This document shows, piece by piece, positions 1-64,000 of a stretch of DNA of 64,000 nt; position 1 is the stretch's first letter, and each line of letters begins with the position of its first letter. The translations under genes and the position numbers were made by a program. The stretch is from positions 9,615,001 to 9,679,000 of the forward strand of contig OX387199.1 of assembly GCA_947561715.1 (NCBI GenBank), written 5' to 3'. Under the pieces are notes generated by a model. That model worked only from the letters and a program-made list of their open reading frames with translations. It was not told the origin of the DNA and did no database searches. This stretch comes from Ascidia mentula (lineage: Eukaryota > Chordata > Ascidiacea > Phlebobranchia > Ascidiidae).

Positions 1-188
1 TCTACTTGGGTGTCGCTACCCGTTTCTTCAAAATAACCTGGCTCTGGTATATCGCGAATGTGCGTTCTAAGCGGCGTGACAAAACCACCAGGCGTTTCTA
101 ACAATTGTTCATGCGCATCTGTGCCTTTTTGCTTACCCGACAGTTTCATAAATCGAGGTAAAAAGCTGTTAACCTTGGTCGTCGACAT
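1..188 (-). CDS. Unknown protein, N-terminal part only
   Basis: A reading frame opens with ATG at 188-186 and stays open to the left edge, giving 62 residues starting MSTTKVNSFLPRFMKLSGKQ. It is hydrophilic, has no signal peptide or membrane segment, and I do not recognise it. No splice signal or promoter could be assigned. It may be the start of another mobile-element protein, given the surroundings, but that is inference. Confidence 0.35.
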   Translation of the reverse strand, partial: MSTTKVNSFLPRFMKLSGKQKGTDAHEQLLETPGGFVTPLRTHIRDIPEPGYFEETGSDTQV

Positions 189-1249
189 AGTATAATAAAT
201 AAGGCAATTATTGAACAAAAATAGCGACAATTCAACTTGCGCAGTTATTAGATCAGAAGGTTAAATTTGCGTGTTCAAATATCACGTCGGGGTCACCAAT
301 TTCTGCAGGGACCTAAGTTTGCAGAGAAAAACACTGCCGTATATCTGACTCCTGAATCTATTAAAAACATCTGCCAAAGAAACTACCTTTGCGGCTTTTT
401 AATTATTACACAAAACGATAAACAAACATACCTTGGTTTAATACACGTACAATGTTTCTTAGCATGCGCGTAATTTGGTTCGTTCCCTCTCGTACTCTAT
501 CCGGTCTCTCCTGGCTTAAGGCCGTGCGACGGTATTTATAATATTTTCGAAAATGAGAAAAATGCGATTATTAAGGAACGTCGATTTCGAAATTAAAAAT
601 AAACCGATTAACACATCTGTGCGAGATTAACGCATCTGGCAAAATATAAACGAAGCGATTGACCTACATTGCATTTGCGCTTTGTACGGAATTTCAATAC
701 ACAAAAAATGACGTTTAAATAAAATAGTTTCTCTGCAGACGCATAAAAAACACATGAAAACAGTTTCACTAAGTACACTTTAACAACAGTGCCAACTCCA
801 GCAGACTATCACAGAGTGTATTTTTCCACATCTAACTTAAACAAGTACACTTGCAGAAATTGCATTTTTTGCATGCTGGCTGTATTCATAATTTAAAACA
901 TGGTGATACACCATTACAGCAACAATACCTTGAAAAATTTCATGAACATCTAAAACAGGGGACTGATCAATACACAAAGTTATTTTTAGTTGGTGTTGTG
1001 TAGATGGTCAAGTATTGCTGTTACTATTTCTGAAACTGTTGTATTTTTCTGTAATCAAACACATTTTGTTAGACTCTACATTAAAAATCAATTACTTCAA
1101 AATTAACATTTTTATTTTCAAAATAACATACCCTTGCTTCCTCTTAACTCAAACCCAGTGATGCTTTTCCCATGCGCACAAACTTTTACACAGCTTGCTT
1201 CCTTAATGCTGGAATGAGAAATCTGCAAATATTATAATATATTTCAACT
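189..1249. other. AT-rich stretch without assignable gene
   Basis: About 1 kb of AT-rich DNA with many stops in all frames. The 68-codon frame at 267-473 has no recognisable motif. I see no RNA gene, repeat array or terminal inverted repeat here. It may be further decayed flank of the MULE fragment that begins near 1250. Confidence 0.5.
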
Positions 1250-1557
1250 CCAACAAAGAAATTGAATGAGGGCCATTTTTTTAAATTTCCTTGGAAGGTT
1301 TAAAGCCCTTAATATGATCTGTAGTGTTTTGTTCCGCATCACAGCATTTATTTTTCTCGCATACCTTTGCTTTCTGTGGTGTATCATTTTTGAAAAGTTC
1401 ATGGGTGACATAATGTTTTAGGCTTCTCAGAATTCATTTCTCTTCAATACTGCCTACACGTTCTGTAACTGATTGATCAATTCTGGCAATTAATCTTTGA
1501 TCAACAGGTTGAAGAAATCTTGCAGCCTTAACTCACTTTCTCTAAAACATGATCTGT
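1250..1557 (-). pseudogene. Decayed MULE-type transposase, fragment interrupted by the IS3EU-like element
   Basis: The minus-strand translation parallels the MULE gene at about 14.3-14.6 kb. It has an FLQPVDQRLI segment matching FLQPVDKRLI there, and a degenerate HELFKN segment near 1390-1410. The frame has stops, so it is not functional. The piece ends at the ATGGTC target duplication of the transposon at 1564 and resumes at 6563, so the IS3EU-like element jumped into this copy. The left limit is approximate. Confidence 0.65.
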
Positions 1558-1563
1558 ATGGTC
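1558..1563. repeat. Target-site duplication, left (ATGGTC)
   Basis: ATGGTC directly precedes the TACGGTGGCC terminus and is repeated exactly at 6557-6562 after the mirror terminus. Removing the element and one copy joins sequence that aligns with the uninterrupted MULE paralogue near 14.6 kb, which supports a genuine insertion duplication. Confidence 0.85.
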
Positions 1564-1922
1564 TACGGTGGCCCACAAGTGCCACCGCGAAATATTAACG
1601 ATGCGCGAAATATATTTTCACTGCGCAAAATATATTTCGACTGCGCGAAATATTTTAAGACTGCGTGAAATATATTTTCACTGCGCGAAATATATTTCGA
1701 CTGCGCGAAATATTTTAAGACTGCGTGAAATATATTTTCACTGCGCGAAATATTTTTTCACCGCGCGAAATATATTTTCACCGCGCGAAATATATTTTCA
1801 CCGCGCGAAATATATTTCGACCGCTACAAATAAAATTTCGTAACATCGCGAAATATATTTTCACTGCGCGAAATATATTTACATCGCGCGAAATATATTT
1901 ACATCGCGCGAATTATATTTCT
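1564..1922. repeat. Left terminal inverted repeat with 20-bp tandem array
   Basis: The terminus has hairpin potential (GGTGGC ... GCCACC within 20 bp). It is followed from about 1601 by some 16 degenerate copies of TGCGCGAAATATATTTTCAC. The mirror array lies at 6268-6556. Such subterminal arrays usually serve as transposase binding sites; that role is inferred. Confidence 0.85.
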
Positions 1923-2058
1923 TGTGACGCAAAATGTAGTGGCTGGCCAGGTTCTCGTTGATTTCACTCCGTTCGTATTTTTGCACGACGGGTGACCGAC
2001 TATATCAGCTAAGTAAGCATTTACCTACTCCAGTTGTTGGCAGGGACTGTTCAACTGA

Positions 2059-3360
2059 ATGAATTGTTTAAATTGTGATCACTATGTGGGACTTGATCAT
2101 TCATTTTGTACCCATTGTGGCCATGGTAAGTGTGTTTGTATTGTGTATTTCCAGTTGGCCTACATTCATTGCAATTTTGTTATTTCGGTTTGGACAATAC
2201 AATTTTTCCTTGCAGGGACCACCTTTGATGAAACACACCTCATCACCCACTACTTTCAACTAGGATATGAACACTCTGAAATTTTGCATTTGTTGCAAAA
2301 TTACCACAATGTAACTTTCAGTTTGAGAACCTTGAAAAGACGCTTACAAGAAATGGGGCTGCATAGACGTGGTGCTTGGCAAAAAGATCCGAATATTATA
2401 AATGATGCTGAAAAACGAATCAAAGAAATTTTAGAAGGTCCATCTTCATGTGGGGGGTACCGTTCTGTGTGGCATGGTTTGGAGATGGAGGGTTTGAGAG
2501 TTCCAAGATCCTTTGTTGCAGAAGTTTTGAATAAAATTGATCCTGATGGCTGTGAACTCAGGAGGGGCCATCGTCTGAAGCGCAGAGAGTATAACAATCC
2601 AGGGCCTAATTATGCCTGGCATATAGATGGCTATGATAAATTAAAGCCATTTGGTTTTTCCATACATGCAGCCATTGATGGTTTTAGTCGTAAGGTCTTA
2701 TGGCTTCATGTTATACGCTCCAATAAATGCCCACACACTATAGCTTCCATGTACCTTAGAACTGTTTCACATGTACAAGGTTGTCCAGTGCAAATTGTGT
2801 CTGATTTGGGCACAGAAAATGGGATATTGGCAGCAGCACAGTGCTTTTTCAGAAACAGTATCAATGCACATCGATACGTTCCTTCATCAAGGAATCAGAG
2901 AATTGAAAGTTGGTGGTCAACATTGTGCAAGTTTCGTACTTCTTGGTGGCGAAACTTTTTTGGTGATCTCGAGTTTAAAGGTGTTGTTGATTATTCACTT
3001 CCTTTAAGCAAGGAGTGTGTGTGGTATTGCTTCTCCAAAGTTCTACAAAGTGACTTAAATTTTGTAATGGATCACTGGAATAGTCATCGAATACGAAAAT
3101 CAAGACACAATGTTATAGCTGGTCGCCCAAATTTACTTTACTTAATGCCAGAAAGGTATGGTGGAAGAGCAGACATGATAAATGCGGTCTCACAAGAGAA
3201 ATTTCAAGTGGCGTGCAATGATATTTCCCCACCCGAAGAAGTGAACGAATATGAGGAATATTTTGACTATGTTCGAACTGAACTTGGATTTGTCATGCCA
3301 ACCTCTTGTGCAGAAGCACTGGCAATGTACAAAGGGATAATGGAGGTTGCAAAAGAATAA
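2059..3360 (+). CDS. Integrase-core (DDE, rve-type) transposase
   Basis: Probable transposase of the surrounding element, acting on the terminal repeats. The 433-codon frame contains an in-frame 90-bp intron at 2126-2215 (GTAAGT ... TTGCAG) that removes 30 hydrophobic residues and leaves a 403-residue protein. It begins with a zinc ribbon (CLNC ... CTHCG) in a 67-nt first exon. A helical DNA-binding part follows, containing LRTLKRRLQEMGLHRRG. The retroviral-integrase-like core then shows HIDGYDKLKPFGFSIHAAID (first Asp, second Asp in AIDGFSR), SDLGTENG (catalytic Asp and Glu region) and RNQRIESWWSTL (a downstream Glu). The motif order fits eukaryotic IS3-like integrase proteins. It has no frameshifts, so it could be active. 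Confidence 0.85.
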   Translation: MNCLNCDHYVGLDHSFCTHCGHGKCVCIVYFQLAYIHCNFVISVWTIQFFLAGTTFDETHLITHYFQLGYEHSEILHLLQNYHNVTFSLRTLKRRLQEMGLHRRGAWQKDPNIINDAEKRIKEILEGPSSCGGYRSVWHGLEMEGLRVPRSFVAEVLNKIDPDGCELRRGHRLKRREYNNPGPNYAWHIDGYDKLKPFGFSIHAAIDGFSRKVLWLHVIRSNKCPHTIASMYLRTVSHVQGCPVQIVSDLGTENGILAAAQCFFRNSINAHRYVPSSRNQRIESWWSTLCKFRTSWWRNFFGDLEFKGVVDYSLPLSKECVWYCFSKVLQSDLNFVMDHWNSHRIRKSRHNVIAGRPNLLYLMPERYGGRADMINAVSQEKFQVACNDISPPEEVNEYEEYFDYVRTELGFVMPTSCAEALAMYKGIMEVAKE

Positions 3361-3964
3361 AAAGTCAAAGTACACAGCCATTTATGCATGTTTGTACTTC
3401 AGTATGTTGAACTTTGTTGTTAGTGCAAGTATGTTAATTGTCAAATTACATCAACAAACACAGGCAACTTTGTGAAAAATTGTTTTTTTACTCACTGATT
3501 AACAATCAGCGTACTGCACTACTAGAATCTAAAAGAGGTGGTTTGTAAATGCTAGGATACAAATCGAATTTTTTTCCCATTGTATTGCGAACAGATGATG
3601 GAATAGAAAAGTGTGAAAGACAGCATGCAGTGTAAATGAAGAAAAGTGAGTGCATAAATGTACAGTGGCAAGTAGCAGTGGCACAAAAATCTCACAATTA
3701 TGCAGCAGTACCTCAAAAATGCAATAGTAAGTGTCAGGTAAAAACAATTTTGGTATAAAAGGATGAAATACGTTTCACCAAAACAAACAGGAGGCAGTTG
3801 AATAAAAAAATAAAACACTAATTTTGCTTCGACAATGCTGACGGTCACGAACACAATAGTGAGTACGTAAAAAATATAAATTGCTGTTTTGCCATATAAC
3901 ACTTGAAACATGCAATGAAGTGACAACTACTTACGAATATAAACAATGAAATAGAATAATTTTT
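3361..3964. other. Intergenic spacer between convergent transposon genes
   Basis: AT-rich spacer between the ends of the transposase and HECT genes. Open frames here (minus 3529-3926) have no motif and composition typical of chance frames. It probably holds both 3' untranslated regions. Confidence 0.5.
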
Positions 3965-6131
3965 TCAATGTAAACCAAATGCCTGGCCATTGGACATTGC
4001 TGTAATAAAGATGGATTTGAAATCTTGAAGTTCTTCCATATGTTTTGTAGGGAGCGTAATTGTTTTCGCACATGCGCCAACAACAGGAAAACAGATGGTG
4101 TGGTTTGGGTTGTTGCTCATGCAGTCATGATTAAATTCCACAGATATGGACAAACTGTCACCAAATATTGGCCTATGTTTTTGGCCTGTTAGCCAACCTA
4201 GCACACCAGCTGGAGTACAATCAGCTGCTACAGTCATTGTCTCTCCAATATTTTCTACATTGACTTCATTTTCACTGTTAGTACAGCAGTAAGCCAAAAC
4301 CTCTTCTGTGGGGGCCCGAATACAGTTATCCTCAATATAGTTCAAGAAATCTTGAAAGTTATCCATTATCTTCTCCTCTACGCACCGCTTTGTGGAATTT
4401 TTTGAGGAATATTGCGGTTGCAGTAAACTTGACACATAATTGGCATCAACAGTCAATTTGCCTGGAATGAATAATGGTGCAAAAAGTAAGGCATTATTTT
4501 TGACAACATTGAACAAACCAAACAGACTCAGCCCTGAAGCAAACTCTTTGAGGTAGCAAAGCCGCTTATTAGTGATGCTTACCATGATTGTGCGACTAAT
4601 TTCACTAGCGCTATCAATATTGATTTTGCCTGTGTATCCATTTTCTGTAATTATGTCAGTATGAACAAGTGGTTCAGCACAAACTCTCTGTATCAGTTGA
4701 ACTTCATTCTCAGTAAAGTGTTGGTCAAGATTTAGTTTGGTTATATCAACTGAATCCATGTTAGCAAGAATTGTGAACACATTTGGGTGTAAGCAATGTG
4801 GAGCAGGCCCACCTTGCAGCTATTATTTCACCACATGCTTTGAAATGTCCATTTTGGACATGAAGCATTGAGTCAACTGGGGCACCATCAGGAAAGAATT
4901 GTTCACAAATACTTTGCAAAACAAGACTAAAGAACTCCTTAGCCATTGCACCAGAATCAATCCCCGTCTCACCTTGAAATTGGACAACCAATTTCTTTTT
5001 GGTTTCTCTTTTCCACAAGTTAAGTTGACGTTGAATATGAGCCCCACGGCGCACACAAATAAACAACTGGTCTAAATCATCAACCTTTTTATGCAACGAC
5101 TCTAGTGCAGCATTCAAATCATTGAATTTTTTGCCATCATGCCTTTCGAGTTTTGGGGCTAACAAATCACATTGATTGCCAATAATATTGTCCAGTTCAC
5201 TAGAATCAAAGTAATCAGTAAAATCAGGCAATGAACTTTGTAGAATAGAGGGAGATTGTTTTCCATTACTAGAGCATTCAATGTTACTTGAATCATTTGT
5301 TTCATCATCTTCACTGTCACATTCAAGTAGATATAACATGATCTTCTTGTAATCTTTACCAATGCTCTCCTTGTATTTGACTAGAGTGAATGGCTCATTT
5401 GTTCCAGGCAATACTTCAACAATTCGTCCATCTTTAAAAGCAAGATGGTATACTGCACCATGTCTTTGACTCTTTGGATAAAATTGAAAGTACCGTTCTT
5501 TGGCTTTATTCAGTATGGATTGAACACACTCTTTTCTTCCAACATTAATTATAATGGATTGACCCCGAACTGGCTTCAACTTAAAATCTTTCCCTCCATA
5601 TTCAAGCATGCCTATGTTAACACACACTTCCTCATTTTCATCCTTTTTCGACACTCTTTGCTTCCATTGTGAGCCTTTCATTGCTTTAAATTCACTAAAT
5701 GGCAAAATTTCTGTTGCACTTTTGCGTTTCATGGATGATGTACCTGTAGATTTTACATGTATTATTAAAGTTTTGTTTTGCAAAGTTAACCAAAGTTGTT
5801 CAGCTACAGGTTGTTTGGCATACTAACCATTTATACTGGAATTAACATTTTCCATCACAGAACCCTCATTTTCAGATTTAGACAAAGTAGGATGATTGCT
5901 GCCATGGGCTTTCTCTGCAACACAGAATCAATCTAATTATACTTGCACAATATTATTTTACTGGCATATATGTCTGTCTGATATATTAACATTTACAAGA
6001 ATGTTACCTCAAAACAACAGATTGACAAGCCTGATAAACGACAATTAAAGAATAAACCACTTACCGCGTCCGCAGTGTGCACAATACAAGTGTTCTTGAA
6101 AAAGTAGCCTTCCACAATTTGTACAGTACAT
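3965..6131 (-). CDS. HECT-type E3 ubiquitin-ligase-like protein carried by the transposon
   Basis: Three exons are visible: 6131-6065 (ATG, zinc ribbon CTNC ... CAHCG, phase-1 GTAAGT donor), 5914-5828 (TTGCAG acceptor, GTTAGT donor) and 5743 leftward (CTACAG acceptor). The large exon encodes a linker and then a HECT N-lobe (FQGETGIDSGAMAKEFFSLV, GHFKACGEII). After a frame change near 4810 comes the C-lobe (GPAPHCLHPNVFTILANMD ... ACAKTITLP ... GQAFGLH). A Cys sits where the HECT catalytic Cys is expected. The frame change has no splice signals and looks like a small deletion, so this copy is probably dead. It resembles the G2E3-like HECT family. Ubiquitin-ligase function is by family; its role in transposition is unknown. 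Confidence 0.75.
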
Positions 6132-6267
6132 TATTACAAATAGGGATAAAACACTCAAACTATTTTTCTATTTGAACTTTAATGCACAGACTATAGCATA
6201 TAGATGTACGTGAAAACTTGAAACAACTAGACTTCCCGCCAGGCATTTCTAATAAAAACTAACAACA

Positions 6268-6556
6268 TATTTCGCGCGAAGAAAATATACATCGCGCAGT
6301 GCAAATATATTTCGCGCAGTCAAAATATATTTCGCGCGGTGAAAATATATTTCGCGCAGTGCAAATATATTTCGCGCAGTCAAAATATATTTCGCGCGGT
6401 GAAAAAATATTTCGCGCAGTGAAAATATATTTCGCGATCTCGAAATATATTTTGCGCGGTGAAAATATATTTCACGCAGTCTTAAAATATTTCGCGCAGT
6501 GAAAATATATTTCGCGCTTCGTTAATATTTCGCGGTGGCACTTGTGGGCCACCGTA
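6268..6556. repeat. Right terminal inverted repeat with 20-bp tandem array
   Basis: Mirror image of the left array: repeated ATATTTCGCGCAGTGAAAAT-type units ending in GGTGGCACTTGTGGGCCACC then GTA. It is followed by the ATGGTC duplication. Confidence 0.85.
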
Positions 6557-6562
6557 ATGGTC
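6557..6562. repeat. Target-site duplication, right (ATGGTC)
   Basis: Exact copy of 1558-1563 immediately outside the right terminus. Confidence 0.85.
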
Positions 6563-6910
6563 GTCCTCTTTGGGGAAGCAAACACTGCCAGTTTGTTCCT
6601 TTATTAAGCGCTTGTCATTGTTTTGCAGCAAATGTTTTATGACAACACTTGTCTTTTTCAGTTTGGATGTACATTTTGAGACCAACTAAACATTTGTCGT
6701 CAAAATAACAATAAAATAAAGCAATTTACTTCCAACAAGTCAAAAAATACCTCAAACTGTGGGAACTTTATAATTTTCTGAATTACAATATTCGCCTTGC
6801 AATTTTTTTTTGTCCCTTGAATACACAAATGCTTTCTGCAAAAATTTGGGTGATCTTGTAACTGAAAAAGGAGAGCATTGTTTAACCATTTTCGATATAA
6901 AGACACATAT
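6563..6910 (-). pseudogene. Decayed MULE-type transposase, N-terminal fragment
   Basis: Continuation of the fragment at 1250-1557. The minus strand encodes LQDHPNFCRKHLCIQ, CKANIVIQKIIKFPQFEV and other stretches. These align with LQDHPNPCKKNLCVQ and CKAKLCIQEICKFPQFK in the MULE gene at about 14.78-14.90 kb. This Cys-containing N-terminal module resembles the domain seen in CARF-like and some MULE proteins. Stops and indels make it a relic. Confidence 0.65.
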
Positions 6911-7917
6911 ATACCTGTATAGGAATTGCAGCTCGACGTCTTTCGTTTTTTATTTTGTTACGGTCCTTTGAATGCTGACATTCCAAGACCATAGTTTGTA
7001 AAAACATACCCACTACAACATTGGCTGAATTTAGTAGGAAAATCTTTTGACATATTAACTGAACTAGTCAACAACAACAACCTGCAAATTTTGCTCATTT
7101 TTCTTCTGTGCTGGTTCTGATGTATTTGGGTAAAATTTGTAAATATGCTTAAAGTTTTGTGTTAAGCTAAACCATTTTACTCAAATTAATGTTTGTTGTG
7201 AACTTGTTCTTCACAATGTTCAAAAAACATCTTGCTTCCTGTGAAACACCTCTACTTTGGACAGATAGTTATCACATACTGACAAATATTGCGCCTGTTA
7301 AAATGCCAAAGTGATTCGAAGCACTCGGACTGGGTAATAATATATGGAATGCCAGCATCAATCCAGTGCACAGAGCTGTTACATGAATCTTTAAAAAAGA
7401 AACTCATTGACAAAAACAGTGTGAAGTGGAGTTTCAAAAAGAAAGTAGAATTTAACTCACCATATGATTTAATTGAAGACGGCTTTAAGGTTAGATCAAG
7501 TGATTTTTCAAAACTGAGGCTCATGCCACTGTCAAAGAATTCCAATTAATCAACCTTTTCCACAGTATTTGAATTTGTAAAATCAATCAAGGAAATTGAT
7601 ACTCGATCATAGCTGCTAAAGAAACATTACACCATTTAAATAAGAGTTACAGCACACCTGCACAACCTACCGTGTATCATCAGTAACACCTTCAGAAATT
7701 AGCAATCACCTTGGTATTGCCACGCAATGTTTAAATCACCGAGACTTACTAACGTCAATAATTGTCTTTTCCATGTTTCTCGTACAAAATCAGTTAAAAA
7801 GAATCTGAACAAACAGTTACAACCAACAAATCCAAAAGGAAACCTGCGGCGTCGCACAGCATGCCCTCTGCTACATGTGCGCAGCTTTTCCGCGAAATAG
7901 TAATCCTATGGAAGCAC
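6911..7917. other. AT-rich stretch, no assignable gene
   Basis: An 86-codon plus frame at 7289-7549 opens within non-repetitive AT-rich DNA. It shows no motif I recognise and no clear splice context. Nothing else stands out. Confidence 0.4.
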
Positions 7918-7920
7918 TAA

Positions 7921-9170
7921 CCCTGTTTACATGGCCAAGTCGACTTGAGCATCAAGTCGACTCGTGACCGGGTCACGTGATTTTCAAATTCGACGCGCGA
8001 AAACGACGAATTTACATGGGGCTTTTAAGTCAGCTTAAGTTAAGCTGTCTCGGGCTGACAGGCTGTAAATTCAGACTCTGTACTACATAAATTATCAATA
8101 TTTCTAATCTAAGCATGCAGAGAAAAGTTATTGGCAGTTAGTTTACGCAAATGCTTGCTGTAAATTGGTCCTTGATTATAATGTGAGTTTACTTTGCCAG
8201 ATATAATAGATGATTTAACTAGAAAGCCTGCTGCAACCCATATAAGGCTGCATTTTCCTGGAATGTGTTCACAACAACACCATGGTAAGAGTATTCAAGT
8301 GAAAATTTCATGTTTAGTAGTATTAATTATCTCTGTCCTTCTTCACAGGATCCTTTTCAGAAGCTGCCTAATCCCGTAATCCCATGTACAATTGAGTGTC
8401 AGAAAAGACTGAATGGAATGTTTCATACCAGCCCAATGTTAATTAATTTGAAACAAATATGCAGAAGATGTGATAGTTACATAACATAAACTTGTGTCAT
8501 GGCATTCTTGTCATATTTGTTTTTTTTGACAAACAGAAAAGATTTACATAAGCCTGCTTTTGTATTTTATGGTTGATTGTTGTTCACATAATCCTTGCAT
8601 AAATAAGATGCAGTAGCCTAAATATGAATAAACAACCAGTTTGCATTGACTTGTTATATTATAGCACATCCAGCAGCAAATGAAAACAGTTAACACAAGT
8701 GCATTTTTCTTTCAAGCAAGTGTCAGCATTCCTGCAATGCATTTGTTTCCTTCAGGTCCTCAAAACGAATGTTGCTTTTTTGTATCTTGATGCTTGTACA
8801 ATTCATTTAACACTTGCGCAGTATTTATCAAATTTAACTCGAGTAAGCACATCCTTCTCGCCCCTGCAGCATAGAGCATACTCACGTAGTTGCACTAAAA
8901 CTAGTTTATTACTTTTAAGGTTTATTGTAAACAGCAAACCCTCAACGCACAACCTCATAAACAAATTACCTAATCCCAACTTCTTCGCGGCACTAGTCGC
9001 AACTGGGTTTAAGCTGACTTAATCGCTTAAGCTGTCCCGTAAACCACTCTCCGCGTTAGATCGAAGGCCGAGACGGCTTAAGACGCTTGCCTTTTTCTCT
9101 TCGCCGAAAACGAGAGAGTCGGATCGGCGAGTCAGCTTCGAAGCCGTCTTAAACCGTCATGTAAACGGGG
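7921..9170. mobile_element. Putative non-autonomous inverted-repeat element, about 1.25 kb
   Basis: The left end CCCTGTTTACATG and right end CATGTAAACGGGG are inverted repeats with one mismatch. The flanks TAA (left) and TTA (right) extend the symmetry. Inner ends are GC-richer and full of short palindromes (AAGTCGACTT, GCTTAAGC-like). The middle is AT-rich and has no transposase frame. The TAA/TTA edges could be part of the termini or a degenerate 3-bp duplication, so the superfamily is not assigned. Confidence 0.5.
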
Positions 9171-9173
9171 TTA

Positions 9174-9600
9174 CTGACGCACGACGCTAACCGACGCATG
9201 GCAAAACCCATTGTGACCGCACAAACAAGGTTTGCGTCAGTTATGCGTCTGACTTTCGGAGGAGGTGTAAGTGTGATAACCCATTGAACTGAAGTAACCT
9301 CTTGACGCATGAGGGTTTTCCCCATATCGCCCGTCCGTGAGGTGGTTTAAGTGTCTACCGTGTGTTTAGTTTAACACACTTACGTAGACAACCCGGGTGA
9401 CACAAACGTGGATGTTTTGGAAGGGAAAAAGGCATGTCCTTTTTTCTCGTCCCTCTCTTTCTCGCGCACATCCATGCGGTTGGGTTCTTTGGCGGGAACT
9501 TGCAGGTTGTGGCGTCTGGGTTGCTGTTTTGCCAGTAATGATGTTGAATTTAAAACTTGTGTTGTTTTTTATTTCGTGGATAGGAAAAATGAATTTCCAA
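9174..9600. other. Possible 5' region of the micro-exon gene
   Basis: A GC-richer stretch with two overlapping plus frames of 82 and 148 codons reading across about 9.4-9.7 kb. It may include a promoter or first exon for the transcript unit inferred downstream, but I cannot choose a start. TTTAACACACTTACGTAGAC near 9370 lies just upstream of the frames. Confidence 0.3.
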
Positions 9601-9623
9601 AACTGCAAAGTATACAAAATTTT

Positions 9624-9681
9624 CTGCACAACACCCGGGGCGCCTCCTGTGCCTGAGGTTCCAGCCCCGGGTGTTGTGCAG
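9624..9681. repeat. 18-bp perfect inverted repeat (hairpin)
   Basis: CTGCACAACACCCGGGGC at 9624-9641 pairs perfectly with 9664-9681 across a 22-nt loop. The loop itself contains CCTC ... GAGG. It lies just upstream of a CAAAG/GTAAG donor-like site at 9705/9706, so it may sit in an exon. Confidence 0.8.
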
Positions 9682-10027
9682 AACAACAACCCCCAAACAG
9701 CAAAGGTAAGATTCTTTTTTTCTGTAATTGATGTGGTTGCATTTTTGTTTTTCAGAAAAAAAGTTTACCAAAGGGGTATTAAGTGGAATATGTTTTTTTT
9801 CTGTTTTGATTATATTTGCAATTTATTACAGATTCCTCAGTAAAAAAGAGTTTGAGAGGTTGCAGGAGTAAGTAAAACTTGTGAAAACAACTAATATATG
9901 TATACCCTAATTTCTTTTTTTTTAGTTTGGAAAAAATTCCAAAATCGTCAAAGAAAGTGCTTGTTGATCTCCAATTATGTAGCCTACCTATTGTGACATA
10001 GTGGTTACCAATAAGTTTTGTTTACAG

Positions 10028-11064
10028 TGCGGATGGGTGCCGTTGGAACATTTTAGAGAAAATGTAAGTTGTTTAAAGGTATATTGAGTGATGTCAACTA
10101 TGAAAGCACAAAGGCTTCAGGTTTATAACCCATTGCAAATTTCTTTAAAAACACAATCACAGATTATAGGAACGATGTTACAGTTTAATGTTAAATATTA
10201 AAATGTACAATACTTTCTAGTATAAAGAGGAACAGCTTTCGGTAAGTGGCATGTTGTGATTGGTGATTAAACAATTTACAGACAACAAAAATTTAAAGTA
10301 TATATTTTGTGTAGATTAAGAAATCAAGAAAAGTATTAGTAAGTACAATGCTTGAGTGTAACATGAGCCTAGATCTGTGATGCATTTTAACCACTTGTAA
10401 CTTTTTTGTCTTATGTGCAGACCAGCCAAGCAAAAAAAATTATAGTAAGTAACCAAGCAAGTAGCATGTATTGGTATCTAACATATTCTTAAATCTTTTT
10501 TTCAAACTTATGTCCAAAATGAAAAATTACTTTGTTGCAGACAAATGAAGTAAACAAAACCATGGTATGTATATGTAAAGTAAAACTGCATGCAACCAAG
10601 TCCAAAATTTTGTCTTATATTTGAACAAGTTTTCACTCATATTTTTGTGTACCTTTTTTGTGCAGCCTAAAAAATCAAAAGAAACTGACGTAATTTGCAA
10701 AACATTTGTTTGAGAACATTTCAACCAGTCCTGATATTTTGTGCAACATAATCTTTTAGATGTTAAACAACATTCTAACCAGTCTTATTTTGCTTTGCAG
10801 CCTACTTCAAAAGAATCAGAGGTAACTGACTATATTGCGATACCTGTGTGTGTCCAACATAATTTTGAAACATTTAAACCAGTCCGAAGTTTTTGTGCAA
10901 CATAAGATTGAATTGTATATTAAACAACATTCTAACCAGTCATATTTTGTTTTGCAGCCTACTTCAAAAGATTTAGAGGTAACTGACTACACTTCGCTTG
11001 AATCATATGACAAACAACACTTTAACCCGTGCTAATTTTATTGTTTTTGTAGGCCAAGGATTGA
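10028..11064 (+). CDS. Candidate multi-micro-exon coding region, 3' part
   Basis: Nine consecutive blocks are each bounded by AG before and GT after: 10028-10063, 10221-10241, 10315-10338, 10421-10444, 10541-10564, 10666-10689, 10801-10821, 10958-10978 and 11053 on. Sizes are 36, 21, 24, 24, 24, 24, 21 and 21 nt, all multiples of three. Read in phase 0 they give CGWVPLEHFREN, YKEEQLS, IKKSRKVL, TSQAKKII, TNEVNKTM, PKKSKETD, PTSKESE and PTSKDLE, then AKD and a stop in the last. AATAAA follows near 11134. The product would be a short Lys/Ser-rich tail. Upstream exons (9832-9867 and 9926 on) are possible but do not join cleanly. I do not recognise the protein. Assignments are by eye. Confidence 0.5.
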
Positions 11065-11179
11065 TATGATTGTAAGTATATCACCACAAAGCTTATGCAT
11101 GTCATTAAAATGTTGTTGTTTTATTTAGATACACCAATAAATGGAGAAAAACTTTTGTTTGTTTATTTCAAAGAGCTTT

Positions 11180-11392
11180 GCAACCTTCGCACAGCATAGT
11201 GGCATACACACCTCACTCGATAACCAAGCGATTGCACTGGTTCGGGTTTTGCAACCTTCACACAGCGTAGTGGCATATACACCTCACTCGATAACCAAGC
11301 GATTGCACTGGTTGGGGTTTTGCAACCTTCACACAGCATAGTGGCATATACACCTCACTCGATGACCAAGCGATTGCACTGGCTAGGGTATG
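11180..11392 (+). repeat. 71-bp tandem repeat, three copies
   Basis: The unit begins GCAACCTTCRCACAGCRTAG and includes CACCTCACTCGATRACCAAG. Copies start at 11180, 11251 and 11322 and differ at a few positions. It lies between the micro-exon region and the MULE gene 3' end. Function unknown. Confidence 0.9.
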
Positions 11393-11414
11393 CCTATATT
11401 GCACATTCTTATGT

Positions 11415-14400
11415 TTAACTCAGGCAAACAAAATACATATCATCAGATGCATCATCAACAGTTTTGCCAACACACTCTGTGTGAAACCATTGTTTGCATC
11501 TAGTACATTCAACCCATAGAGTCTTAGTATTGTCATTGCAAAACATGCATTTCCCTCTTCTAAGTTTGCCCGTTAGGCAGTTCCCAGAAATAGTGTTAAA
11601 TATTTCTTTTCTGTAAAGGTATACAGAACACCTTTGTTCTAGACTTGTACCCATAGCAAGCCATTTGGCATGCATACAAATGAACACTCCACAACTGTCA
11701 CAATCAGGTTGGTACACTCGTTTTGGGCATTCCACTGATTCAATTTTAAATTTGAATTTTTGTCACAACAAATGGTCAACCATTGATTTTGCCTTGGTGA
11801 CGCCTTCCAAATAGTCAACACAGGAATTTCTCAATGGGTCAATATATAACAATTGTCTTTTTTCAATGTTAACTGCAAGAAGAATCCAGTGCCTATTAGG
11901 GGTTATCCATGGCATAAAAATTATTTTCTTTTTGTCAATAGAAATTCCATTCCACAGTCTTTTAATAGAGCCTTTCTGCAATAATGTCCGCACCACCATG
12001 GAACAAACATATAGTATATGACTGTGGACAGTGGTTAACCTCCACAAGTAACTGTTGATTACTTCATCAGTTGACCAGCCAGGGATGAAACCTTGGTCTT
12101 TGGATTTTAGGATAACCTTTTCACAGATTGGCAAAAAAGGTTCAACTGTTTTTAGATCCAGCATACAGAGGGAATGAGGACCATTTTTCAACAATTGCTG
12201 ATCAATATTGCTTTGGTCGCTTGCAATCTTTGGTGTTATCATTTTTTTATGTGATTCCTCTGTGGACACGGGTGGTTCAACAAAGTCATCATGTGTGGGT
12301 TCTGTAACAAAGGTCTTGTTTGTTTTTGTTCCTGTTGCAGGAAAAAACGTTTTCATTTGGTGCAAAGGTCGCATGAGGTTTGCCCGAGCACCCACTCTTA
12401 AAGCATATGGATTTGGTTTAGGTTGTTTTCTCATCGTTCTTAGTTGGTGGACAGGATGGCCTTTTTCTTTTTAGGGAGATTAATTTGGGGGCTTGAATTA
12501 TTCTCAATCCACTATCAAAAGAACATTCATTCGTAAATGTGGATAGCATTGTTTCAATATTTGCAGCTGTCTTGTCTAAAACAGCTGATGAAGTAACATC
12601 ATAGGACATATCCAGCAAGGCTTTTGTCACTTCAACAAACTTGCGATGACTTTTTTGCCACTGAGAACTTTGATCAGAGGATACGCTTGTTTTTTCCAAT
12701 TCATGTGAAATTGTTGGTTCTTCAAGTGGCTTAGTTGCAGGTTTATCGATTTTCTTTGAGGGGGGTTGAACAGCTAGTTGACCAACAATCTCCGGATCAA
12801 GTACCATATGTACTGAATTGTGGTACCATGCAGGTAGACTGTACCAGTCCACATCATCATACTTGTCAAAAACAGCGAACATGTGCTTGCAAGGCAAAAA
12901 GTACCTGGTAAAGTCTGCACATGTGCATTTTGGGAAAACATCAGTTCCACCGAAATTTATTGAATATATCTCATCAGTTGAACAACTTTTTACATAAAAA
13001 ACATTTGCATTCCTCTGAATTGTATTAGGTGCTACGTTTGATGATTCCCCGATTCGTTGAATACAATGCTTTACTATCTTTCGAGGTCGATTTTGAAGGA
13101 ATGTGGGAACAAAGTCACTGTAAGTCCTGTAGTGACTCGAGGACCTCATGTTTTCTTGTTGATATCTAAAAATGCGTGCTGGTTTGTTCATTTGTAGGTC
13201 GACATCATAAGATTTAAACAGAAGTTTCTATGTCACAAACTTACTTAACCAATCCTTCTGGTAGAAACTCTTTATGTAAAATTGTAATAAGCCCAGAAAG
13301 GGATTTGTCTGTTCTAAAACGGATGTGGCATTCCTTTAAAACTCTATTTTGTCTTTCAACGCCATTATTGGTTCGTATAAGAACCCTCAGGCGATCTGCA
13401 CGGTAAACCCACAACCATCTCTAAAACATAGCAAATAAATATAGAAGTATGCTACACATGCACTGTGCTGAACCTCATTTCATACTTACTTCTTTTTCTG
13501 CTAACCAAACATTAATGAAATATTTTTGAAGCCTTTCATTATCTTTCCAGTAAAAGCTGGACTGAAATTTGCTCAAACATTTTTGAAAACTTTCCTTGCT
13601 TTCAGCATTGGCAACAGCTCTCATTAAGGCTAACACACTTTCTCGGTCATTCCCAATGTTATTTTCTGATTTCTTTACCCAGCGCTCCCATGCCTGCTCT
13701 CGATGAAAGTCACATATAAGAACTTCACAATCTGCATTAATAAATGATTACATTGCGTAGCATTTACAACTGTACACCCTTAACTGCAAAATGTAACCTC
13801 GTAAATTAACAATCACACATATTAACAGATTTTCTCACCTTTGAAAACATTTTCAATGGCATGGATTTCCGAATGACATTTGTCTGTCATGAAGAACGCT
13901 GGTTTCCAATCTGGTGTCCATTGTTTTAAAACTGACAGTGCTTCTTCTATGTCAAATTGTCTCTCATTTTGTGTGATAAAAGTTGCAACGACTTAATAGC
14001 CAACATTTGTCTTTACACAGACAAAAAACAAAGGCAGTGCATATTTAGATGTCTTGTAAGTGGCATCCATAAGGCAAATGTCTTGACCATAACGCAGTAG
14101 GAGTCTGCGCTGCCAAGCAAATTGATGAACAAACAGCATGGTTTGGTTAGGTGATGCATCTTGCCATGGTTGACCATCAATGCAATCAGAATTTTCATTC
14201 CAGCTGGCACCAGCTTTGTATGGTCGAAACAAAATTTTGGCATTTTTTGTCCATTCATCCACTAGGCCCTGGACATTTGTTTGATCAATTTTTGAAAGTC
14301 TTTGCCTTGTAAAAGCTTTATAATAATGCGACTGAATATCCTTTTTTGTTGGAAAAAATCGTCTGTTGGTTGGTGCTGGCCCACCGCTATTTTTGAAGAG

Positions 14401-14900
14401 TTCATGACACACATAGTATTTGAGATGCCGTATGATTTCATCAACAGAATGGCCACCTTCAGATACCAATTCATCAATTTTCTCGATTAGCCTTTTATCA
14501 ACTGGTTGTAAAAAAACAGCTCCCTGTAATAAGTATCAAGATGCAATATTTTTTTAAATATAATGAAATTCACATACTTGACCCAAAACATGGCCAGAAT
14601 GATCGTTTTCATCAGGAAAGGAATTTTTATATTCCAATCTTTTGACAATGTTTTTATCATTTGCAGCTAGCAGACATCTTATGGCTGCACTTGACTTTCT
14701 TTTATTGCGATGGTTGTGTCTGGACATCTATACAGCAAAATGTGTTTTAATTTGTCTTAGTTCAAACAATCCTACCTACTTTAAACTGTGGAAACTTGCA
14801 AATTTCTTGAATGCATAATTTTGCTTTGCAATTCCTTTTCTTGGTGCTTTGAACACATAAGTTTTTTTTGCAGGGATTAGGATGATCTTGCAACTAAATA
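11415..14900 (-). pseudogene. MULE-type transposase with SWIM, Ulp1-type protease and PHD modules (decayed)
   Basis: Exons read on the minus strand: a Cys-containing N-terminal module (about 14900-14778), 14727-14578, 14523-13839, 13731-13490, 13420-13245 and then about 13.23-11.41 kb. The MULE core shows MDATYKT (first Asp), MTDKCHSEIHAIENVF (second Asp) and NNGVERQNRVLK (Glu). A SWIM zinc finger follows (CTCADF ... PCKHMFAVF). A C48/Ulp1-like protease comes next (NRHWILLAVN with His, YIDPL with Asp, QPDCDSCGVFI with the Cys), then a PHD-like finger (CMFC ... CTRCKQWFHTEC ... FVC). Breaks: an in-frame TAA at 13993-13995, a frame change near 12435, and an in-frame TGA at 11763-11765. The 5' side is cut by the R2-like element at about 14920. 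Ulp1-bearing MULEs are known (KAONASHI in plants). I could not find the terminal repeats. Confidence 0.75.
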
Positions 14901-14924
14901 CAGAGCTATTAATTTTCTGTTATT

Positions 14925-17900
14925 CCCCTGACGGCGGGCCTGAGTCGCCGTCCCCCGATCAATCCCCTTTAAGCTGGGTTAGGACCTCAGTCTCCCCCGG
15001 GACCGTGCGGAAGACTATGATAACACCAGTCCTGCCTGAAAGTCTTCCGCCAGCTCTTCTGGCAACATTTCGAAATTTACGTACAGGTGCCAGCGTGGGG
15101 GCGTCGGAGCGTGGAAGCCGGGCAACCGGTGGAAGTGCTTTGGCGCCGCCGGTGGATCGAGGGAACGAGGCGTCGGCGTTGCCCTTCTGGACGACAATGG
15201 CGGCTCCTCCCGAAGTGAAGCCGGAAGATGTGACGTCTGCGTCTGCTTCCAACCCAAAGCCGACTCCGAGCCTAGGATCGGACGAGGCCGAGGGAGAAGG
15301 GGCGGCAAAGGCGACGCGCGCTGCCGAGGACCTTAGCGAGCTCGCACCCGCGCCGAACGTGAGCGTCAGCTCTCGCGGAGCAAGGGAAGAACTCACGAGG
15401 TTCCAGAGCGGCCGGCTGGAACGGACGCAAGTCCGGAAAGGCCTGACGGGGTTGCAAACTCAGGCGGCGTTCCGCGTCCGTCGCGTGGGAATGATCACTC
15501 ATCCCGCGTTGCGGCGCTGGCGCGTACGAAGGGCGAGCACTCCCGCCAACTCACGTGCGGCAATACACGCCGAAGCCGTGATTCTACCTCTTCCAACATT
15601 GACAATATCCCTAATAACGTTTCAAATAAGTCAGTAAATAGTAATAGTAATGATAATCTTAATATTTCTATGGACGATCTACGAGCTCGCTTCGATAACT
15701 TAGTAATTGGCCCCTTTTCCCACAACCCTCACTTTGGCGAGCTCGAACACGCGTTGGAAGAGTGGACAGCCGCCGCTGGTGCGGCGCAAAAACGACAAGT
15801 ACGCAAACCCCGGTTTGACCGCGGCGCCATGCGCCGTTCCATCGTTAACCGGGAGCGTGGACACCCCAATAAGGCAAACCAAACCCCAATGACTGGGGCG
15901 TCCACGAAGGGCTTCGCCCTGCGGAAAGCGTTTTGGCGCGACCAGAAAGGCACAGTCCGCAGGATCACGGATGGTAATAAGGGAGAGGTCAAATGCAAAA
16001 TCGACCCTCAAGCAATAGAGGCGAAGTTTCGCGCCGACCTCCAGGCTCCACAGGTGCAGGATGTGATCGATTGCCTCCCGGACTGGATGTCGGCAACGAA
16101 GCATAGCGGAGCGGAGCCGTCTTCTTCTCCTGGTGAAGCTGACGACGAGCCAATATCGCCCCAAGAGGTCGAGATGGTCCTCCAGAGCGTTAACATCTCG
16201 TCTGCGGCCGGATCCGACGGTCTCTCCTATGGGTTTTGGAAGGCGTTCGACCCTAAAGGTCACCGCTTGGCGGCGCTTTTCGAGATCTGTAGGTCTGACC
16301 GGCGGATCCCCCCGCAGTGGCGGTCGTCGAGGGTGACGTTGATCTGTAAAGATCCCGACGGCAACCTCGACGATCCAACGAACTGGAGGCCCATCTCGAT
16401 CTGCCGTAATCTTTATAAGATCTACGCGGCGGTATTGTCTCGCCGGCTGCAGAGCTGGGCGTTGGAGCACGGCGTCGTCTCTGCCGAGCAGAAGGGCTTT
16501 ATGCCAGTCGAGGGTACTTTCGAGCACGTATTCATGCTGGACGCTATCTTGGCCGATGCCAAGCTTGAAGGCAAAGATCTCTTTGTCGGATGGCTTGACA
16601 TCAAAAATGCCTTCGGTAGTATCCGGCACGATTGCATCCGCGCCGTCATGCGAGCCCTGGCCGTACCGGAGTACTTGGTTGGATGCATCTCGGACGTCTA
16701 CGTCGGTAACACGTGTGTGGTCCGAACGGCCACCGGGGTGACCGGCGAGATCCCGGTTGGGAGAGGGGTCCGTCAGGGCTGTCCTCTGTCCGGGATGGTG
16801 TTCAACCTCGTCACCGAGGTATTGGTCCGGGGCATCAAATCGCTGTCGGACTGCGGATATGCATTTTCCTGTTCCGCCGGAGTCTTCACCCAAGTGCTGG
16901 CATACGCAGACGACGGGTGTCTCCTCGCTAGTTCGCGGGCGCAAATGTGCAGGCAGCTGAAGGTGTGCGAACGGTTCGCCGACTGGGCCGGTATCCTTTT
17001 CAACCCACGGAAATGCCGTGGGATGTCCCAGGTTATGCGTGGAAGACGGAGAGTTCGTGACCCCGAGCCCTTCCCGTTCGCGGGTGGGACGATGAAGGTG
17101 ATCGAGCTCGACGAATTCTACAAGTACCTGGGCGTGAGAGAGGGGTACCAACCGTACGTGAGAGCTACCAACGTCCTCAGTACGGCCGTCGAGCGGATCG
17201 AGCGGCTCTTTAAGAGCAGGTTAACACCGCACCAGAAGCTAATTGCATTGAAGCGCTTCGAACTTCCCCGTCTGAGCTTTATCCTTCGCATGCGCCAGTT
17301 CCCGATCGTTGCGCTGAGGAAGGTTGACCGTGCCGTGCGTCGCTGTCTGCGGCTTGCGTACCGCTTGCCCAACAGAACCTGTGTGGCGTTCTACCACTCG
17401 TCCCCGGACAGTGGTGGGCTGGGTGTGCCGTCGATTGCCCTCGAGGGGGATATTCTGGCGGTCACCCACGCATTCAAATCGCTCACGTCACCAGACTGGC
17501 GGGTGGCAGCCGTCGCACGCGGTCGACTGGAATCGGTCTTCAGGAGGGGCGAAACGCGTCGGGAGGTGAGTGTCGGTGCGCTGGCGGCTTTCTTATCTGG
17601 GGGTCCCGTCCCCGGTAACGTCGGCGGATCGAGTGAATACCTGGTGAGAGACTTGTTCACTTATGTGCGCAAGGCCTCGATCCGGTTGAAGCTCCGGTTC
17701 GTCGCGGGCGAGGACGGGCTTTTTCAAGTAACGTCTGGTGGCAAGACGTTGACCTCCGGCAACCGGGGAGTACTCACCAGGACACTCCACCAATTGGCCT
17801 CGGCCAGGTGGAGGGAGGAGTGGGCCGGTCATCCCGATCAAGGGAAGACCGTTAGCGCTCACTCTCTCTACGGTTTTTCTAACCACTGGTTGAAGAAACC

Positions 17901-18570
17901 GGGGGCTCTGACGATCCCAGAGCAAATATTCGCCGTGAAAGCACGCCTGAACCTCCTTCCGACCAAGAAGGTTCGGTCACGATTTCGAAGACGCGCCCAA
18001 CATGACTTGCGATGCTGCCGCTGCGGTTACGAAGTCGAGACCCTCCCCCATGTACTGAATCACTGTCAGCCGGTCATGCCTCAAATTTTACATCGCCATG
18101 ACCGGATTTTGGAGGAGGTGATGAGTCACATACCAACAGGTAACTTCACCAGGATTTCTGTCGACCGAGTTTGTTCGGCGCATGCGGAGGCGACGGGCGA
18201 GAACCTGCGGCCGGATTTGGTGCTAGAGGGTGCCGGCGGGTTCTTGGTCGTCGACTTCGCGTGCCCGTTCGAAAACGGTCAGGATGCCCTTGCCGCTGCT
18301 GCGGCCCGTAAAGAAAGCAAGTACAGAGAGCTCTGCGGGAACCTGGCCCGCGCCACCAACAAAAAGGTCAGGTTCCTCACTTTTATAGTGGGCTCTCTGG
18401 GCAGCTATGCCATGGGCAACAATTCCACCCTCTCCGCCCTTGGCATTACGGGTCGTCAGCAGTCGGACGTGGCCAGAGAGTGCTCCGCTCTGGCCTTGAG
18501 GGGTAGCCACCACGTGTGGCAGTCCTGGTGTCGGGGGATAGCTAGTGGGCTTGACTTTAAACCACCGTAA
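14925..18570 (+). pseudogene. R2-type retrotransposon protein: linker, reverse transcriptase, restriction-like endonuclease (one frameshift)
   Basis: Part one (to about 15394) and part two (15395-18570) are in different frames. Copy 1 lacks one A in a GAAGAAACTC run that copy 2 keeps. Part two contains the reverse transcriptase (RPISICRNLYKIYAAVLSRR, LDIKNAFGSI, RGVRQGCPLSG, YADDGCLLASS). A CCHC zinc knuckle follows (CRCGYEVETLPHVLNHC) and then the endonuclease (RPDLVLEG ... VVDFACPF). This order is diagnostic of R2, NeSL, R4 and Utopia relatives, which prime reverse transcription at a nicked target. The GC-rich composition contrasts with the AT-rich APE elements nearby. The second frame starts internally (MDDLRARF at 15670); translation would normally begin far upstream. 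Confidence 0.8.
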
Positions 18571-19722
18571 TTTTGTTTTTAGATCATTGTGCGGGCTGGT
18601 ATTTTTTCCCTTCTATTTCTTTTTCCGGAATTTTACACTTGGGTTAATCGGCGAGGCGGCAGCGTCAGGGGTCATGCAGAAAGAAACCAACATGGCAAAC
18701 CGATCTCCAACATACGAACACTATTCCACGGCTAGAGGGCGCCAGCACCACCTAACAAACACTACCCGGCGCCCTCTCCCATTCCTCGTAACGAACAATA
18801 TGTAAAACAAAAAACAACCAACTTCACGAAAGAAGACTGAACCAAGAAATTTATCAACATCGGAACACGGAACCCCCTGCCGCCATCGCCCGTCGAGCCG
18901 TTGCCCCCCGACCACTGTTGGGGCGTCCTTCGCATATCCCAAACCAAATAGATTGGACGCCCCCCTACCGGTAACATAGGGGGGCACGGCAAATTCACGC
19001 ACAAACGTTCACTTTGTGTTTTGTATTATACGCGATTTTTTTTCCGATCGGTTTTCACCTTATAACACCCACGTTTTTGTAGTAGAAATTTTCGCCACGT
19101 AGTCCTCCCCAACAAAATTTAACCTCTTCGCACAAACAATATAAAGCTTTAAAGCTGTTGCACAAAATATAAATCAATTAAAATTTTTATAATGTCAGTG
19201 TTTCTTTTTTTTTTTTTTTTTACTCACCAGTCACAAGAGGAGGACACATATCACCGCCACTTATTTTTGTTGACAAATCATTTTTTTTTTATTCTTTTCT
19301 CATTTTAGGAGCCCAGCCCGCACCAGTCAAGCCCCTAGCCGCATCCTGCAGCCCCATATCACATCCACAACTATTTTACGGGGTCAACGGCGGTCGCTTT
19401 TCCTTTCCGTATTGTACATGTTTCTTCCTCTCTCTTTTTCTCTTTTTATTTTGTGTTAGACCGTCGTTGTCCCCCTCGACAATAATAACTAAATTAAGTA
19501 ACTAAAGCAAATGCAATCCAACTGAATATATCAACCTAAATAATCTATGACCCATGATAAAGTAAACATAGTAAATAATATAACATAAGTTAATCATTTA
19601 TATTTCAGAAGTTCAAACAAACATCAAATGCAAAATATATCACCCACCGCCCTGGGGCGGTGGAGGCCGTTCGTGCAACGCGATCTTAGAATACGGCGAT
19701 GCCTCCGCAATGTTGTTCACGG
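18571..19722 (+). other. 3' untranslated region of R2-like copy 1
   Basis: Non-coding 1.15 kb matching the inverted region 40745-41831 with substitutions and small indels. Conserved blocks include AGGAGCCCAGCCCGCACCAG and the terminal hairpin at about 19641-19670. These are likely RNA structures recognised by the element's own enzyme. Confidence 0.65.
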
Positions 19723-19795
19723 CCCACATTCCCACACATGTGGGAATAACCATCTGTTAATCATTCGCAAAACAATTGCACGAAACAGCGGTGCA
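19723..19795 (+). ncRNA. U2 snRNA 3' end and 3' flank, plus orientation (fragment)
   Basis: CACGGCCCACATTCCCACAC and the following 60 bp match, in reverse orientation, the U2 3' end and flank at about 26437-26514. Only the last dozen or so nucleotides are U2. The rest is downstream flank including ACATGTGGGAATAACC. It ends abruptly at 19795, where minus-oriented array sequence begins. Confidence 0.7.
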
Positions 19796-20213
19796 ACCCG
19801 GGTGTTAGTCGGGTGGACCATTCGCCATGCCGAAAGGTCTGGTTTGCAACCGTGGCCTTCGGTCGCCATCGCAAGCGACAGCAACCGGGTGAGGGGGTGT
19901 TGGATAGGCGAGTTCGCCCGTCCGGGTGACAGACAAGTTATCTGTCGGGTTCGTTTAAAACCGCGCCGAACCTGGGTCAAAAGACTGAGGTCGTGCGAGG
20001 GCACTATGGCCACTCTGGGTATAAAATGGAAGGAACCCAGGTCTAAAACCCTCCCCGAGAAAGAAGGTCGGGGAGCCGACTACCCAAAGGGAGCAGACGG
20101 GGAACCAACGTGGGGGGTTATTTCTGGTAACTACAGGGATGAGTCGGATGATCGCTCACCGACCAGAAGCAGAGCCCTGAAGGAACCACGGTATGCCCGG
20201 GTAGCCAACCCCT
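19796..20213 (-). repeat. 437-bp U2 insert, unit A (truncated at its right-hand partner)
   Basis: Same sequence as 26673-27091, lacking the first 18 bp that adjoin U2 in other units. See the entry at 26655 for the complete form. Confidence 0.8.
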
Positions 20214-20241
20214 TCTTAGCTCTAAAGAGCCGAGAAGCGAT
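20214..20241 (-). ncRNA. U2 snRNA 5' fragment (28 nt)
   Basis: The minus strand reads ATCGCTTCTCGGCTCTTTAG then AGCTAAGA. This matches the conserved U2 5' end up to the start of the branch-site recognition region, where the 437-bp insert begins. Confidence 0.85.
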
Positions 20242-20528
20242 GCCGCAACATCCACTGAGTCCGCAACGTCCGGAAGAATCCGTCTCGCATTTGCTGCCAA
20301 ATTTTATTCCGGTGAAAAATGAAAAAAAACAAAAATTTCCTGGTTTTTTTCCTACCGTTTTTGGCAGGCTATTCAAATTAGTTTGTTCACCACATGACGT
20401 CACAAACGGACCCATGACCCACCTCCCAACCCCCGACACGACTACTCCTGACCGTAACAGGCGAATCCCCCCCGTAGAAACTTCGTTTCTACCTTACGTT
20501 TTGCTCTACATCAGAGGATTAGTAAAAG
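20242..20528 (-). promoter_or_regulatory. U1-U2 spacer with U2 promoter elements (unit A)
   Basis: Upstream of U2 nt 1 (20241). A PSE-like block lies at 20278-20297, with its first base changed (ATCCGTC instead of GTCCGTC). A TGACGTCA site lies at 20395-20402 (-154). The part next to U1 is its 3' flank. Confidence 0.65.
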
Positions 20529-20574
20529 ACGGGGATAGCGCGAACGCAGTCCCCACTAGCAGAAATTGTACGGC

Positions 20575-20609
<35 letters not shown>

Positions 20610-20659
20610 GCTAAACCTAAGTGCAATGGCTAAGCCTCGCCCTGGGCCCACCGCCGGCC
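20529..20659 (-). ncRNA. U1 snRNA 3' fragment, unit A
   Basis: The minus strand contains conserved U1 blocks: CCCAGGGCGAGGCTTAGCCA, CCCCAAATGTGGG, an Sm-type site (AATTTCTG) and GGGGACTGCGTTCGCGCT at the 3' end. The 5' end stops at GGCC, where element A's poly(A) tail abuts. The first roughly 31 nt lie at 26204-26234. Confidence 0.92.
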
Positions 20660-20830
20660 TTTTTTTTTTTTTTTTTTTTTTTTTCAACGGCTCAGATTTG
20701 TGCATCTAAAATCAAAAGTAGATGTCACCCTTTTCATCACTGCCGTCCTAGCAAGGCGCAAAACGACAGGGCGAAAGAGGGACATCGAGTAAAATCAGGA
20801 AAAAAACGGAATGCCCTGTGCCATTATTGG

Positions 20831-23800
20831 TTACGTTACAGTTTCCTCTTTACCATATAAATTTTCTATTTTTTCTAATTCGAAGTTTAATTTCGCTATA
20901 ATTTTGTAAAATAGTTCATTTACTAGGGGTTGTATGTTTTCCGTGTATATGTTTTTGTAGTCAAGGTGTAGTTTTTCCTTTATTATTGTTTTTTTAAATA
21001 TAGCTAGCGTTTTGCGTTCTACTAATGATGTGTGGATTTCGAAAATATTGTACATAATTTCCTCGTTAGTGGCTTTTAGGTTTTTGGAGTGTTTTATTTG
21101 GACATGTATTTTTAGTTTATCTATAATTTGTTTTGTTATTGTGCATTCGGTGAGTAAATGTTTTATATCGTCATTGTTTTCTTTGCAGAATTTGCAATAA
21201 TTAAGTCGCGCTCTTCCGTTTTTGAGTTGGTACATTTGATTTTTCTGCTTGAAAAGGCCCCATTTGAAGCCGTTTTGGGCTGTCATGTAGGCAGCCTCTC
21301 GCTCAAGGTTTGTGAAAAATCTTTTTTGATGTTTGCTTTTATAAAGCAAATTTATCCAGTTGAAGCATGGATTTTCGACGGGATTTGATATAATTCTTTT
21401 TGTTTTTATTAATTCAAAATAAAAGTGGCGCAGTCTAGCCTTTTTCCAGTTAATCTCATTGTTTTGTTCTTTGAGTTCTTTAAATGTATTGATTGTATTT
21501 TGCCATTCAATATTTGGTTTCCATGCGTTGGGTCTGCTATTATCGTAGAGTGTTGGATTAATGATTTTAATTTGTGTTCCTAAGTTATACTGTGCCCATA
21601 ATTTCCATAGTTCGTCGTATGTTTCGCTATTGATAAGATCTCGCAGTTTTTCCATTTGTGTTGCTTTTAATTTTGTTTCAATGTCCGGCATTTTGATTCC
21701 ACCTTGGTCGTAATTTGCAATCATTTTTATTCGTTTGATTGGTTCTATTGTTTTAGGGTGCCATACGAATTTGTATAGAAGCGCATTTATGTTTTTTATG
21801 TTTTGCTTTGTCGGAAATATTGTGCGTGCAATAAACAGTATTTTTGGTATGATAAGTGTATTTATTATTGTGATTTTTCCAAAAATTGTTAGGTGTCTAT
21901 TTTCGTAACTGCATATGATTTTTCTAATGTAGTTTTGAACTTCGTTCCAGTTTGTTATGTTTTCTTTTCCGTTTTCTTTGTATTTGATTCCCAGTATTTT
22001 TACTTCAGGTTTAATGTAAAGAGGAAATTGTTGGTTAATTTTTTGTTTTATATAATTCGACGTACATAAAATTTCAGTTTTTGCTTCATTAATTTTTTGC
22101 CCAGATACACGTTCAAAAACACATAAAGTTTTGAATATTTCCAAGATTTCATCACAATTTGACACGAAAAAAGATGTGTCGTCGGCATATTCTTGGATTT
22201 TTAGTTGTATATTACGATACTTAAAACCAGATATTTTTTCACATTTATTGATATTTTGTGTTAATGTTTCACTTATCATACAATAAAGCAACATACTCAA
22301 TCCACATCCTTGGCGTACGCCTCGTTTTATTTTGATTTTGTCCGTCAACAGTCCGTTTATCATTATTTGACTTGTAATGTTGTTGTATAATATTTTTATC
22401 CATTCTATTGTGTGTGTCTGTATTCTCATTTTTTTTAGTGTTTTAAATAGAAATTTGTGATCAACTGTATCGAAAGCTTTTTCTATGTCTGTGAGGACTA
22501 TTGCTAAATCTGTGTTATATTTTTGTGCTATTTCGATCGCTGTGTTTATGTTGTAGTGTATATGTTGTAATTGTCTTTGATCTAGTCCGCATTTTTGTTC
22601 TAATGATATTTTATGGTTTAGTTCATTTTGGAGTCTTTTAGCTATTGTTTTGCTGAGTATTTTATAGTCTGTATTTAGTAGTGAAATCGGTCTGAAATTT
22701 GTGATCAACGTTTTGTCTTTTCTTTTTGGTATTAATTTTACCACTGCGTTTTTCATATCCTCTGGTAAATGTTTCCTAATTGTAATGTTCGCTGCGAGTT
22801 TGTGGTAATCTTCTTTTATGTCAGCCCAAAAGAATTGGTAGAACTCCGTTGGGAGTCCGTCTAATCCTGGGGATGAATTTTTTTGCATCGTTTTTAACGA
22901 TGCGAGTAATTCTTTTTGGCTAAGAATGATATTGTCGTTTAATGTTTCGTGTGGCACTGGTACTACGCGTTCTAAAAATTCATCTTGTTTCTCACTGTTT
23001 ATTTCCCTCTCTGTGCCCGAGAGGGTAGCGTAAAAGTGCGTAATTTCTTGTATTATTTTTTCTTTCTCTGTTGTTATTTCATTTTGTATTTTTAGTGCTC
23101 GTATCGCAGTATTTTCTTGTTTTTTCGTTTCGATTTTAAAGAAGGATTTATCCGGCTTTTCTTCACTTGTTATTTCTTTTATTCTTGCTCTTATTTTTGC
23201 TCCTTTGTTTTTTTCGTTATCTAGTTGTTTGTTTTGTTTTCGAATTTTAAAGTATTCTACGTTTAAGTCTAAGTTTTCACTGTGTAGTTTTGTCATTAAT
23301 GATTCCAATTTTCTTTGATTCTCTGTGTATATGTTATTTTTTTGTTTGTTTTTTTCTATCGCGAAAATGATTGTTTCTTTTTTTATTTTCTTTTTCAAAT
23401 ATTTCCAATATTCTAGAGTGTCTTCATATTGGTGTTTGTTTTGGCGGAAATCGCTGATGGTGAGTTTTATTTGTGTCACGTATTGTTTGTCTTCGAGTAG
23501 GCTTGTATTAAATTTCCAATAATTTTTTCCCCATTTTGCGTTGTTTCCTGTTTTTAAGGTGAGTGTCGGTGCTAAATTGTGATCTGTAAATGTTGTTGTT
23601 TTGTGTGTAAAAGTTTTAATTTTGTTTATCATTGGAAGGTTACAGTAAATTCTGTCAATTCGGGATGCGGATTTTTTTTGATTTGTATGTAAATACTTTT
23701 TTGTTTGGATATAATTGTCTAAAGGCGTCTTGTAGATTGTATATTAATTTGGTTTCTGACCACTGTTTCACGTCTTGTCTTTCCTTTGATGATTGTACTA

Positions 23801-24305
23801 AAGTGTCTATTTTGTTACATGTAAAATTAAAATCGCCGCCAATTATGATGTTTTGCTTTATTTCGTTTTGGTTGAGGTCTGTGTGTAGATTTTGTATTTG
23901 TCTTAATCTTGTTATTGCGGCGTCATGTGTATTTCCAGATTTGAAGTAAATGTTGTATATTGTAAATGTTTCTGTTTTATTCTCGTTTCGTGTCTCTAAT
24001 GTTATTTTTTGAATGTGGTTAATTTCAATGATTTTATGGGTTATGTTTTCATATAAGTTTTTCTGTCTTAATATTATTGCTGTTCCGCTGTGTAGTCTGT
24101 TTTGTTCCGGTTGTGTTGCATTTGCGTATATTTTGTATTTGTTTTTTGATGCCCATTTTTTAATTTTGTCGTAGTCAATTTTGTGTGTTTCTTGAACAAG
24201 CGTAATATGTATCTTTTCTTTTTCGATCAATTGGTCAATGTTTTGTGTATTTCTGTTTAGCCCGTTGACGTTTACTGTTAGAATTTTGAGGTTTTCTGTC
24301 GCCAT
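20831..24305 (-). pseudogene. ORF2 of element A: AP-endonuclease and reverse transcriptase, frameshifted
   Basis: Starts MATENLKILTVNVNG (ATG at 24305). The APE domain covers about the first 220 codons (QETHK, GGDFNFT). One extra A in a run at about 23673 breaks the frame (part 1 ends at 23655), and the downstream 933-codon frame resumes at 23632. That frame carries the APE end (FTDHN), RT (SSPGLDGLPTEFY, RPISLLNTDYKILSK, DIEKAFDTVDH, RGVRQGCGLS, EYADDTSFF) and a C-terminal CCHC (CKFCKENNDDIKHLLTEC). APE nicks the target and RT copies the RNA there. Identical damage in element B shows the two were duplicated after the mutation. Confidence 0.85.
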
Positions 24306-24406
24306 TGGATGTGTGTTGAAAAAAAAGGACGTTAACAGACGTTAATATTTTGATTTTTTAGGGAAAGGAAGTGGAAATGGATAGGATAGGGTGAAAGCCC
24401 GCAACG

Positions 24407-25702
24407 CTACCTTCTTCTTTCTTTCTTTCTTCTATTTTTCTTTGTTCCAGAATTGGAGCTGGAATTCGATGCTGTGGAAGGTTGATCTTCCTTTTTTCTT
24501 TTCTTGTCTTGGTCAGTTGTGCCAATGTTAAATTTGCTTCCCATTATTATTGCTTTTTTTTCTGCAGCTTTTTGTGTGGTTAGAGGTGAACGTATTGGAG
24601 TCATCGGGTTTGCGTTATTTGCTTTGTTTCTGCAGGGAGAGAGAAAATCTTTGGGCAGAGGGTTTTGGATAGTTTTCGGGGTTCCGTATGAAGAGTTATC
24701 AGATTCTGTATTGGTCATGATTTTTAGATCCCCGGATTCGGTAGATTTCATTGGCTCGACGGATTTTTCTTCTTCTATTATACCAACTTCTGAGGGTTGG
24801 TTCTGTTTTTCGGTTTCACTTTCTTTTTCTTGTTCGTTTTCTGTGGGTAATATTTGTGCTTTATTTAGTTTCTCCATTTTTTCTTCATGAATTCTTATTC
24901 TATTCAGGATTGGGGACAGGTCCTGTGTCTCTGTTACTATTCCTTGTCCTATGGGGGTGGATCTCTTGGGTAGTGGTGGGAATTTAAAGTCAAAGGAGAG
25001 CTTGGCTTGGCTTTGGGTTTTGCTAATTTTGGATACTTGTGGGCACCATCTGCCTCTGTGGCCTCTTTCTCCGCATATCGGGCAAAGATCCTTTTTTGGG
25101 CATTGTGACGCCCAATGGCCTCGTTTGTTACAGAGAGTACAGGCTGGGCCGAAACCCTCTCCAGGTTTAGCTATTTGGATGTTGTGGCCGAAGATTTTGG
25201 TTATGTATTTGATGTTTTCCTCCCTAAAGTCTTCTACAAATAGGTGCACATAACCGTTGTGTAGGTTTTTGTACTTTTTGTACGTAAGGAACCTGTGTTC
25301 GGCATACTTTCCCCATTTCAGGTCATTGACGGCTTTTTCAAAATGCTCTTGGGTCATTTCCAGGGGGACAGGGTATAAGGTTAGTTGGGTCCTGGGTTTC
25401 GGTGGCTTTTTCGCTTGTAATATTAAGCTAAAATGTTCGGTCATCTCGAAATCTGTGGGTTCTTTTAGTTCTTCTAATAGTTTTTCTCTTGTTTCCATTG
25501 CCAATTCGATGTTAGAGTATGTCACTTTGTATATCGATTGCGCTTTGTTAATGGATTGTACTCCACAGAGGAGATCGTTATATTTTTTTAGTATAGTCTG
25601 AAATAGTTCTACAAAGTCGTCCAGGGGATAATGATCTTGATTCAGGATTTGAATATATACTGACCGGTCTTCTTCTAAGAAGGTTTCTTTAGACACTGTC
25701 AT
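24407..25702 (-). CDS. ORF1 protein of element A (nucleic-acid-binding, two CCHC knuckles)
   Basis: 431 codons, intact. The N-terminal half (to about residue 190) has no named motif visible but is conserved between elements (RTQLTLYPVPLEM, EHRFLTYKKYKNLHNGYVHL). Two zinc knuckles follow: CTLCNKRGHWASQC and CPICGERGHRGRWC. The C-terminal third is acidic and Ser/Thr-rich with a Lys/Arg-rich end. By family it coats element RNA in a ribonucleoprotein. It lies 100 bp upstream of ORF2 in the same transcript. Confidence 0.85.
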   Translation of the reverse strand: MTVSKETFLEEDRSVYIQILNQDHYPLDDFVELFQTILKKYNDLLCGVQSINKAQSIYKVTYSNIELAMETREKLLEELKEPTDFEMTEHFSLILQAKKPPKPRTQLTLYPVPLEMTQEHFEKAVNDLKWGKYAEHRFLTYKKYKNLHNGYVHLFVEDFREENIKYITKIFGHNIQIAKPGEGFGPACTLCNKRGHWASQCPKKDLCPICGERGHRGRWCPQVSKISKTQSQAKLSFDFKFPPLPKRSTPIGQGIVTETQDLSPILNRIRIHEEKMEKLNKAQILPTENEQEKESETEKQNQPSEVGIIEEEKSVEPMKSTESGDLKIMTNTESDNSSYGTPKTIQNPLPKDFLSPCRNKANNANPMTPIRSPLTTQKAAEKKAIIMGSKFNIGTTDQDKKRKKEDQPSTASNSSSNSGTKKNRRKKERRR

Positions 25703-26203
25703 TGAGTTTTCGTGAAGAGTAGCGGGGGCAAAGTTTAGTGTTTGTGGTTATTTTTCGGTATGTTACAAAAGAACGAGGAAAGGCGTTATAAGTTGACAGT
25801 AATTTGGTCTCCGCGACAAACAAACACGCAGGAAGTTAATTATGTAATTACGTCAGGAAGGAGGAGGGGGAGCCTCTGGGCACGACTCTGAAAGGAGTGT
25901 TCCCGGAGGGTCGCCTTCCTACTTTCTCTCAACAATGAGAAACAGTCTCCTTCGTTTCTACCTCAGAGAGCAATGAAACGTTGGGAGGATGTTTCTTGTG
26001 AGCTCTCTTTAGAGCACAAGGTTGGGTCCAGGAAACAAGTTCCTGGCTAGCAAGCTGACTGGCACAGGTAAACTGACACAAAATACGTCTAGACTGTTAT
26101 AATATGGCTTTATCGCGAGTTAAATCAGGCAACAAAAATGAGCATGCACAAAAAACAACAGAGCACACGTGGTTTTGATACTTCCTGCAATAACCGTGAA
26201 ATT
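25703..26203 (-). other. 5' untranslated region of element A
   Basis: Non-coding. Contains short inverted repeats such as GAGCTCTCTTTAGAGC and AGGAAACAAGTTCCTGGCTA. An internal promoter is possible but unproven; read-through from U1 is the alternative. Confidence 0.5.
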
Positions 26204-26234
26204 GAACCGGTGAAGGCCCCCGTCAGGTAAGTAT
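26204..26234 (-). ncRNA. U1 snRNA 5' fragment, unit A
   Basis: The minus strand begins ATACTTACCTGACGGGGGCC, the U1 5' end with its 5'-splice-site-pairing ACTTACCTG. It is interrupted after about 31 nt by element A. Confidence 0.9.
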
Positions 26235-26501
26235 GCTTTGCACAGCTTCTTGAGAGGTAGCATTTTTGTCGTCCGTCTTTGTGTTTGCCGCATTGTGCAT
26301 TTCACGGCTTATTTTATCTGGTCTCCGACAAGCACAACAACCAAATGTGCCGTTAAATTGATTGCTCTCCCGTCCTCCCTCTCTACCTCTCTTTCCTTGG
26401 CGTGTGCATACAGACGACACACACACACTCATGGGATGCACCGCTGTTTCGTGCAATTGTTTTGCGAATGATTAACAGATGGTTATTCCCACATGTGGGA
26501 A
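26235..26501 (-). promoter_or_regulatory. U2-U1 spacer with U1 promoter (unit A)
   Basis: U1 nt 1 is at 26234. The PSE-like block GTCCGTCTTTGTGTTTGCCG (plus sense) occupies 26271-26291, i.e. -37 to -57. The distal part contains a CA repeat and the U2 3' flank. Confidence 0.7.
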
Positions 26502-26654
26502 TGTGGGCCGTGCCTGGAGGTAGTGCAATACCAGGACAACCCGTGGGCAGGTCGAAGCAAGCTCCGGCACCGTACCCCCTGTCCAAAAATCAGGTTAATA
26601 CAAAGACATGCAAGCGAATCGCTTGCGTTCCAGGTATTAAACTGAGAAGAACAG
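26502..26654 (-). ncRNA. U2 snRNA 3' fragment, unit B
   Basis: The minus strand runs from CTGTTCTTCTCAGTTTAATA through the Sm site (CTGATTTTTGGACAGGG), GGAGCTTGCTTCGACC and GGTATTGCACTACCTCCAGG to CACGGCCCACA. This matches U2 from about nt 39 to its end. The 5' 28 nt are at 27092-27119, beyond the 437-bp insert. Confidence 0.92.
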
Positions 26655-27091
26655 AGTGGTGTACTAGTACCAACCCGGGTGTTAGTCGGGTGGACCATTC
26701 GCCATGCCGAAAGGGCTGGTTTGCAACCGTGGCCTCCGGTCGCCATCGCAAGCGACAGCAACCGGGCGAGGGGGTGTTGGATAGGCGAGTTCGCCCGTCC
26801 GGGTGACAGACAAGTAATCTGTCGGGTTCGTTTAAAACCGCGCCGAACCTGGGTCAAAAGACTGAGGTCGTGCGAGGGCACTATGGCCCCTCTGGGTATA
26901 AAATGGAAGGAACCCAGGTCTAAAACCCTCCCCGAGAAAGAAGGTCGGGGAGCCGACTACCCAAAGGGAGCAGACGGGGAACCAACGGGGGGGGGTTATT
27001 TCTGGTAACTACAGGGATGAGTCGGATGATCGCTCACCGACCAGAAGCAGAGCCCTGAAGGAACCACGGTATGCCCGGGTAGCCAACCCCT
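26655..27091 (-). repeat. 437-bp insert within U2 (complete form)
   Basis: Replaces the segment between U2 GCTAAGA and CTGTTCTTCTCAG, including the GTAGTA branch-site recognition motif. It is GC-rich with several strong hairpins (CTCCCCGA...TCGGGGAG, GACAGA...TCTGTC). No credible frame is present: the 109- and 132-codon frames overlap each other and cross U2. There is no poly(A). It may be a truncated or internally deleted copy of another U2-specific element. Confidence 0.6.
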
Positions 27092-27119
27092 TCTTAGCTC
27101 TAAAGAGCCGAGAAGCGAT
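27092..27119 (-). ncRNA. U2 snRNA 5' fragment, unit B
   Basis: Same 28 nt as in unit A. Nt 1 is at 27119. Confidence 0.85.
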
Positions 27120-27406
27120 GCCGCAACATCCACTGAGTCCGCAACGTCCGGAAGAGTCCGTCTCGCATTTGCTGCCAAATTTTATTCCTGTGAAAAATGA
27201 AAAAAAACAAAAAATTCCTGGTTTTTTTCCTACCGTTTTTGGCAGGCCATTCAAATTAGTTTGTTCACCACATGACGTCACAAACGGACCCATGACCCAC
27301 CTCCCAACCCCCGACACGACTCCTCCTGACCGTAACAGGCGAATCCCCCCCGTAGAAACTTCGTTTCTACCTTACGTTTTGCTCTACATCAGAGGATTAG
27401 TAAAAG
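27120..27406 (-). promoter_or_regulatory. U1-U2 spacer with U2 promoter (unit B)
   Basis: PSE-like GTCCGTCTCGCATTTGCTGC at 27156-27175 (-37 to -56). TGACGTCA at 27273-27280 (-154). The distal end is the U1 3' flank, where a snRNA 3' box would be expected. Confidence 0.7.
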
Positions 27407-27452
27407 ACGGGGATAGCGCGAACGCAGTCCCCACTAGCAGAAATTGTACGGC

Positions 27453-27487
<35 letters not shown>

Positions 27488-27537
27488 GCTAAACCTAAGT
27501 GCAATGGCTAAGCCTCGCCCTGGGCCCACCGCCGGCC
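27407..27537 (-). ncRNA. U1 snRNA 3' fragment, unit B
   Basis: Same as 20529-20659. Broken at the same GGCC, followed by element B's poly(A). Confidence 0.92.
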
Positions 27538-27707
27538 TTTTTTTTTTTTTTTTTTTTTTTTCAACGGCTCAGATTTGTGCATCTAAAATCAAAAGTAGAT
27601 GTCACCCTTTTCATCACTGCCGTCCTAGCAAGGCGCAAAACGACAGGGCGAAAGAGGGACATCGAGTAAAATCAGGAAAAAAACGGAATGCCCTGTGCCA
27701 TTATTGG

Positions 27708-30700
27708 TTACGTTACAGTTTCCTCTTTACCATATAAATTTTCTATTTTTTCTAATTCGAAGTTTAATTTCGCTATAATTTTGTAAAATAGTTCATTTAC
27801 TAGGGGTTGTATCTTTTCCGTGTATATGTTTTTGTAGTCAAGGTGTAGTTTTTCCTTTATTATTGTTTTTTTAAATATAGCTAGCGTTTTGCGTTCTACT
27901 AATGATGTGTGGATTTCGAAAATATTGTACATAATTTCCTCGTTAGTGGCTTTTAGGTTTTTGGAGTGTTTTATTTGGACATGTATTTTTAGTTTATCTA
28001 TAATTTGTTTTGTTATTGTGCATTCGGTGAGTAAATGTTTTATATCGTCATTGTTTTCTTTGCAGAATTTGCAATAATTAAGTCGCGCTCTTCCGTTTTT
28101 GAGTTGGTACATTTGATTTTTCTGCTTGAAAAGGCCCCATTTGAAGCCGTTTTGGGCTGTCATGTAGGCAGCCTCTCGCTCAAGGTTTGTGAAAAATCTT
28201 TTTTGATGTTTGCTTTTATAAAGCAAATTTATCCAGTTGAAGCATGGATTTTCGACGGGATTTGATATAATTCTTTTTGTTTTTATTAATTCAAAATAAA
28301 AGTGGCGCAGTCTAGCCTTTTTCCAGTTAATCTCATTGTTTTGTTCTTTGAGTTCTTTAAATGTATTGATTGTATTTTGCCATTCAATATTTGGTTTCCA
28401 TGCGTTGGGTCTGCTATTATCGTAGAGTGTTGGATTAATGATTTTAATTTGTGTTCCTAAGTTATACTGTGCCCATAATTTCCATAGTTCGTCGTATGTT
28501 TCGCTATTGATAAGATCTCGCAGTTTTTCCATTTGTGTTGCTTTTAATTTTGTTTCAATGTCCGGCATTTTGATTCCACCTTGGTCGTAATTTGCAATCA
28601 TTTTTATTCGTTTGATTGGTTCTATTGTTTTAGGGTGCCATACGAATTTGTATAGAAGCGCATTTATGTTTTTTATGTTTTGCTTTGTCGGAAATATTGT
28701 GCGTGCAATAAACAGTATTTTTGGTATGATAAGTGTATTTATTATTGTGATTTTTCCAAAAATTGTTAGGTGTCTATTTTCGTAACTGCATATGATTTTT
28801 CTAATGTAGTTTTGAACTTCGTTCCAGTTTGTTATGTTTTCTTTTCCGTTTTCTTTGTATTTGATTCCCAGTATTTTTACTTCAGGTTTAATGTAAAGAG
28901 GAAATTGTTGGTTAATTTTTTGTTTTATATAATTCGACGTACATAAAATTTCAGTTTTTGCTTCATTAATTTTTTGCCCAGATACACGTTCAAAAACACA
29001 TAAAGTTTTGAATATTTCCAAGATTTCATCACAATTTGACACGAAAAAAGATGTGTCGTCGGCATATTCTTGGATTTTTAGTTGTATATTACGATACTTA
29101 AAACCAGATATTTTTTCACATTTATTGATATTTTGTGTTAATGTTTCACTTATCATACAATAAAGCAACATACTCAATCCACATCCTTGGCGTACGCCTC
29201 GTTTTATTTTGATTTTGTCCGTCAACAGTCCGTTTATCATTATTTGACTTGTAATGTTGTTGTATAATATTTTTATCCATTCTATTGTGTGTGTCTGTAT
29301 TCTCATTTTTTTTAGTGTTTTAAATAGAAATTTGTGATCAACTGTATCGAAAGCTTTTTCTATGTCTGTGAGGACTATTGCTAAATCTGTGTTATATTTT
29401 TGTGCTATTTCGATCGCTGTGTTTATGTTGTAGTGTATATGTTGTAATTGTCTTTGATCTAGTCCGCATTTTTGTTCTAATGATATTTTATGGTTTAGTT
29501 CATTTTGGAGTCTTTTAGCTATTGTTTTGCTGAGTATTTTATAGTCTGTATTTAGTAGTGAAATCGGTCTGAAATTTGTGATCAACGTTTTGTCTTTTCT
29601 TTTTGGTATTAATTTTACCACTGCGTTTTTCATATCCTCTGGTAAATGTTTCCTAATTGTAATGTTCGCTGCGAGTTTGTGGTAATCTTCTTTTATGTCA
29701 GCCCAAAAGAATTGGTAGAACTCCGTTGGGAGTCCGTCTAATCCTGGGGATGAATTTTTTTGCATCGTTTTTAACGATGCGAGTAATTCTTTTTGGCTAA
29801 GAATGATATTGTCGTTTAATGTTTCGTGTGGCACTGGTACTACGCGTTCTAAAAATTCATCTTGTTTCTCACTGTTTATTTCCCTCTCTGTGCCCCAGAG
29901 GGTAGCGTAAAAGTGCGTAATTTCTTGTATTATTTTTTCTTTCTCTGTTGTTATTTCATTTTGTATTTTTAGTGCTCGTATCGCAGTATTTTCTTGTTTT
30001 TTCGTTTCGATTTTAAAGAAGGATTTATCCGGCTTTTCTTCACTTGTTATTTCTTTTATTCTTGCTCTTATTTTTGCTCCTTTGTTTTTTTCGTTATCTA
30101 GTTGTTTGTTTTGTTTTCGAATTTTAAAGTATTCTACGTTTAAGTCTAAGTTTTCACTGTGTAGTTTTGTCATTAATGATTCCAATTTTCTTTGATTCTC
30201 TGTGTATATGTTATTTTTTTGTTTGTTTTTTTCTATCGCGAAAATGATTGTTTCTTTTTTTATTTTCTTTTTCAAATATTTCCAATATTCTAGAGTGTCT
30301 TCATATTGGTGTTTGTTTTGGCGGAAATCGCTGATGGTGAGTTTTATTTGTGTCACGTATTGTTTGTCTTCGAGTAGGCTTGTATTAAATTTCCAATAAT
30401 TTTTTCCCCATTTTGCGTTGTTTCCTGTTTTTAAGGTGAGTGTCGGTGCTAAATTGTGATCTGTAAATGTTGTTGTTTTGTGTGTAAAAGTTTTAATTTT
30501 GTTTATCATTGGAAGGTTACAGTAAATTCTGTCAATTCGGGATGCGGATTTTTTTTGATTTGTATGTAAATACTTTTTTGTTTGGATATAATTGTCTAAA
30601 GGCGTCTTGTAGATTGTATATTAATTTGGTTTCTGACCACTGTTTCACGTCTTGTCTTTCCTTTGATGATTGTACTAAAGTGTCTATTTTGTTACATGTA

Positions 30701-31182
30701 AAATTAAAATCGCCGCCGATTATGATGTTTTGCTTTATTTCGTTTTGGTTGAGGTCTGTGTGTAGATTTTGTATTTGTCTTAATCTTGTTATTGCGGCGT
30801 CATGTGTATTTCCAGATTTGAAGTAAATGTTGTATATTGTAAATGTTTCTGTTTTATTCTCGTTTCGTGTCTCTAATGTTATTTTTTGAATGTGGTTAAT
30901 TTCAATGATTTTATGGGTTATGTTTTCATATAAGTTTTTCTGTCTTAATATTATTGCTGTTCCGCTGTGTAGTCTGTTTTGTTCCGGTTGTGTTGCATTT
31001 GCGTATATTTTGTATTTGTTTTTTGATGCCCATTTTTTAATTTTGTCGTAGTCAATTTTGTGTGTTTCTTGAACAAGCGTAATATGTATCTTTTCTTTTT
31101 CGATCAATTGGTCAATGTTTTGTGTATTTCTGTTTAGCCCGTTGACGTTTACTGTTAGAATTTTGAGGTTTTCTGTCGCCAT
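27708..31182 (-). pseudogene. ORF2 of element B: AP-endonuclease and reverse transcriptase, frameshifted
   Basis: Same structure and same extra A as in A (31182-30532 and 30509-27708). Only isolated residue differences are visible, for example Trp for Ser in GTERE context and Lys for Asn near the C-terminus. RT motifs RGVRQGCGLS and EYADDTSFF are kept. Confidence 0.85.
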
Positions 31183-31283
31183 TGGATGTGTGTTGAAAAA
31201 AAAGGACGTTAACAGACGTTAATATTTTGATTTTTTAGGGAAAGGAAGTGGAAATGGATAGGATAGGGTGAAAGCCCGCAACG

Positions 31284-32576
31284 CTACCTTCTTCTTTCTT
31301 TCTTTCTTCTATTTTTCTTTGTTCCAGAATTGGAGCTGGAATTCGATGCTGTGGAAGGTTGATCTTCCTTTTTTCTTTTCTTGTCTTGGTCAGTTGTGCC
31401 AATGTTAAATTTGCTTCCCATTATTATTGCTTTTTTTTCTGCAGCTTTTTGTGTGGTTAGAGGTGAACGTATTGGAGTCATCGGGTTTGCGTTATTTGCT
31501 TTGTTTCTGCAGGGAGAGAGAAAATCTTTGGGCAGAGGGTTTTGGATAGTTTTCGGGGTTCCGTATGAAGAGTTATCAGATTCTGTATTGGTCATGATTT
31601 TTAGATCCCCGGATTCGGTAGATTTCATTGGCTCGACGGATTTTTCTTCTTCTATTATACCAACTTCTGAGGGTTGGTTCTGTTTTTCGGTTTCACTTTC
31701 TTTTTCTTGTTCGTTTTCTGTGGGTAATATTTGTGCTTTATTTAGTTTCTCCATTTTTTCTTCATGAATTCTTATTCTATTCAGGATTGGGGACAGGTCC
31801 TGTGTCTCTGTTACTATTCCTTGTCCTATGGGGGTGGATCTCTTGGGTAGTGGTGGGAATTTAAAGTCAAAGGAGAGCTTGGCTTGGCTTTGGGTTTTGC
31901 TAATTTTGGATACTTGTGGGCACCATCTGCCTCTGTGGCCTCTTTCTCCGCATATCGGGCAAAGATCCTTTTTTGGGCATTGTGACGCCCAATGGCCTCG
32001 TTTGTTACAGAGAGTACAGGCTGGGCCGAAACCCTCTCCAGGTTTAGCTATTTGGATGTTGTGGCCGAAGATTTTGGTTATGTATTTGATGTTTTCCTCC
32101 CTAAAGTCTTCTACAAATAGGTGCACATAACCGTTGTGTAGGTTTTTGTACTTTTTGTACGTAAGGAACCTGTGTTCGGCATACTTTCCCCATTTCAGGT
32201 CATTGACGGCTTTTTCAAAATGCTCTTGGGTCATTTCCAGGGGGACAGGGTATAAGGTTAGTTGGGTCCTGGGTTTCGGTGGCTTTTTCGCTTGTAATAT
32301 TAAGCTAAAATGTTCGGTCATCTCGAAATCTGTGGGTTCTTTTAGTTCTTCTAATAGTTTTTCTCTTGTTTCCATTGCCAATTCGATGTTAGAGTATGTC
32401 ACTTTGTATATCGATTGCGCTTTGTTAATGGATTGTACTCCACAGAGGAGATCGTTATATTTTTTTAGTATAGTCTGAAATAGTTCTACAAAGTCGTCCA
32501 GGGGATAATGATCTTGATTCAGGATTTGAATATATACTGACCGGTCTTCTTCTAAGGTTTCTTTAGACACTGTCAT
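31284..32576 (-). CDS. ORF1 protein of element B (two CCHC knuckles)
   Basis: 430 codons, identical to A's ORF1 except for loss of one codon near the N-terminus (KETLEED against KETFLEED). Intact. Confidence 0.85.
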   Translation of the reverse strand: MTVSKETLEEDRSVYIQILNQDHYPLDDFVELFQTILKKYNDLLCGVQSINKAQSIYKVTYSNIELAMETREKLLEELKEPTDFEMTEHFSLILQAKKPPKPRTQLTLYPVPLEMTQEHFEKAVNDLKWGKYAEHRFLTYKKYKNLHNGYVHLFVEDFREENIKYITKIFGHNIQIAKPGEGFGPACTLCNKRGHWASQCPKKDLCPICGERGHRGRWCPQVSKISKTQSQAKLSFDFKFPPLPKRSTPIGQGIVTETQDLSPILNRIRIHEEKMEKLNKAQILPTENEQEKESETEKQNQPSEVGIIEEEKSVEPMKSTESGDLKIMTNTESDNSSYGTPKTIQNPLPKDFLSPCRNKANNANPMTPIRSPLTTQKAAEKKAIIMGSKFNIGTTDQDKKRKKEDQPSTASNSSSNSGTKKNRRKKERRR

Positions 32577-33077
32577 TGAGTTTTCGTGAAGAGTAGCGGG
32601 GGCAAAGTTTAGTGTTTGTGGTTATTTTTCGGTATGTTACAAAAGAACGAGGAAAGGCGTTATAAGTTGACAGTAATTTGGTCTCCGCGACAAACAAACA
32701 CGCAGGAAGTTAATTATGTAATTACGTCAGGAAGGAGGAGGGGGAGCCTCTGGGCACGACTCTGAAAGGAGTGTTCCCGGAGGGTCGCCTTCCTACTTTC
32801 TCTCAACAATGAGAAACAGTCTCCTTCGTTTCTACCTCAGAGAGCAATGAAACGTTGGGAGGATGTTTCTTGTGAGCTCTCTTTAGAGCACAAGGTTGGG
32901 TCCAGGAAACAAGTTCCTGGCTAGCAAGCTGACTGGCACAGGTAAACTGACACAAAATACGTCTAGACTGTTATAATATGGCTTTATCGCGAGTTAAATC
33001 AGGCAACAAAAATGAGCATGCACAAAAAACAACAGAGCACACGTGGTTTTGATACTTCCTGCAATAACCGTGAAATT

Positions 33078-33108
33078 GAACCGGTGAAGGCCCCCGTCAG
33101 GTAAGTAT
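33078..33108 (-). ncRNA. U1 snRNA 5' fragment, unit B
   Basis: ATACTTACCTGACGGGGGCC and 11 further nt on the minus strand; nt 1 is at 33108. Confidence 0.9.
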
Positions 33109-33375
33109 GCTTTGCACAGCTTCTTGAGAGGTAGCATTTTTGTCGTCCGTCTTTGTGTTTGCCGCATTGTGCATTTCACGGCTTATTTTATCTGGTCTCC
33201 GACAAGCACAACAACCAAATGTGCCGTTAAATTGATTGCTCTCCCGTCCTCCCTCTCTACCTCTCTTTCCTTGGCGTGTGCATACAGACGACACACACAC
33301 ACTCATGGGATGCACCGCTGTTTCGTGCAATTGTTTTGCGAATGATTAACAGATGGTTATTCCCACATGTGGGAA
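33109..33375 (-). promoter_or_regulatory. U2-U1 spacer with U1 promoter (unit B)
   Basis: PSE-like block at 33145-33165, same spacing (-37 to -57) as in unit A. Confidence 0.7.
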
Positions 33376-33528
33376 TGTGGGCCGTGCCTGGAGGTAGTGC
33401 AATACCAGGACAACCCGTGGGCAGGTCGAAGCAAGCTCCGGCACCGTACCCCCTGTCCAAAAATCAGGTTAATACAAAGACATGCAAGCGAATCGCTTGC
33501 GTTCCAGGTATTAAACTGAGAAGAACAG
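33376..33528 (-). ncRNA. U2 snRNA 3' fragment, unit C
   Basis: Same sequence as 26502-26654, with the Sm site and 3' stem-loops present. Confidence 0.92.
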
Positions 33529-33965
33529 AGTGGTGTACTAGTACCAACCCGGGTGTTAGTCGGGTGGACCATTCGCCATGCCGAAAGGGCTGGTTTGCAA
33601 CCGTGGCCTCCGGTCGCCATCGCAAGCGACAGCAACCGGGCGAGGGGGTGTTGGATAGGCGAGTTCGCCCGTCCGGGTGACAGACAAGTAATCTGTCGGG
33701 TTCGTTTAAAACCGCGCCGAACCTGGGTCAAAAGACTGAGGTCGTGCGAGGGCACTATGGCCCCTCTGGGTATAAAATGGAAGGAACCCAGGTCTAAAAC
33801 CCTCCCCGAGAAAGAAGGTCGGGGAGCCGACTACCCAAAGGGAGCAGACGGGGAACCAACGGGGGGGGGTTATTTCTGGTAACTACAGGGATGAGTCGGA
33901 TGATCGCTCACCGACCAGAAGCAGAGCCCTGAAGGAACCACGGTATGCCCGGGTAGCCAACCCCT
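33529..33965 (-). repeat. 437-bp insert within U2, unit C
   Basis: Identical boundaries and essentially identical sequence to 26655-27091. Confidence 0.8.
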
Positions 33966-33993
33966 TCTTAGCTCTAAAGAGCCGAGAAGCGAT
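33966..33993 (-). ncRNA. U2 snRNA 5' fragment, unit C
   Basis: 28-nt U2 5' end; nt 1 is at 33993. Confidence 0.85.
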
Positions 33994-34280
33994 GCCGCAA
34001 CATCCACTGAGTCCGCAACGTCCGGAAGAGTCCGTCTCGCATTTGCTGCCAAATTTTATTCCTGTGAAAAATGAAAAAAAACAAAAAATTCCTGGTTTTT
34101 TTCCTACCGTTTTTGGCAGGCCATTCAAATTAGTTTGTTCACCACATGACGTCACAAACGGACCCATGACCCACCTCCCAACCCCCGACACGACTCCTCC
34201 TGACCGTAACAGGCGAATCCCCCCCGTAGAAACTTCGTTTCTACCTTACGTTTTGCTCTACATCAGAGGATTAGTAAAAG
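33994..34280 (-). promoter_or_regulatory. U1-U2 spacer with U2 promoter (unit C)
   Basis: PSE-like block at 34030-34049. TGACGTCA at 34147-34154. Confidence 0.7.
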
Positions 34281-34326
34281 ACGGGGATAGCGCGAACGCA
34301 GTCCCCACTAGCAGAAATTGTACGGC

Positions 34327-34361
<35 letters not shown>

Positions 34362-34411
34362 GCTAAGCCTAAGTGCAATGGCTAAGCCTCGCCCTGGGCC
34401 CACCGCCGGCC
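34281..34411 (-). ncRNA. U1 snRNA 3' fragment, unit C
   Basis: Same U1 segment ending at GGCC, followed by poly(T) 34412-34436. Confidence 0.92.
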
Positions 34412-34447
34412 TTTTTTTTTTTTTTTTTTTTTTTTTAATTGTACGGC

Positions 34448-34482
<35 letters not shown>

Positions 34483-34532
34483 GCTAAGCCTAAGTGCAAT
34501 GGCTAAGCCTCGCCCTGGGCCCACCGCCGGCC
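34412..34532 (-). repeat. Duplicated poly(A) plus partial U1 segment
   Basis: A 25-nt poly(T) is followed by a second, partial copy of U1 (34437-34532, from AATTGTACGGCCGAG to GGCC) and another poly(T) (34533-34553). This is a 121-bp tandem duplication of the element-U1 junction, by slippage, unequal exchange or a second insertion with loss of its body. Confidence 0.85.
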
Positions 34533-34755
34533 TTTTTTTTTTTTTTTTTTTTTCTCCTTTTTTTCATCACGGCTCAGAGCGTGTGATATCTAAAATCAAA
34601 TATAGATGTCACGGTTTTCATCACTGCCGTCTAAGCAAGGCGCAAAGCGACAGGACGAAAAGGACATCAAAATAAAAGGTATGGCGCTCTCGATTTCGTA
34701 AGTGTTTTACAATTCGGCATTAATGGTGACGTTTATAACAGGTATATTACCTGTT

Positions 34756-37700
34756 TCAACATAATTCACTAATTTCCTCTTTACCAAATTTGTTTTCTAA
34801 TCGTTCTAATTCAAAATTCAGATTAGCTATAATTTTGTAGAATAGCTCGTTTATCGTGATGTCTTTGTTTTCGATGTATTCGTTTTTGTAATCTAAATGT
34901 TGTTTTTCTTTAATTATTTTTGTTTTAAATATAGCTAAAGTTTTTTGTTCAACTAATGATGTATTTGTTGCGAAAATATTATATATGATCTCGTCGTTAC
35001 TTGCTTGTAAGTTTTGTGAATGTTTTGTTTTTATGTATATTTTTAGTTTGTTTATGATTTGTTTTGTTATTTCACATTCTGTGAGTACGTGCTTTATGTC
35101 ATCTTTATTTTGTTTGCAGAATTTGCAGTAATTTAGTCTGATTCTTCCATTGTTTAACTGGTACATGTTGTTTTTTTGTTTAAAGAGGCCCCATTTGAGG
35201 CCGTTTTGAGCTGTGAGGTAAGCTGCCTCACGTTCTCTGTTTGTAAAAAACAGCTTTTGGGATTTACTTTTATAAAGTAAATTTCCCCAGTTGAAAAGCG
35301 GGTTTTCAACTGGATTGTAGATGATCGTTTTTGTTTTTATAAGTTCGAAGTAAAAATGCCTTAGTTTAGCTTTTTTCCAATTTATGTCGTTGTTTTGTTC
35401 TTTTAATTCTTTATATATGTTTATTATGTTTTGCCATTCCTGATTCGGCTTCCATGCGTTTGGTTTCGTATTGTCGTAGTATGTTGGGTTAATTATTTTA
35501 ATTTTTGTACCTAAATTGTATTGTGCCCATTTTTTCCATATTTCGTTAAAGTTTTCACTATTGATTAGGTCGCGTAATTTCTCCATGCGTGTTGCTTTTA
35601 TCTTTGTTTCAATGTCGGGCATTTTGATTCCCCCTTGTGTGTATTCTGCAATCAGTTTGTTTCTTTTGATGGGTTCTATTTTCTTGGGGTGCCATAGGAA
35701 GGCAAATAATTGTCTGTTAATTTCTTTGATTGTTTTTTCAATCGGGTATATTGTGCGAGTGATGAAAAGGATTTTTGGGATGATCAATGTATTTATTATT
35801 GTGATTTTTCCAAATATTGTTAGGTGTCTATTTTCGTAACTGCATATGATTTTTCTAATGTAGTTTTGAACTTCGTTCCAGTTTGTTATGTTTTCTTTTC
35901 CGTTTTCTTTGTATTTGATTCCCAGTATTTTTACTTCAGGTTTAATGTAAAGAGGAAATTGTTGGTTAATTTTTTGTTTTATATAATTCGACGTACATAG
36001 TATTTCAGTTTTTCCTTCATTAATTTTTTGCCCAGATACACGTTCAAAAACACGTAAAGTTTTGAATATTTCCAAGATTTCATCACAATTTGACACGAAA
36101 AAAGATGTGTCGTCGGCATATTGTTGGATTTTTAGTTGTATATTACGATACTTGAAACCAGATATTTTTTCACATTTATTGATATTTTGTGTTAATGTTT
36201 CACTTATAATACAATAAAGCAACATACTCAATCCACATCCTTGGCGTACGCCTCGTTTTATTTTGATTTTGTCCGTCAACAGTCCGTTTATCATTATTTG
36301 ACTTGTAATGTTGTTGTATAATATTTTTATCCATTCTATTGTGTGTGTCTGTATTCTCATTTTTTTTAGTGTTTTAAATAGAAATTTGTGATCAACTGTA
36401 TCGAAAGCTTTTTCTATGTCTGTGAGGACTATTGCTAAATCTGTGTTATATTTTTGTGCTATTTCGATCGCTGTGTTTATGTTGTAGTGTATATGTTGTA
36501 ATTGTCTTTGATCTAGTCCGCATTTTTGTTCTAATGATATTTTATGGTTTAGTTCATTTTGGAGTCTTTTAGCTATTGTTTTGCTGAGTATTTTATAGTC
36601 TGTATTTAGTAGTGATATCGGTCTGAAATTTGTGATCAACGTTTTGTCTTTTCTTTTTGGTATTAATTTTACCACTGCGTTTTTCATATCCTCTGGTAAA
36701 TGTTTCCTAATTGTAATGTTCGCTGCGAGTTCGTGGTAATCTTCTTTTATGTCAGCCCAAAAGAATTGGTAGAACTCCGTTGGGAGTCCGTCTAATCCTG
36801 GGGATGAATTTTTTTGCATCGTTTTTAACGATGCGAGTAATTCTTTTTGGCTGAGAATGATATTGTCGTTTAATGTTTCGTGTGGCACTGGTACTACGCG
36901 TTCTAAAAATTCATCTTGTTTCTCACTGTTTATTTCCCTCTCTGTGCCCCAGAGGGTAGCGTAAAAGTGCGTAATTTCTTGTATTATTTTTTCTTTCTCT
37001 GTTGTTATTTCATTTTGTATTTTTAGTGCTCGTATCGCAGTATTTTCTTGTTTTTTCGTTTCGATTTTAAAGAAGGATTTATCCGGTTTTTCTTCACTTG
37101 TTATTTCTTTTATTCTTGCTCTTATTTTTGCTCCTTTGTTTTTTTCGTTATTTAGTTGTTTGTTTTGTTTTCGAATTTCAAGGTATTCTACGTTTAAGTC
37201 TAAGTTTTCACTGTGTAGTTTTGTCATTAATGATTCTAATTTTCTTTGATTCTCTGTGTATATGTTATTTTTTTGTTTGTTTTTTTCTATCGCGAAAGTG
37301 ATTGTTTCTTTTTTTATTTTCTTTTTCAAATATTTCCAATATTCTAGAGTGTCTTCATATTGGTGTTTGTTTTGGCGGAAATCGCTGATGGTGAGTTTTA
37401 TTTGTGTCACGTATTGTTTGTCTTCGAGTAGGCTGGTATTAAGTTTCCAATAATTTTTTCCCCAAGTTTTGTTATTTCCCGTTTTTAATGTCAGCATCGG
37501 TGCTGCGTTATGATCTGTAAATGTTATTGTTATGTGTTTGAAAGCTTTTATTTCGTTAACGAGTGGAAGGTTACAATATATGCGGTCTATTCTTGATGCG
37601 GATTTGGGGGATATGTACGTAAAAGTTTTTTTGTGGGGGTATAGGTGTCTAAATGTGTCTTCTAAATTGTATATCGATTTGGTTTCTAACCAGTGTTTTA

Positions 37701-38235
37701 CATCTTTTCTTTCCTTTGATGATTGTGCTAAATTGTCTATTTTGTCATATGTAAAATTGAAATCTCCGCCAATTATGATGTTTTGCTTTATTTCGTTTTG
37801 ATTGAGGTCTGTGTGTAAACTTTGCATTTGTCTTAGTCTTGTTATTGCGGCGTCATGTGTATTTCCAGATTTTAAGTAAATGTTGTATATTGTAAATATT
37901 TCTGTTTTGTTTTCGTTTCGTATTTCTAATGCTATTTTCTGTATGTGGTTGTTTTCAATTATTGTGTGGGTTATGTTTTCATATAAGTTTTCCTGTCTTA
38001 ATATTATTGCTGTTCCGCTGTGTAGTCTGTTTTGTTCCGGTTGTGTTGCATTTGCGTATATTTTGTATTTGTTTTTTGATGCCCATTTTTTAATTTTGTC
38101 GTAGTCAATTTTATGTGTTTCTTGAAGAAGCGTAATATGTATCTTTTCTTTTTCGATCAATTGGTCAATGTTTTGTGTATTTCTGTTTAGCCCGTTGACG
38201 TTTACTGTTAGAATTTTGAGGTTTTCTGTCGCCAT
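34756..38235 (-). CDS. ORF2 protein of element C: AP-endonuclease and reverse transcriptase, intact
   Basis: 1,159 residues. The APE domain occupies about 1-235, with the Asn motif NVNG, the Glu in QETHK, GGDFNFT and the C-terminal TDHN. A coiled, Lys/Glu-rich linker follows (about 270-440). RT occupies about 480-770 (SSPGLDGLPTEFY, RPISLLNTDYKILSK, DIEKAFDTVDH, RGVRQGCGLS, QYADDTSFF). The C-terminal CCHC is CKFCKQNKDDIKHVLTEC. All catalytic residues I can check are present. By family it nicks DNA and copies element RNA at the nick. The site-specific insertion here implies that APE or ORF1 recognises U1. Confidence 0.9.
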   Translation of the reverse strand: MATENLKILTVNVNGLNRNTQNIDQLIEKEKIHITLLQETHKIDYDKIKKWASKNKYKIYANATQPEQNRLHSGTAIILRQENLYENITHTIIENNHIQKIALEIRNENKTEIFTIYNIYLKSGNTHDAAITRLRQMQSLHTDLNQNEIKQNIIIGGDFNFTYDKIDNLAQSSKERKDVKHWLETKSIYNLEDTFRHLYPHKKTFTYISPKSASRIDRIYCNLPLVNEIKAFKHITITFTDHNAAPMLTLKTGNNKTWGKNYWKLNTSLLEDKQYVTQIKLTISDFRQNKHQYEDTLEYWKYLKKKIKKETITFAIEKNKQKNNIYTENQRKLESLMTKLHSENLDLNVEYLEIRKQNKQLNNEKNKGAKIRARIKEITSEEKPDKSFFKIETKKQENTAIRALKIQNEITTEKEKIIQEITHFYATLWGTEREINSEKQDEFLERVVPVPHETLNDNIILSQKELLASLKTMQKNSSPGLDGLPTEFYQFFWADIKEDYHELAANITIRKHLPEDMKNAVVKLIPKRKDKTLITNFRPISLLNTDYKILSKTIAKRLQNELNHKISLEQKCGLDQRQLQHIHYNINTAIEIAQKYNTDLAIVLTDIEKAFDTVDHKFLFKTLKKMRIQTHTIEWIKILYNNITSQIMINGLLTDKIKIKRGVRQGCGLSMLLYCIISETLTQNINKCEKISGFKYRNIQLKIQQYADDTSFFVSNCDEILEIFKTLRVFERVSGQKINEGKTEILCTSNYIKQKINQQFPLYIKPEVKILGIKYKENGKENITNWNEVQNYIRKIICSYENRHLTIFGKITIINTLIIPKILFITRTIYPIEKTIKEINRQLFAFLWHPKKIEPIKRNKLIAEYTQGGIKMPDIETKIKATRMEKLRDLINSENFNEIWKKWAQYNLGTKIKIINPTYYDNTKPNAWKPNQEWQNIINIYKELKEQNNDINWKKAKLRHFYFELIKTKTIIYNPVENPLFNWGNLLYKSKSQKLFFTNREREAAYLTAQNGLKWGLFKQKNNMYQLNNGRIRLNYCKFCKQNKDDIKHVLTECEITKQIINKLKIYIKTKHSQNLQASNDEIIYNIFATNTSLVEQKTLAIFKTKIIKEKQHLDYKNEYIENKDITINELFYKIIANLNFELERLENKFGKEEISELC

Positions 38236-38343
38236 TGGATGTGTGTTGAGAAAAAAAAGAAAAAGACGTTAGCAGACGTTAATATTTTGATTTTTTAGGG
38301 AAAGGAAGTGGAAATGGATAGGATAGGGTGAAAGCCCGCAACG

Positions 38344-39633
38344 CTACCTTCTTCTTTCTTTCTTTCTTCTATTTTTCTTTGTTCCAGAATTGGAGCTGGA
38401 ATTTGATGCTGTGGAAGGTTGATCTTCCTTTTTTCTTTTCTTGTCTTGGTCCGTTGTACCAATGTTAAATTTGCTTCCCATTATTATTGCTTTTTTTTCT
38501 ACGGCTTTTTGTGTGGTTAGGGGTGAACGTATTGGAGTCATCGGGTTTTCGTTATTTGCTTTGTTTCTGCAGGGAGAGAGAAAATCTTTGGGCAGGGGGT
38601 TTTGGGCAATTTTCGGGGTTCCGTATGAAGAGTTATCAGATTCTGTATTGGTCATGATTTTTAGTTCCCCGGATTCGGTAGATTTCATTGGCTCGACGGA
38701 TTTTTCTTCTTCTATTATATCAACTTCTGAGGGTTGATTCTGTTTTTCGGTTTCACTTTTTTTTTCTTGTTCGTTTTCTGTGGGTAATATTTGTGCTTTG
38801 TTTAGTTTCTCCATTTTTTCTTCATGAAGTTTTATTCTATTCAGGATTGGGGACAGGTCCTGTGTCTCTGTTACTATTCCTTTCCCTATGGGGGTCGACT
38901 TTTTGGGGAAGGGTGGGAATACGTCATCGTAGGAAGGTTTTGTCTGATTGTATTTTTTACTTATTTTGGAAGCCTCTGGGCACCATTTGCCCCTATGTCC
39001 CCTTTCGCCGCATACGGGGCAGATATTCTTTTTTGGGCATTGTGACGCCCAATGGCCGCGTTGGTTGCACATGGAGCAAGCAGGGCCAAAAGATTCGCCT
39101 GGTTTAGCAATTTGGATGTTATGTCCAAATATTTTCGTGATGCACTTGACGTTTGCTTCTTGGAAGTCTTCCAGTATCAAATGGACATACCCATTGTATA
39201 GGTTTTTATGGTTTTTGTGAGTCAGAAACCTGTGTTCTATATATGTTCCCCAGTTGAGATCGTTTACCACCTTTTCGAAGTGGGATTTCTCCATTTCTAT
39301 AGGTACTGGGTTTAAAGTTAGTTGCGTTCTGGGTTTTGGTGGGTTGGAGGCCTGGACGATTATCGCATAATTTTCTGTGACGTCGAAGGGGGTTGGCTCC
39401 TTTAGGTCTTTCAAAATGTTTTTCCTGGTCTCTTTAGCAAAGTCTAGGTTGGAATAAGTTATCTTGAAAGTTGACTGTGTTTTATTTATGGTTGTGACAC
39501 CCATGAGCCCGTCCTTATATTTTTCCAGATAACATTCAAAAAGGCTGATGAAGGTTTCTAATGGGTAGTGGTCATAGTTAAGTATCTTCAGATAGACGGA
39601 CCTTTCCTCAACAAGATAGTTCGTTTGCAACAT
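38344..39633 (-). CDS. ORF1 protein of element C (two CCHC knuckles)
   Basis: 429 residues. Knuckles CSMCNQRGHWASQC and CPVCGERGHRGKWC. The C-terminal acidic and Lys-rich part is nearly identical to A and B, while the N-terminal 260 residues have diverged clearly, suggesting a mosaic gene. Intact, 108 bp upstream of ORF2. Confidence 0.85.
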   Translation of the reverse strand: MLQTNYLVEERSVYLKILNYDHYPLETFISLFECYLEKYKDGLMGVTTINKTQSTFKITYSNLDFAKETRKNILKDLKEPTPFDVTENYAIIVQASNPPKPRTQLTLNPVPIEMEKSHFEKVVNDLNWGTYIEHRFLTHKNHKNLYNGYVHLILEDFQEANVKCITKIFGHNIQIAKPGESFGPACSMCNQRGHWASQCPKKNICPVCGERGHRGKWCPEASKISKKYNQTKPSYDDVFPPFPKKSTPIGKGIVTETQDLSPILNRIKLHEEKMEKLNKAQILPTENEQEKKSETEKQNQPSEVDIIEEEKSVEPMKSTESGELKIMTNTESDNSSYGTPKIAQNPLPKDFLSPCRNKANNENPMTPIRSPLTTQKAVEKKAIIMGSKFNIGTTDQDKKRKKEDQPSTASNSSSNSGTKKNRRKKERRR

Positions 39634-40172
39634 ATTTGCGTTTGTTGTGTGGTTTTTGCTCCGATCAAAGAGATCGGGGAAGTATCAAAGAGTTACCGTA
39701 CAATTTACACAAGAGTTAAAGACTTTAATTGTTAATTGCTTCCCTGCGGGTGCTAGGCCGGCGTTCTTAATTGCTCTTAATGAGCAGGAGCGCCGGAAGC
39801 ACCTATACAGTGGAAGCAATCAGAGCACAATTGTTGTGAGGGAGATCGGCGCTCTCAGGAGTTTGCAGCTCTTTGCTGCGTTCCTGCGGTCGCGAAATCT
39901 CTCACTACACAAAGTAATAGTTCCACGCGGAGGAGTGCCAAAAAAAGGCACGTAACCTCTGTGAGGAGCTCTGCAGTTTAACAAGGAAAAGAGGTCTAAC
40001 CTCTGTCTTAAGGCTGTGTTAGACTGACGTACACTTGCACAAAAAGTTGTTAGGTAATCTCAACTAGGATTTACTGCGCGCGAAAGGTGGATAACACGAA
40101 ACAATGGTGCACATGCAAACACAAACGACACGCATGCAAGGTTTTGATACTGCCTGAAATTGACCGCGAGTG
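39634..40172 (-). other. 5' untranslated region of element C
   Basis: Non-coding, with hairpin potential including GTGCCAAAAAAAGGCAC near 39937-39953 and a longer imperfect palindrome around 39750-39800. The GTGCC hairpin region resembles element D's 5' region (about 53959-53977). Confidence 0.55.
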
Positions 40173-40203
40173 GAACCAGTGAAGGCCCCCGTCAGGTAAG
40201 TAT
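40173..40203 (-). ncRNA. U1 snRNA 5' fragment, unit C
   Basis: ATACTTACCTGACGGGGGCC plus about 11 nt on the minus strand. Nt 1 is at 40203. Confidence 0.9.
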
Positions 40204-40474
40204 GCTATGCACAGCTTCTTGAGAGGTAGCATTTTTGTCGTCCGTCCTTGTGTTTGCCGCATTGTGCATTTCACGGCTTGTTTTGTCTGGTCTCCGGCAA
40301 GCACAACAACCAAGTGTGCCGTTAAATTAATTGCTCTCCCGTCCTCCCTCTCTACCTCTCTTTCCTTGGCGTGTGCATATACAGACGACACACACACACT
40401 CATGGGATGCACCGCTGTATCGTGCAATTGTTTTGCGAATGATTAACAGATGGTTATTCCCACATGTGTGGGAA
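40204..40474 (-). promoter_or_regulatory. U2-U1 spacer with U1 promoter (unit C)
   Basis: PSE-like GTCCGTCCTTGTGTTTGCCG at 40240-40260 (-37 to -57), with a single change from units A and B outside the core. Confidence 0.7.
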
Positions 40475-40627
40475 TGTGGGCCGTGCCTGGAGGTAGTGCA
40501 ATACCAGGACAACCCGTGGGCAGGTCGAAGCAAGCTCCGGCACCGTGCCCCCTGTCCAAAAATCAGGTTAATACAAAGACATGCAAGCGAATCGCTTGCG
40601 TCCCAGGTATTAAACTGAGAAGAACAG
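40475..40627 (-). ncRNA. U2 snRNA 3' fragment, 3' flank of the R2-like element
   Basis: Matches the other U2 3' fragments from CTGTTCTTCTCAG to CACGGCCCACA. Here its upstream neighbour is the 3' end of R2-like copy 2 (...GAGTCAAAAAGT) instead of the 437-bp insert. Confidence 0.92.
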
Positions 40628-41831
40628 ACTTTTTGACTCTACACCTCGCTTATTGAAAGTTTTACACAGTTGCGAAAAAATTCAACATTGCGGAGGCATC
40701 GCCGTATTCTGAAATCGCGTTGCACGCACGGCCTCCACCGCCCCAGGGCGGTGGGTGATATAATATCCAGGTTTGTTCGGTTTAATTGCTAAAAAAACAT
40801 TGATTATTATAATTTATGTTACTGTTATAGGATAGGGTATATTTAAGTTTGTTTGATTTATTGATATTTTTATGTTTGATTTTAACGTTATTATTATATT
40901 GAGAGGGGACAGCGACGGTCAAACAATTGGTAGGGAGAGGAAGAAGAGGGGATAGGAGAATGTGGAAAGAAAAATTGAAAGTGGCCGCCGCTGACCCCAT
41001 ATAATGGTCACGGTAATGTAAAGGGGCTGCAGGATGCGGCTAGGGGCTTGACTGGTGCGGGCTGGGCTCCTAAATGAGAAAAGAATAAAAAAAATTGAGA
41101 AAAAAACAATTGTGAGTTGTGATCTGCGTCCTCCTCTTGTGGCATTAATGCGTGACAAAAAAAAAAATAAGATAAAAGAAATAGAAAAAACAACGACATT
41201 ATAAAAATTTAGGGGAATTAATTTATAGTTTGTGCGACAATTATAGTGTTTGTGCTATCATTATATGGGCAAAAATGATTTAATTTAGTTGAGGAGGACG
41301 ACGTGGCAGGATTGTATATGAAAAAGGTGAGTGTTAAGGGGTGCAAAAAAAAAAAAATCGCATATAACAAGAGAAAGTAATTGTGACATATCGCTTGTGC
41401 GTGAATTCGCCGTGCCCCCCCTGTGTTATCCGAGGGGGGCGTCCAGTCTATTTGGTTGAGGATGTGCCAAGGACGCCCCAAAAGTGGTCGGGGGGCAACG
41501 GCTCGACGGGCGACGGCGGCAGGGGGTTCCGGGATCGGATGGCGTTTGGGAGCTTGGTGGAAATCTTTTTTGCTGTAGTTTGTTGTTGTTTTTTTGCATC
41601 TTGCATATTGTAAACGTGCTCGTTTCGAGCGTGGGAGAGGGCGCCGGGTAGTGTTGGTTCAGTGGTGCTGGCGCCCTCTAGCCGTGGAATATTGTTCGGA
41701 TGAAGGAGGTCGATTTGCCATGTTGGTTCTTTCTTTCTAACCCCTGACGCCGCCGCCTCGCCGATCATCATATGTGTGGTCATGCGAAAAAAGGGGAAAA
41801 ACCAGCCCGCACAATTGATCTAAAAAATAAA
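40628..41831 (-). other. 3' untranslated region of R2-like copy 2
   Basis: Non-coding, matching copy 1's 3' region. It continues about 70 bp past the GC-rich hairpin (40730-40755) to the U2 junction, with AATTTTTTCGC and AAGCGAGGTGTAGAG in that tail. Confidence 0.65.
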
Positions 41832-44800
41832 TTACGGTGGTTTAAAGTCAAGCCCACTAGCTATCCCCCTGCACCAGGACTGCCACACGTGGTGGCTACC
41901 CCTCAAGGCCAGAGCGGAGCACTCTCTGGCCAGGTCCGACTGCTGACGACCCGTAATGCCAAGGGCGGAGAGGGTGGAATTGTTGCCCATGGCATAGCTG
42001 CCCAGAGAGCCCACTATAAAAGTGAGGAACCTGACCCTTTTGTTGGTGGCGCGGGCCAGGTTCCCGCAGAGCTCTCTGTATTTGCTTTCTTTACGGGCCG
42101 CAGCAGCGGCAAGGGCATCCTGACCGTTTTCGAACGGGCACGCGAAGTCGACGACCAAGAACCCGCCGGCACCCTCTAGCACCAAATCCGGCCGCAGGTT
42201 CTCGCCCGTCGCCTCCGCATGCGCCGTACAAACTCGGTCGACAGAAACCCTGGTGAAGATACCTGTCGGTACATGACTCATTACCTCCTCCAAAATCCGG
42301 TCATGCCGATGTAAAATTTGGGGCATGACCGGCTGACAGTGGTTCAGTACATGGGGGAGGGTCTCGACTTCATATCCGCAGCGGCAGCATCGCAAGTCAT
42401 GTTGGGCGCGTCTTCGAAATCGTGACCGAACCTTCTTGGTCGGAAGGAGGTTCAGGCGTGCTTTCACGGCGAATATTTGCTCTGGGATCGTCAGAGCCCC
42501 CGGTTTCTTCAACCAGTGGTTGGAATAACCGTAGAGAGAGTGAGCGTTAACGGTCTTCCCTTGATCGGGATGACCGGCCCACTCCTCCCTCCACCTGGCC
42601 GAGGCCAATTGGTGGAGTGTCCTGGTGAGTACTCCCCGGTTGCCGGAGGTCAACGTCTTGCCACCAGACGTTACTTGAAAAAGCCCGTCCTCGCCCGCGA
42701 CGAACCGGAGCTTCAACCGGATCGAGGCCTTGCGCACATAAGTGAACAAGTCTCTCACCAGGTATTCACTCGATCCGCCGACGTTACCGGGGACGGGACC
42801 CCCAGATAAGAAAGCCGCCAGCGCACCGGTACTCACCTCCCCACGCGTTTCGCCCCTCCTGAAGACCGATTCCAGTCGACCGCGTGCGACGGCTGCCACC
42901 CGCCAGTCTGGTGACGTGAGCGATTTGAATGCGTGGGTGACCGCCAGAATATCCCCCTCGAGGGCAATCGACGGCACACCCAGCCCACCACTGTCCGGGG
43001 ACGAGTGGTAGAACGCCACACAGGTTCTGTTGGGCAAGCGGTACGCAAGCCGCAGACAGCGACGCACGGCACGGTCAACCTTCCTCAGCGCAACGATCGG
43101 GAACTGGCGCATGCGAAGGATAAAGCTCAGACGGGGAAGTTCGAAGCGCTTCAATGCAATTAGCTTCTGGTGCGGTGTTAACCTGCTCTTAAAGAGCCGC
43201 TCGATCCGCTCGACGGCCGTACTGAGGACGTTGGTAGCTCTCACGTACGGTTGGTACCCCTCTCTCACGCCCAGGTACTTGTAGAATTCGTCGAGCTCGA
43301 TCACCTTCATCGTCCCCCCCGCGAACGGGAAGGGCTCGGGGTCACGAACTCTCCGTCTTCCACGCATAACCTGGGACATCCCACGGCATTTCCGTGGGTT
43401 GAAAAGGATACCGGCCCAGTCGGCGAACCGTTCGCACACCTTCAGCTGCCTGCACATCTGCGCCCGCGAACTAGCGAGGAGACACCCGTCGTCTGCGTAT
43501 GCCAGCACTTGGGTGAAGACTCCGGCGGAACAGGAAAATGCATAGCCGCAGTCCGACAGCGATTTCATGCCCCGGACCAATACCTCGGTGACGAGGTTGA
43601 ACACCATCCCGGACAGAGGACAGCCCTGACGGACCCCTCTCCCAACCGGGATCTCGCCGGTCACCCCGGTGGCCGTTCGGACCACACACGTGTTACCGAC
43701 GTAGACGTCCGAGATGCATCCAACCAAGTACTCCGGTACGGCCAGGGCTCGCATGACGGCGCGGATGCAATCGTGCCGGATACTACCGAAGGCATTTTTG
43801 ATGTCAAGCCATCCGACAAAGAGATCTTTGCCTTCCAGCTTGGCATCAGCCAGGATAGCATCCAGCATGAATACGTGCACGAAAGTACCCTCGACTGGCA
43901 TAAAGCCCTTCTGCTCGGCAGAGACGACGCCGTGCTCCAACGCCCAGCTCTGCAGCCGACGAGACAATACCGCCGCGTAGATCTTATAAAGATTACGGCA
44001 GATCGAGATGGGCCTCCAGTTCGTTGGGTCGTCAAGGTTGCCGTCGGGATCTTTACAGATCAACGTCACCCTCGACGACCGCCACTGCGGGGGGATCCGC
44101 CGGCCAGACCTACAGATTTCGAAAAGCGCCGCCAAGCGGTGACCTTTAGGGTCAAACGCCTTCCAAAACCCATAGGAGAGACCGTCGGATCCGGCCGCAG
44201 ACGAGATGTTAACGCTCTGGAGGACCATCTCGACCTCTTGGGGCGATATTGGCTCGTCGTCAGCTTCACCAGGAGAAGAAGACGGCTCCGCTCCGCTCTG
44301 CTTCGGGGCCGACATCCAGTCCGGGAGGCAATCGATCACATCCTGCACCTGTGGAGCCTGGAGGTCGGCGGGAAACTTCGCTTCAATTGCTTGAGGGTCG
44401 ATTTTGCATTTGACCTCTCCCTTATTACCATCCGTGATCCTGCGGACTGTGCCTTTCTGGTCGCGCCAAAACGCTTTCCGCAGGGCGAAGCCCTTCGTGG
44501 ACGCCCCAGTCATTGGGGTTTGGTTTGCCTTATTGGGGTGTCCACGCTCCCGGTTAACGATGGAACGGCGCATGGCGCCGCGGTCAAACCGGGGTTTGCG
44601 TACTTGTCGTTTTTGCGCCGCACCAGCGGCGGCTGTCCACTCTTCCAACGCGTGTTCGAGCTCGCCAAAGTGAGGGTTGTGGGAAAAGGGGCCAATTACT
44701 AAGTTATCGAAGCGAGCTCGTAGATCGTCCATAGAAATTTTAAGATTATCATTACTATTACTATTTACTGACTTATTTGAAACGTTATTAGGGATATTGT

Positions 44801-45308
44801 CAATGTTGGAAGAGGTAGAATCACGGCTTCGGCGTGTATTGCCGCACGTGGGTTGGCGGGAGTGCTCGCCCTTCGTACGCGCCAGCGCCGCAACGCGGGA
44901 TGAGTGATCATTCCCACGCGACGGACGCGGAACGCCGCCTGAGTTTGCAACCCCGTCAGGCCTTTCCGGACTTGCGTCCGTTCCAGCTGGCCGCTCTGGA
45001 ACCTCGTGAGTTTCTTCCCTTGCTCCGCGAGAGCTGACGCTCACGCTCGGCGCGGGTGCGAGCTCGCTAAGGTCCTCGGCAGCGCGCGTCGCCTTTGCCG
45101 CCCCTTCTCCCTCGGTCTCGTCCGATCCTAGGCTCGGAGTCGGCTTTGGGTTGGAAGCAGACGCAGACGTCACATCTTCCGGCTTCACTTCGGGAGGAGC
45201 CGCCATTGTCGTCCAGAAGGGCGACGCCGACGCCTCGTTCCCTCGATCCACCGGCGGCGCCGAAGCACTTCCACCGGTTGCCCGGCTTCCACGCTCCGAC
45301 GCCCCCAC
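41832..45308 (-). CDS. R2-type protein, C-terminal part: RT, CCHC and restriction-like endonuclease
   Basis: A 1,158-codon open frame. An Ala/Pro/Ser-rich linker occupies about 1-190. RT motifs follow (RPISICRNLYKIYAAVLSRR, LDIKNAFGSI, RGVRQGCPLSG, YADDGCLLASS), then a thumb and linker region. The CCHC is CRCGYEVETLPHVLNHC and the endonuclease shows RPDLVLEG and VVDFACPFENGQDA. Separated from the zinc-finger frame by one missing C in a run near 45450. Copy 1 keeps that base, so the ancestral gene was a single long ORF. The listed Met is therefore probably internal. Confidence 0.85.
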   Translation of the reverse strand: MGASERGSRATGGSASAPPVDRGNEASASPFWTTMAAPPEVKPEDVTSASASNPKPTPSLGSDETEGEGAAKATRAAEDLSELAPAPSVSVSSRGAREETHEVPERPAGTDASPERPDGVANSGGVPRPSRGNDHSSRVAALARTKGEHSRQPTCGNTRRSRDSTSSNIDNIPNNVSNKSVNSNSNDNLKISMDDLRARFDNLVIGPFSHNPHFGELEHALEEWTAAAGAAQKRQVRKPRFDRGAMRRSIVNRERGHPNKANQTPMTGASTKGFALRKAFWRDQKGTVRRITDGNKGEVKCKIDPQAIEAKFPADLQAPQVQDVIDCLPDWMSAPKQSGAEPSSSPGEADDEPISPQEVEMVLQSVNISSAAGSDGLSYGFWKAFDPKGHRLAALFEICRSGRRIPPQWRSSRVTLICKDPDGNLDDPTNWRPISICRNLYKIYAAVLSRRLQSWALEHGVVSAEQKGFMPVEGTFVHVFMLDAILADAKLEGKDLFVGWLDIKNAFGSIRHDCIRAVMRALAVPEYLVGCISDVYVGNTCVVRTATGVTGEIPVGRGVRQGCPLSGMVFNLVTEVLVRGMKSLSDCGYAFSCSAGVFTQVLAYADDGCLLASSRAQMCRQLKVCERFADWAGILFNPRKCRGMSQVMRGRRRVRDPEPFPFAGGTMKVIELDEFYKYLGVREGYQPYVRATNVLSTAVERIERLFKSRLTPHQKLIALKRFELPRLSFILRMRQFPIVALRKVDRAVRRCLRLAYRLPNRTCVAFYHSSPDSGGLGVPSIALEGDILAVTHAFKSLTSPDWRVAAVARGRLESVFRRGETRGEVSTGALAAFLSGGPVPGNVGGSSEYLVRDLFTYVRKASIRLKLRFVAGEDGLFQVTSGGKTLTSGNRGVLTRTLHQLASARWREEWAGHPDQGKTVNAHSLYGYSNHWLKKPGALTIPEQIFAVKARLNLLPTKKVRSRFRRRAQHDLRCCRCGYEVETLPHVLNHCQPVMPQILHRHDRILEEVMSHVPTGIFTRVSVDRVCTAHAEATGENLRPDLVLEGAGGFLVVDFACPFENGQDALAAAAARKESKYRELCGNLARATNKRVRFLTFIVGSLGSYAMGNNSTLSALGITGRQQSDLARECSALALRGSHHVWQSWCRGIASGLDFKPP

Positions 45309-45431
45309 GCCCCCACGCTGTACGTAAATTTCGAAATGTTGCCAGAAGAGCTGGCGGAAGACTTTCAGGCAGGACTGGTGTTATCATAGTCTTCCGCACG
45401 GTCCCGGGGGAGACTGAGGTCCTAACCCAGC

Positions 45432-46619
45432 TTAAAAGGGATTGATCGGGGACGGCGATTCGGGCCCGCCGTCAGGGGAAAATAATTTAAAGGGAGAACC
45501 GACTGGGGACTTGTTCAGCAACGCCGGACTGGGTATAGGTGAAATCCGATTTAAATAAATGCGGGGAGAGGGAAGCCGAACGATGTCGGCGTAGCTTAAT
45601 GCTACCGGAGAGGACAGAGTCGGGGACGGGATGGGAAGGAACGAACCCCCAAGGTCATCGGCACCGCTGCCGCTCCCAAGGGGCGACAGGGAACCTACCT
45701 GAGGGCCGCTCTCGGTTGAAGAGGGTGAGACCGACGAATGGTGAAACACCATCGACGGAATACGGGGTGAGCCGGCGAGGCTGGACTCGTCTGAACCAGT
45801 GGGTGGGGATTGAGACGGGGAAAGGGAAACCGGGACATGCTCTGCTATGCCACGGCAAGTCTTGTAGTGCGCCGAGACTTGGAGGAGGGAACTAGTGGGG
45901 GCGTCTACGGCGCACCTGCACTTGCCACAGATGGTATTATACGTGAGTGTGCTCCGATGGTGGCAAGTGCGAATATGGTGTTTAAGGGCTTGGGCCCTGG
46001 CATAGCCATCACTACTTTTCAGGCAATCCGACACGGGGCATTTATATACGGTGGACGCCCCGGAGTACACTACGGTGGTGTTAAGGGGGCTGGAGCTGAC
46101 CGTACTCCGGGGGGGCCTAGGGCCCGAGTCCACCGCAAAGCTAGATGGTGAGAGTGTCGGACCAGCTGGATGCTGCTGGTAGTGATGTGTTCTGGCAGCA
46201 ACTAAGGACGGCCAACGACTATTACACATTGGACAGCGGAAATCGCCGGGGGGCGCAATAGAGCAGGCAGTCGTGGGAGGAGCGGTGCAACTCCGGAAGT
46301 GGTCCCTCATTTTATTGAGAGACCACTGTGACCTGAGCTGGAGATCGCATTTGCTGCAGGTCACTGTCATGCTCCCCAGCGCCAACCGGTGGACATTAGA
46401 AATGTGCCGGTTGACGCTCTGGAGCAAGCCGGAGCGCATCCCGCATCCCTCCACGCTGCACTCGTATTGCGTCTCGCGGGGGCCACAAAATAATACCAAC
46501 AGGGGTGGGGCTCTCGATCGTTGAGTGGCATCCTGCGATTCCGTGCGTGCGTGCGTACGTCGAAGGCGAGACCTCCGCAGTTCGGGTTGAGATGACATGA
46601 TATATGATATGAAAAACAA
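45432..46619 (-). CDS. R2-type protein, N-terminal zinc-finger part (broken off by frameshift)
   Basis: 395 codons. Five zinc-finger-like units: CSVEGC ... HISNVH (CCHH), CSKC ... HFRSC (CCHC), CPMC ... HHYQQH (CCHH), CPVSDC ... HHIRTCH (CCHH) and CGKC ... HYKTC (CCHC). A Ser/Pro-rich linker follows. R2 elements have one to three such fingers for target binding; five is high. The likely start is MSSQPELRRS (about 46595), since the residues before it are non-specific. Confidence 0.8.
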   Translation of the reverse strand: MFFISYIMSSQPELRRSRLRRTHARTESQDATQRSRAPPLLVLFCGPRETQYECSVEGCGMRSGLLQSVNRHISNVHRLALGSMTVTCSKCDLQLRSQWSLNKMRDHFRSCTAPPTTACSIAPPGDFRCPMCNSRWPSLVAARTHHYQQHPAGPTLSPSSFAVDSGPRPPRSTVSSSPLNTTVVYSGASTVYKCPVSDCLKSSDGYARAQALKHHIRTCHHRSTLTYNTICGKCRCAVDAPTSSLLQVSAHYKTCRGIAEHVPVSLSPSQSPPTGSDESSLAGSPRIPSMVFHHSSVSPSSTESGPQVGSLSPLGSGSGADDLGGSFLPIPSPTLSSPVALSYADIVRLPSPRIYLNRISPIPSPALLNKSPVGSPFKLFSPDGGPESPSPINPF

Positions 46620-47115
46620 CAGATGGTGATGGTTACAAAATGGCTAGAGGTTGTGGTCCTTGGAGGTGTAGAGGCACGGTAACATACAAGTAAAATATAT
46701 AAAAACAATGAATTAATGTTAATATTCTTACGCGGTTGGCACTCCTAACCACTTCTCGGTAAAAGGTGTAGATATGTAGTGTGGTGACAAGTAAAAGATT
46801 GGTAAAAAGGTAAAATATTTAAAATATAGAAGAAAGGACTTATGGAATATCCTGAGTGGGGGAGAGTGCTAATGTTTGTGGCGTTTGAAGACGTGGAGTA
46901 GGCTCAGGTTATATCTGACCAAGAGTGTCTGTCTCGGACTGGGGTGGCGTGATTTATAGACAGAAGAATATTGCTACCCAATCTAGTCGCTATGCGGACA
47001 GAGCCTTGGACTTTGGTTTGCGTTTAATGGAGGAGTGCTGTTGTAAAGCTCTCTCCTTTCGATAGAGCAAGGGTCGCTTGGTCTCCTTTTTAAACGTGTT
47101 AACAAAGAAGGAGGG
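46620..47115 (-). other. 5' untranslated region of R2-like copy 2, non-repeat part
   Basis: No convincing frame. A/T-rich proximally, then mixed composition. No snRNA or tRNA sequence seen. Confidence 0.45.
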
Positions 47116-47660
47116 TACGTGACTCCTCCAGCCAGTTGAGAGAGCACGGCAACAGCACGTGATCAGCTCGTTATCATAAAAAGAAAGAGGCTCTAACAAG
47201 ATGGCGACCAAAGCACAACTACTTCACACGTGGCAGAGAAAAGAAAAACAAGCACGTGACCGCTCCAGCCAATTGAAAGAGCACGGCGACAGCACGTGAT
47301 CAGCTCGTTACCATAAAAAGAGAAAGGTACTAACAAGATGGCGACCAAAGTGCAATTATTTCACACGTGTTAAAAAAAAAAAGCGAGCACGTGACTGCTC
47401 CAACCAATTAGAGGATCGTAATGACGGCACGTGGTGCGTTCGTCACTACAGAAGAGATGGTATCAGACAAAAATGGCGGTCAAAACGACACTACCTTACA
47501 CGTGTTACGTGAAAAAGGGGAGGTCACGTAACTTTTTCAGCCAATTAGCAGACCACGGCGACAGCACGTGCTGCGTTTACCACAAACGAAAAAGGCGCCA
47601 GACAAAATGGCTGCCCAAGTGCAATTATTTGAAGGATATTAATATGGTGACGCCAATACA
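47116..47660. repeat. Four tandem 136-bp promoter-like monomers in the element's 5' region
   Basis: Units start at about 47116, 47253, 47388 and 47525 (CACGTGAC or a variant). In plus sense each carries a CCAGTT/CCAATT box, a GCACGTG E-box, and AAGATGGCG-like sequence (AAGATGGCGACC in two units, AAAATGGCGG and AAAATGGCTG in the others), the classical YY1 core. Orientation is opposite to the element's genes. Promoter function is inference. Confidence 0.75.
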
Positions 47661-48101
47661 CTCTCCCGAAGGATCTTAAACCACTCTTATGCAGCCCTAT
47701 TTATATGAAAGTTTTTGTTTTTATTTATATGTTTCTAACTGCTCTATACTGAAAGAAGTTAAAAGAACAGTTGCACTAGCGTGCACAATTGAGAAGAAAT
47801 ACACTAATCTGAACTAAAACTAACGAAAAACTTTAGTTGTGAGTAGAAAATATTGAAATAGGTCTACCTATGTGCATTACGTTACAGGATATAATTTTGA
47901 TATAACCTTATTTGTTTTGTTTTTTATTTAAATTTGTAGTGAGTTTACACAATATTAGTCACTTGTACTTACGGTTTTGAGATCCCAGTACCGATAACCA
48001 ATAAATCCAATAGTTTTAATTTAAAATTCTAATAATTTAGTCAACTAACAGCAAACAAAAAAATTCTCAAGTAATCTGACTATAGTGCCAACCGCGATAG
48101 A
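47661..48101 (-). other. 5' end of R2-like copy 2
   Basis: AT-rich, no frame. The terminal bases abut U2 nt 21. An HDV-like ribozyme is known at R2 5' ends; I could not confirm that fold by eye. Confidence 0.45.
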
Positions 48102-48122
48102 TCTAAAGAGCCGAGAAGCGAT
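48102..48122 (-). ncRNA. U2 snRNA 5' fragment (21 nt), 5' flank of R2-like element
   Basis: ATCGCTTCTCGGCTCTTTAG on the minus strand. Seven nt shorter than in units with the 437-bp insert, so U2 nt 22-38 are missing here. Confidence 0.85.
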
Positions 48123-48409
48123 GCCGCAACATCCACTGAGTCCGCAACGTCCGGAAGAGTCCGTCTCGCATTTGCTGCCAAATTTTATTCCTGTGAAAAA
48201 TGAAAAAAAACAAAAAATTCCTGGTTTTTTTCCTACCGTTTTTGGCAGGCCATTCAAATTAGTTTGTTCACCACATGACGTCACAAACGGACCCATGACC
48301 CACCTCCCAACCCCCGACACGACTCCTCCTGACCGTAACAGGCGAATCCCCCCCGTAGAAACTTCGTTTCTACCTTACGTTTTGCTCTACATCAGAGGAT
48401 TAGTAAAAG
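48123..48409 (-). promoter_or_regulatory. U1-U2 spacer with U2 promoter (unit D)
   Basis: PSE-like block at 48159-48178. TGACGTCA at 48276-48283. The promoter of the R2-carrying U2 gene is thus intact and could drive the element. Confidence 0.7.
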
Positions 48410-48455
48410 ACGGGGATAGCGCGAACGCAGTCCCCACTAGCAGAAATTGTACGGC

Positions 48456-48490
<35 letters not shown>

Positions 48491-48540
48491 GCTAAGCCTA
48501 AGTGCAATGGCTAAGCCTCGCCCTGGGCCCACCGCCGGCC
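48410..48540 (-). ncRNA. U1 snRNA 3' fragment, unit D
   Basis: Same U1 segment, broken at GGCC, followed by element D's poly(A). Confidence 0.92.
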
Positions 48541-48704
48541 TTTTTTTTTTTTTTTTTTTTTTTTTCACGGCTCAGATTTGTGCATCTAAAATCAAAATTA
48601 GATGTCACCTTTTTCATCACTGCCGTCCTAGCAAGGCGCAAAACGACAGGGCGAAAGAGGGACATCGAGTAAAATCAGGAAAACAACGGAATGTCCATTA
48701 TTGG

Positions 48705-51700
48705 TTACGTTACAGTTTCCTCTTTACCATATAAATTCTCTATTCTTTCTAATTCGAAGTTTAATTTCGCTATAATTTTGTAAAATAGTTCATTTACTAG
48801 GGGTTGTATGTTTTCCGTGTATATGTTTTTGTAGTCAAGGTGTAGTTTTTCCTTTATTATTGTTTTTTTAAATATAGCTAGCGTTTTGCGCTCTACTAAT
48901 GATGTGTGGATTTCGAAAATATTGTACATAATTTCCTCGTTAGTGGCTTTTAGGTTTTTGGAGTGTTTTATTTGGACATGTATTTTTAGTTTATCTATAA
49001 TTTGTTTTGTTATTGTGCAATCAGTGAGTAAATGTTTTATATCGTCTTTGTTTTCTTTGCAGAATTTGCAATAATTAAGTCGCGCTCTTCCGTTTTTGAG
49101 TTGGTACATTTGATTTTTCTGCTTGAAAAGGCCCCATTTGAAGCCGTTTTGGGCTGTCATGTAGGCAGCTTCTCGCTCAAGGTTTGTGAAAAATCTTTTT
49201 TGATGTTTGCTTTTATAAAGCAAATTTATCCAGTTGAAGCATGGATTTTCAACGGGATTTGATATAATTCTTTTTGTTTTTATTAATTCAAAATAAAAGT
49301 GGCGCAGTCTAGCCTTTTTCCAGTTAATCTCATTGTTTTGTTCTTTGAGTTCTTTAAATGTATTGATTGTATTTTGCCATTCAATATTTGGTTTCCATGC
49401 GTTGGGTCTGCTATTATCGTAGAGTGTTGGATTAATGATTTTAATTTGTGTTCCTAAGTTATACTGTGCCCATATTTTCCATAGTTCGTCGTATGTTTCG
49501 CTATTGATAAGATCTCGCAGTTTTTCCATTTGTGTTGCTTTTAATTTTGTTTCAATGTCCGGCATTTTGATTCCACCTTGGTCGTAATTTGCAATCATTT
49601 TTATTCGTTTGATTGGTTCTATTGTTTTAGGGTGCCATACGAATTTGTATAGAAGCGCATTTATGTTTTTTATGTTTTGCTTTGTCGGAAATATTGTGCG
49701 TGCAATAAACAGTATTTTTGGTATGATAAGTGTATTTATTATTGTGATTTTTCCAAAAATTGTTAGGTGTCTATTTTCGTAACTGCATATGATTTTTCTA
49801 ATGTGGTTTTGAACTTCGTTCCAGTTTGTTATGTTTTCTTTTCCGTTTTCTTTGTATTTGATTCCCAGTATTTTTACTTCAGGTTTAATGTAAAGAGGAA
49901 ATTGTTGGTTAATTTTTTGTTTTATATAATTCGACGTACATAATATTTCAGTTTTTCCTTCATTAATTTTTTGCCCAGATACACGTTCAAAAACACGTAA
50001 AGTTTTGAATATTTCCAAGATTTCATCACAATTTGACACGAAAAAGGATGTGTCGTCGGCATATTGTTGGATTTTTAGTTGTATATTACGATACTTGAAA
50101 CCAGATATTTTTTCACATTTATTGATATTTTGTGTTAATGTTTCACTTATAATACAATAAAGCAACATACTCAATCCACATCCGTGGCGTACGCCTCGTT
50201 TTATTTTGATTTTGTCCGGCAACAGTCCGTTTATCATTATTTGACTTGTAATGTTGTTGTATAATATTTTTATCCATTCTATTGTGTGTGTCTGTATTCT
50301 CATTTTTTTTAGTGTTTTAAATAGAAATTTGTGATCAACTGTATCGAAAGCTTTTTCTATGTCTGTGAGGACTATTGCTAAATCTGTGTTATATTTTTGT
50401 GCTATTTCGATCGCTGTGTTTATGTTGTAGTGTATATGTTGTAATTGTCTTTGATCTAGTCCGCATTTTTGTTCTAATGATATTTTATGGTTTAGTTCAT
50501 TTTGGAGTCTTTTAGCTATTGTTTTGCTGAGTATTTTATAGTCTGTATTTAGTAGTGATATCGGTCTGAAATTTGTGATCAACGTTTTGTCTTTTCTTTT
50601 TGGTATTAATTTTACCACTGCGTTTTTCATATCCTCTGGTAAATGTTTCCTAATTGTAATGTTCGCTGCGAGTTCGTGGTAATCTTCTTTTATGTCAGCC
50701 CAAAAGAATTGGTAGAACTCCGTTGGGAGTCCGTCTAATCCTGGGGATGAATTTTTTTGCATCGTTTTTAACGATGCGAGTAATTCTTTTTGGCTGAGAA
50801 TGATATTGTCGTTTGATGTTTCGTGTGGCACTGGTACTACGCGTTCTAAAAATTCATCTTGTTTCTCACTGTTTATTTCCCTCTCTGTGCCCCAGAGGGT
50901 AGCGTAAAAGTGTGTAATTTCTTGTATTATTTTTTCTTTCTCTGTTGTTATTTCATTTTGTATTTTTAGTGCTCGTATCGCAGTATTTTCTTGTTTTTTC
51001 GTTTCGATTTTAAAGAAGGATTTATCCGGTTTTTCTTCACTTGTTATTTCTTTTATTCTTGCTCTTATTTTTGCTCCTTTGTTTTTTTCGTTATCTAGTT
51101 GTTTGTTTTGTTTTCGAATTTCAAGGTATTCTACGTTTAAGTCTAAGTTTTCACTGTGTAGTTTTGTCATTAATGATTCTAATTTTCTTTGGTTCTCTGT
51201 GTATATGTTATTTTTTTGTTTGTTTTTTTCTATCGCGAAAGTGATTGTTTCTTTTTTTATTTTCTTTTTCAAATATTTCCAATATTCTAGAGTGTCTTCA
51301 TATTGGTGTTTGTTTTGGCGGAAATCGCTGATGGTGAGTTTTATTTGTGTCACGTATTGTTTGTCTTCGAGTAGGCTGGTATTAAGTTTCCAATAATTTT
51401 TTCCCCAAGTTTTGTTATTTCCCGTTTTTAATGTCAGCATCGGTGCTGCGTTATGATCTGTAAATGTTATTGTTATGTGTTTGAAAGCTTTTATTTTGTT
51501 AACGAGTGGAAGGTTACAATATATGCGGTCTATTCTTGATGCGGATTTTGGGGATATGTACGTAAAAGTTTTTTTGTGGGGGTATAGGTGTCTAAATGTG
51601 TCTTCTAAATTGTATATCGATTTGGTTTCTAACCAGTGTTTTACATCTTGTCTTTCCTTTGATGATTGTGCTAGAGTGTCTATTTTGTTATATGTGAAGT

Positions 51701-52175
51701 TGAAATCTCCGCCAATTATGATGTTTTGCTTTATTTCGTTTTGATTGAGGTCTGTGTGTAAACTTTGCATTTGTCTTAATCTTGTTATTGCGGCGTCATG
51801 TGTATTTCCAGATTTTAAGTAAATGTTGTATATTGTAAATATTTCTGTTTTGTTTTCGTTTCGTATTTCTAATGCTATTTTCTGTATGTGGTTGTTTTCA
51901 ATTATTGTGTGGGTTATGTTTTCATATAAGTTTTCCTGTCTTAATATTATTGCTGTTCCGCTGTGTAGTCTGTTTTGTTCCGGTTGTGTTGCATTTGCGT
52001 ATATTTTGTATTTGTTTTTGGATGCCCATTTTTTAATTTTGTCGTGGTCAATTTTATGTGTTTCTTGAACAAGTGTAATATGTATCTTTTCTTTTTCCAT
52101 CAATTGGTAAATGTTTTGTGTGTTTCTGTTTAATCCATTTATATTGATCGAGATTATTTTTAGGTCTTCTGCCAT
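48705..52175 (-). CDS. ORF2 protein of element D: AP-endonuclease and reverse transcriptase
   Basis: 1,156 residues from MAEDLKIISININGLNR. An upstream in-frame ATG at 52208 adds 11 residues but lies in a T-rich run and lacks homology to the other copies. APE motifs (ININGLNR, QETHK, GGDFNFT, TDHN), RT motifs (RPISLLNTDYKILSK, DIEKAFDTVDH, QYADDTSFF) and CCHC CKFCKENKDDIKHLLTDC are present. The normally invariant RQGC is RHGC here, which may impair RT. No frameshift. Confidence 0.88.
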   Translation of the reverse strand: MAEDLKIISININGLNRNTQNIYQLMEKEKIHITLVQETHKIDHDKIKKWASKNKYKIYANATQPEQNRLHSGTAIILRQENLYENITHTIIENNHIQKIALEIRNENKTEIFTIYNIYLKSGNTHDAAITRLRQMQSLHTDLNQNEIKQNIIIGGDFNFTYNKIDTLAQSSKERQDVKHWLETKSIYNLEDTFRHLYPHKKTFTYISPKSASRIDRIYCNLPLVNKIKAFKHITITFTDHNAAPMLTLKTGNNKTWGKNYWKLNTSLLEDKQYVTQIKLTISDFRQNKHQYEDTLEYWKYLKKKIKKETITFAIEKNKQKNNIYTENQRKLESLMTKLHSENLDLNVEYLEIRKQNKQLDNEKNKGAKIRARIKEITSEEKPDKSFFKIETKKQENTAIRALKIQNEITTEKEKIIQEITHFYATLWGTEREINSEKQDEFLERVVPVPHETSNDNIILSQKELLASLKTMQKNSSPGLDGLPTEFYQFFWADIKEDYHELAANITIRKHLPEDMKNAVVKLIPKRKDKTLITNFRPISLLNTDYKILSKTIAKRLQNELNHKISLEQKCGLDQRQLQHIHYNINTAIEIAQKYNTDLAIVLTDIEKAFDTVDHKFLFKTLKKMRIQTHTIEWIKILYNNITSQIMINGLLPDKIKIKRGVRHGCGLSMLLYCIISETLTQNINKCEKISGFKYRNIQLKIQQYADDTSFFVSNCDEILEIFKTLRVFERVSGQKINEGKTEILCTSNYIKQKINQQFPLYIKPEVKILGIKYKENGKENITNWNEVQNHIRKIICSYENRHLTIFGKITIINTLIIPKILFIARTIFPTKQNIKNINALLYKFVWHPKTIEPIKRIKMIANYDQGGIKMPDIETKLKATQMEKLRDLINSETYDELWKIWAQYNLGTQIKIINPTLYDNSRPNAWKPNIEWQNTINTFKELKEQNNEINWKKARLRHFYFELIKTKRIISNPVENPCFNWINLLYKSKHQKRFFTNLEREAAYMTAQNGFKWGLFKQKNQMYQLKNGRARLNYCKFCKENKDDIKHLLTDCTITKQIIDKLKIHVQIKHSKNLKATNEEIMYNIFEIHTSLVERKTLAIFKKTIIKEKLHLDYKNIYTENIQPLVNELFYKIIAKLNFELERIENLYGKEETVT

Positions 52176-52325
52176 GGATAAGGATTGAGATAGAAAAAAA
52201 AAACACAAATTTTTTTTTTTTTTTTTTTTTTTTAACAGTTAATTAATACGGTATCATTTACAGGTTTGGTTTGTTAGCTATTTAAAGAAAAGTAGAAATT
52301 GTGAAAGTAAGTATAATTTGAGCGA

Positions 52326-53543
52326 CTATCTTCGTTTGTCTTTTTTCCTTCTTTGTTTGGTTGATTCTTGGCTTGATGTTGACGATGCTTTAGATTTCTT
52401 TTTCCTCTTCTTCTCTTGGTCTGTGCTTCCTATGTTAAAGACGTTTTCTATGATTTCTGCTTTTTTTTCGATTGCTTTATTTGTGAGCAAGGGAGAGCGA
52501 ATGGGGGTCATCGGAGGATCCTGATCTTTTGAGGTACGGCATGGGGATGATAGCACCTGTAGTTGAGGGTTTTGAGCTACTTTGGGAGTTTCATAAGCTG
52601 ATTTTTCCGTATTTGTATCTGAGGTTTGGATTTGGAGCTCTTGCGGCGATTCTTCGCTGTTGAATTCCTGGCTTGATTTTTTTTCGCTAGGTTCGGTGTC
52701 GGTCAGCTCGTGTATTTCGTTTAGCCGGTCTTTCTTTTTTTCTTGTATTTCGATGATATTTAATATTGGTGATAGGTCTTCGGGTTTGGGTAGTCGTGCT
52801 TTCCCCTTGGGGGTAGATCTCGATGGCAGTTTTGGAAATTGTTTTTCAAAGGTGCTTCCTTGAGGTTTTTTGAGAGATATTTTTGATATTTCTGGGCACC
52901 ATCTTCTACCGTGGCCTGCCAGGCCGCAGATGGCGCATTTATCCCTTTTTGGGCATTGTGATGCCCAGTGCCCTCGTTGATTGCATGACGTGCATGCCGG
53001 GCCGAAAGATTCGCCCGGTTTGGCTACTTGAATGTTATGGCCATATATATTGTTGAGGTATTTGATATTTTCTTCTTTGTAATCTTCTATAATCAGGTGA
53101 AGGTAGCCGTTGTGGATATGTTTAAATTTTTTGTAGGTGAGGAACCGGTGTTCTACGTATGTTCTCCATTGCAACTCTGTTACTGCCTTTTTTAATAGAT
53201 TTCCACCCATTTCGAGTGGGACCGGATACAGGGTGAGAGTTGTCTGCGGTTTCGGTGGTTTTTTAACTTGAATTACTAATTCAACATTCCCGTTTATTTT
53301 TATCAGAGATGGTTCGTTGAAATGTTGCAGAAATTGATCTTTTGTTTCTGTCGCAAATAAGTTGGAGTATGTTACTTTGAAAATGGATTTGGTTTTATTG
53401 ATTGTCAATATCCCTTGTAGCCCACCATTGTATTCTTTTAATTCTTCAGTGAACAAGTTTATGAAATCCTCTAAATCGAAACGTTCAAAATTTAGGATTT
53501 GGACATATACTGATTGGTTCTCTTCTAAATAATAGTCGCTCAT
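52326..53543 (-). CDS. ORF1 protein of element D (two CCHC knuckles)
   Basis: 405 residues from MSDYYLEENQSVY; the start is chosen by alignment with the other ORF1s (LEEDRSVY, VEERSVY). A longer frame to 53615 adds 24 hydrophobic residues lacking homology. Knuckles CTSCNQRGHWASQC and CAICGLAGHGRRWC. The C-terminus is Ser- and Lys-rich (KRRKKDKRR-type end). Confidence 0.85.
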   Translation of the reverse strand: MSDYYLEENQSVYVQILNFERFDLEDFINLFTEELKEYNGGLQGILTINKTKSIFKVTYSNLFATETKDQFLQHFNEPSLIKINGNVELVIQVKKPPKPQTTLTLYPVPLEMGGNLLKKAVTELQWRTYVEHRFLTYKKFKHIHNGYLHLIIEDYKEENIKYLNNIYGHNIQVAKPGESFGPACTSCNQRGHWASQCPKRDKCAICGLAGHGRRWCPEISKISLKKPQGSTFEKQFPKLPSRSTPKGKARLPKPEDLSPILNIIEIQEKKKDRLNEIHELTDTEPSEKKSSQEFNSEESPQELQIQTSDTNTEKSAYETPKVAQNPQLQVLSSPCRTSKDQDPPMTPIRSPLLTNKAIEKKAEIIENVFNIGSTDQEKKRKKKSKASSTSSQESTKQRRKKDKRR

Positions 53544-54238
53544 TTTGTGTTTGGAGAAAAGTAGCGGAAAGTAAAACGAAAAAACTACAATTGTTTCAAA
53601 ATGTAAGACACACAAAATATGATGTTGGTATGTGGTTTTGGCGTCACTAGATAAGGGTGAGTATTCAACCGAAAAGAGTACGCTATAATTGGTTTTAAAG
53701 GGGCACTTCTACTTTATTAGGCCAATTATTTGTCCTAAAAATAGGTGTCTGACACCAAAAGGACAGCCAATTAGCCTAATTGGTTGATTGGCCCGCCGGG
53801 GAGAGCTCTTAGGGAGCAGGAGACTATGGAGGCACTCGGTCAGCTAGGCAATCAACACACTATTTACGTGAGAAAAGGCACGCTCTCAGGAGTCGCCAGA
53901 TGGCGCTCTTGCGGTCGTGGATTCTCTCACACACAGAAAATAGATCCACTCCGAGTAGTGCCAAAAAAAGACACGTACCAACTCTGGGGGGATCTCTGTT
54001 AGCTCACTGCACAAAGACAAGTAAACAGTCTCAGGACGCTAGGTCCTGGCTGCGAAGCTGGCTGTGCAAACTGGCACAAGTAAACTTTCACAAATGTTTA
54101 AACTACGTTTTCTATCTGTTTTACAGGGGCGTTGTGGCTATTCGCAAAACGGTGGTAACATGCACAATGGCAAGGCGAAAAAGAAAACACACAAGCACAC
54201 GTGTTGTTTCGATACTTCCTGAGATCAACCGTATAGTG
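53544..54238 (-). other. 5' untranslated region of element D
   Basis: Non-coding. Includes an imperfect AGTGCCAAAAAAAGACACGT hairpin near 53958-53977 shared with element C, and palindromes such as GGTGTCTGACACC (53744-53756). Confidence 0.55.
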
Positions 54239-54269
54239 GAACCAGTGAAGGCCCCCGTCAGGTAAGTAT
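54239..54269 (-). ncRNA. U1 snRNA 5' fragment, unit D
   Basis: ATACTTACCTGACGGGGGCC plus about 11 nt. Nt 1 is at 54269. Confidence 0.9.
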
Positions 54270-54540
54270 GCTATGCACAGCTTCTTGAAAGGTAGCATTT
54301 TTATCGTCCGTCCTTGTGTTTGCCGCATTGTGCATTTCACGGCTTGTTTTGTCTGGTCTCCGGCAAGCACAACAACCAAGTGTGCCGTTAAATTAATTGC
54401 TCTCCCGTCCTCCCTCTCTACCTCTCTTTCCTTGGCGTGTGCATATACAGACGACACACACACACTCATGGGATGCACCGCTGTTTCGTGCAATTGTTTT
54501 GCGAATGATTAACAGATGGTTATTCCCACATGTGTGGGAA
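54270..54540 (-). promoter_or_regulatory. U2-U1 spacer with U1 promoter (unit D)
   Basis: PSE-like block at 54306-54326, -37 to -57. Confidence 0.7.
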
Positions 54541-54693
54541 TGTGGGCCGTGCCTGGAGGTAGTGCAATACCAGGACAACCCGTGGGCAGGTCGAAGCAAG
54601 CTCCGGCACCGTGCCCCCTGTCCAAAAATCAGGTTAATACAAAGACATGCAAGCGAATCGCTTGCGTCCCAGGTATTAAACTGAGAAGAACAG
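54541..54693 (-). ncRNA. U2 snRNA 3' fragment, unit E
   Basis: Same U2 segment from nt 39 to the end, with Sm site and terminal stem-loops. Confidence 0.92.
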
Positions 54694-55129
54694 AGTGGTG
54701 TACTAGTACCAACCCGGGTGTTAGTCGGGTGGACCATTCGCCATGCCGAAAGGGCTGGTTTGCAACCGTGGCCTCCGGTCGCCATCGCAAGCGACAGCAA
54801 CCGGGCGAGGGGGTGTTGGATAGGCGAGTTCGCCCGTCCGGGTGACAGACAAGTAATCTGTCGGGTTCGTTTAAAACCGCGCCGAACCTGGGTCAAAAGA
54901 CTGAGGTCGTGCGAGGGCACTATGGCCCCTCTGGGTATAAAATGGAAGGAACCCAGGTCTAAAACCCTCCCCGAGAAAGAAGGTCGGGGAGCCGACTACC
55001 CAAAGGGAGCAGACGGGGAACGAACGTGGGGGGTTATTTCTGGTAACTACAGGGATGAGTCGGATGATCGCTCACCGACCAGAAGCAGAGCCCTGAAGGA
55101 ACCACGGTATGCCCGGGTAGCCAACCCCT
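54694..55129 (-). repeat. 437-bp insert within U2, unit E
   Basis: Same boundaries as in units B and C, with a few substitutions and one base shorter. Confidence 0.8.
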
Positions 55130-55157
55130 TCTTAGCTCTAAAGAGCCGAGAAGCGAT
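55130..55157 (-). ncRNA. U2 snRNA 5' fragment, unit E
   Basis: 28-nt U2 5' end. Nt 1 is at 55157. Confidence 0.85.
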
Positions 55158-55444
55158 GCCGCAACATCCACTGAGTCCGCAACGTCCGGAAGAGTCCGTC
55201 TCGCATTTGCTGCCAAATTTTATTCCGGTGAAAAATGAAAAAAAAAAAAAATTTCCTGGTTTTTTTCCTACCGTTTTTGGCAGGCCATTCAAATTAGTTT
55301 GTTCACCACATGACGTCACAAACGGACCCATGACCCACCTCCCAACCCCCGACACGACTCCTCCTGACCGTAACAGGCGAATCCCCCCCGTAGAAACTTC
55401 GTTTCTACCTTACGTTTTGCTCTACCTCAGAGGATTAGTAAAAG
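55158..55444 (-). promoter_or_regulatory. U1-U2 spacer with U2 promoter (unit E)
   Basis: PSE-like block at 55194-55213. TGACGTCA at 55311-55318. Confidence 0.7.
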
Positions 55445-55490
55445 ACGGGGATAGCGCGAACGCAGTCCCCACTAGCAGAAATTGTACGGC

Positions 55491-55525
<35 letters not shown>

Positions 55526-55575
55526 GCTAAGCCTAAGTGCAATGGCTAAGCCTCGCCCTGGGCCCACCGCCGGCC
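55445..55575 (-). ncRNA. U1 snRNA 3' fragment, unit E
   Basis: Same U1 segment, broken at exactly the same GGCC, but followed by element E sequence (TAATTCTATT on the plus strand) without poly(T). Confidence 0.92.
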
Positions 55576-55950
55576 TAATTCTATTTTATTCGGGCGGGCT
55601 AACAGCCGCCACCACGAATATCACACAAAATTGTTAAAGGAAAGGAGGTAAATGGGGAGAAATTCATTAAAAAGAGGGCGGAAAGTAAACAAAAGGGTAC
55701 AATAATTGGCGAGACGAAAAGGCACAATGAAAAATACAGTTACAGACACCGAGGGCGCTGCACGAAAAAATACACAAATGAAAACGACCGGAAATTACGA
55801 AAAATTTTACAGTTGCAGACGACAAGGACGCTGCACGAGAAAAAAAAAAAGACAATACACTACTGGGGACGACAAAAGTACGGAGTAATTCAGAGTGTTA
55901 CAGACGACAAATTTTATATGATGTATGTGTTGGTTGCCCGGGGGATGGGT

Positions 55951-58900
55951 TTAAATTAAATATTGGACGACGTCGGCCAGGACGCCTTCGAGGTCGGCAT
56001 TTGACCTGCTCCGTTGCAAAGTAAGTCGAAAGTTCATAGTGTGTTTCAGGGTCCGGATCAGGTGTTGGGGTAAGTTAATTAAAGGGCGGGGGTCGTGTTT
56101 AATGCGATTGCGAGTTTTCCAAATGGTGTGGGTGAGGGATGTATTTAACAGAGCTACAAGGGTTGAGGAGTATGGGTTGTCTGACAGGGGGGTTTTAGGG
56201 AAAGTTAGGTAACTGGGGGTGTCGAAATATGTGAAAGTGTTGTTGAGTAGGGAGTTGAGGGTGTTTTTAACAAGGGATAGAATGGGTTGTATCGCGGGAC
56301 AGGTATGAAAAAGGTGGCTAAAGGTTTCCAGGGGGTAATTGCATAGGTGGCAATTGGGGGTCTAAGTCTAGGGGAAGGTAGGACTTCTGACATTTCAGGG
56401 GGAGGATTTTGTGGACTAGTCTATAGTTGAATGTTTTGAGGTAATTGGGAAAGATGGGGTGATGAATTTGGGACCAGTCGGTGTGGAAAAAGGGGTGCTG
56501 GGAATCATTTATTAATCGGGTGTAAAGGGGTTTGGATTTGGGACAAAGCAGTTCTTGTTCGGAGGGACTAAAGGAATTGATCAGGGAGAGAATATGTTGA
56601 TAGTGAGTGGAGGGTGTTGTGGCGTGGGGGAGGTTATTTCTTAGTCTGAGTCTGTATAAATTTGATAGGGGGAGGCCGAGGTTATATTCAAAGAGGGAGA
56701 GTTGGGGGGTTGTTGGGGTGTCCAAGATTCGATGTTTGTAGTAATTTTTGACAGAAAAGAGAATGGATAGGTCAGCATAGAGGGGTAGATTTGCCGCGCC
56801 GTAACCACCAAGGTCACGGCGGGCTGCCAAGATGTTAATAGGCAAGGTTGGTAGGTTTGGGCCTCCGACAAAGCTTGCCACAATGCCGTCGACCCGCTCT
56901 CGTTGCTGGGGTGGTAAGGGGTAAATTTTAGCAAGGTACGAAATTTCGGGAAGGAGGATAGTTTTTGAAAGAATGCATTTCGAATCGAAGGTGAGAAAGG
57001 GGTTGCTAATAGTTTTGGCGCGGGATTGTAAAGAGGTAATTACTTGGCGCCAAGCCGCTTTTATTACTGAGGGTGCGCCGATGGGAATATTTAACGGTGT
57101 AATTTTATCCGGGTTCCATTTAATTTGATTAAAAAGGGGGTCGTCTGAGAGAGGGTGGAGGATGGCAATTGCTTCTGTTTTGGCGGGGTTCAGTTTAAGA
57201 CCGGTGAATTCAGAAAATTTATTAATAAGTGACAGGGCGTTACAGAGGGACTGCCGATGCGCCACCACGAGGGTGACGTCATCGGCGTAAGCAATTGCCT
57301 TGGGAATATTGCGGCATGGCACAGGGGTCGAAATGATAGAGGGGGTGTTTTGGAGGGCAACGAGTAACGGGTCTAAAGCAATCAGGAAGAGGTTCAGACT
57401 AAGGGGGTCTCCTTGTCTGACACCTCTCCTGATGGGAAAATCCCTTGTGGCGAAGCCATTGACGAAGACCCGGGAGTGGGCGCTGGAGTGAAGAGCAGAA
57501 AGATATTGAGTAAAGAGAGGGGGAAAGCGTTTAAGATTTAATTGGAAGAGTAACCATGGGAAGGAAATAGAGTCGAAGGCTTTTTGGAAATCAAGAGAAA
57601 CGAAAAACGAATTTGAATTAATTGAAGAAGCGTGAGAATATAAATCGCGAAGAAGTGTGGTTGCGTCTGAGGTAGAGGATCCGGGGGTAGCAAATTGGTT
57701 GTGGGATAAAATTAAAGAAATAAAGGGCTTGATACGGAGGTTAAGGATTTTATGAAGGATTTTGAGGTCGGTATTAAGTAAAGAAATAGGGCGGTAATTG
57801 GTTAAAAGGGTGGGGTCGTTTTTCTTATGAATGATTGTTATATGGCCGAGATTAAATTCCAATGGGGTGTAGGCGTTTTGGTAGGAGAAGTTGAGGGCTT
57901 GGGTAAGGTCGGACCCGATTAGGTCCCAGCAACGAGTATAAAACTCGATGCTGAGCCCATCGGGCCCGGGGGTTTTGTTAGGGGAAAAGAGGGAAAGGGC
58001 TTTTTTTACTTCGGACATTGTGATGGGGGATGAGAGGGAATCTAGGTACTGATCAGGGATTAATTTGGAAGGAAGTTGGGCAAATTGGTCACTGGGGGGC
58101 GGCAAGGGAAGTTGTTGGGATGTGTATAAGTCTGCGTAAAATTTTCGTGTGTGGTCTAATATTTCCTTGGGGGTTGTTAGGGGGAGTCCATGGGGGTCTT
58201 GAAATTCGAGGATGGGGGGTTTGCGACGTGAAGGGAAAAGCTGGGAATAGAGAGTTTTATCGGCTATGTTTTTGAATTGGGGATCGGAGGAGAGGGATTT
58301 AATAAGTGAGGAGCGGGCATTGGAAAGGTATGTATTATTTAGGGACTTTTTGAGGGATTGGAAATGGGCTAAGTTTTGTGGGGTCGGGTAATCATTCACT
58401 TTTTGGCGGGAAGATTCGAACTGCTGGTGAAGGAGGAGGGTTTCGGTGCGATGGAGTTGGGCTAAACGTTTTGAATGGGATTGGAGGAGGGATTTAAATT
58501 TAGTTTTAAGGGTAAGCCAGAAGTCCATGGGATTTGGGTGGAAAGGTCCTAGGGTTTGCCAGAGGGGATAATGTTGGGAGAGATCATGTTGAAAGTCAGG
58601 GTCTAGGAGAGTGGATGTGTTATTCTTCCAGGAGCCTTTGCCCCTGGGAGGAGAGGAAATGATGTTGAGGGTGAGGGTAACTAGATCGTGGTCGGAGAAG
58701 GGACATGGAGTAAATGTATGCTGCTTAGGGATTAATGGAGGGGAAATATAAACTCTATCTATTCGGGATTGGGTACCAGGGGCGCGACGGGAAAATTGAC
58801 AAAGGGAGGGATGAAGAGTGCGGAAGGAGTCTTGGAGGTTAAAGGTGGATAATAAATTAATCAAAGGGGGGCTAGGCCGGCGTGACTGTGCAGGGGGATA

Positions 58901-59377
58901 TTTGTCAAGGGTGGGGTTTAAGACGCAATTAAAATCGCCGGCCAAAATTAAGGGGTGGGGTGAAGTTAAATAAGGGTAGAGGGAGTCAAAAAAGTTATTT
59001 CGAAGGGTAAAATTCTGGGAACCGGAGGGAGCGTAAATATTAACTATATGGAAGGTATGGGTTAGGGTTGAGATGTCGGCCGCAATAATGCGACCGGCAG
59101 AGTCAGAAAATGAATTGAGAATTTGAAGTGTGGAGGAGTTTAGAAGAACTGCGACACCACCTTGGGCATAGCCTGTCGGAGGTGCCGAGTTTAAGAGGAT
59201 GGGGCCAGAAGTCCATTCGGACTTCCACAGGGATTCGGTTTGGGGAGTAGAGTGAGTTTCTTGGAGGCAAAAAAGGTCAAAGTTCAAAGAGGAAAGGTAC
59301 CGGAACAGGGCTCTTCTCTTAGGTGCCTGGCCTAGGCCGTTAACATTAAGGGTGCAAATTCGTAAAAAGGACGCCAT
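55951..59377 (-). pseudogene. ORF2 of element E: AP-endonuclease and reverse transcriptase, one C-terminal frameshift
   Basis: Starts MASFLRICTLNVNGLG (ATG at 59377; an upstream in-frame Met at 59401 adds 8 residues). APE motifs: NVNG, QETHS, AGDFNC, SDHD. RT motifs: KTPGPDGLSIEFY, YRPISLLNTDLKILH, LDFQKAFDSISF, RRGVRQGDPLS, AYADDVTLVV. The open frame stops at 56318. A one-base change in a C run near 56360 puts the conserved C-terminal CCHC (CHLCNYPLETFSHLFHTC) and about 110 further codons, ending at 55951, in another frame. RT and APE are intact, so damage is limited to the tail. Confidence 0.85.
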
Positions 59378-59420
59378 TTTATTCATAATACACAAATACA
59401 CAAAAGGGGGGGTGGTTTAT

Positions 59421-59666
59421 TTAATAAAAGGTTGAGTTAAAGTCATTGGGAATTTTAGCTTTACAGGTACAAACTACTTGTTCCCCGGGCATTATATTAT
59501 ACGTGACGCCACAAGTGCAGCTTATTAGCAGGCGTTGGCACCTTTTATTGGTGCAACGAGACGGGCTAAGGTAGGCTTCTTCGGGAGCCCAAGTGCCACA
59601 GCGGCATTTAAAATGTGCTGTGCTGCATAAACATGTTATCTCCTTGCCTGCATATGCACACAGCAT
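59421..59666 (-). CDS. Small cysteine-rich ORF between ORF1 and ORF2 of element E
   Basis: 81 codons, overlapping the end of ORF1 by 31 bp in another frame and ending 44 bp before the ORF2 start. It has 14 Cys in several C-x-C and C-x(4)-C pairs (CLC, CRCG, CTNKRC, CTCG, CTCK), suggesting zinc binding. It could be a separate protein or the frameshifted C-terminus of ORF1. Confidence 0.5.
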   Translation of the reverse strand: MLCAYAGKEITCLCSTAHFKCRCGTWAPEEAYLSPSRCTNKRCQRLLISCTCGVTYNIMPGEQVVCTCKAKIPNDFNSTFY

Positions 59667-61228
59667 GACGTCTTCTTTTGGGGAGACGGAGTTGGACTTT
59701 TCTTGCGTTTGCGGGATTGAACTTTTGTGAACCCGTCTTCGTTCCGCTTATTTGGTTTGGGTGTGGATGACGCCATTGGTTGGTTGCGTACATCCATTGA
59801 ACTGGTTGAAGTTGGGGCGGTATCAGCCAACACGGGCTGCAGGATACTGCGACGTACCGCCTCTGGTGTCTTGATGTTGTTGACAACATTGGACGTTGGG
59901 GCGCTAGAGGGTGATTGCGCCTCTGAAGTCTTGTTGTTGTTGTTGCTGGGAGTAGTAGCGGTGTTAGCCAACTCGGGCTGCTGCATACTGCGTTGTACCG
60001 CCTCTGGTGTCTTCTTTTCTTCGCCAACATTGGGCGTTGGGGCGCTAGAGGTTGTAAGCACCTCTGTAGACTTCGCGCCGCTTCCCGTGACGTCAGCTGT
60101 CACGGTTGGCGGCGCATCTTCAGTGGCAACAGCTGCCACATCTTTCTTATTCACAGGTGTGACTTCACGTGTCACACCTGGAGTTGTAACGGCTTTATCG
60201 GCCGTTTCTGGAGCCTTCGCATTTTGCGTCGGGGCGGCCTTATCAGCTGCCTCTGAGGTCTTCGCATTTTGCGTCGGGACGGCCTTATCAGCCGCCTCTG
60301 GCGCCTTCTCGTCGAGCGTTGCGACGAGCGCACCTGCGCTCGCCAACGCCGACTCGCTCTTATCTTTAACTTGCTGTTCTTCAGCACCTGCGTCTTTCGT
60401 TGCGGCTGCAGCCGCTTTTCGCTCTTCTGCATGTTTTGCGAAACTTGGGCACTCGCGTTTAACATGACCCATTTCGTGACAAAAGTCACACTTCTTGGGC
60501 TGTCCTTCGTACATAACCTCGATCATTTTCTTGCCCAGACGCAGGCGCTCGGGAATATGGTTTTTGGCCAAAATTGAGCTCTTCATTATAATGACGCGCT
60601 TGCCACAATAGACGCTTTCGTCGTCATAGACTTTCCACCCCTTTTTGACTGGGGCGAACTTCGACATGTATTCTAACAATGCCGACATTTTAATACGTGG
60701 GTGCACCTTCGACAAAAACACCCGTATTTCGTCGTCGCAGTGGGCGTTGGCGTAGACTGCCTTGCCACTAGCTCTAATTGCGGCAGCGAGCTCTTTGGCT
60801 TTGTCAGCGGAAGAGCAGTTAAAGAGCACCTTTCCATTCGGGTAAGGGATAACGCCCTCCAAAGCCCGAATGGTCACTTTAAGCTGTTTTAAAAGTTTGT
60901 ACAGCTCTGGCTTCTTAAGCCCAGGGTTAAAGCGGGCTTCAACATCGAGATTGGGGTCGGTTGCAAAGGGGTCAACCGCTTGCACATTTCCGGCCGAGAC
61001 AACAGGCCGGGAAGCTAACGCTTGCGCGTAATTCATAATTCTTGCTTGGTTTTGTGCGTCTCCACAACTTACGCACGGGCTGGCCACTGGCAGCTCACCT
61101 CTCCTATCAAACAAATAGCAGCCCTTACAAGGGCTGGGCTGGCTTTGCACAGTGGCCTCAGTTAGTCTAGGACAACAGATCATAAAACAGAAATCTAAGG
61201 ACGAAAACTTGATACTGCTTGAAATCAC
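59636..61228 (-). CDS. ORF1 protein of element E (CCHC zinc knuckle)
   Basis: 530-codon frame. The more likely start is MNYAQALASRPV near 61036. Upstream codons include a CxxC-rich stretch (CKGC ... CVSC) that may be leader. A folded nucleic-acid-binding region precedes one knuckle (CDFCHEMGHVKREC). The second half is a low-complexity Ala/Thr/Pro/Lys tract with repeated APTQNAKTSEAADKA-like units and a basic end (KVQSRKRKKS). No similarity to ORF1 of A-D beyond the knuckle. Confidence 0.78.
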   Translation of the reverse strand: MISSSIKFSSLDFCFMICCPRLTEATVQSQPSPCKGCYLFDRRGELPVASPCVSCGDAQNQARIMNYAQALASRPVVSAGNVQAVDPFATDPNLDVEARFNPGLKKPELYKLLKQLKVTIRALEGVIPYPNGKVLFNCSSADKAKELAAAIRASGKAVYANAHCDDEIRVFLSKVHPRIKMSALLEYMSKFAPVKKGWKVYDDESVYCGKRVIIMKSSILAKNHIPERLRLGKKMIEVMYEGQPKKCDFCHEMGHVKRECPSFAKHAEERKAAAAATKDAGAEEQQVKDKSESALASAGALVATLDEKAPEAADKAVPTQNAKTSEAADKAAPTQNAKAPETADKAVTTPGVTREVTPVNKKDVAAVATEDAPPTVTADVTGSGAKSTEVLTTSSAPTPNVGEEKKTPEAVQRSMQQPELANTATTPSNNNNKTSEAQSPSSAPTSNVVNNIKTPEAVRRSILQPVLADTAPTSTSSMDVRNQPMASSTPKPNKRNEDGFTKVQSRKRKKSPTPSPQKKTSCCVHMQARR

Positions 61229-61309
61229 TGCTGATAGATAGACTCGAATAAATTGCTATATCGCCGAATAGAGGTCAGAACACGTATGCTTGCCTTATTC
61301 AAATAGAAT

Positions 61310-61547
61310 TTTGCTGCCAAATTTTATTCCTGTGAAAAATGAAAAAAAAAAAAAATTCCTGGTTTTTTTCCTACCGTTTTTGGCAGGCCATTCAAATTAG
61401 TTTGTTCACCACATGACGTCACAAACGGACCCATGACCCACCTCCCAACCCCCGACACGACTCCTCCTGACCGTAACAGGCGAATCCCCCCCGTAGAAAC
61501 TTCGTTTCTACCTTACGTTTTGCTCTACCTCAGAGGATTAGTAAAAG
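61310..61547 (-). promoter_or_regulatory. Partial U1-U2 spacer (unit F)
   Basis: Begins inside the distal half of the PSE (TTTGCTGCC). TGACGTCA at 61414-61421. The proximal promoter and U2 are gone, replaced by element E's 5' end. Confidence 0.7.
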
Positions 61548-61593
61548 ACGGGGATAGCGCGAACGCAGTCCCCACTAGCAGAAATTGTACGGC

Positions 61594-61628
<35 letters not shown>

Positions 61629-61678
61629 GCTAAGCCTAAGTGCAATGGCTAAGCCTCGCCCTGGGCCCACCGCCGGCC
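61548..61678 (-). ncRNA. U1 snRNA 3' fragment, unit F
   Basis: Same U1 segment broken at GGCC. Poly(T) 61679-61701 follows. Confidence 0.92.
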
Positions 61679-64000
61679 TTTTTTTTTTTTTTTTTTTTTT
61701 TCTCACGGCTCAGAGCGTGTGATATCTAAAATCAAATATAGATGTCACGGTTTTCATCACTGCCGTCTAAGCAAGGCGCAAAGCGACAGGGCGAAAAACG
61801 GACAAAGGAAATAATTGTGCCATTATTGGTTACGTTATGTTTTCACATTCAATATTCACTTACAATCGTCATTAACATTCATTTCGCGAAATATTAATTT
61901 CCTCTTTACTCTCTCGCAATCCCGTGTAAGTTTATGTGGTTTTTCAATTTTGTTATGATTCGGTATAGTATTTTGTTGATTGTTTCATTTGTATCTTCAA
62001 AATATGTATTGTTATAATCTAACTTTTGTTTTTCCTTTATTATAGTTGTCTTGAAAAAGGCCTGGGCTTTTACACTTAAAATAGGTTCGTTTTCGTCAAA
62101 AATATTATACATAATTTCCTGTGGATCGAAGCGTGTTTTTACTCCGTATTCTGTGATGATGTGTTTCTTTAACTTTAGAATTATGTTTTCTGTTGTTTGG
62201 CATTGTGTGAGGAGGTGCGTTATCTCATTGCTATTTGTTCTGCAAAATTTGCAGAAGTTTAATCTTGCTCTACCGTTTTTTAGTTGGTACATATTGTTTT
62301 TTTGTTTAAATTTTCCCCATTTAAAACCATTGTGTGCTGTGAGGTATGCCTTTTCTCTTTCGTCGTTTGTAAATATTTGTTTGTGTTTTTTGTTTCTGTA
62401 CAGTACATTGATCCAATTGAAATTAATATTATCTGACGGGTTCGATATTATTTGTTTTGCCTTTATGAGTTCGAAATAAAAGTGCCTCAGTTTTGCTTTT
62501 TTCCAGTTTATGTCGTTGTTTTGTTCATTTAGTGTTTGATAAGTGTTTATGATTTTTCTCCATTCTTTATTTGGGTTCCATGCTTTTGGTGTCGCATTAT
62601 TGTAGAAAGCTGATTTAATTTTTCTCATATGTATTCCTAGGTTGTATTGTCCCCAACTTTTCCAAATTTCGTCTATTGTATCGCTGTTTCGCATGTCTCG
62701 TATTTTTTCCATATGAGTTGCTTGTATTTTGTTAGATATGTCTGGCATTTTAATTCCGCCTTGTTTGTAATTTGCTATTAGTTTATTTCGTTTTATCGGT
62801 TCGATGGTTTTAGGGTACCACAGGAAGTTAAATAGCTGTGTATTTAAAGTTTTTATTATATTTTCTGTGGGTTCCGACGTTCGTGCAATAAACAGGATTT
62901 TCGGTATTATCAATGTGTTAATTATTGTTATTTTTCCAAAGATTGATAGGTTTCGTTTTTCGTGGCTACATATTATTCTTCGAGTGTGTTCAATTATCTT
63001 GTTCCAATTTAAGCTCATGTTATTTCCGTGTTGTTTGTATTGTATTCCCAGTATTTTAACCTCGGGTTTGTAGTAAAGAGGAAATTTTATTCCTATTTTA
63101 CACTTCATTGCATTCGAAATACACAATATCTCAGTTTTCGACTGGTTAATTTTTTGGCCCGAGGCCTTTTCAAATTTTTCGAGTATTTTGAAAATTTCGT
63201 TAATTGTCTCGATGTTTGAGACGAAAAAAGTTGTATCGTCTGCATATTGTTGGATTTTTAACATAATCTTCCGATATTTAAAGCCAGTTATTTCATTACA
63301 CTTATTGATTTTTTGCGTCAGATTTTCATTTATAACACAGTATAAGAGCATGCTTAAACTACACCCTTGTCTTACTCCATTTTTAATTTCAATTTTTTCT
63401 GATAAGGCTCCGTTAATAATTATTTGGCTTGTTATATTCCTATATATGATTTTTATCCATTTGATTGTGTCTTTGTTGATTTTTAGTTTTTCAAGTGTTT
63501 TATATAGGAAGTTGTGGTCGACAGTGTCAAATGCTTTTTCGATATCTGTTAAGAAAATCGCGAGTTCTTTATTATAGGTTCGGGCAATTTCTATCGCGGC
63601 GTTTATATTGTAGTGGATATGTTGGATCTGTCGTTTGTTCAATCCACATTTCTGCTCGAGAGAGATTTTTTCGTTTAGTTCATGTTGTACCCGTTTTGCG
63701 ATGCTTTTACTAATTATTTTGTAGTCTGCGTTTAGGAGCGAAATCGGTCTATAGTTTTTGATTTGTGTTTTATCTTTATTTTTTGGTATAAGTTTTATTA
63801 TCGAGTTTTTCATGTCTGTGTCTAATTGTTCTCGCAAAAATATGTTTGTGACGTGTTCGTGAAAGTCTTGCTTTAAGCTGTGCCAGAAATGTTGGTAAAA
63901 TTCCACCGGTAAACCATCAAGCCCCGGGGCTGCATTTTTGTTCATTTCTTTCATTGAGCTTTCTAGTTCTTTTTCACTCAGGTATGGGCTAAAGTCTTTT
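61679..64000 (-). mobile_element. Tx1/L1-like retrotransposon F, inserted in U1 (cut by window edge)
   Basis: Poly(A), a 3' untranslated region sharing the TAGATGTCAC...CATCACTGCCGTC block with element C, and the 3' 2.1 kb of ORF2. The most diverged member of the A-D group. Confidence 0.82.
61906..64000 (-). CDS. ORF2 protein of element F, reverse transcriptase part (partial)
   Basis: Open from the right edge to the stop at 61906. RT motifs AAPGLDGLPVEFYQHFW, RPISLLNADYKIISK, DIEKAFDTVDH, NGVRQGCSLS and QYADDTTFF, then CCHC CKFCRTNSNEITHLLTQC. The Met at 63954 is internal; the frame continues upstream beyond the window. No damage seen. Confidence 0.88.
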   Translation of the reverse strand, partial: KDFSPYLSEKELESSMKEMNKNAAPGLDGLPVEFYQHFWHSLKQDFHEHVTNIFLREQLDTDMKNSIIKLIPKNKDKTQIKNYRPISLLNADYKIISKSIAKRVQHELNEKISLEQKCGLNKRQIQHIHYNINAAIEIARTYNKELAIFLTDIEKAFDTVDHNFLYKTLEKLKINKDTIKWIKIIYRNITSQIIINGALSEKIEIKNGVRQGCSLSMLLYCVINENLTQKINKCNEITGFKYRKIMLKIQQYADDTTFFVSNIETINEIFKILEKFEKASGQKINQSKTEILCISNAMKCKIGIKFPLYYKPEVKILGIQYKQHGNNMSLNWNKIIEHTRRIICSHEKRNLSIFGKITIINTLIIPKILFIARTSEPTENIIKTLNTQLFNFLWYPKTIEPIKRNKLIANYKQGGIKMPDISNKIQATHMEKIRDMRNSDTIDEIWKSWGQYNLGIHMRKIKSAFYNNATPKAWNPNKEWRKIINTYQTLNEQNNDINWKKAKLRHFYFELIKAKQIISNPSDNINFNWINVLYRNKKHKQIFTNDEREKAYLTAHNGFKWGKFKQKNNMYQLKNGRARLNFCKFCRTNSNEITHLLTQCQTTENIILKLKKHIITEYGVKTRFDPQEIMYNIFDENEPILSVKAQAFFKTTIIKEKQKLDYNNTYFEDTNETINKILYRIITKLKNHINLHGIARE

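Follow-up and report, generated by a model that had tools for sequence, protein, structure and literature searches.

The tandem U2-U1 snRNA gene array of the ascidian Ascidia mentula probably harbours two systems of site-specific non-LTR retrotransposons, one Utopia-like and inserted in U2, the other a LINE related to the L1 group, inserted in U1 and with lineages that recombine; we put the probability of this reading, made from sequence, at about 0.88. The window referred to below is the whole stretch of DNA analysed: 64,000 nucleotides of assembly GCA_947561715.1, contig OX387199.1 (C52), positions 9,615,001 to 9,679,000. Plain positions are those of the window, and positions prefixed with C52 those of the contig.

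An interrupted edge of the U2-U1 array

U1 and U2 lie in a tandem array of several hundred copies, and its 915-bp unit served as the reference: breakpoints were read from an alignment of the window to this unit. The whole assembly holds 464 U1 and 465 U2 3′ segments, and patterns spanning the uncut site match 451 times for U1 and 448 times for U2. The resulting U1 deficit (464 - 451 = 13) compares with 15 listed interrupted U1 3′ segments (14 poly(A) junctions, one of them a duplicate, plus element E), so the array counts carry an uncertainty of a few units. A 200-N scaffold gap lies inside the array. What the window shows over 44 kb is this array's decayed edge: an uncut U1 lies 4.7 kb to the right of the window, uncut units stand in a run from ~26 kb to its right, and most of the insertions listed lie at one array edge.

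The preliminary description of this stretch had reported seven U1 3′, four U1 5′, five U2 5′ and four U2 3′ segments in a single orientation, with no uninterrupted copy of either gene. An exact-string search of the window returned the same counts, all on the minus strand, and zero U1 or U2 copies uncut across the insertion site. The search with the Rfam U1 and U2 models that it had proposed matched the segments too: ten matches exceeded the gathering score, six to U1 (94.3-96.6 bits) and four to U2 (92-101.2 bits), as against 143.6-149 bits for intact U1 copies and 161.8 bits for intact U2, and a partial U1 duplicate (34434-34538) fell under it at 52.5 bits. The statement that every gene copy is interrupted holds in the 44-kb stretch but not genome-wide, given the uncut-site matches counted above. 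Relative to the unit, the same breakpoints recur (488 or 490 and 496 in U1; 28 or 21 and 41 in U2), and the short inverted fragment at the left end (Table 1) is the junction between a mostly plus-strand relic zone and the minus-strand array.

Table 1. Features of the array edge and its left flank (window positions; nt, nucleotide of the gene)
Feature	Position	Strand	Remarks
Utopia-like element, left array flank	14923..19715	+	92.7% identical; without last bases, joined to U2 unit nt 184
Inverted U2 3′ fragment and flank (unit 184-265)	19718..19799	+	by unit alignment
436-bp insert in U2, truncated	19800..20213	-	cut off after about 414 bp at inversion junction
U1 3′ part from nt 33 and downstream spacer (unit 496-915)	20242..20660	-	by unit alignment and Rfam U1
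U1-specific LINE, copy A	20661..26207	-	5′ lineage a, ORF2 lineage I
436-bp non-autonomous insert in U2	26656..27091	-	between unit nt 28 and 41
U1-specific LINE, copy B	27539..33081	-	99.9% identical to copy A
436-bp insert in U2, second copy	33530..33965	-	100% identical
U1 nt 33-129, then second A-run	34413..34533	-	between copy C poly(A) and U1 3′ part
U1-specific LINE, copy C	34534..40178	-	both ORFs open
ORF2 of copy C	34756..38235	-	1159 aa; AP-type endonuclease and RT
ORF1 of copy C	38344..39633	-	429 aa; CCHC zinc knuckle by Pfam
U2 from unit 41 (Rfam model nt 39) to 3′ end, spacer, U1 nt 1-25	40179..40628	-	
Utopia-like element in U2	40629..48101	-	RT by Pfam; frame broken once
U2 nt 1-21, upstream flank of Utopia-like insertion	48102..48122	-	
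U1-specific LINE, copy D	48542..54244	-	5′ lineage c, ORF2 lineage I; both ORFs open
435-bp copy of the 436-bp insert in U2	54695..55129	-	
Element E, another AP-endonuclease LINE	55580..61309	-	outside the U1 LINE clade
U1-specific LINE, copy F	61680..64000, on past window to C52:9682386	-	5′ lineage c, ORF2 lineage II

A LINE specific for U1

Judged by its predicted proteins and its borders, the element that cuts U1 is a two-ORF poly(A) LINE with an AP-type endonuclease and an L1-like RT. It interrupts U1 at GAUC/A, with the break between nt 32 and 33, in the loop that caps stem-loop I. A search with a pattern that presupposes a border between poly(A) and U1 nt 33 found 14 such junctions genome-wide, 12 on C52 and the others on contigs C55 and C59, against 0 for the reversed control. 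Where the 3′ end was read beside its A-run (copies A, B, C, D, F, G and H, those on C55 and C59, and the C52 relics at 9381k, 9395k, 9436k and 9489k), it adjoins U1 in 13 of 13 cases, at nt 33 save for nt 35 in one. The 11 5′ junctions read all lie at the element's 5′ terminus: six follow U1 nt 25 (5′ lineages b and c), and the other five, of lineage a or of a fourth type seen in relics, are placed near nt 27. About 5-8 bp of the U1 target are thus lost at these insertions and none are duplicated. The A-runs are 10-68 long. In copy A the poly(A) is at the low-coordinate end and ORF2 is split across two frames; copies A and B are a segmental duplication, one event and not two. Copy C combines 5′ lineage b, an ORF1 end of lineage a and an ORF2 of lineage I with a divergent last quarter.

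Some insertions lie outside C52. The one on C55 (A-run 44) is flanked by units 100% identical to the array unit, and the one on C59 (A-run 68) has on its 3′ side a 99.8-100% identical unit with uncut U2; C59 also holds three copies of the 436-bp insert and so is not a clean array contig. On the opposite strand, in the relic zone, more divergent copies of the LINE meet the same U1 border. Among 40 scored of 538 candidates, all ORF2 matches of at least 43% identity lie at C52 9.378-9.70 Mb, on C55 or on C59, and the next-best are dispersed and reach 31-33%. For one ORF2 region (C52 9425-9428k) similarity runs out in non-U1 DNA (1.2 kb read), and three others (9398k, 9444k and 9514-9517k) have no U1 3′ flank, being fragments or stretches read only short of their 3′ ends.

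Pfam identifies an AP endonuclease (PF03372), an RT (PF00078) and a CCHC knuckle (PF00098), and a second CCHC knuckle in the ORF1 of copy C was seen by eye. Against solved proteins, ORF2 matches L1 ORF2p best (1e-67) and R2 at 2e-19 (11 matches, with no R1, CR1 or RTE RT named among them). The traits of the L1 group are present: AP endonuclease and RT in ORF2, a CCHC ORF1 and poly(A). In a tree of 56 rows, six ORF2s of three lineages form one clade (SH-aLRT 100). These lineages are 56-61% identical to one another with synonymous sites near saturation (pN 0.23-0.27 versus pS 0.71-0.75), which indicates that ORF2 is under constraint and that the three lineages are old. Both ORFs are open in copies C, D, F, G, H and that on C55. 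In a protein collection, 243 relatives of ORF2 passed and at least 120 are listed, P0001-P0003 among them, as proteins without genomic context. Possible relatives on viral contigs (63 pattern matches) were dropped, with 0 confirmed.

Element E also abuts U1: its 3′ end joins the gene within nt 30-33 (one copy only). On its 5′ side it meets the unit at position 867, which leaves a deficit of about 540 bp of array sequence. A cluster on C71 (26% identical) was considered as another target-specific family and rejected, the one stretch read lying in a 281-bp satellite; a histone-like stem-loop there, considered as a histone target, is under the gathering score and inside sequence that aligns with element E.

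Mosaic structure

Whole copies of the U1 LINE are a patchwork of divergent and near-identical blocks, the latter 99-100% identical and kilobases long. Copy C and the copy on C55, which are on separate contigs, have in common a switch from lineage b to lineage a in ORF1 and are 98-100% identical to about position 4395. In AU tests on four segments, the trees of the other segments were rejected (p ≤ 0.006) in 11 of 12 comparisons; the remaining one was not (p = 0.079). By the SH test, which is more conservative, two further comparisons are also not rejected. These results indicate that the U1 LINE has repeatedly swapped parts between old lineages. One mosaic, that on C55, has intact units around it, so mobility of the mosaics seems likely.

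A Utopia-like element and a short insert in U2

By target and domains, the U2 element is assigned to a known kind, Utopia-like. Its RT matches R2 at 5e-66, and Pfam finds the RT and no AP domain; N-terminal zinc fingers and a C-terminal motif were picked out by eye, and we take the latter to be a restriction-like endonuclease. A copy at C52:9684178-9691655 has an open frame of 1602 aa. In the three copies found with a full 3′ end, the 3′ junction lies at unit 41, which is Rfam model nt 39 (TCTGTTCT); the junction pattern presupposes this border, and junctions were also read directly. The opposite-strand copy in the left flank is without the U2 nt 39 junction. Among 40 scored of 348 candidates, matches of at least 66% lie at C52 9.30-9.69 Mb, bar one 66% fragment at C52:13.79 Mb. 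The protein collection holds eight relatives, listed without genomic context.

The 436-bp insert folds better than 100 shuffles (z -3.3). It has no blastn match (1e-10) to the local Utopia-like element and does not share that element's ends, as an R2-type SIDE would: the term is used for a short internally deleted element whose ends are shared with a full-length partner (PMC3414825). The insert may have another partner. An origin as a tRNA-derived SINE was rejected, there being no tRNA in the window.

Comparison with known systems

A LINE that hunts U1 is apparently an undescribed kind: the titles and abstract openings of the open-licence papers listed in our searches mention no U1-specific non-LTR element, and the only U1-specific mobile elements mentioned there are Dada DNA transposons. 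Dada-U1 resides in zebrafish U1 genes and is likewise site-specific, but Dada elements have a DDE transposase and duplicate 6-7 bp of target (GCGAAT in U1) (PMC3706591). The U1 LINE encodes an endonuclease and RT, ends in poly(A), loses 5-8 bp of target and uses a different U1 site.

Utopia is described by Kojima and Jurka (2015; PMC4640811) as a U2-specific non-LTR element with a restriction-like endonuclease. The element here resembles it in its 3′ junction at U2 nt 39 (TCTGTTCT), in encoding a single protein that carries zinc fingers, an RT and a restriction-like endonuclease, in leaving the target unduplicated, and in belonging to several insertion kinds retained in one U2 array (PMC4640811). 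It differs in that its array is shared with U1 and a U1-specific LINE, and in that U2 nt 1-21 is kept upstream; the same paper gives no upstream U2 fragment for Phytophthora and 20-bp duplications for reptiles (PMC4640811). Keno, also presented there, is a non-LTR element with an AP endonuclease and the target U2 nt 39 (PMC4640811). The U1 LINE is likewise an AP-endonuclease LINE specific for an snRNA gene, but its target is U1 nt 32/33 and all 13 read poly(A) borders adjoin U1. Keno belongs to the Tx1 clade.

R1 and R2 are two non-LTR systems in the 28S rDNA array that disrupt the gene and lie in its orientation. The snRNA array likewise holds two different non-LTR systems that disrupt genes in the genes' orientation; the target genes are different ones, and here the U1 LINE exchanges parts between lineages at one site, as R1 or R2 may also do. 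The proposal that the array serves as a landing pad, as rDNA does for R1 and R2, is well supported, with an AP-endonuclease LINE cutting U1 and a restriction-like-endonuclease element cutting U2. The preliminary description otherwise bears out in part: it did not distinguish the two systems, of which the one in U2 is known, and missed the mosaic structure.

Proposed mechanism and alternatives

The Utopia-like element would insert at U2 Rfam-model nt 39 through its C-terminal restriction-like endonuclease. In U1, the N-terminal AP-type endonuclease would nick the bottom strand between nt 32 and 33 (GATC/A), and the poly(A) RNA would be primed at the nick; target-primed reverse transcription with these nicks is the presumed route. 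The 5′ end of a full-length copy would then be joined at U1 nt 25 or about 27, with about 5-8 bp of U1 lost and not duplicated. Transcription may start at the U1 promoter just upstream, which would give U1-element co-transcripts and could account for the lineage-specific 5′ junctions. R2 has an HDV-like self-cleaving ribozyme at its 5′ end; a counterpart in the present elements was considered and rejected: Rfam returned none (E up to 1, window 19700-64000), and our own descriptor, a weak test run without a positive control, none at eight element 5′ ends. Distinct lineages that aim at a common nucleotide within a single array would for that reason meet and recombine, through unequal exchange between units or template switching, and produce mosaics whose ORF1, ORF2 and 3′ ends come from different lineages. 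Inserted units are presumably purged from the array interior by unequal exchange, leaving old copies at one edge. A bolder version, for which we would give slightly worse than even odds, is that no U1-specific LINE was known before this one, with old lineages kept only in one snRNA array, using the interrupted U1's own promoter and evolving mainly as ORF1, ORF2 and 3′-end modules are shuffled among lineages that a single target nucleotide brings together.

It might be argued that site specificity is illusory, and that unequal crossing over in the array multiplied a handful of old insertions that may have lacked specificity. Such multiplication is visible: A and B are a near-identical duplication of one inserted stretch. 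Two of the 436-bp copies in U2 are 100% identical. The other U1 insertions, however, are distinct mosaics with differing 5′ ends, 3′ ends and A-runs, their 5′ junctions vary with the 5′ lineage, those on C55 and C59 lie on separate contigs beside uncut units, and in the relic zone on the other strand copies of greater divergence have this U1 border too. This reading is strongly disfavoured and highly improbable. Hardly more credible is the suggestion that the mosaics are assembly chimaeras joining reads of different array copies: the array is repetitive and has a scaffold gap, but the same ORF1 switch occurs on two contigs, the shared blocks extend over kilobases, and in six copies the breakpoints leave neither ORF interrupted.

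Two narrower questions are more evenly balanced. The mosaics may quite conceivably, at somewhat under an even chance, stem from template switching during reverse transcription instead of DNA exchange in the array; the lineages are co-resident, their RNAs may be co-expressed, and block identities of 99-100% point to young switches, whereas A and B show independently that an inserted stretch has been duplicated here. The U1 piece behind copy C is either a U1 3′ transduction or a tandem duplication. Simple duplication, as opposed to read-through from a U1-resident donor, is a serious candidate if not the favoured one: the two U1 copies are 100% identical, and duplicating the A-run with U1 nt 33-129 would yield an equal arrangement for this 121-bp piece. 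On the other hand, the piece stops at nt 129 and continues in A, as expected of an RNA polyadenylated there, and the second A-run (25) exceeds the pure part of the first (21), though slippage can alter A-runs too.

Significance

If this reading is true, U1 becomes one of the few RNA genes that retrotransposons are known to parasitise, and the U1 LINE and a known hunter of U2 in one array would form a second pair like R1 and R2, outside rDNA. The Rfam consensus for U1 shows strong conservation of the target loop, so the endonuclease might work on the U1 genes of other animals, with a possible bearing on site-specific gene insertion. The young mosaics would make it testable whether a shared landing site drives the modular recombination of selfish elements, and the contrast between edge and interior, how a tandem array sheds its insertions.

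Insertions at one edge of the U2–U1 array

The window covers C52:9615001-9679000 (contig OX387199.1) in an assembly whose snRNA genes mark it as eukaryotic. To the right of the window a minus-strand tandem array repeats a 915-bp unit of U2 followed by U1; at C52 9.7047-9.7444 Mb its units share 99.8-100% identity with a single reference unit. Further units are numerous on C54, C55 and C56, among other contigs. Across the assembly (195.8 Mb, 79 contigs), searches allowing up to two mismatches returned 464 U1 3′ segments and 451 uncut-site U1 sequences, against 465 and 448 for U2; the U1 counts differ by 13 while 15 interrupted segments can be listed, and these genome-wide counts are good to a few units. 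Within the window, exact strings reproduce the counts of the preliminary description: seven U1 3′ parts, four U1 5′ parts, five U2 5′ parts and four U2 3′ parts, with no uninterrupted copy of either gene. Its title, that every gene copy is interrupted, was too broad: an uncut U1 was found at a distance of 4.7 kb to the right of the window, and the C52 listing has 44 mismatch-free uncut U1 sequences on that side.

A LINE family inserted in U1

In the window and its continuation, seven insertions of one LINE family (A, B, C, D, F, G and H; 5.5-5.7 kb) share a single 3′ border with those on C55 and C59: poly(A), with U1 resuming at nt 33. Relics at C52 9381k, 9395k, 9436k and 9489k have a poly(A)-U1 border too, one shifted two bases further on. 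A search for 11 A followed by the U1 3′ part, a pattern that takes this border for granted, found 14 junctions genome-wide (12 on C52, including a duplicate behind copy C, and one each on C55 and C59); the reversed control found none. Placed on the Rfam model of U1, the cut lies between GAUC and A in the stem-loop I apical loop, which binds U1-70K. All 11 of the 5′ junctions read (those beside a U1 5′ part, excluding C59 and the 9378k, 9393k and 9488k copies) begin at the element's 5′ end: U1 nt 25 precedes the junction in six (C, D, F, G, H and C55) and about nt 27 in five (A, B and relics in the stretches L023, L024 and L025, the last two sharing a fourth 5′ sequence). Together with the 3′ border, this means that insertion costs U1 5-8 bp and duplicates none of it. 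Behind copy C stand U1 nt 33-129 and a second A-run; this piece was either duplicated in tandem or carried over by 3′ transduction from a donor resident in U1.

Both ORFs are open in C, D, F, G, H and C55, and ORF2 is split in A and B. In copy C, a 429-aa ORF1 carries a CCHC knuckle and a 1159-aa ORF2 combines AP-endonuclease and RT. The ORF2 match to human L1 ORF2p is at 1e-67, that to R2 at 2e-19. The six open ORF2s form a single clade (SH-aLRT 100) in a 56-row tree built from eight proteins of the locus, three from the Utopia side and 45 homologues (the first in a list of 120); the method was a quick one, long branches are flagged, and the placement of element E, a separate LINE in the window, is unsure. 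Three ORF2 lineages are pairwise 56-61% identical (pS 0.71-0.75, pN 0.23-0.27), values that mark an old divergence under constraint.

Among the 42 ORF2 matches listed (40 scored out of 538 candidates), those of at least 43% identity fall in C52 9.378-9.70 Mb, C55 and C59, followed by dispersed elements at 31-33% and then a cluster on C71 at 26% (nine matches). The U1 3′ flank was not seen in the sequence read at 9398k, 9425-9428k, 9444k and 9514-9517k; similarity stops in non-U1 DNA at 9425-9428k, and the others are fragments or were read short of their 3′ ends.

Site-specific non-LTR elements, U2 as a target (PMC4640811) and DNA transposons within U1 (PMC3706591) have been described before. 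Open-licence literature, as far as consulted, yielded no U1-specific non-LTR element; subscription journals and Repbase lay outside this scope.

Elements in U2 and neighbouring sequences

The Utopia-like element has an RT near that of R2 (5e-66) and, judged by eye from the protein, putative N-terminal zinc fingers and a C-terminal restriction-like endonuclease motif. Its 3′ junction, at unit 41 (model nt 39 of U2), coincides with the insertion site given for Utopia and Keno in PMC4640811. Of 348 candidates 40 were scored, and the listed matches of at least 66% lie in C52 9.30-9.69 Mb, except one fragment at 13.79 Mb. The same site is taken by a non-autonomous 436-bp insert (seven junctions genome-wide, at most three mismatches), which has diverged copies on other contigs and is thus less confined; blastn gave no matches between it and the Utopia-like element.

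Element E, another AP-endonuclease LINE, has no poly(A) where it meets U1 (within nt 30-33), and the array lacks about 540 bp on the element's 5′ side. Element E aligns to the satellite-associated C71 family, which is possibly another target-specific family.

Coordinates of elements and neighbouring features
Feature	Location	Remarks
Utopia-like element in U2	window 40629-48101	7.5 kb
Second Utopia-like copy	C52:9684178-9691655	98% identical; single 1602-aa frame
Element E	window 55580-61309	
Segmental duplication, ~6.9 kb	window 20242-33993	U1 element copies A and B, 99.9% identical, and the accompanying U2 inserts
Inversion junction	window 19718-19800	+ strand U2 3′ flank adjoins - strand 436-bp insert; relics at left mostly + strand, array - strand
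N gap of 200 in array	C52:9714843-9715042	
Neighbouring ORFs	window 11766-13191	match Ulp1-protease and SWIM zinc-finger; similar in make-up to a DNA transposon
Integrase-core ORF (rva_4)	window 2059-3357	433 aa
20-bp tandem repeats	window 1602-1920, 6267-6517	flank integrase-core ORF
AP-endonuclease LINE cluster (L041, L042, L043)	C71:13.27-13.73 Mb	26% identical to U1 ORF2
LINE copy beside 281-bp tandem satellite	L043	sole inter-element stretch read on C71
Histone 3′ UTR stem-loop-like sequence	L041:2007-2052	5′ leader of C71 family; 23.8 bits, gathering score 34
436-bp insert copies, three (one partial)	C59:14813-35302	besides the U1 insertion on that contig

Mosaic elements

The least expected part of the finding is the shuffling of lineages within the U1 LINE. 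Element pairs switch between 96-100% and mostly 50-85% identity (100-bp and 300-bp windows). The 5′ third defines lineages a (A, B), b (C, G, H, C55) and c (D, F); in copy C numbering, C and C55 switch to the A/B type at about 1270-1370, within ORF1. Around the transition from ORF1 to ORF2, at about 1850-2000, D comes to match the A/C type and F comes to match H, and C departs from A, D and C55 at about 4395. Trees for four segments (seven copies, B being omitted as a copy of A) conflict: in 11 of the 12 comparisons the AU test rejects the tree of another segment (p<=0.006), the exception being segment 3 against the tree of segment 4 (p = 0.079), and the more conservative SH test leaves two further comparisons unrejected. 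Blocks of 99-100% identity point to recent exchange between elements, which may have come about by unequal crossing over, conversion or template switching.

Recency and position in the array

The C55 insertion has flanking units 100% identical to the reference and an A-run of 44. On the 3′ side of the C59 insertion the A-run is 68, the U1 3′ part is 99.8% identical and U2 is uncut; C59 also has three copies of the 436-bp insert, however, and could represent a second haplotype or a further array edge that is disturbed. A-runs measure 21-30 in edge copies and 10-20 in relics. A 153-bp tail of the Utopia-like element occurs in U2 amid intact units. Across 25.6 kb at the array's right border there were no matches to these elements; the left flank, from 9.30 Mb on, holds relics, most on the + strand. 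Homogenisation would remove insertions from the interior of the array, and those at one edge may escape it.
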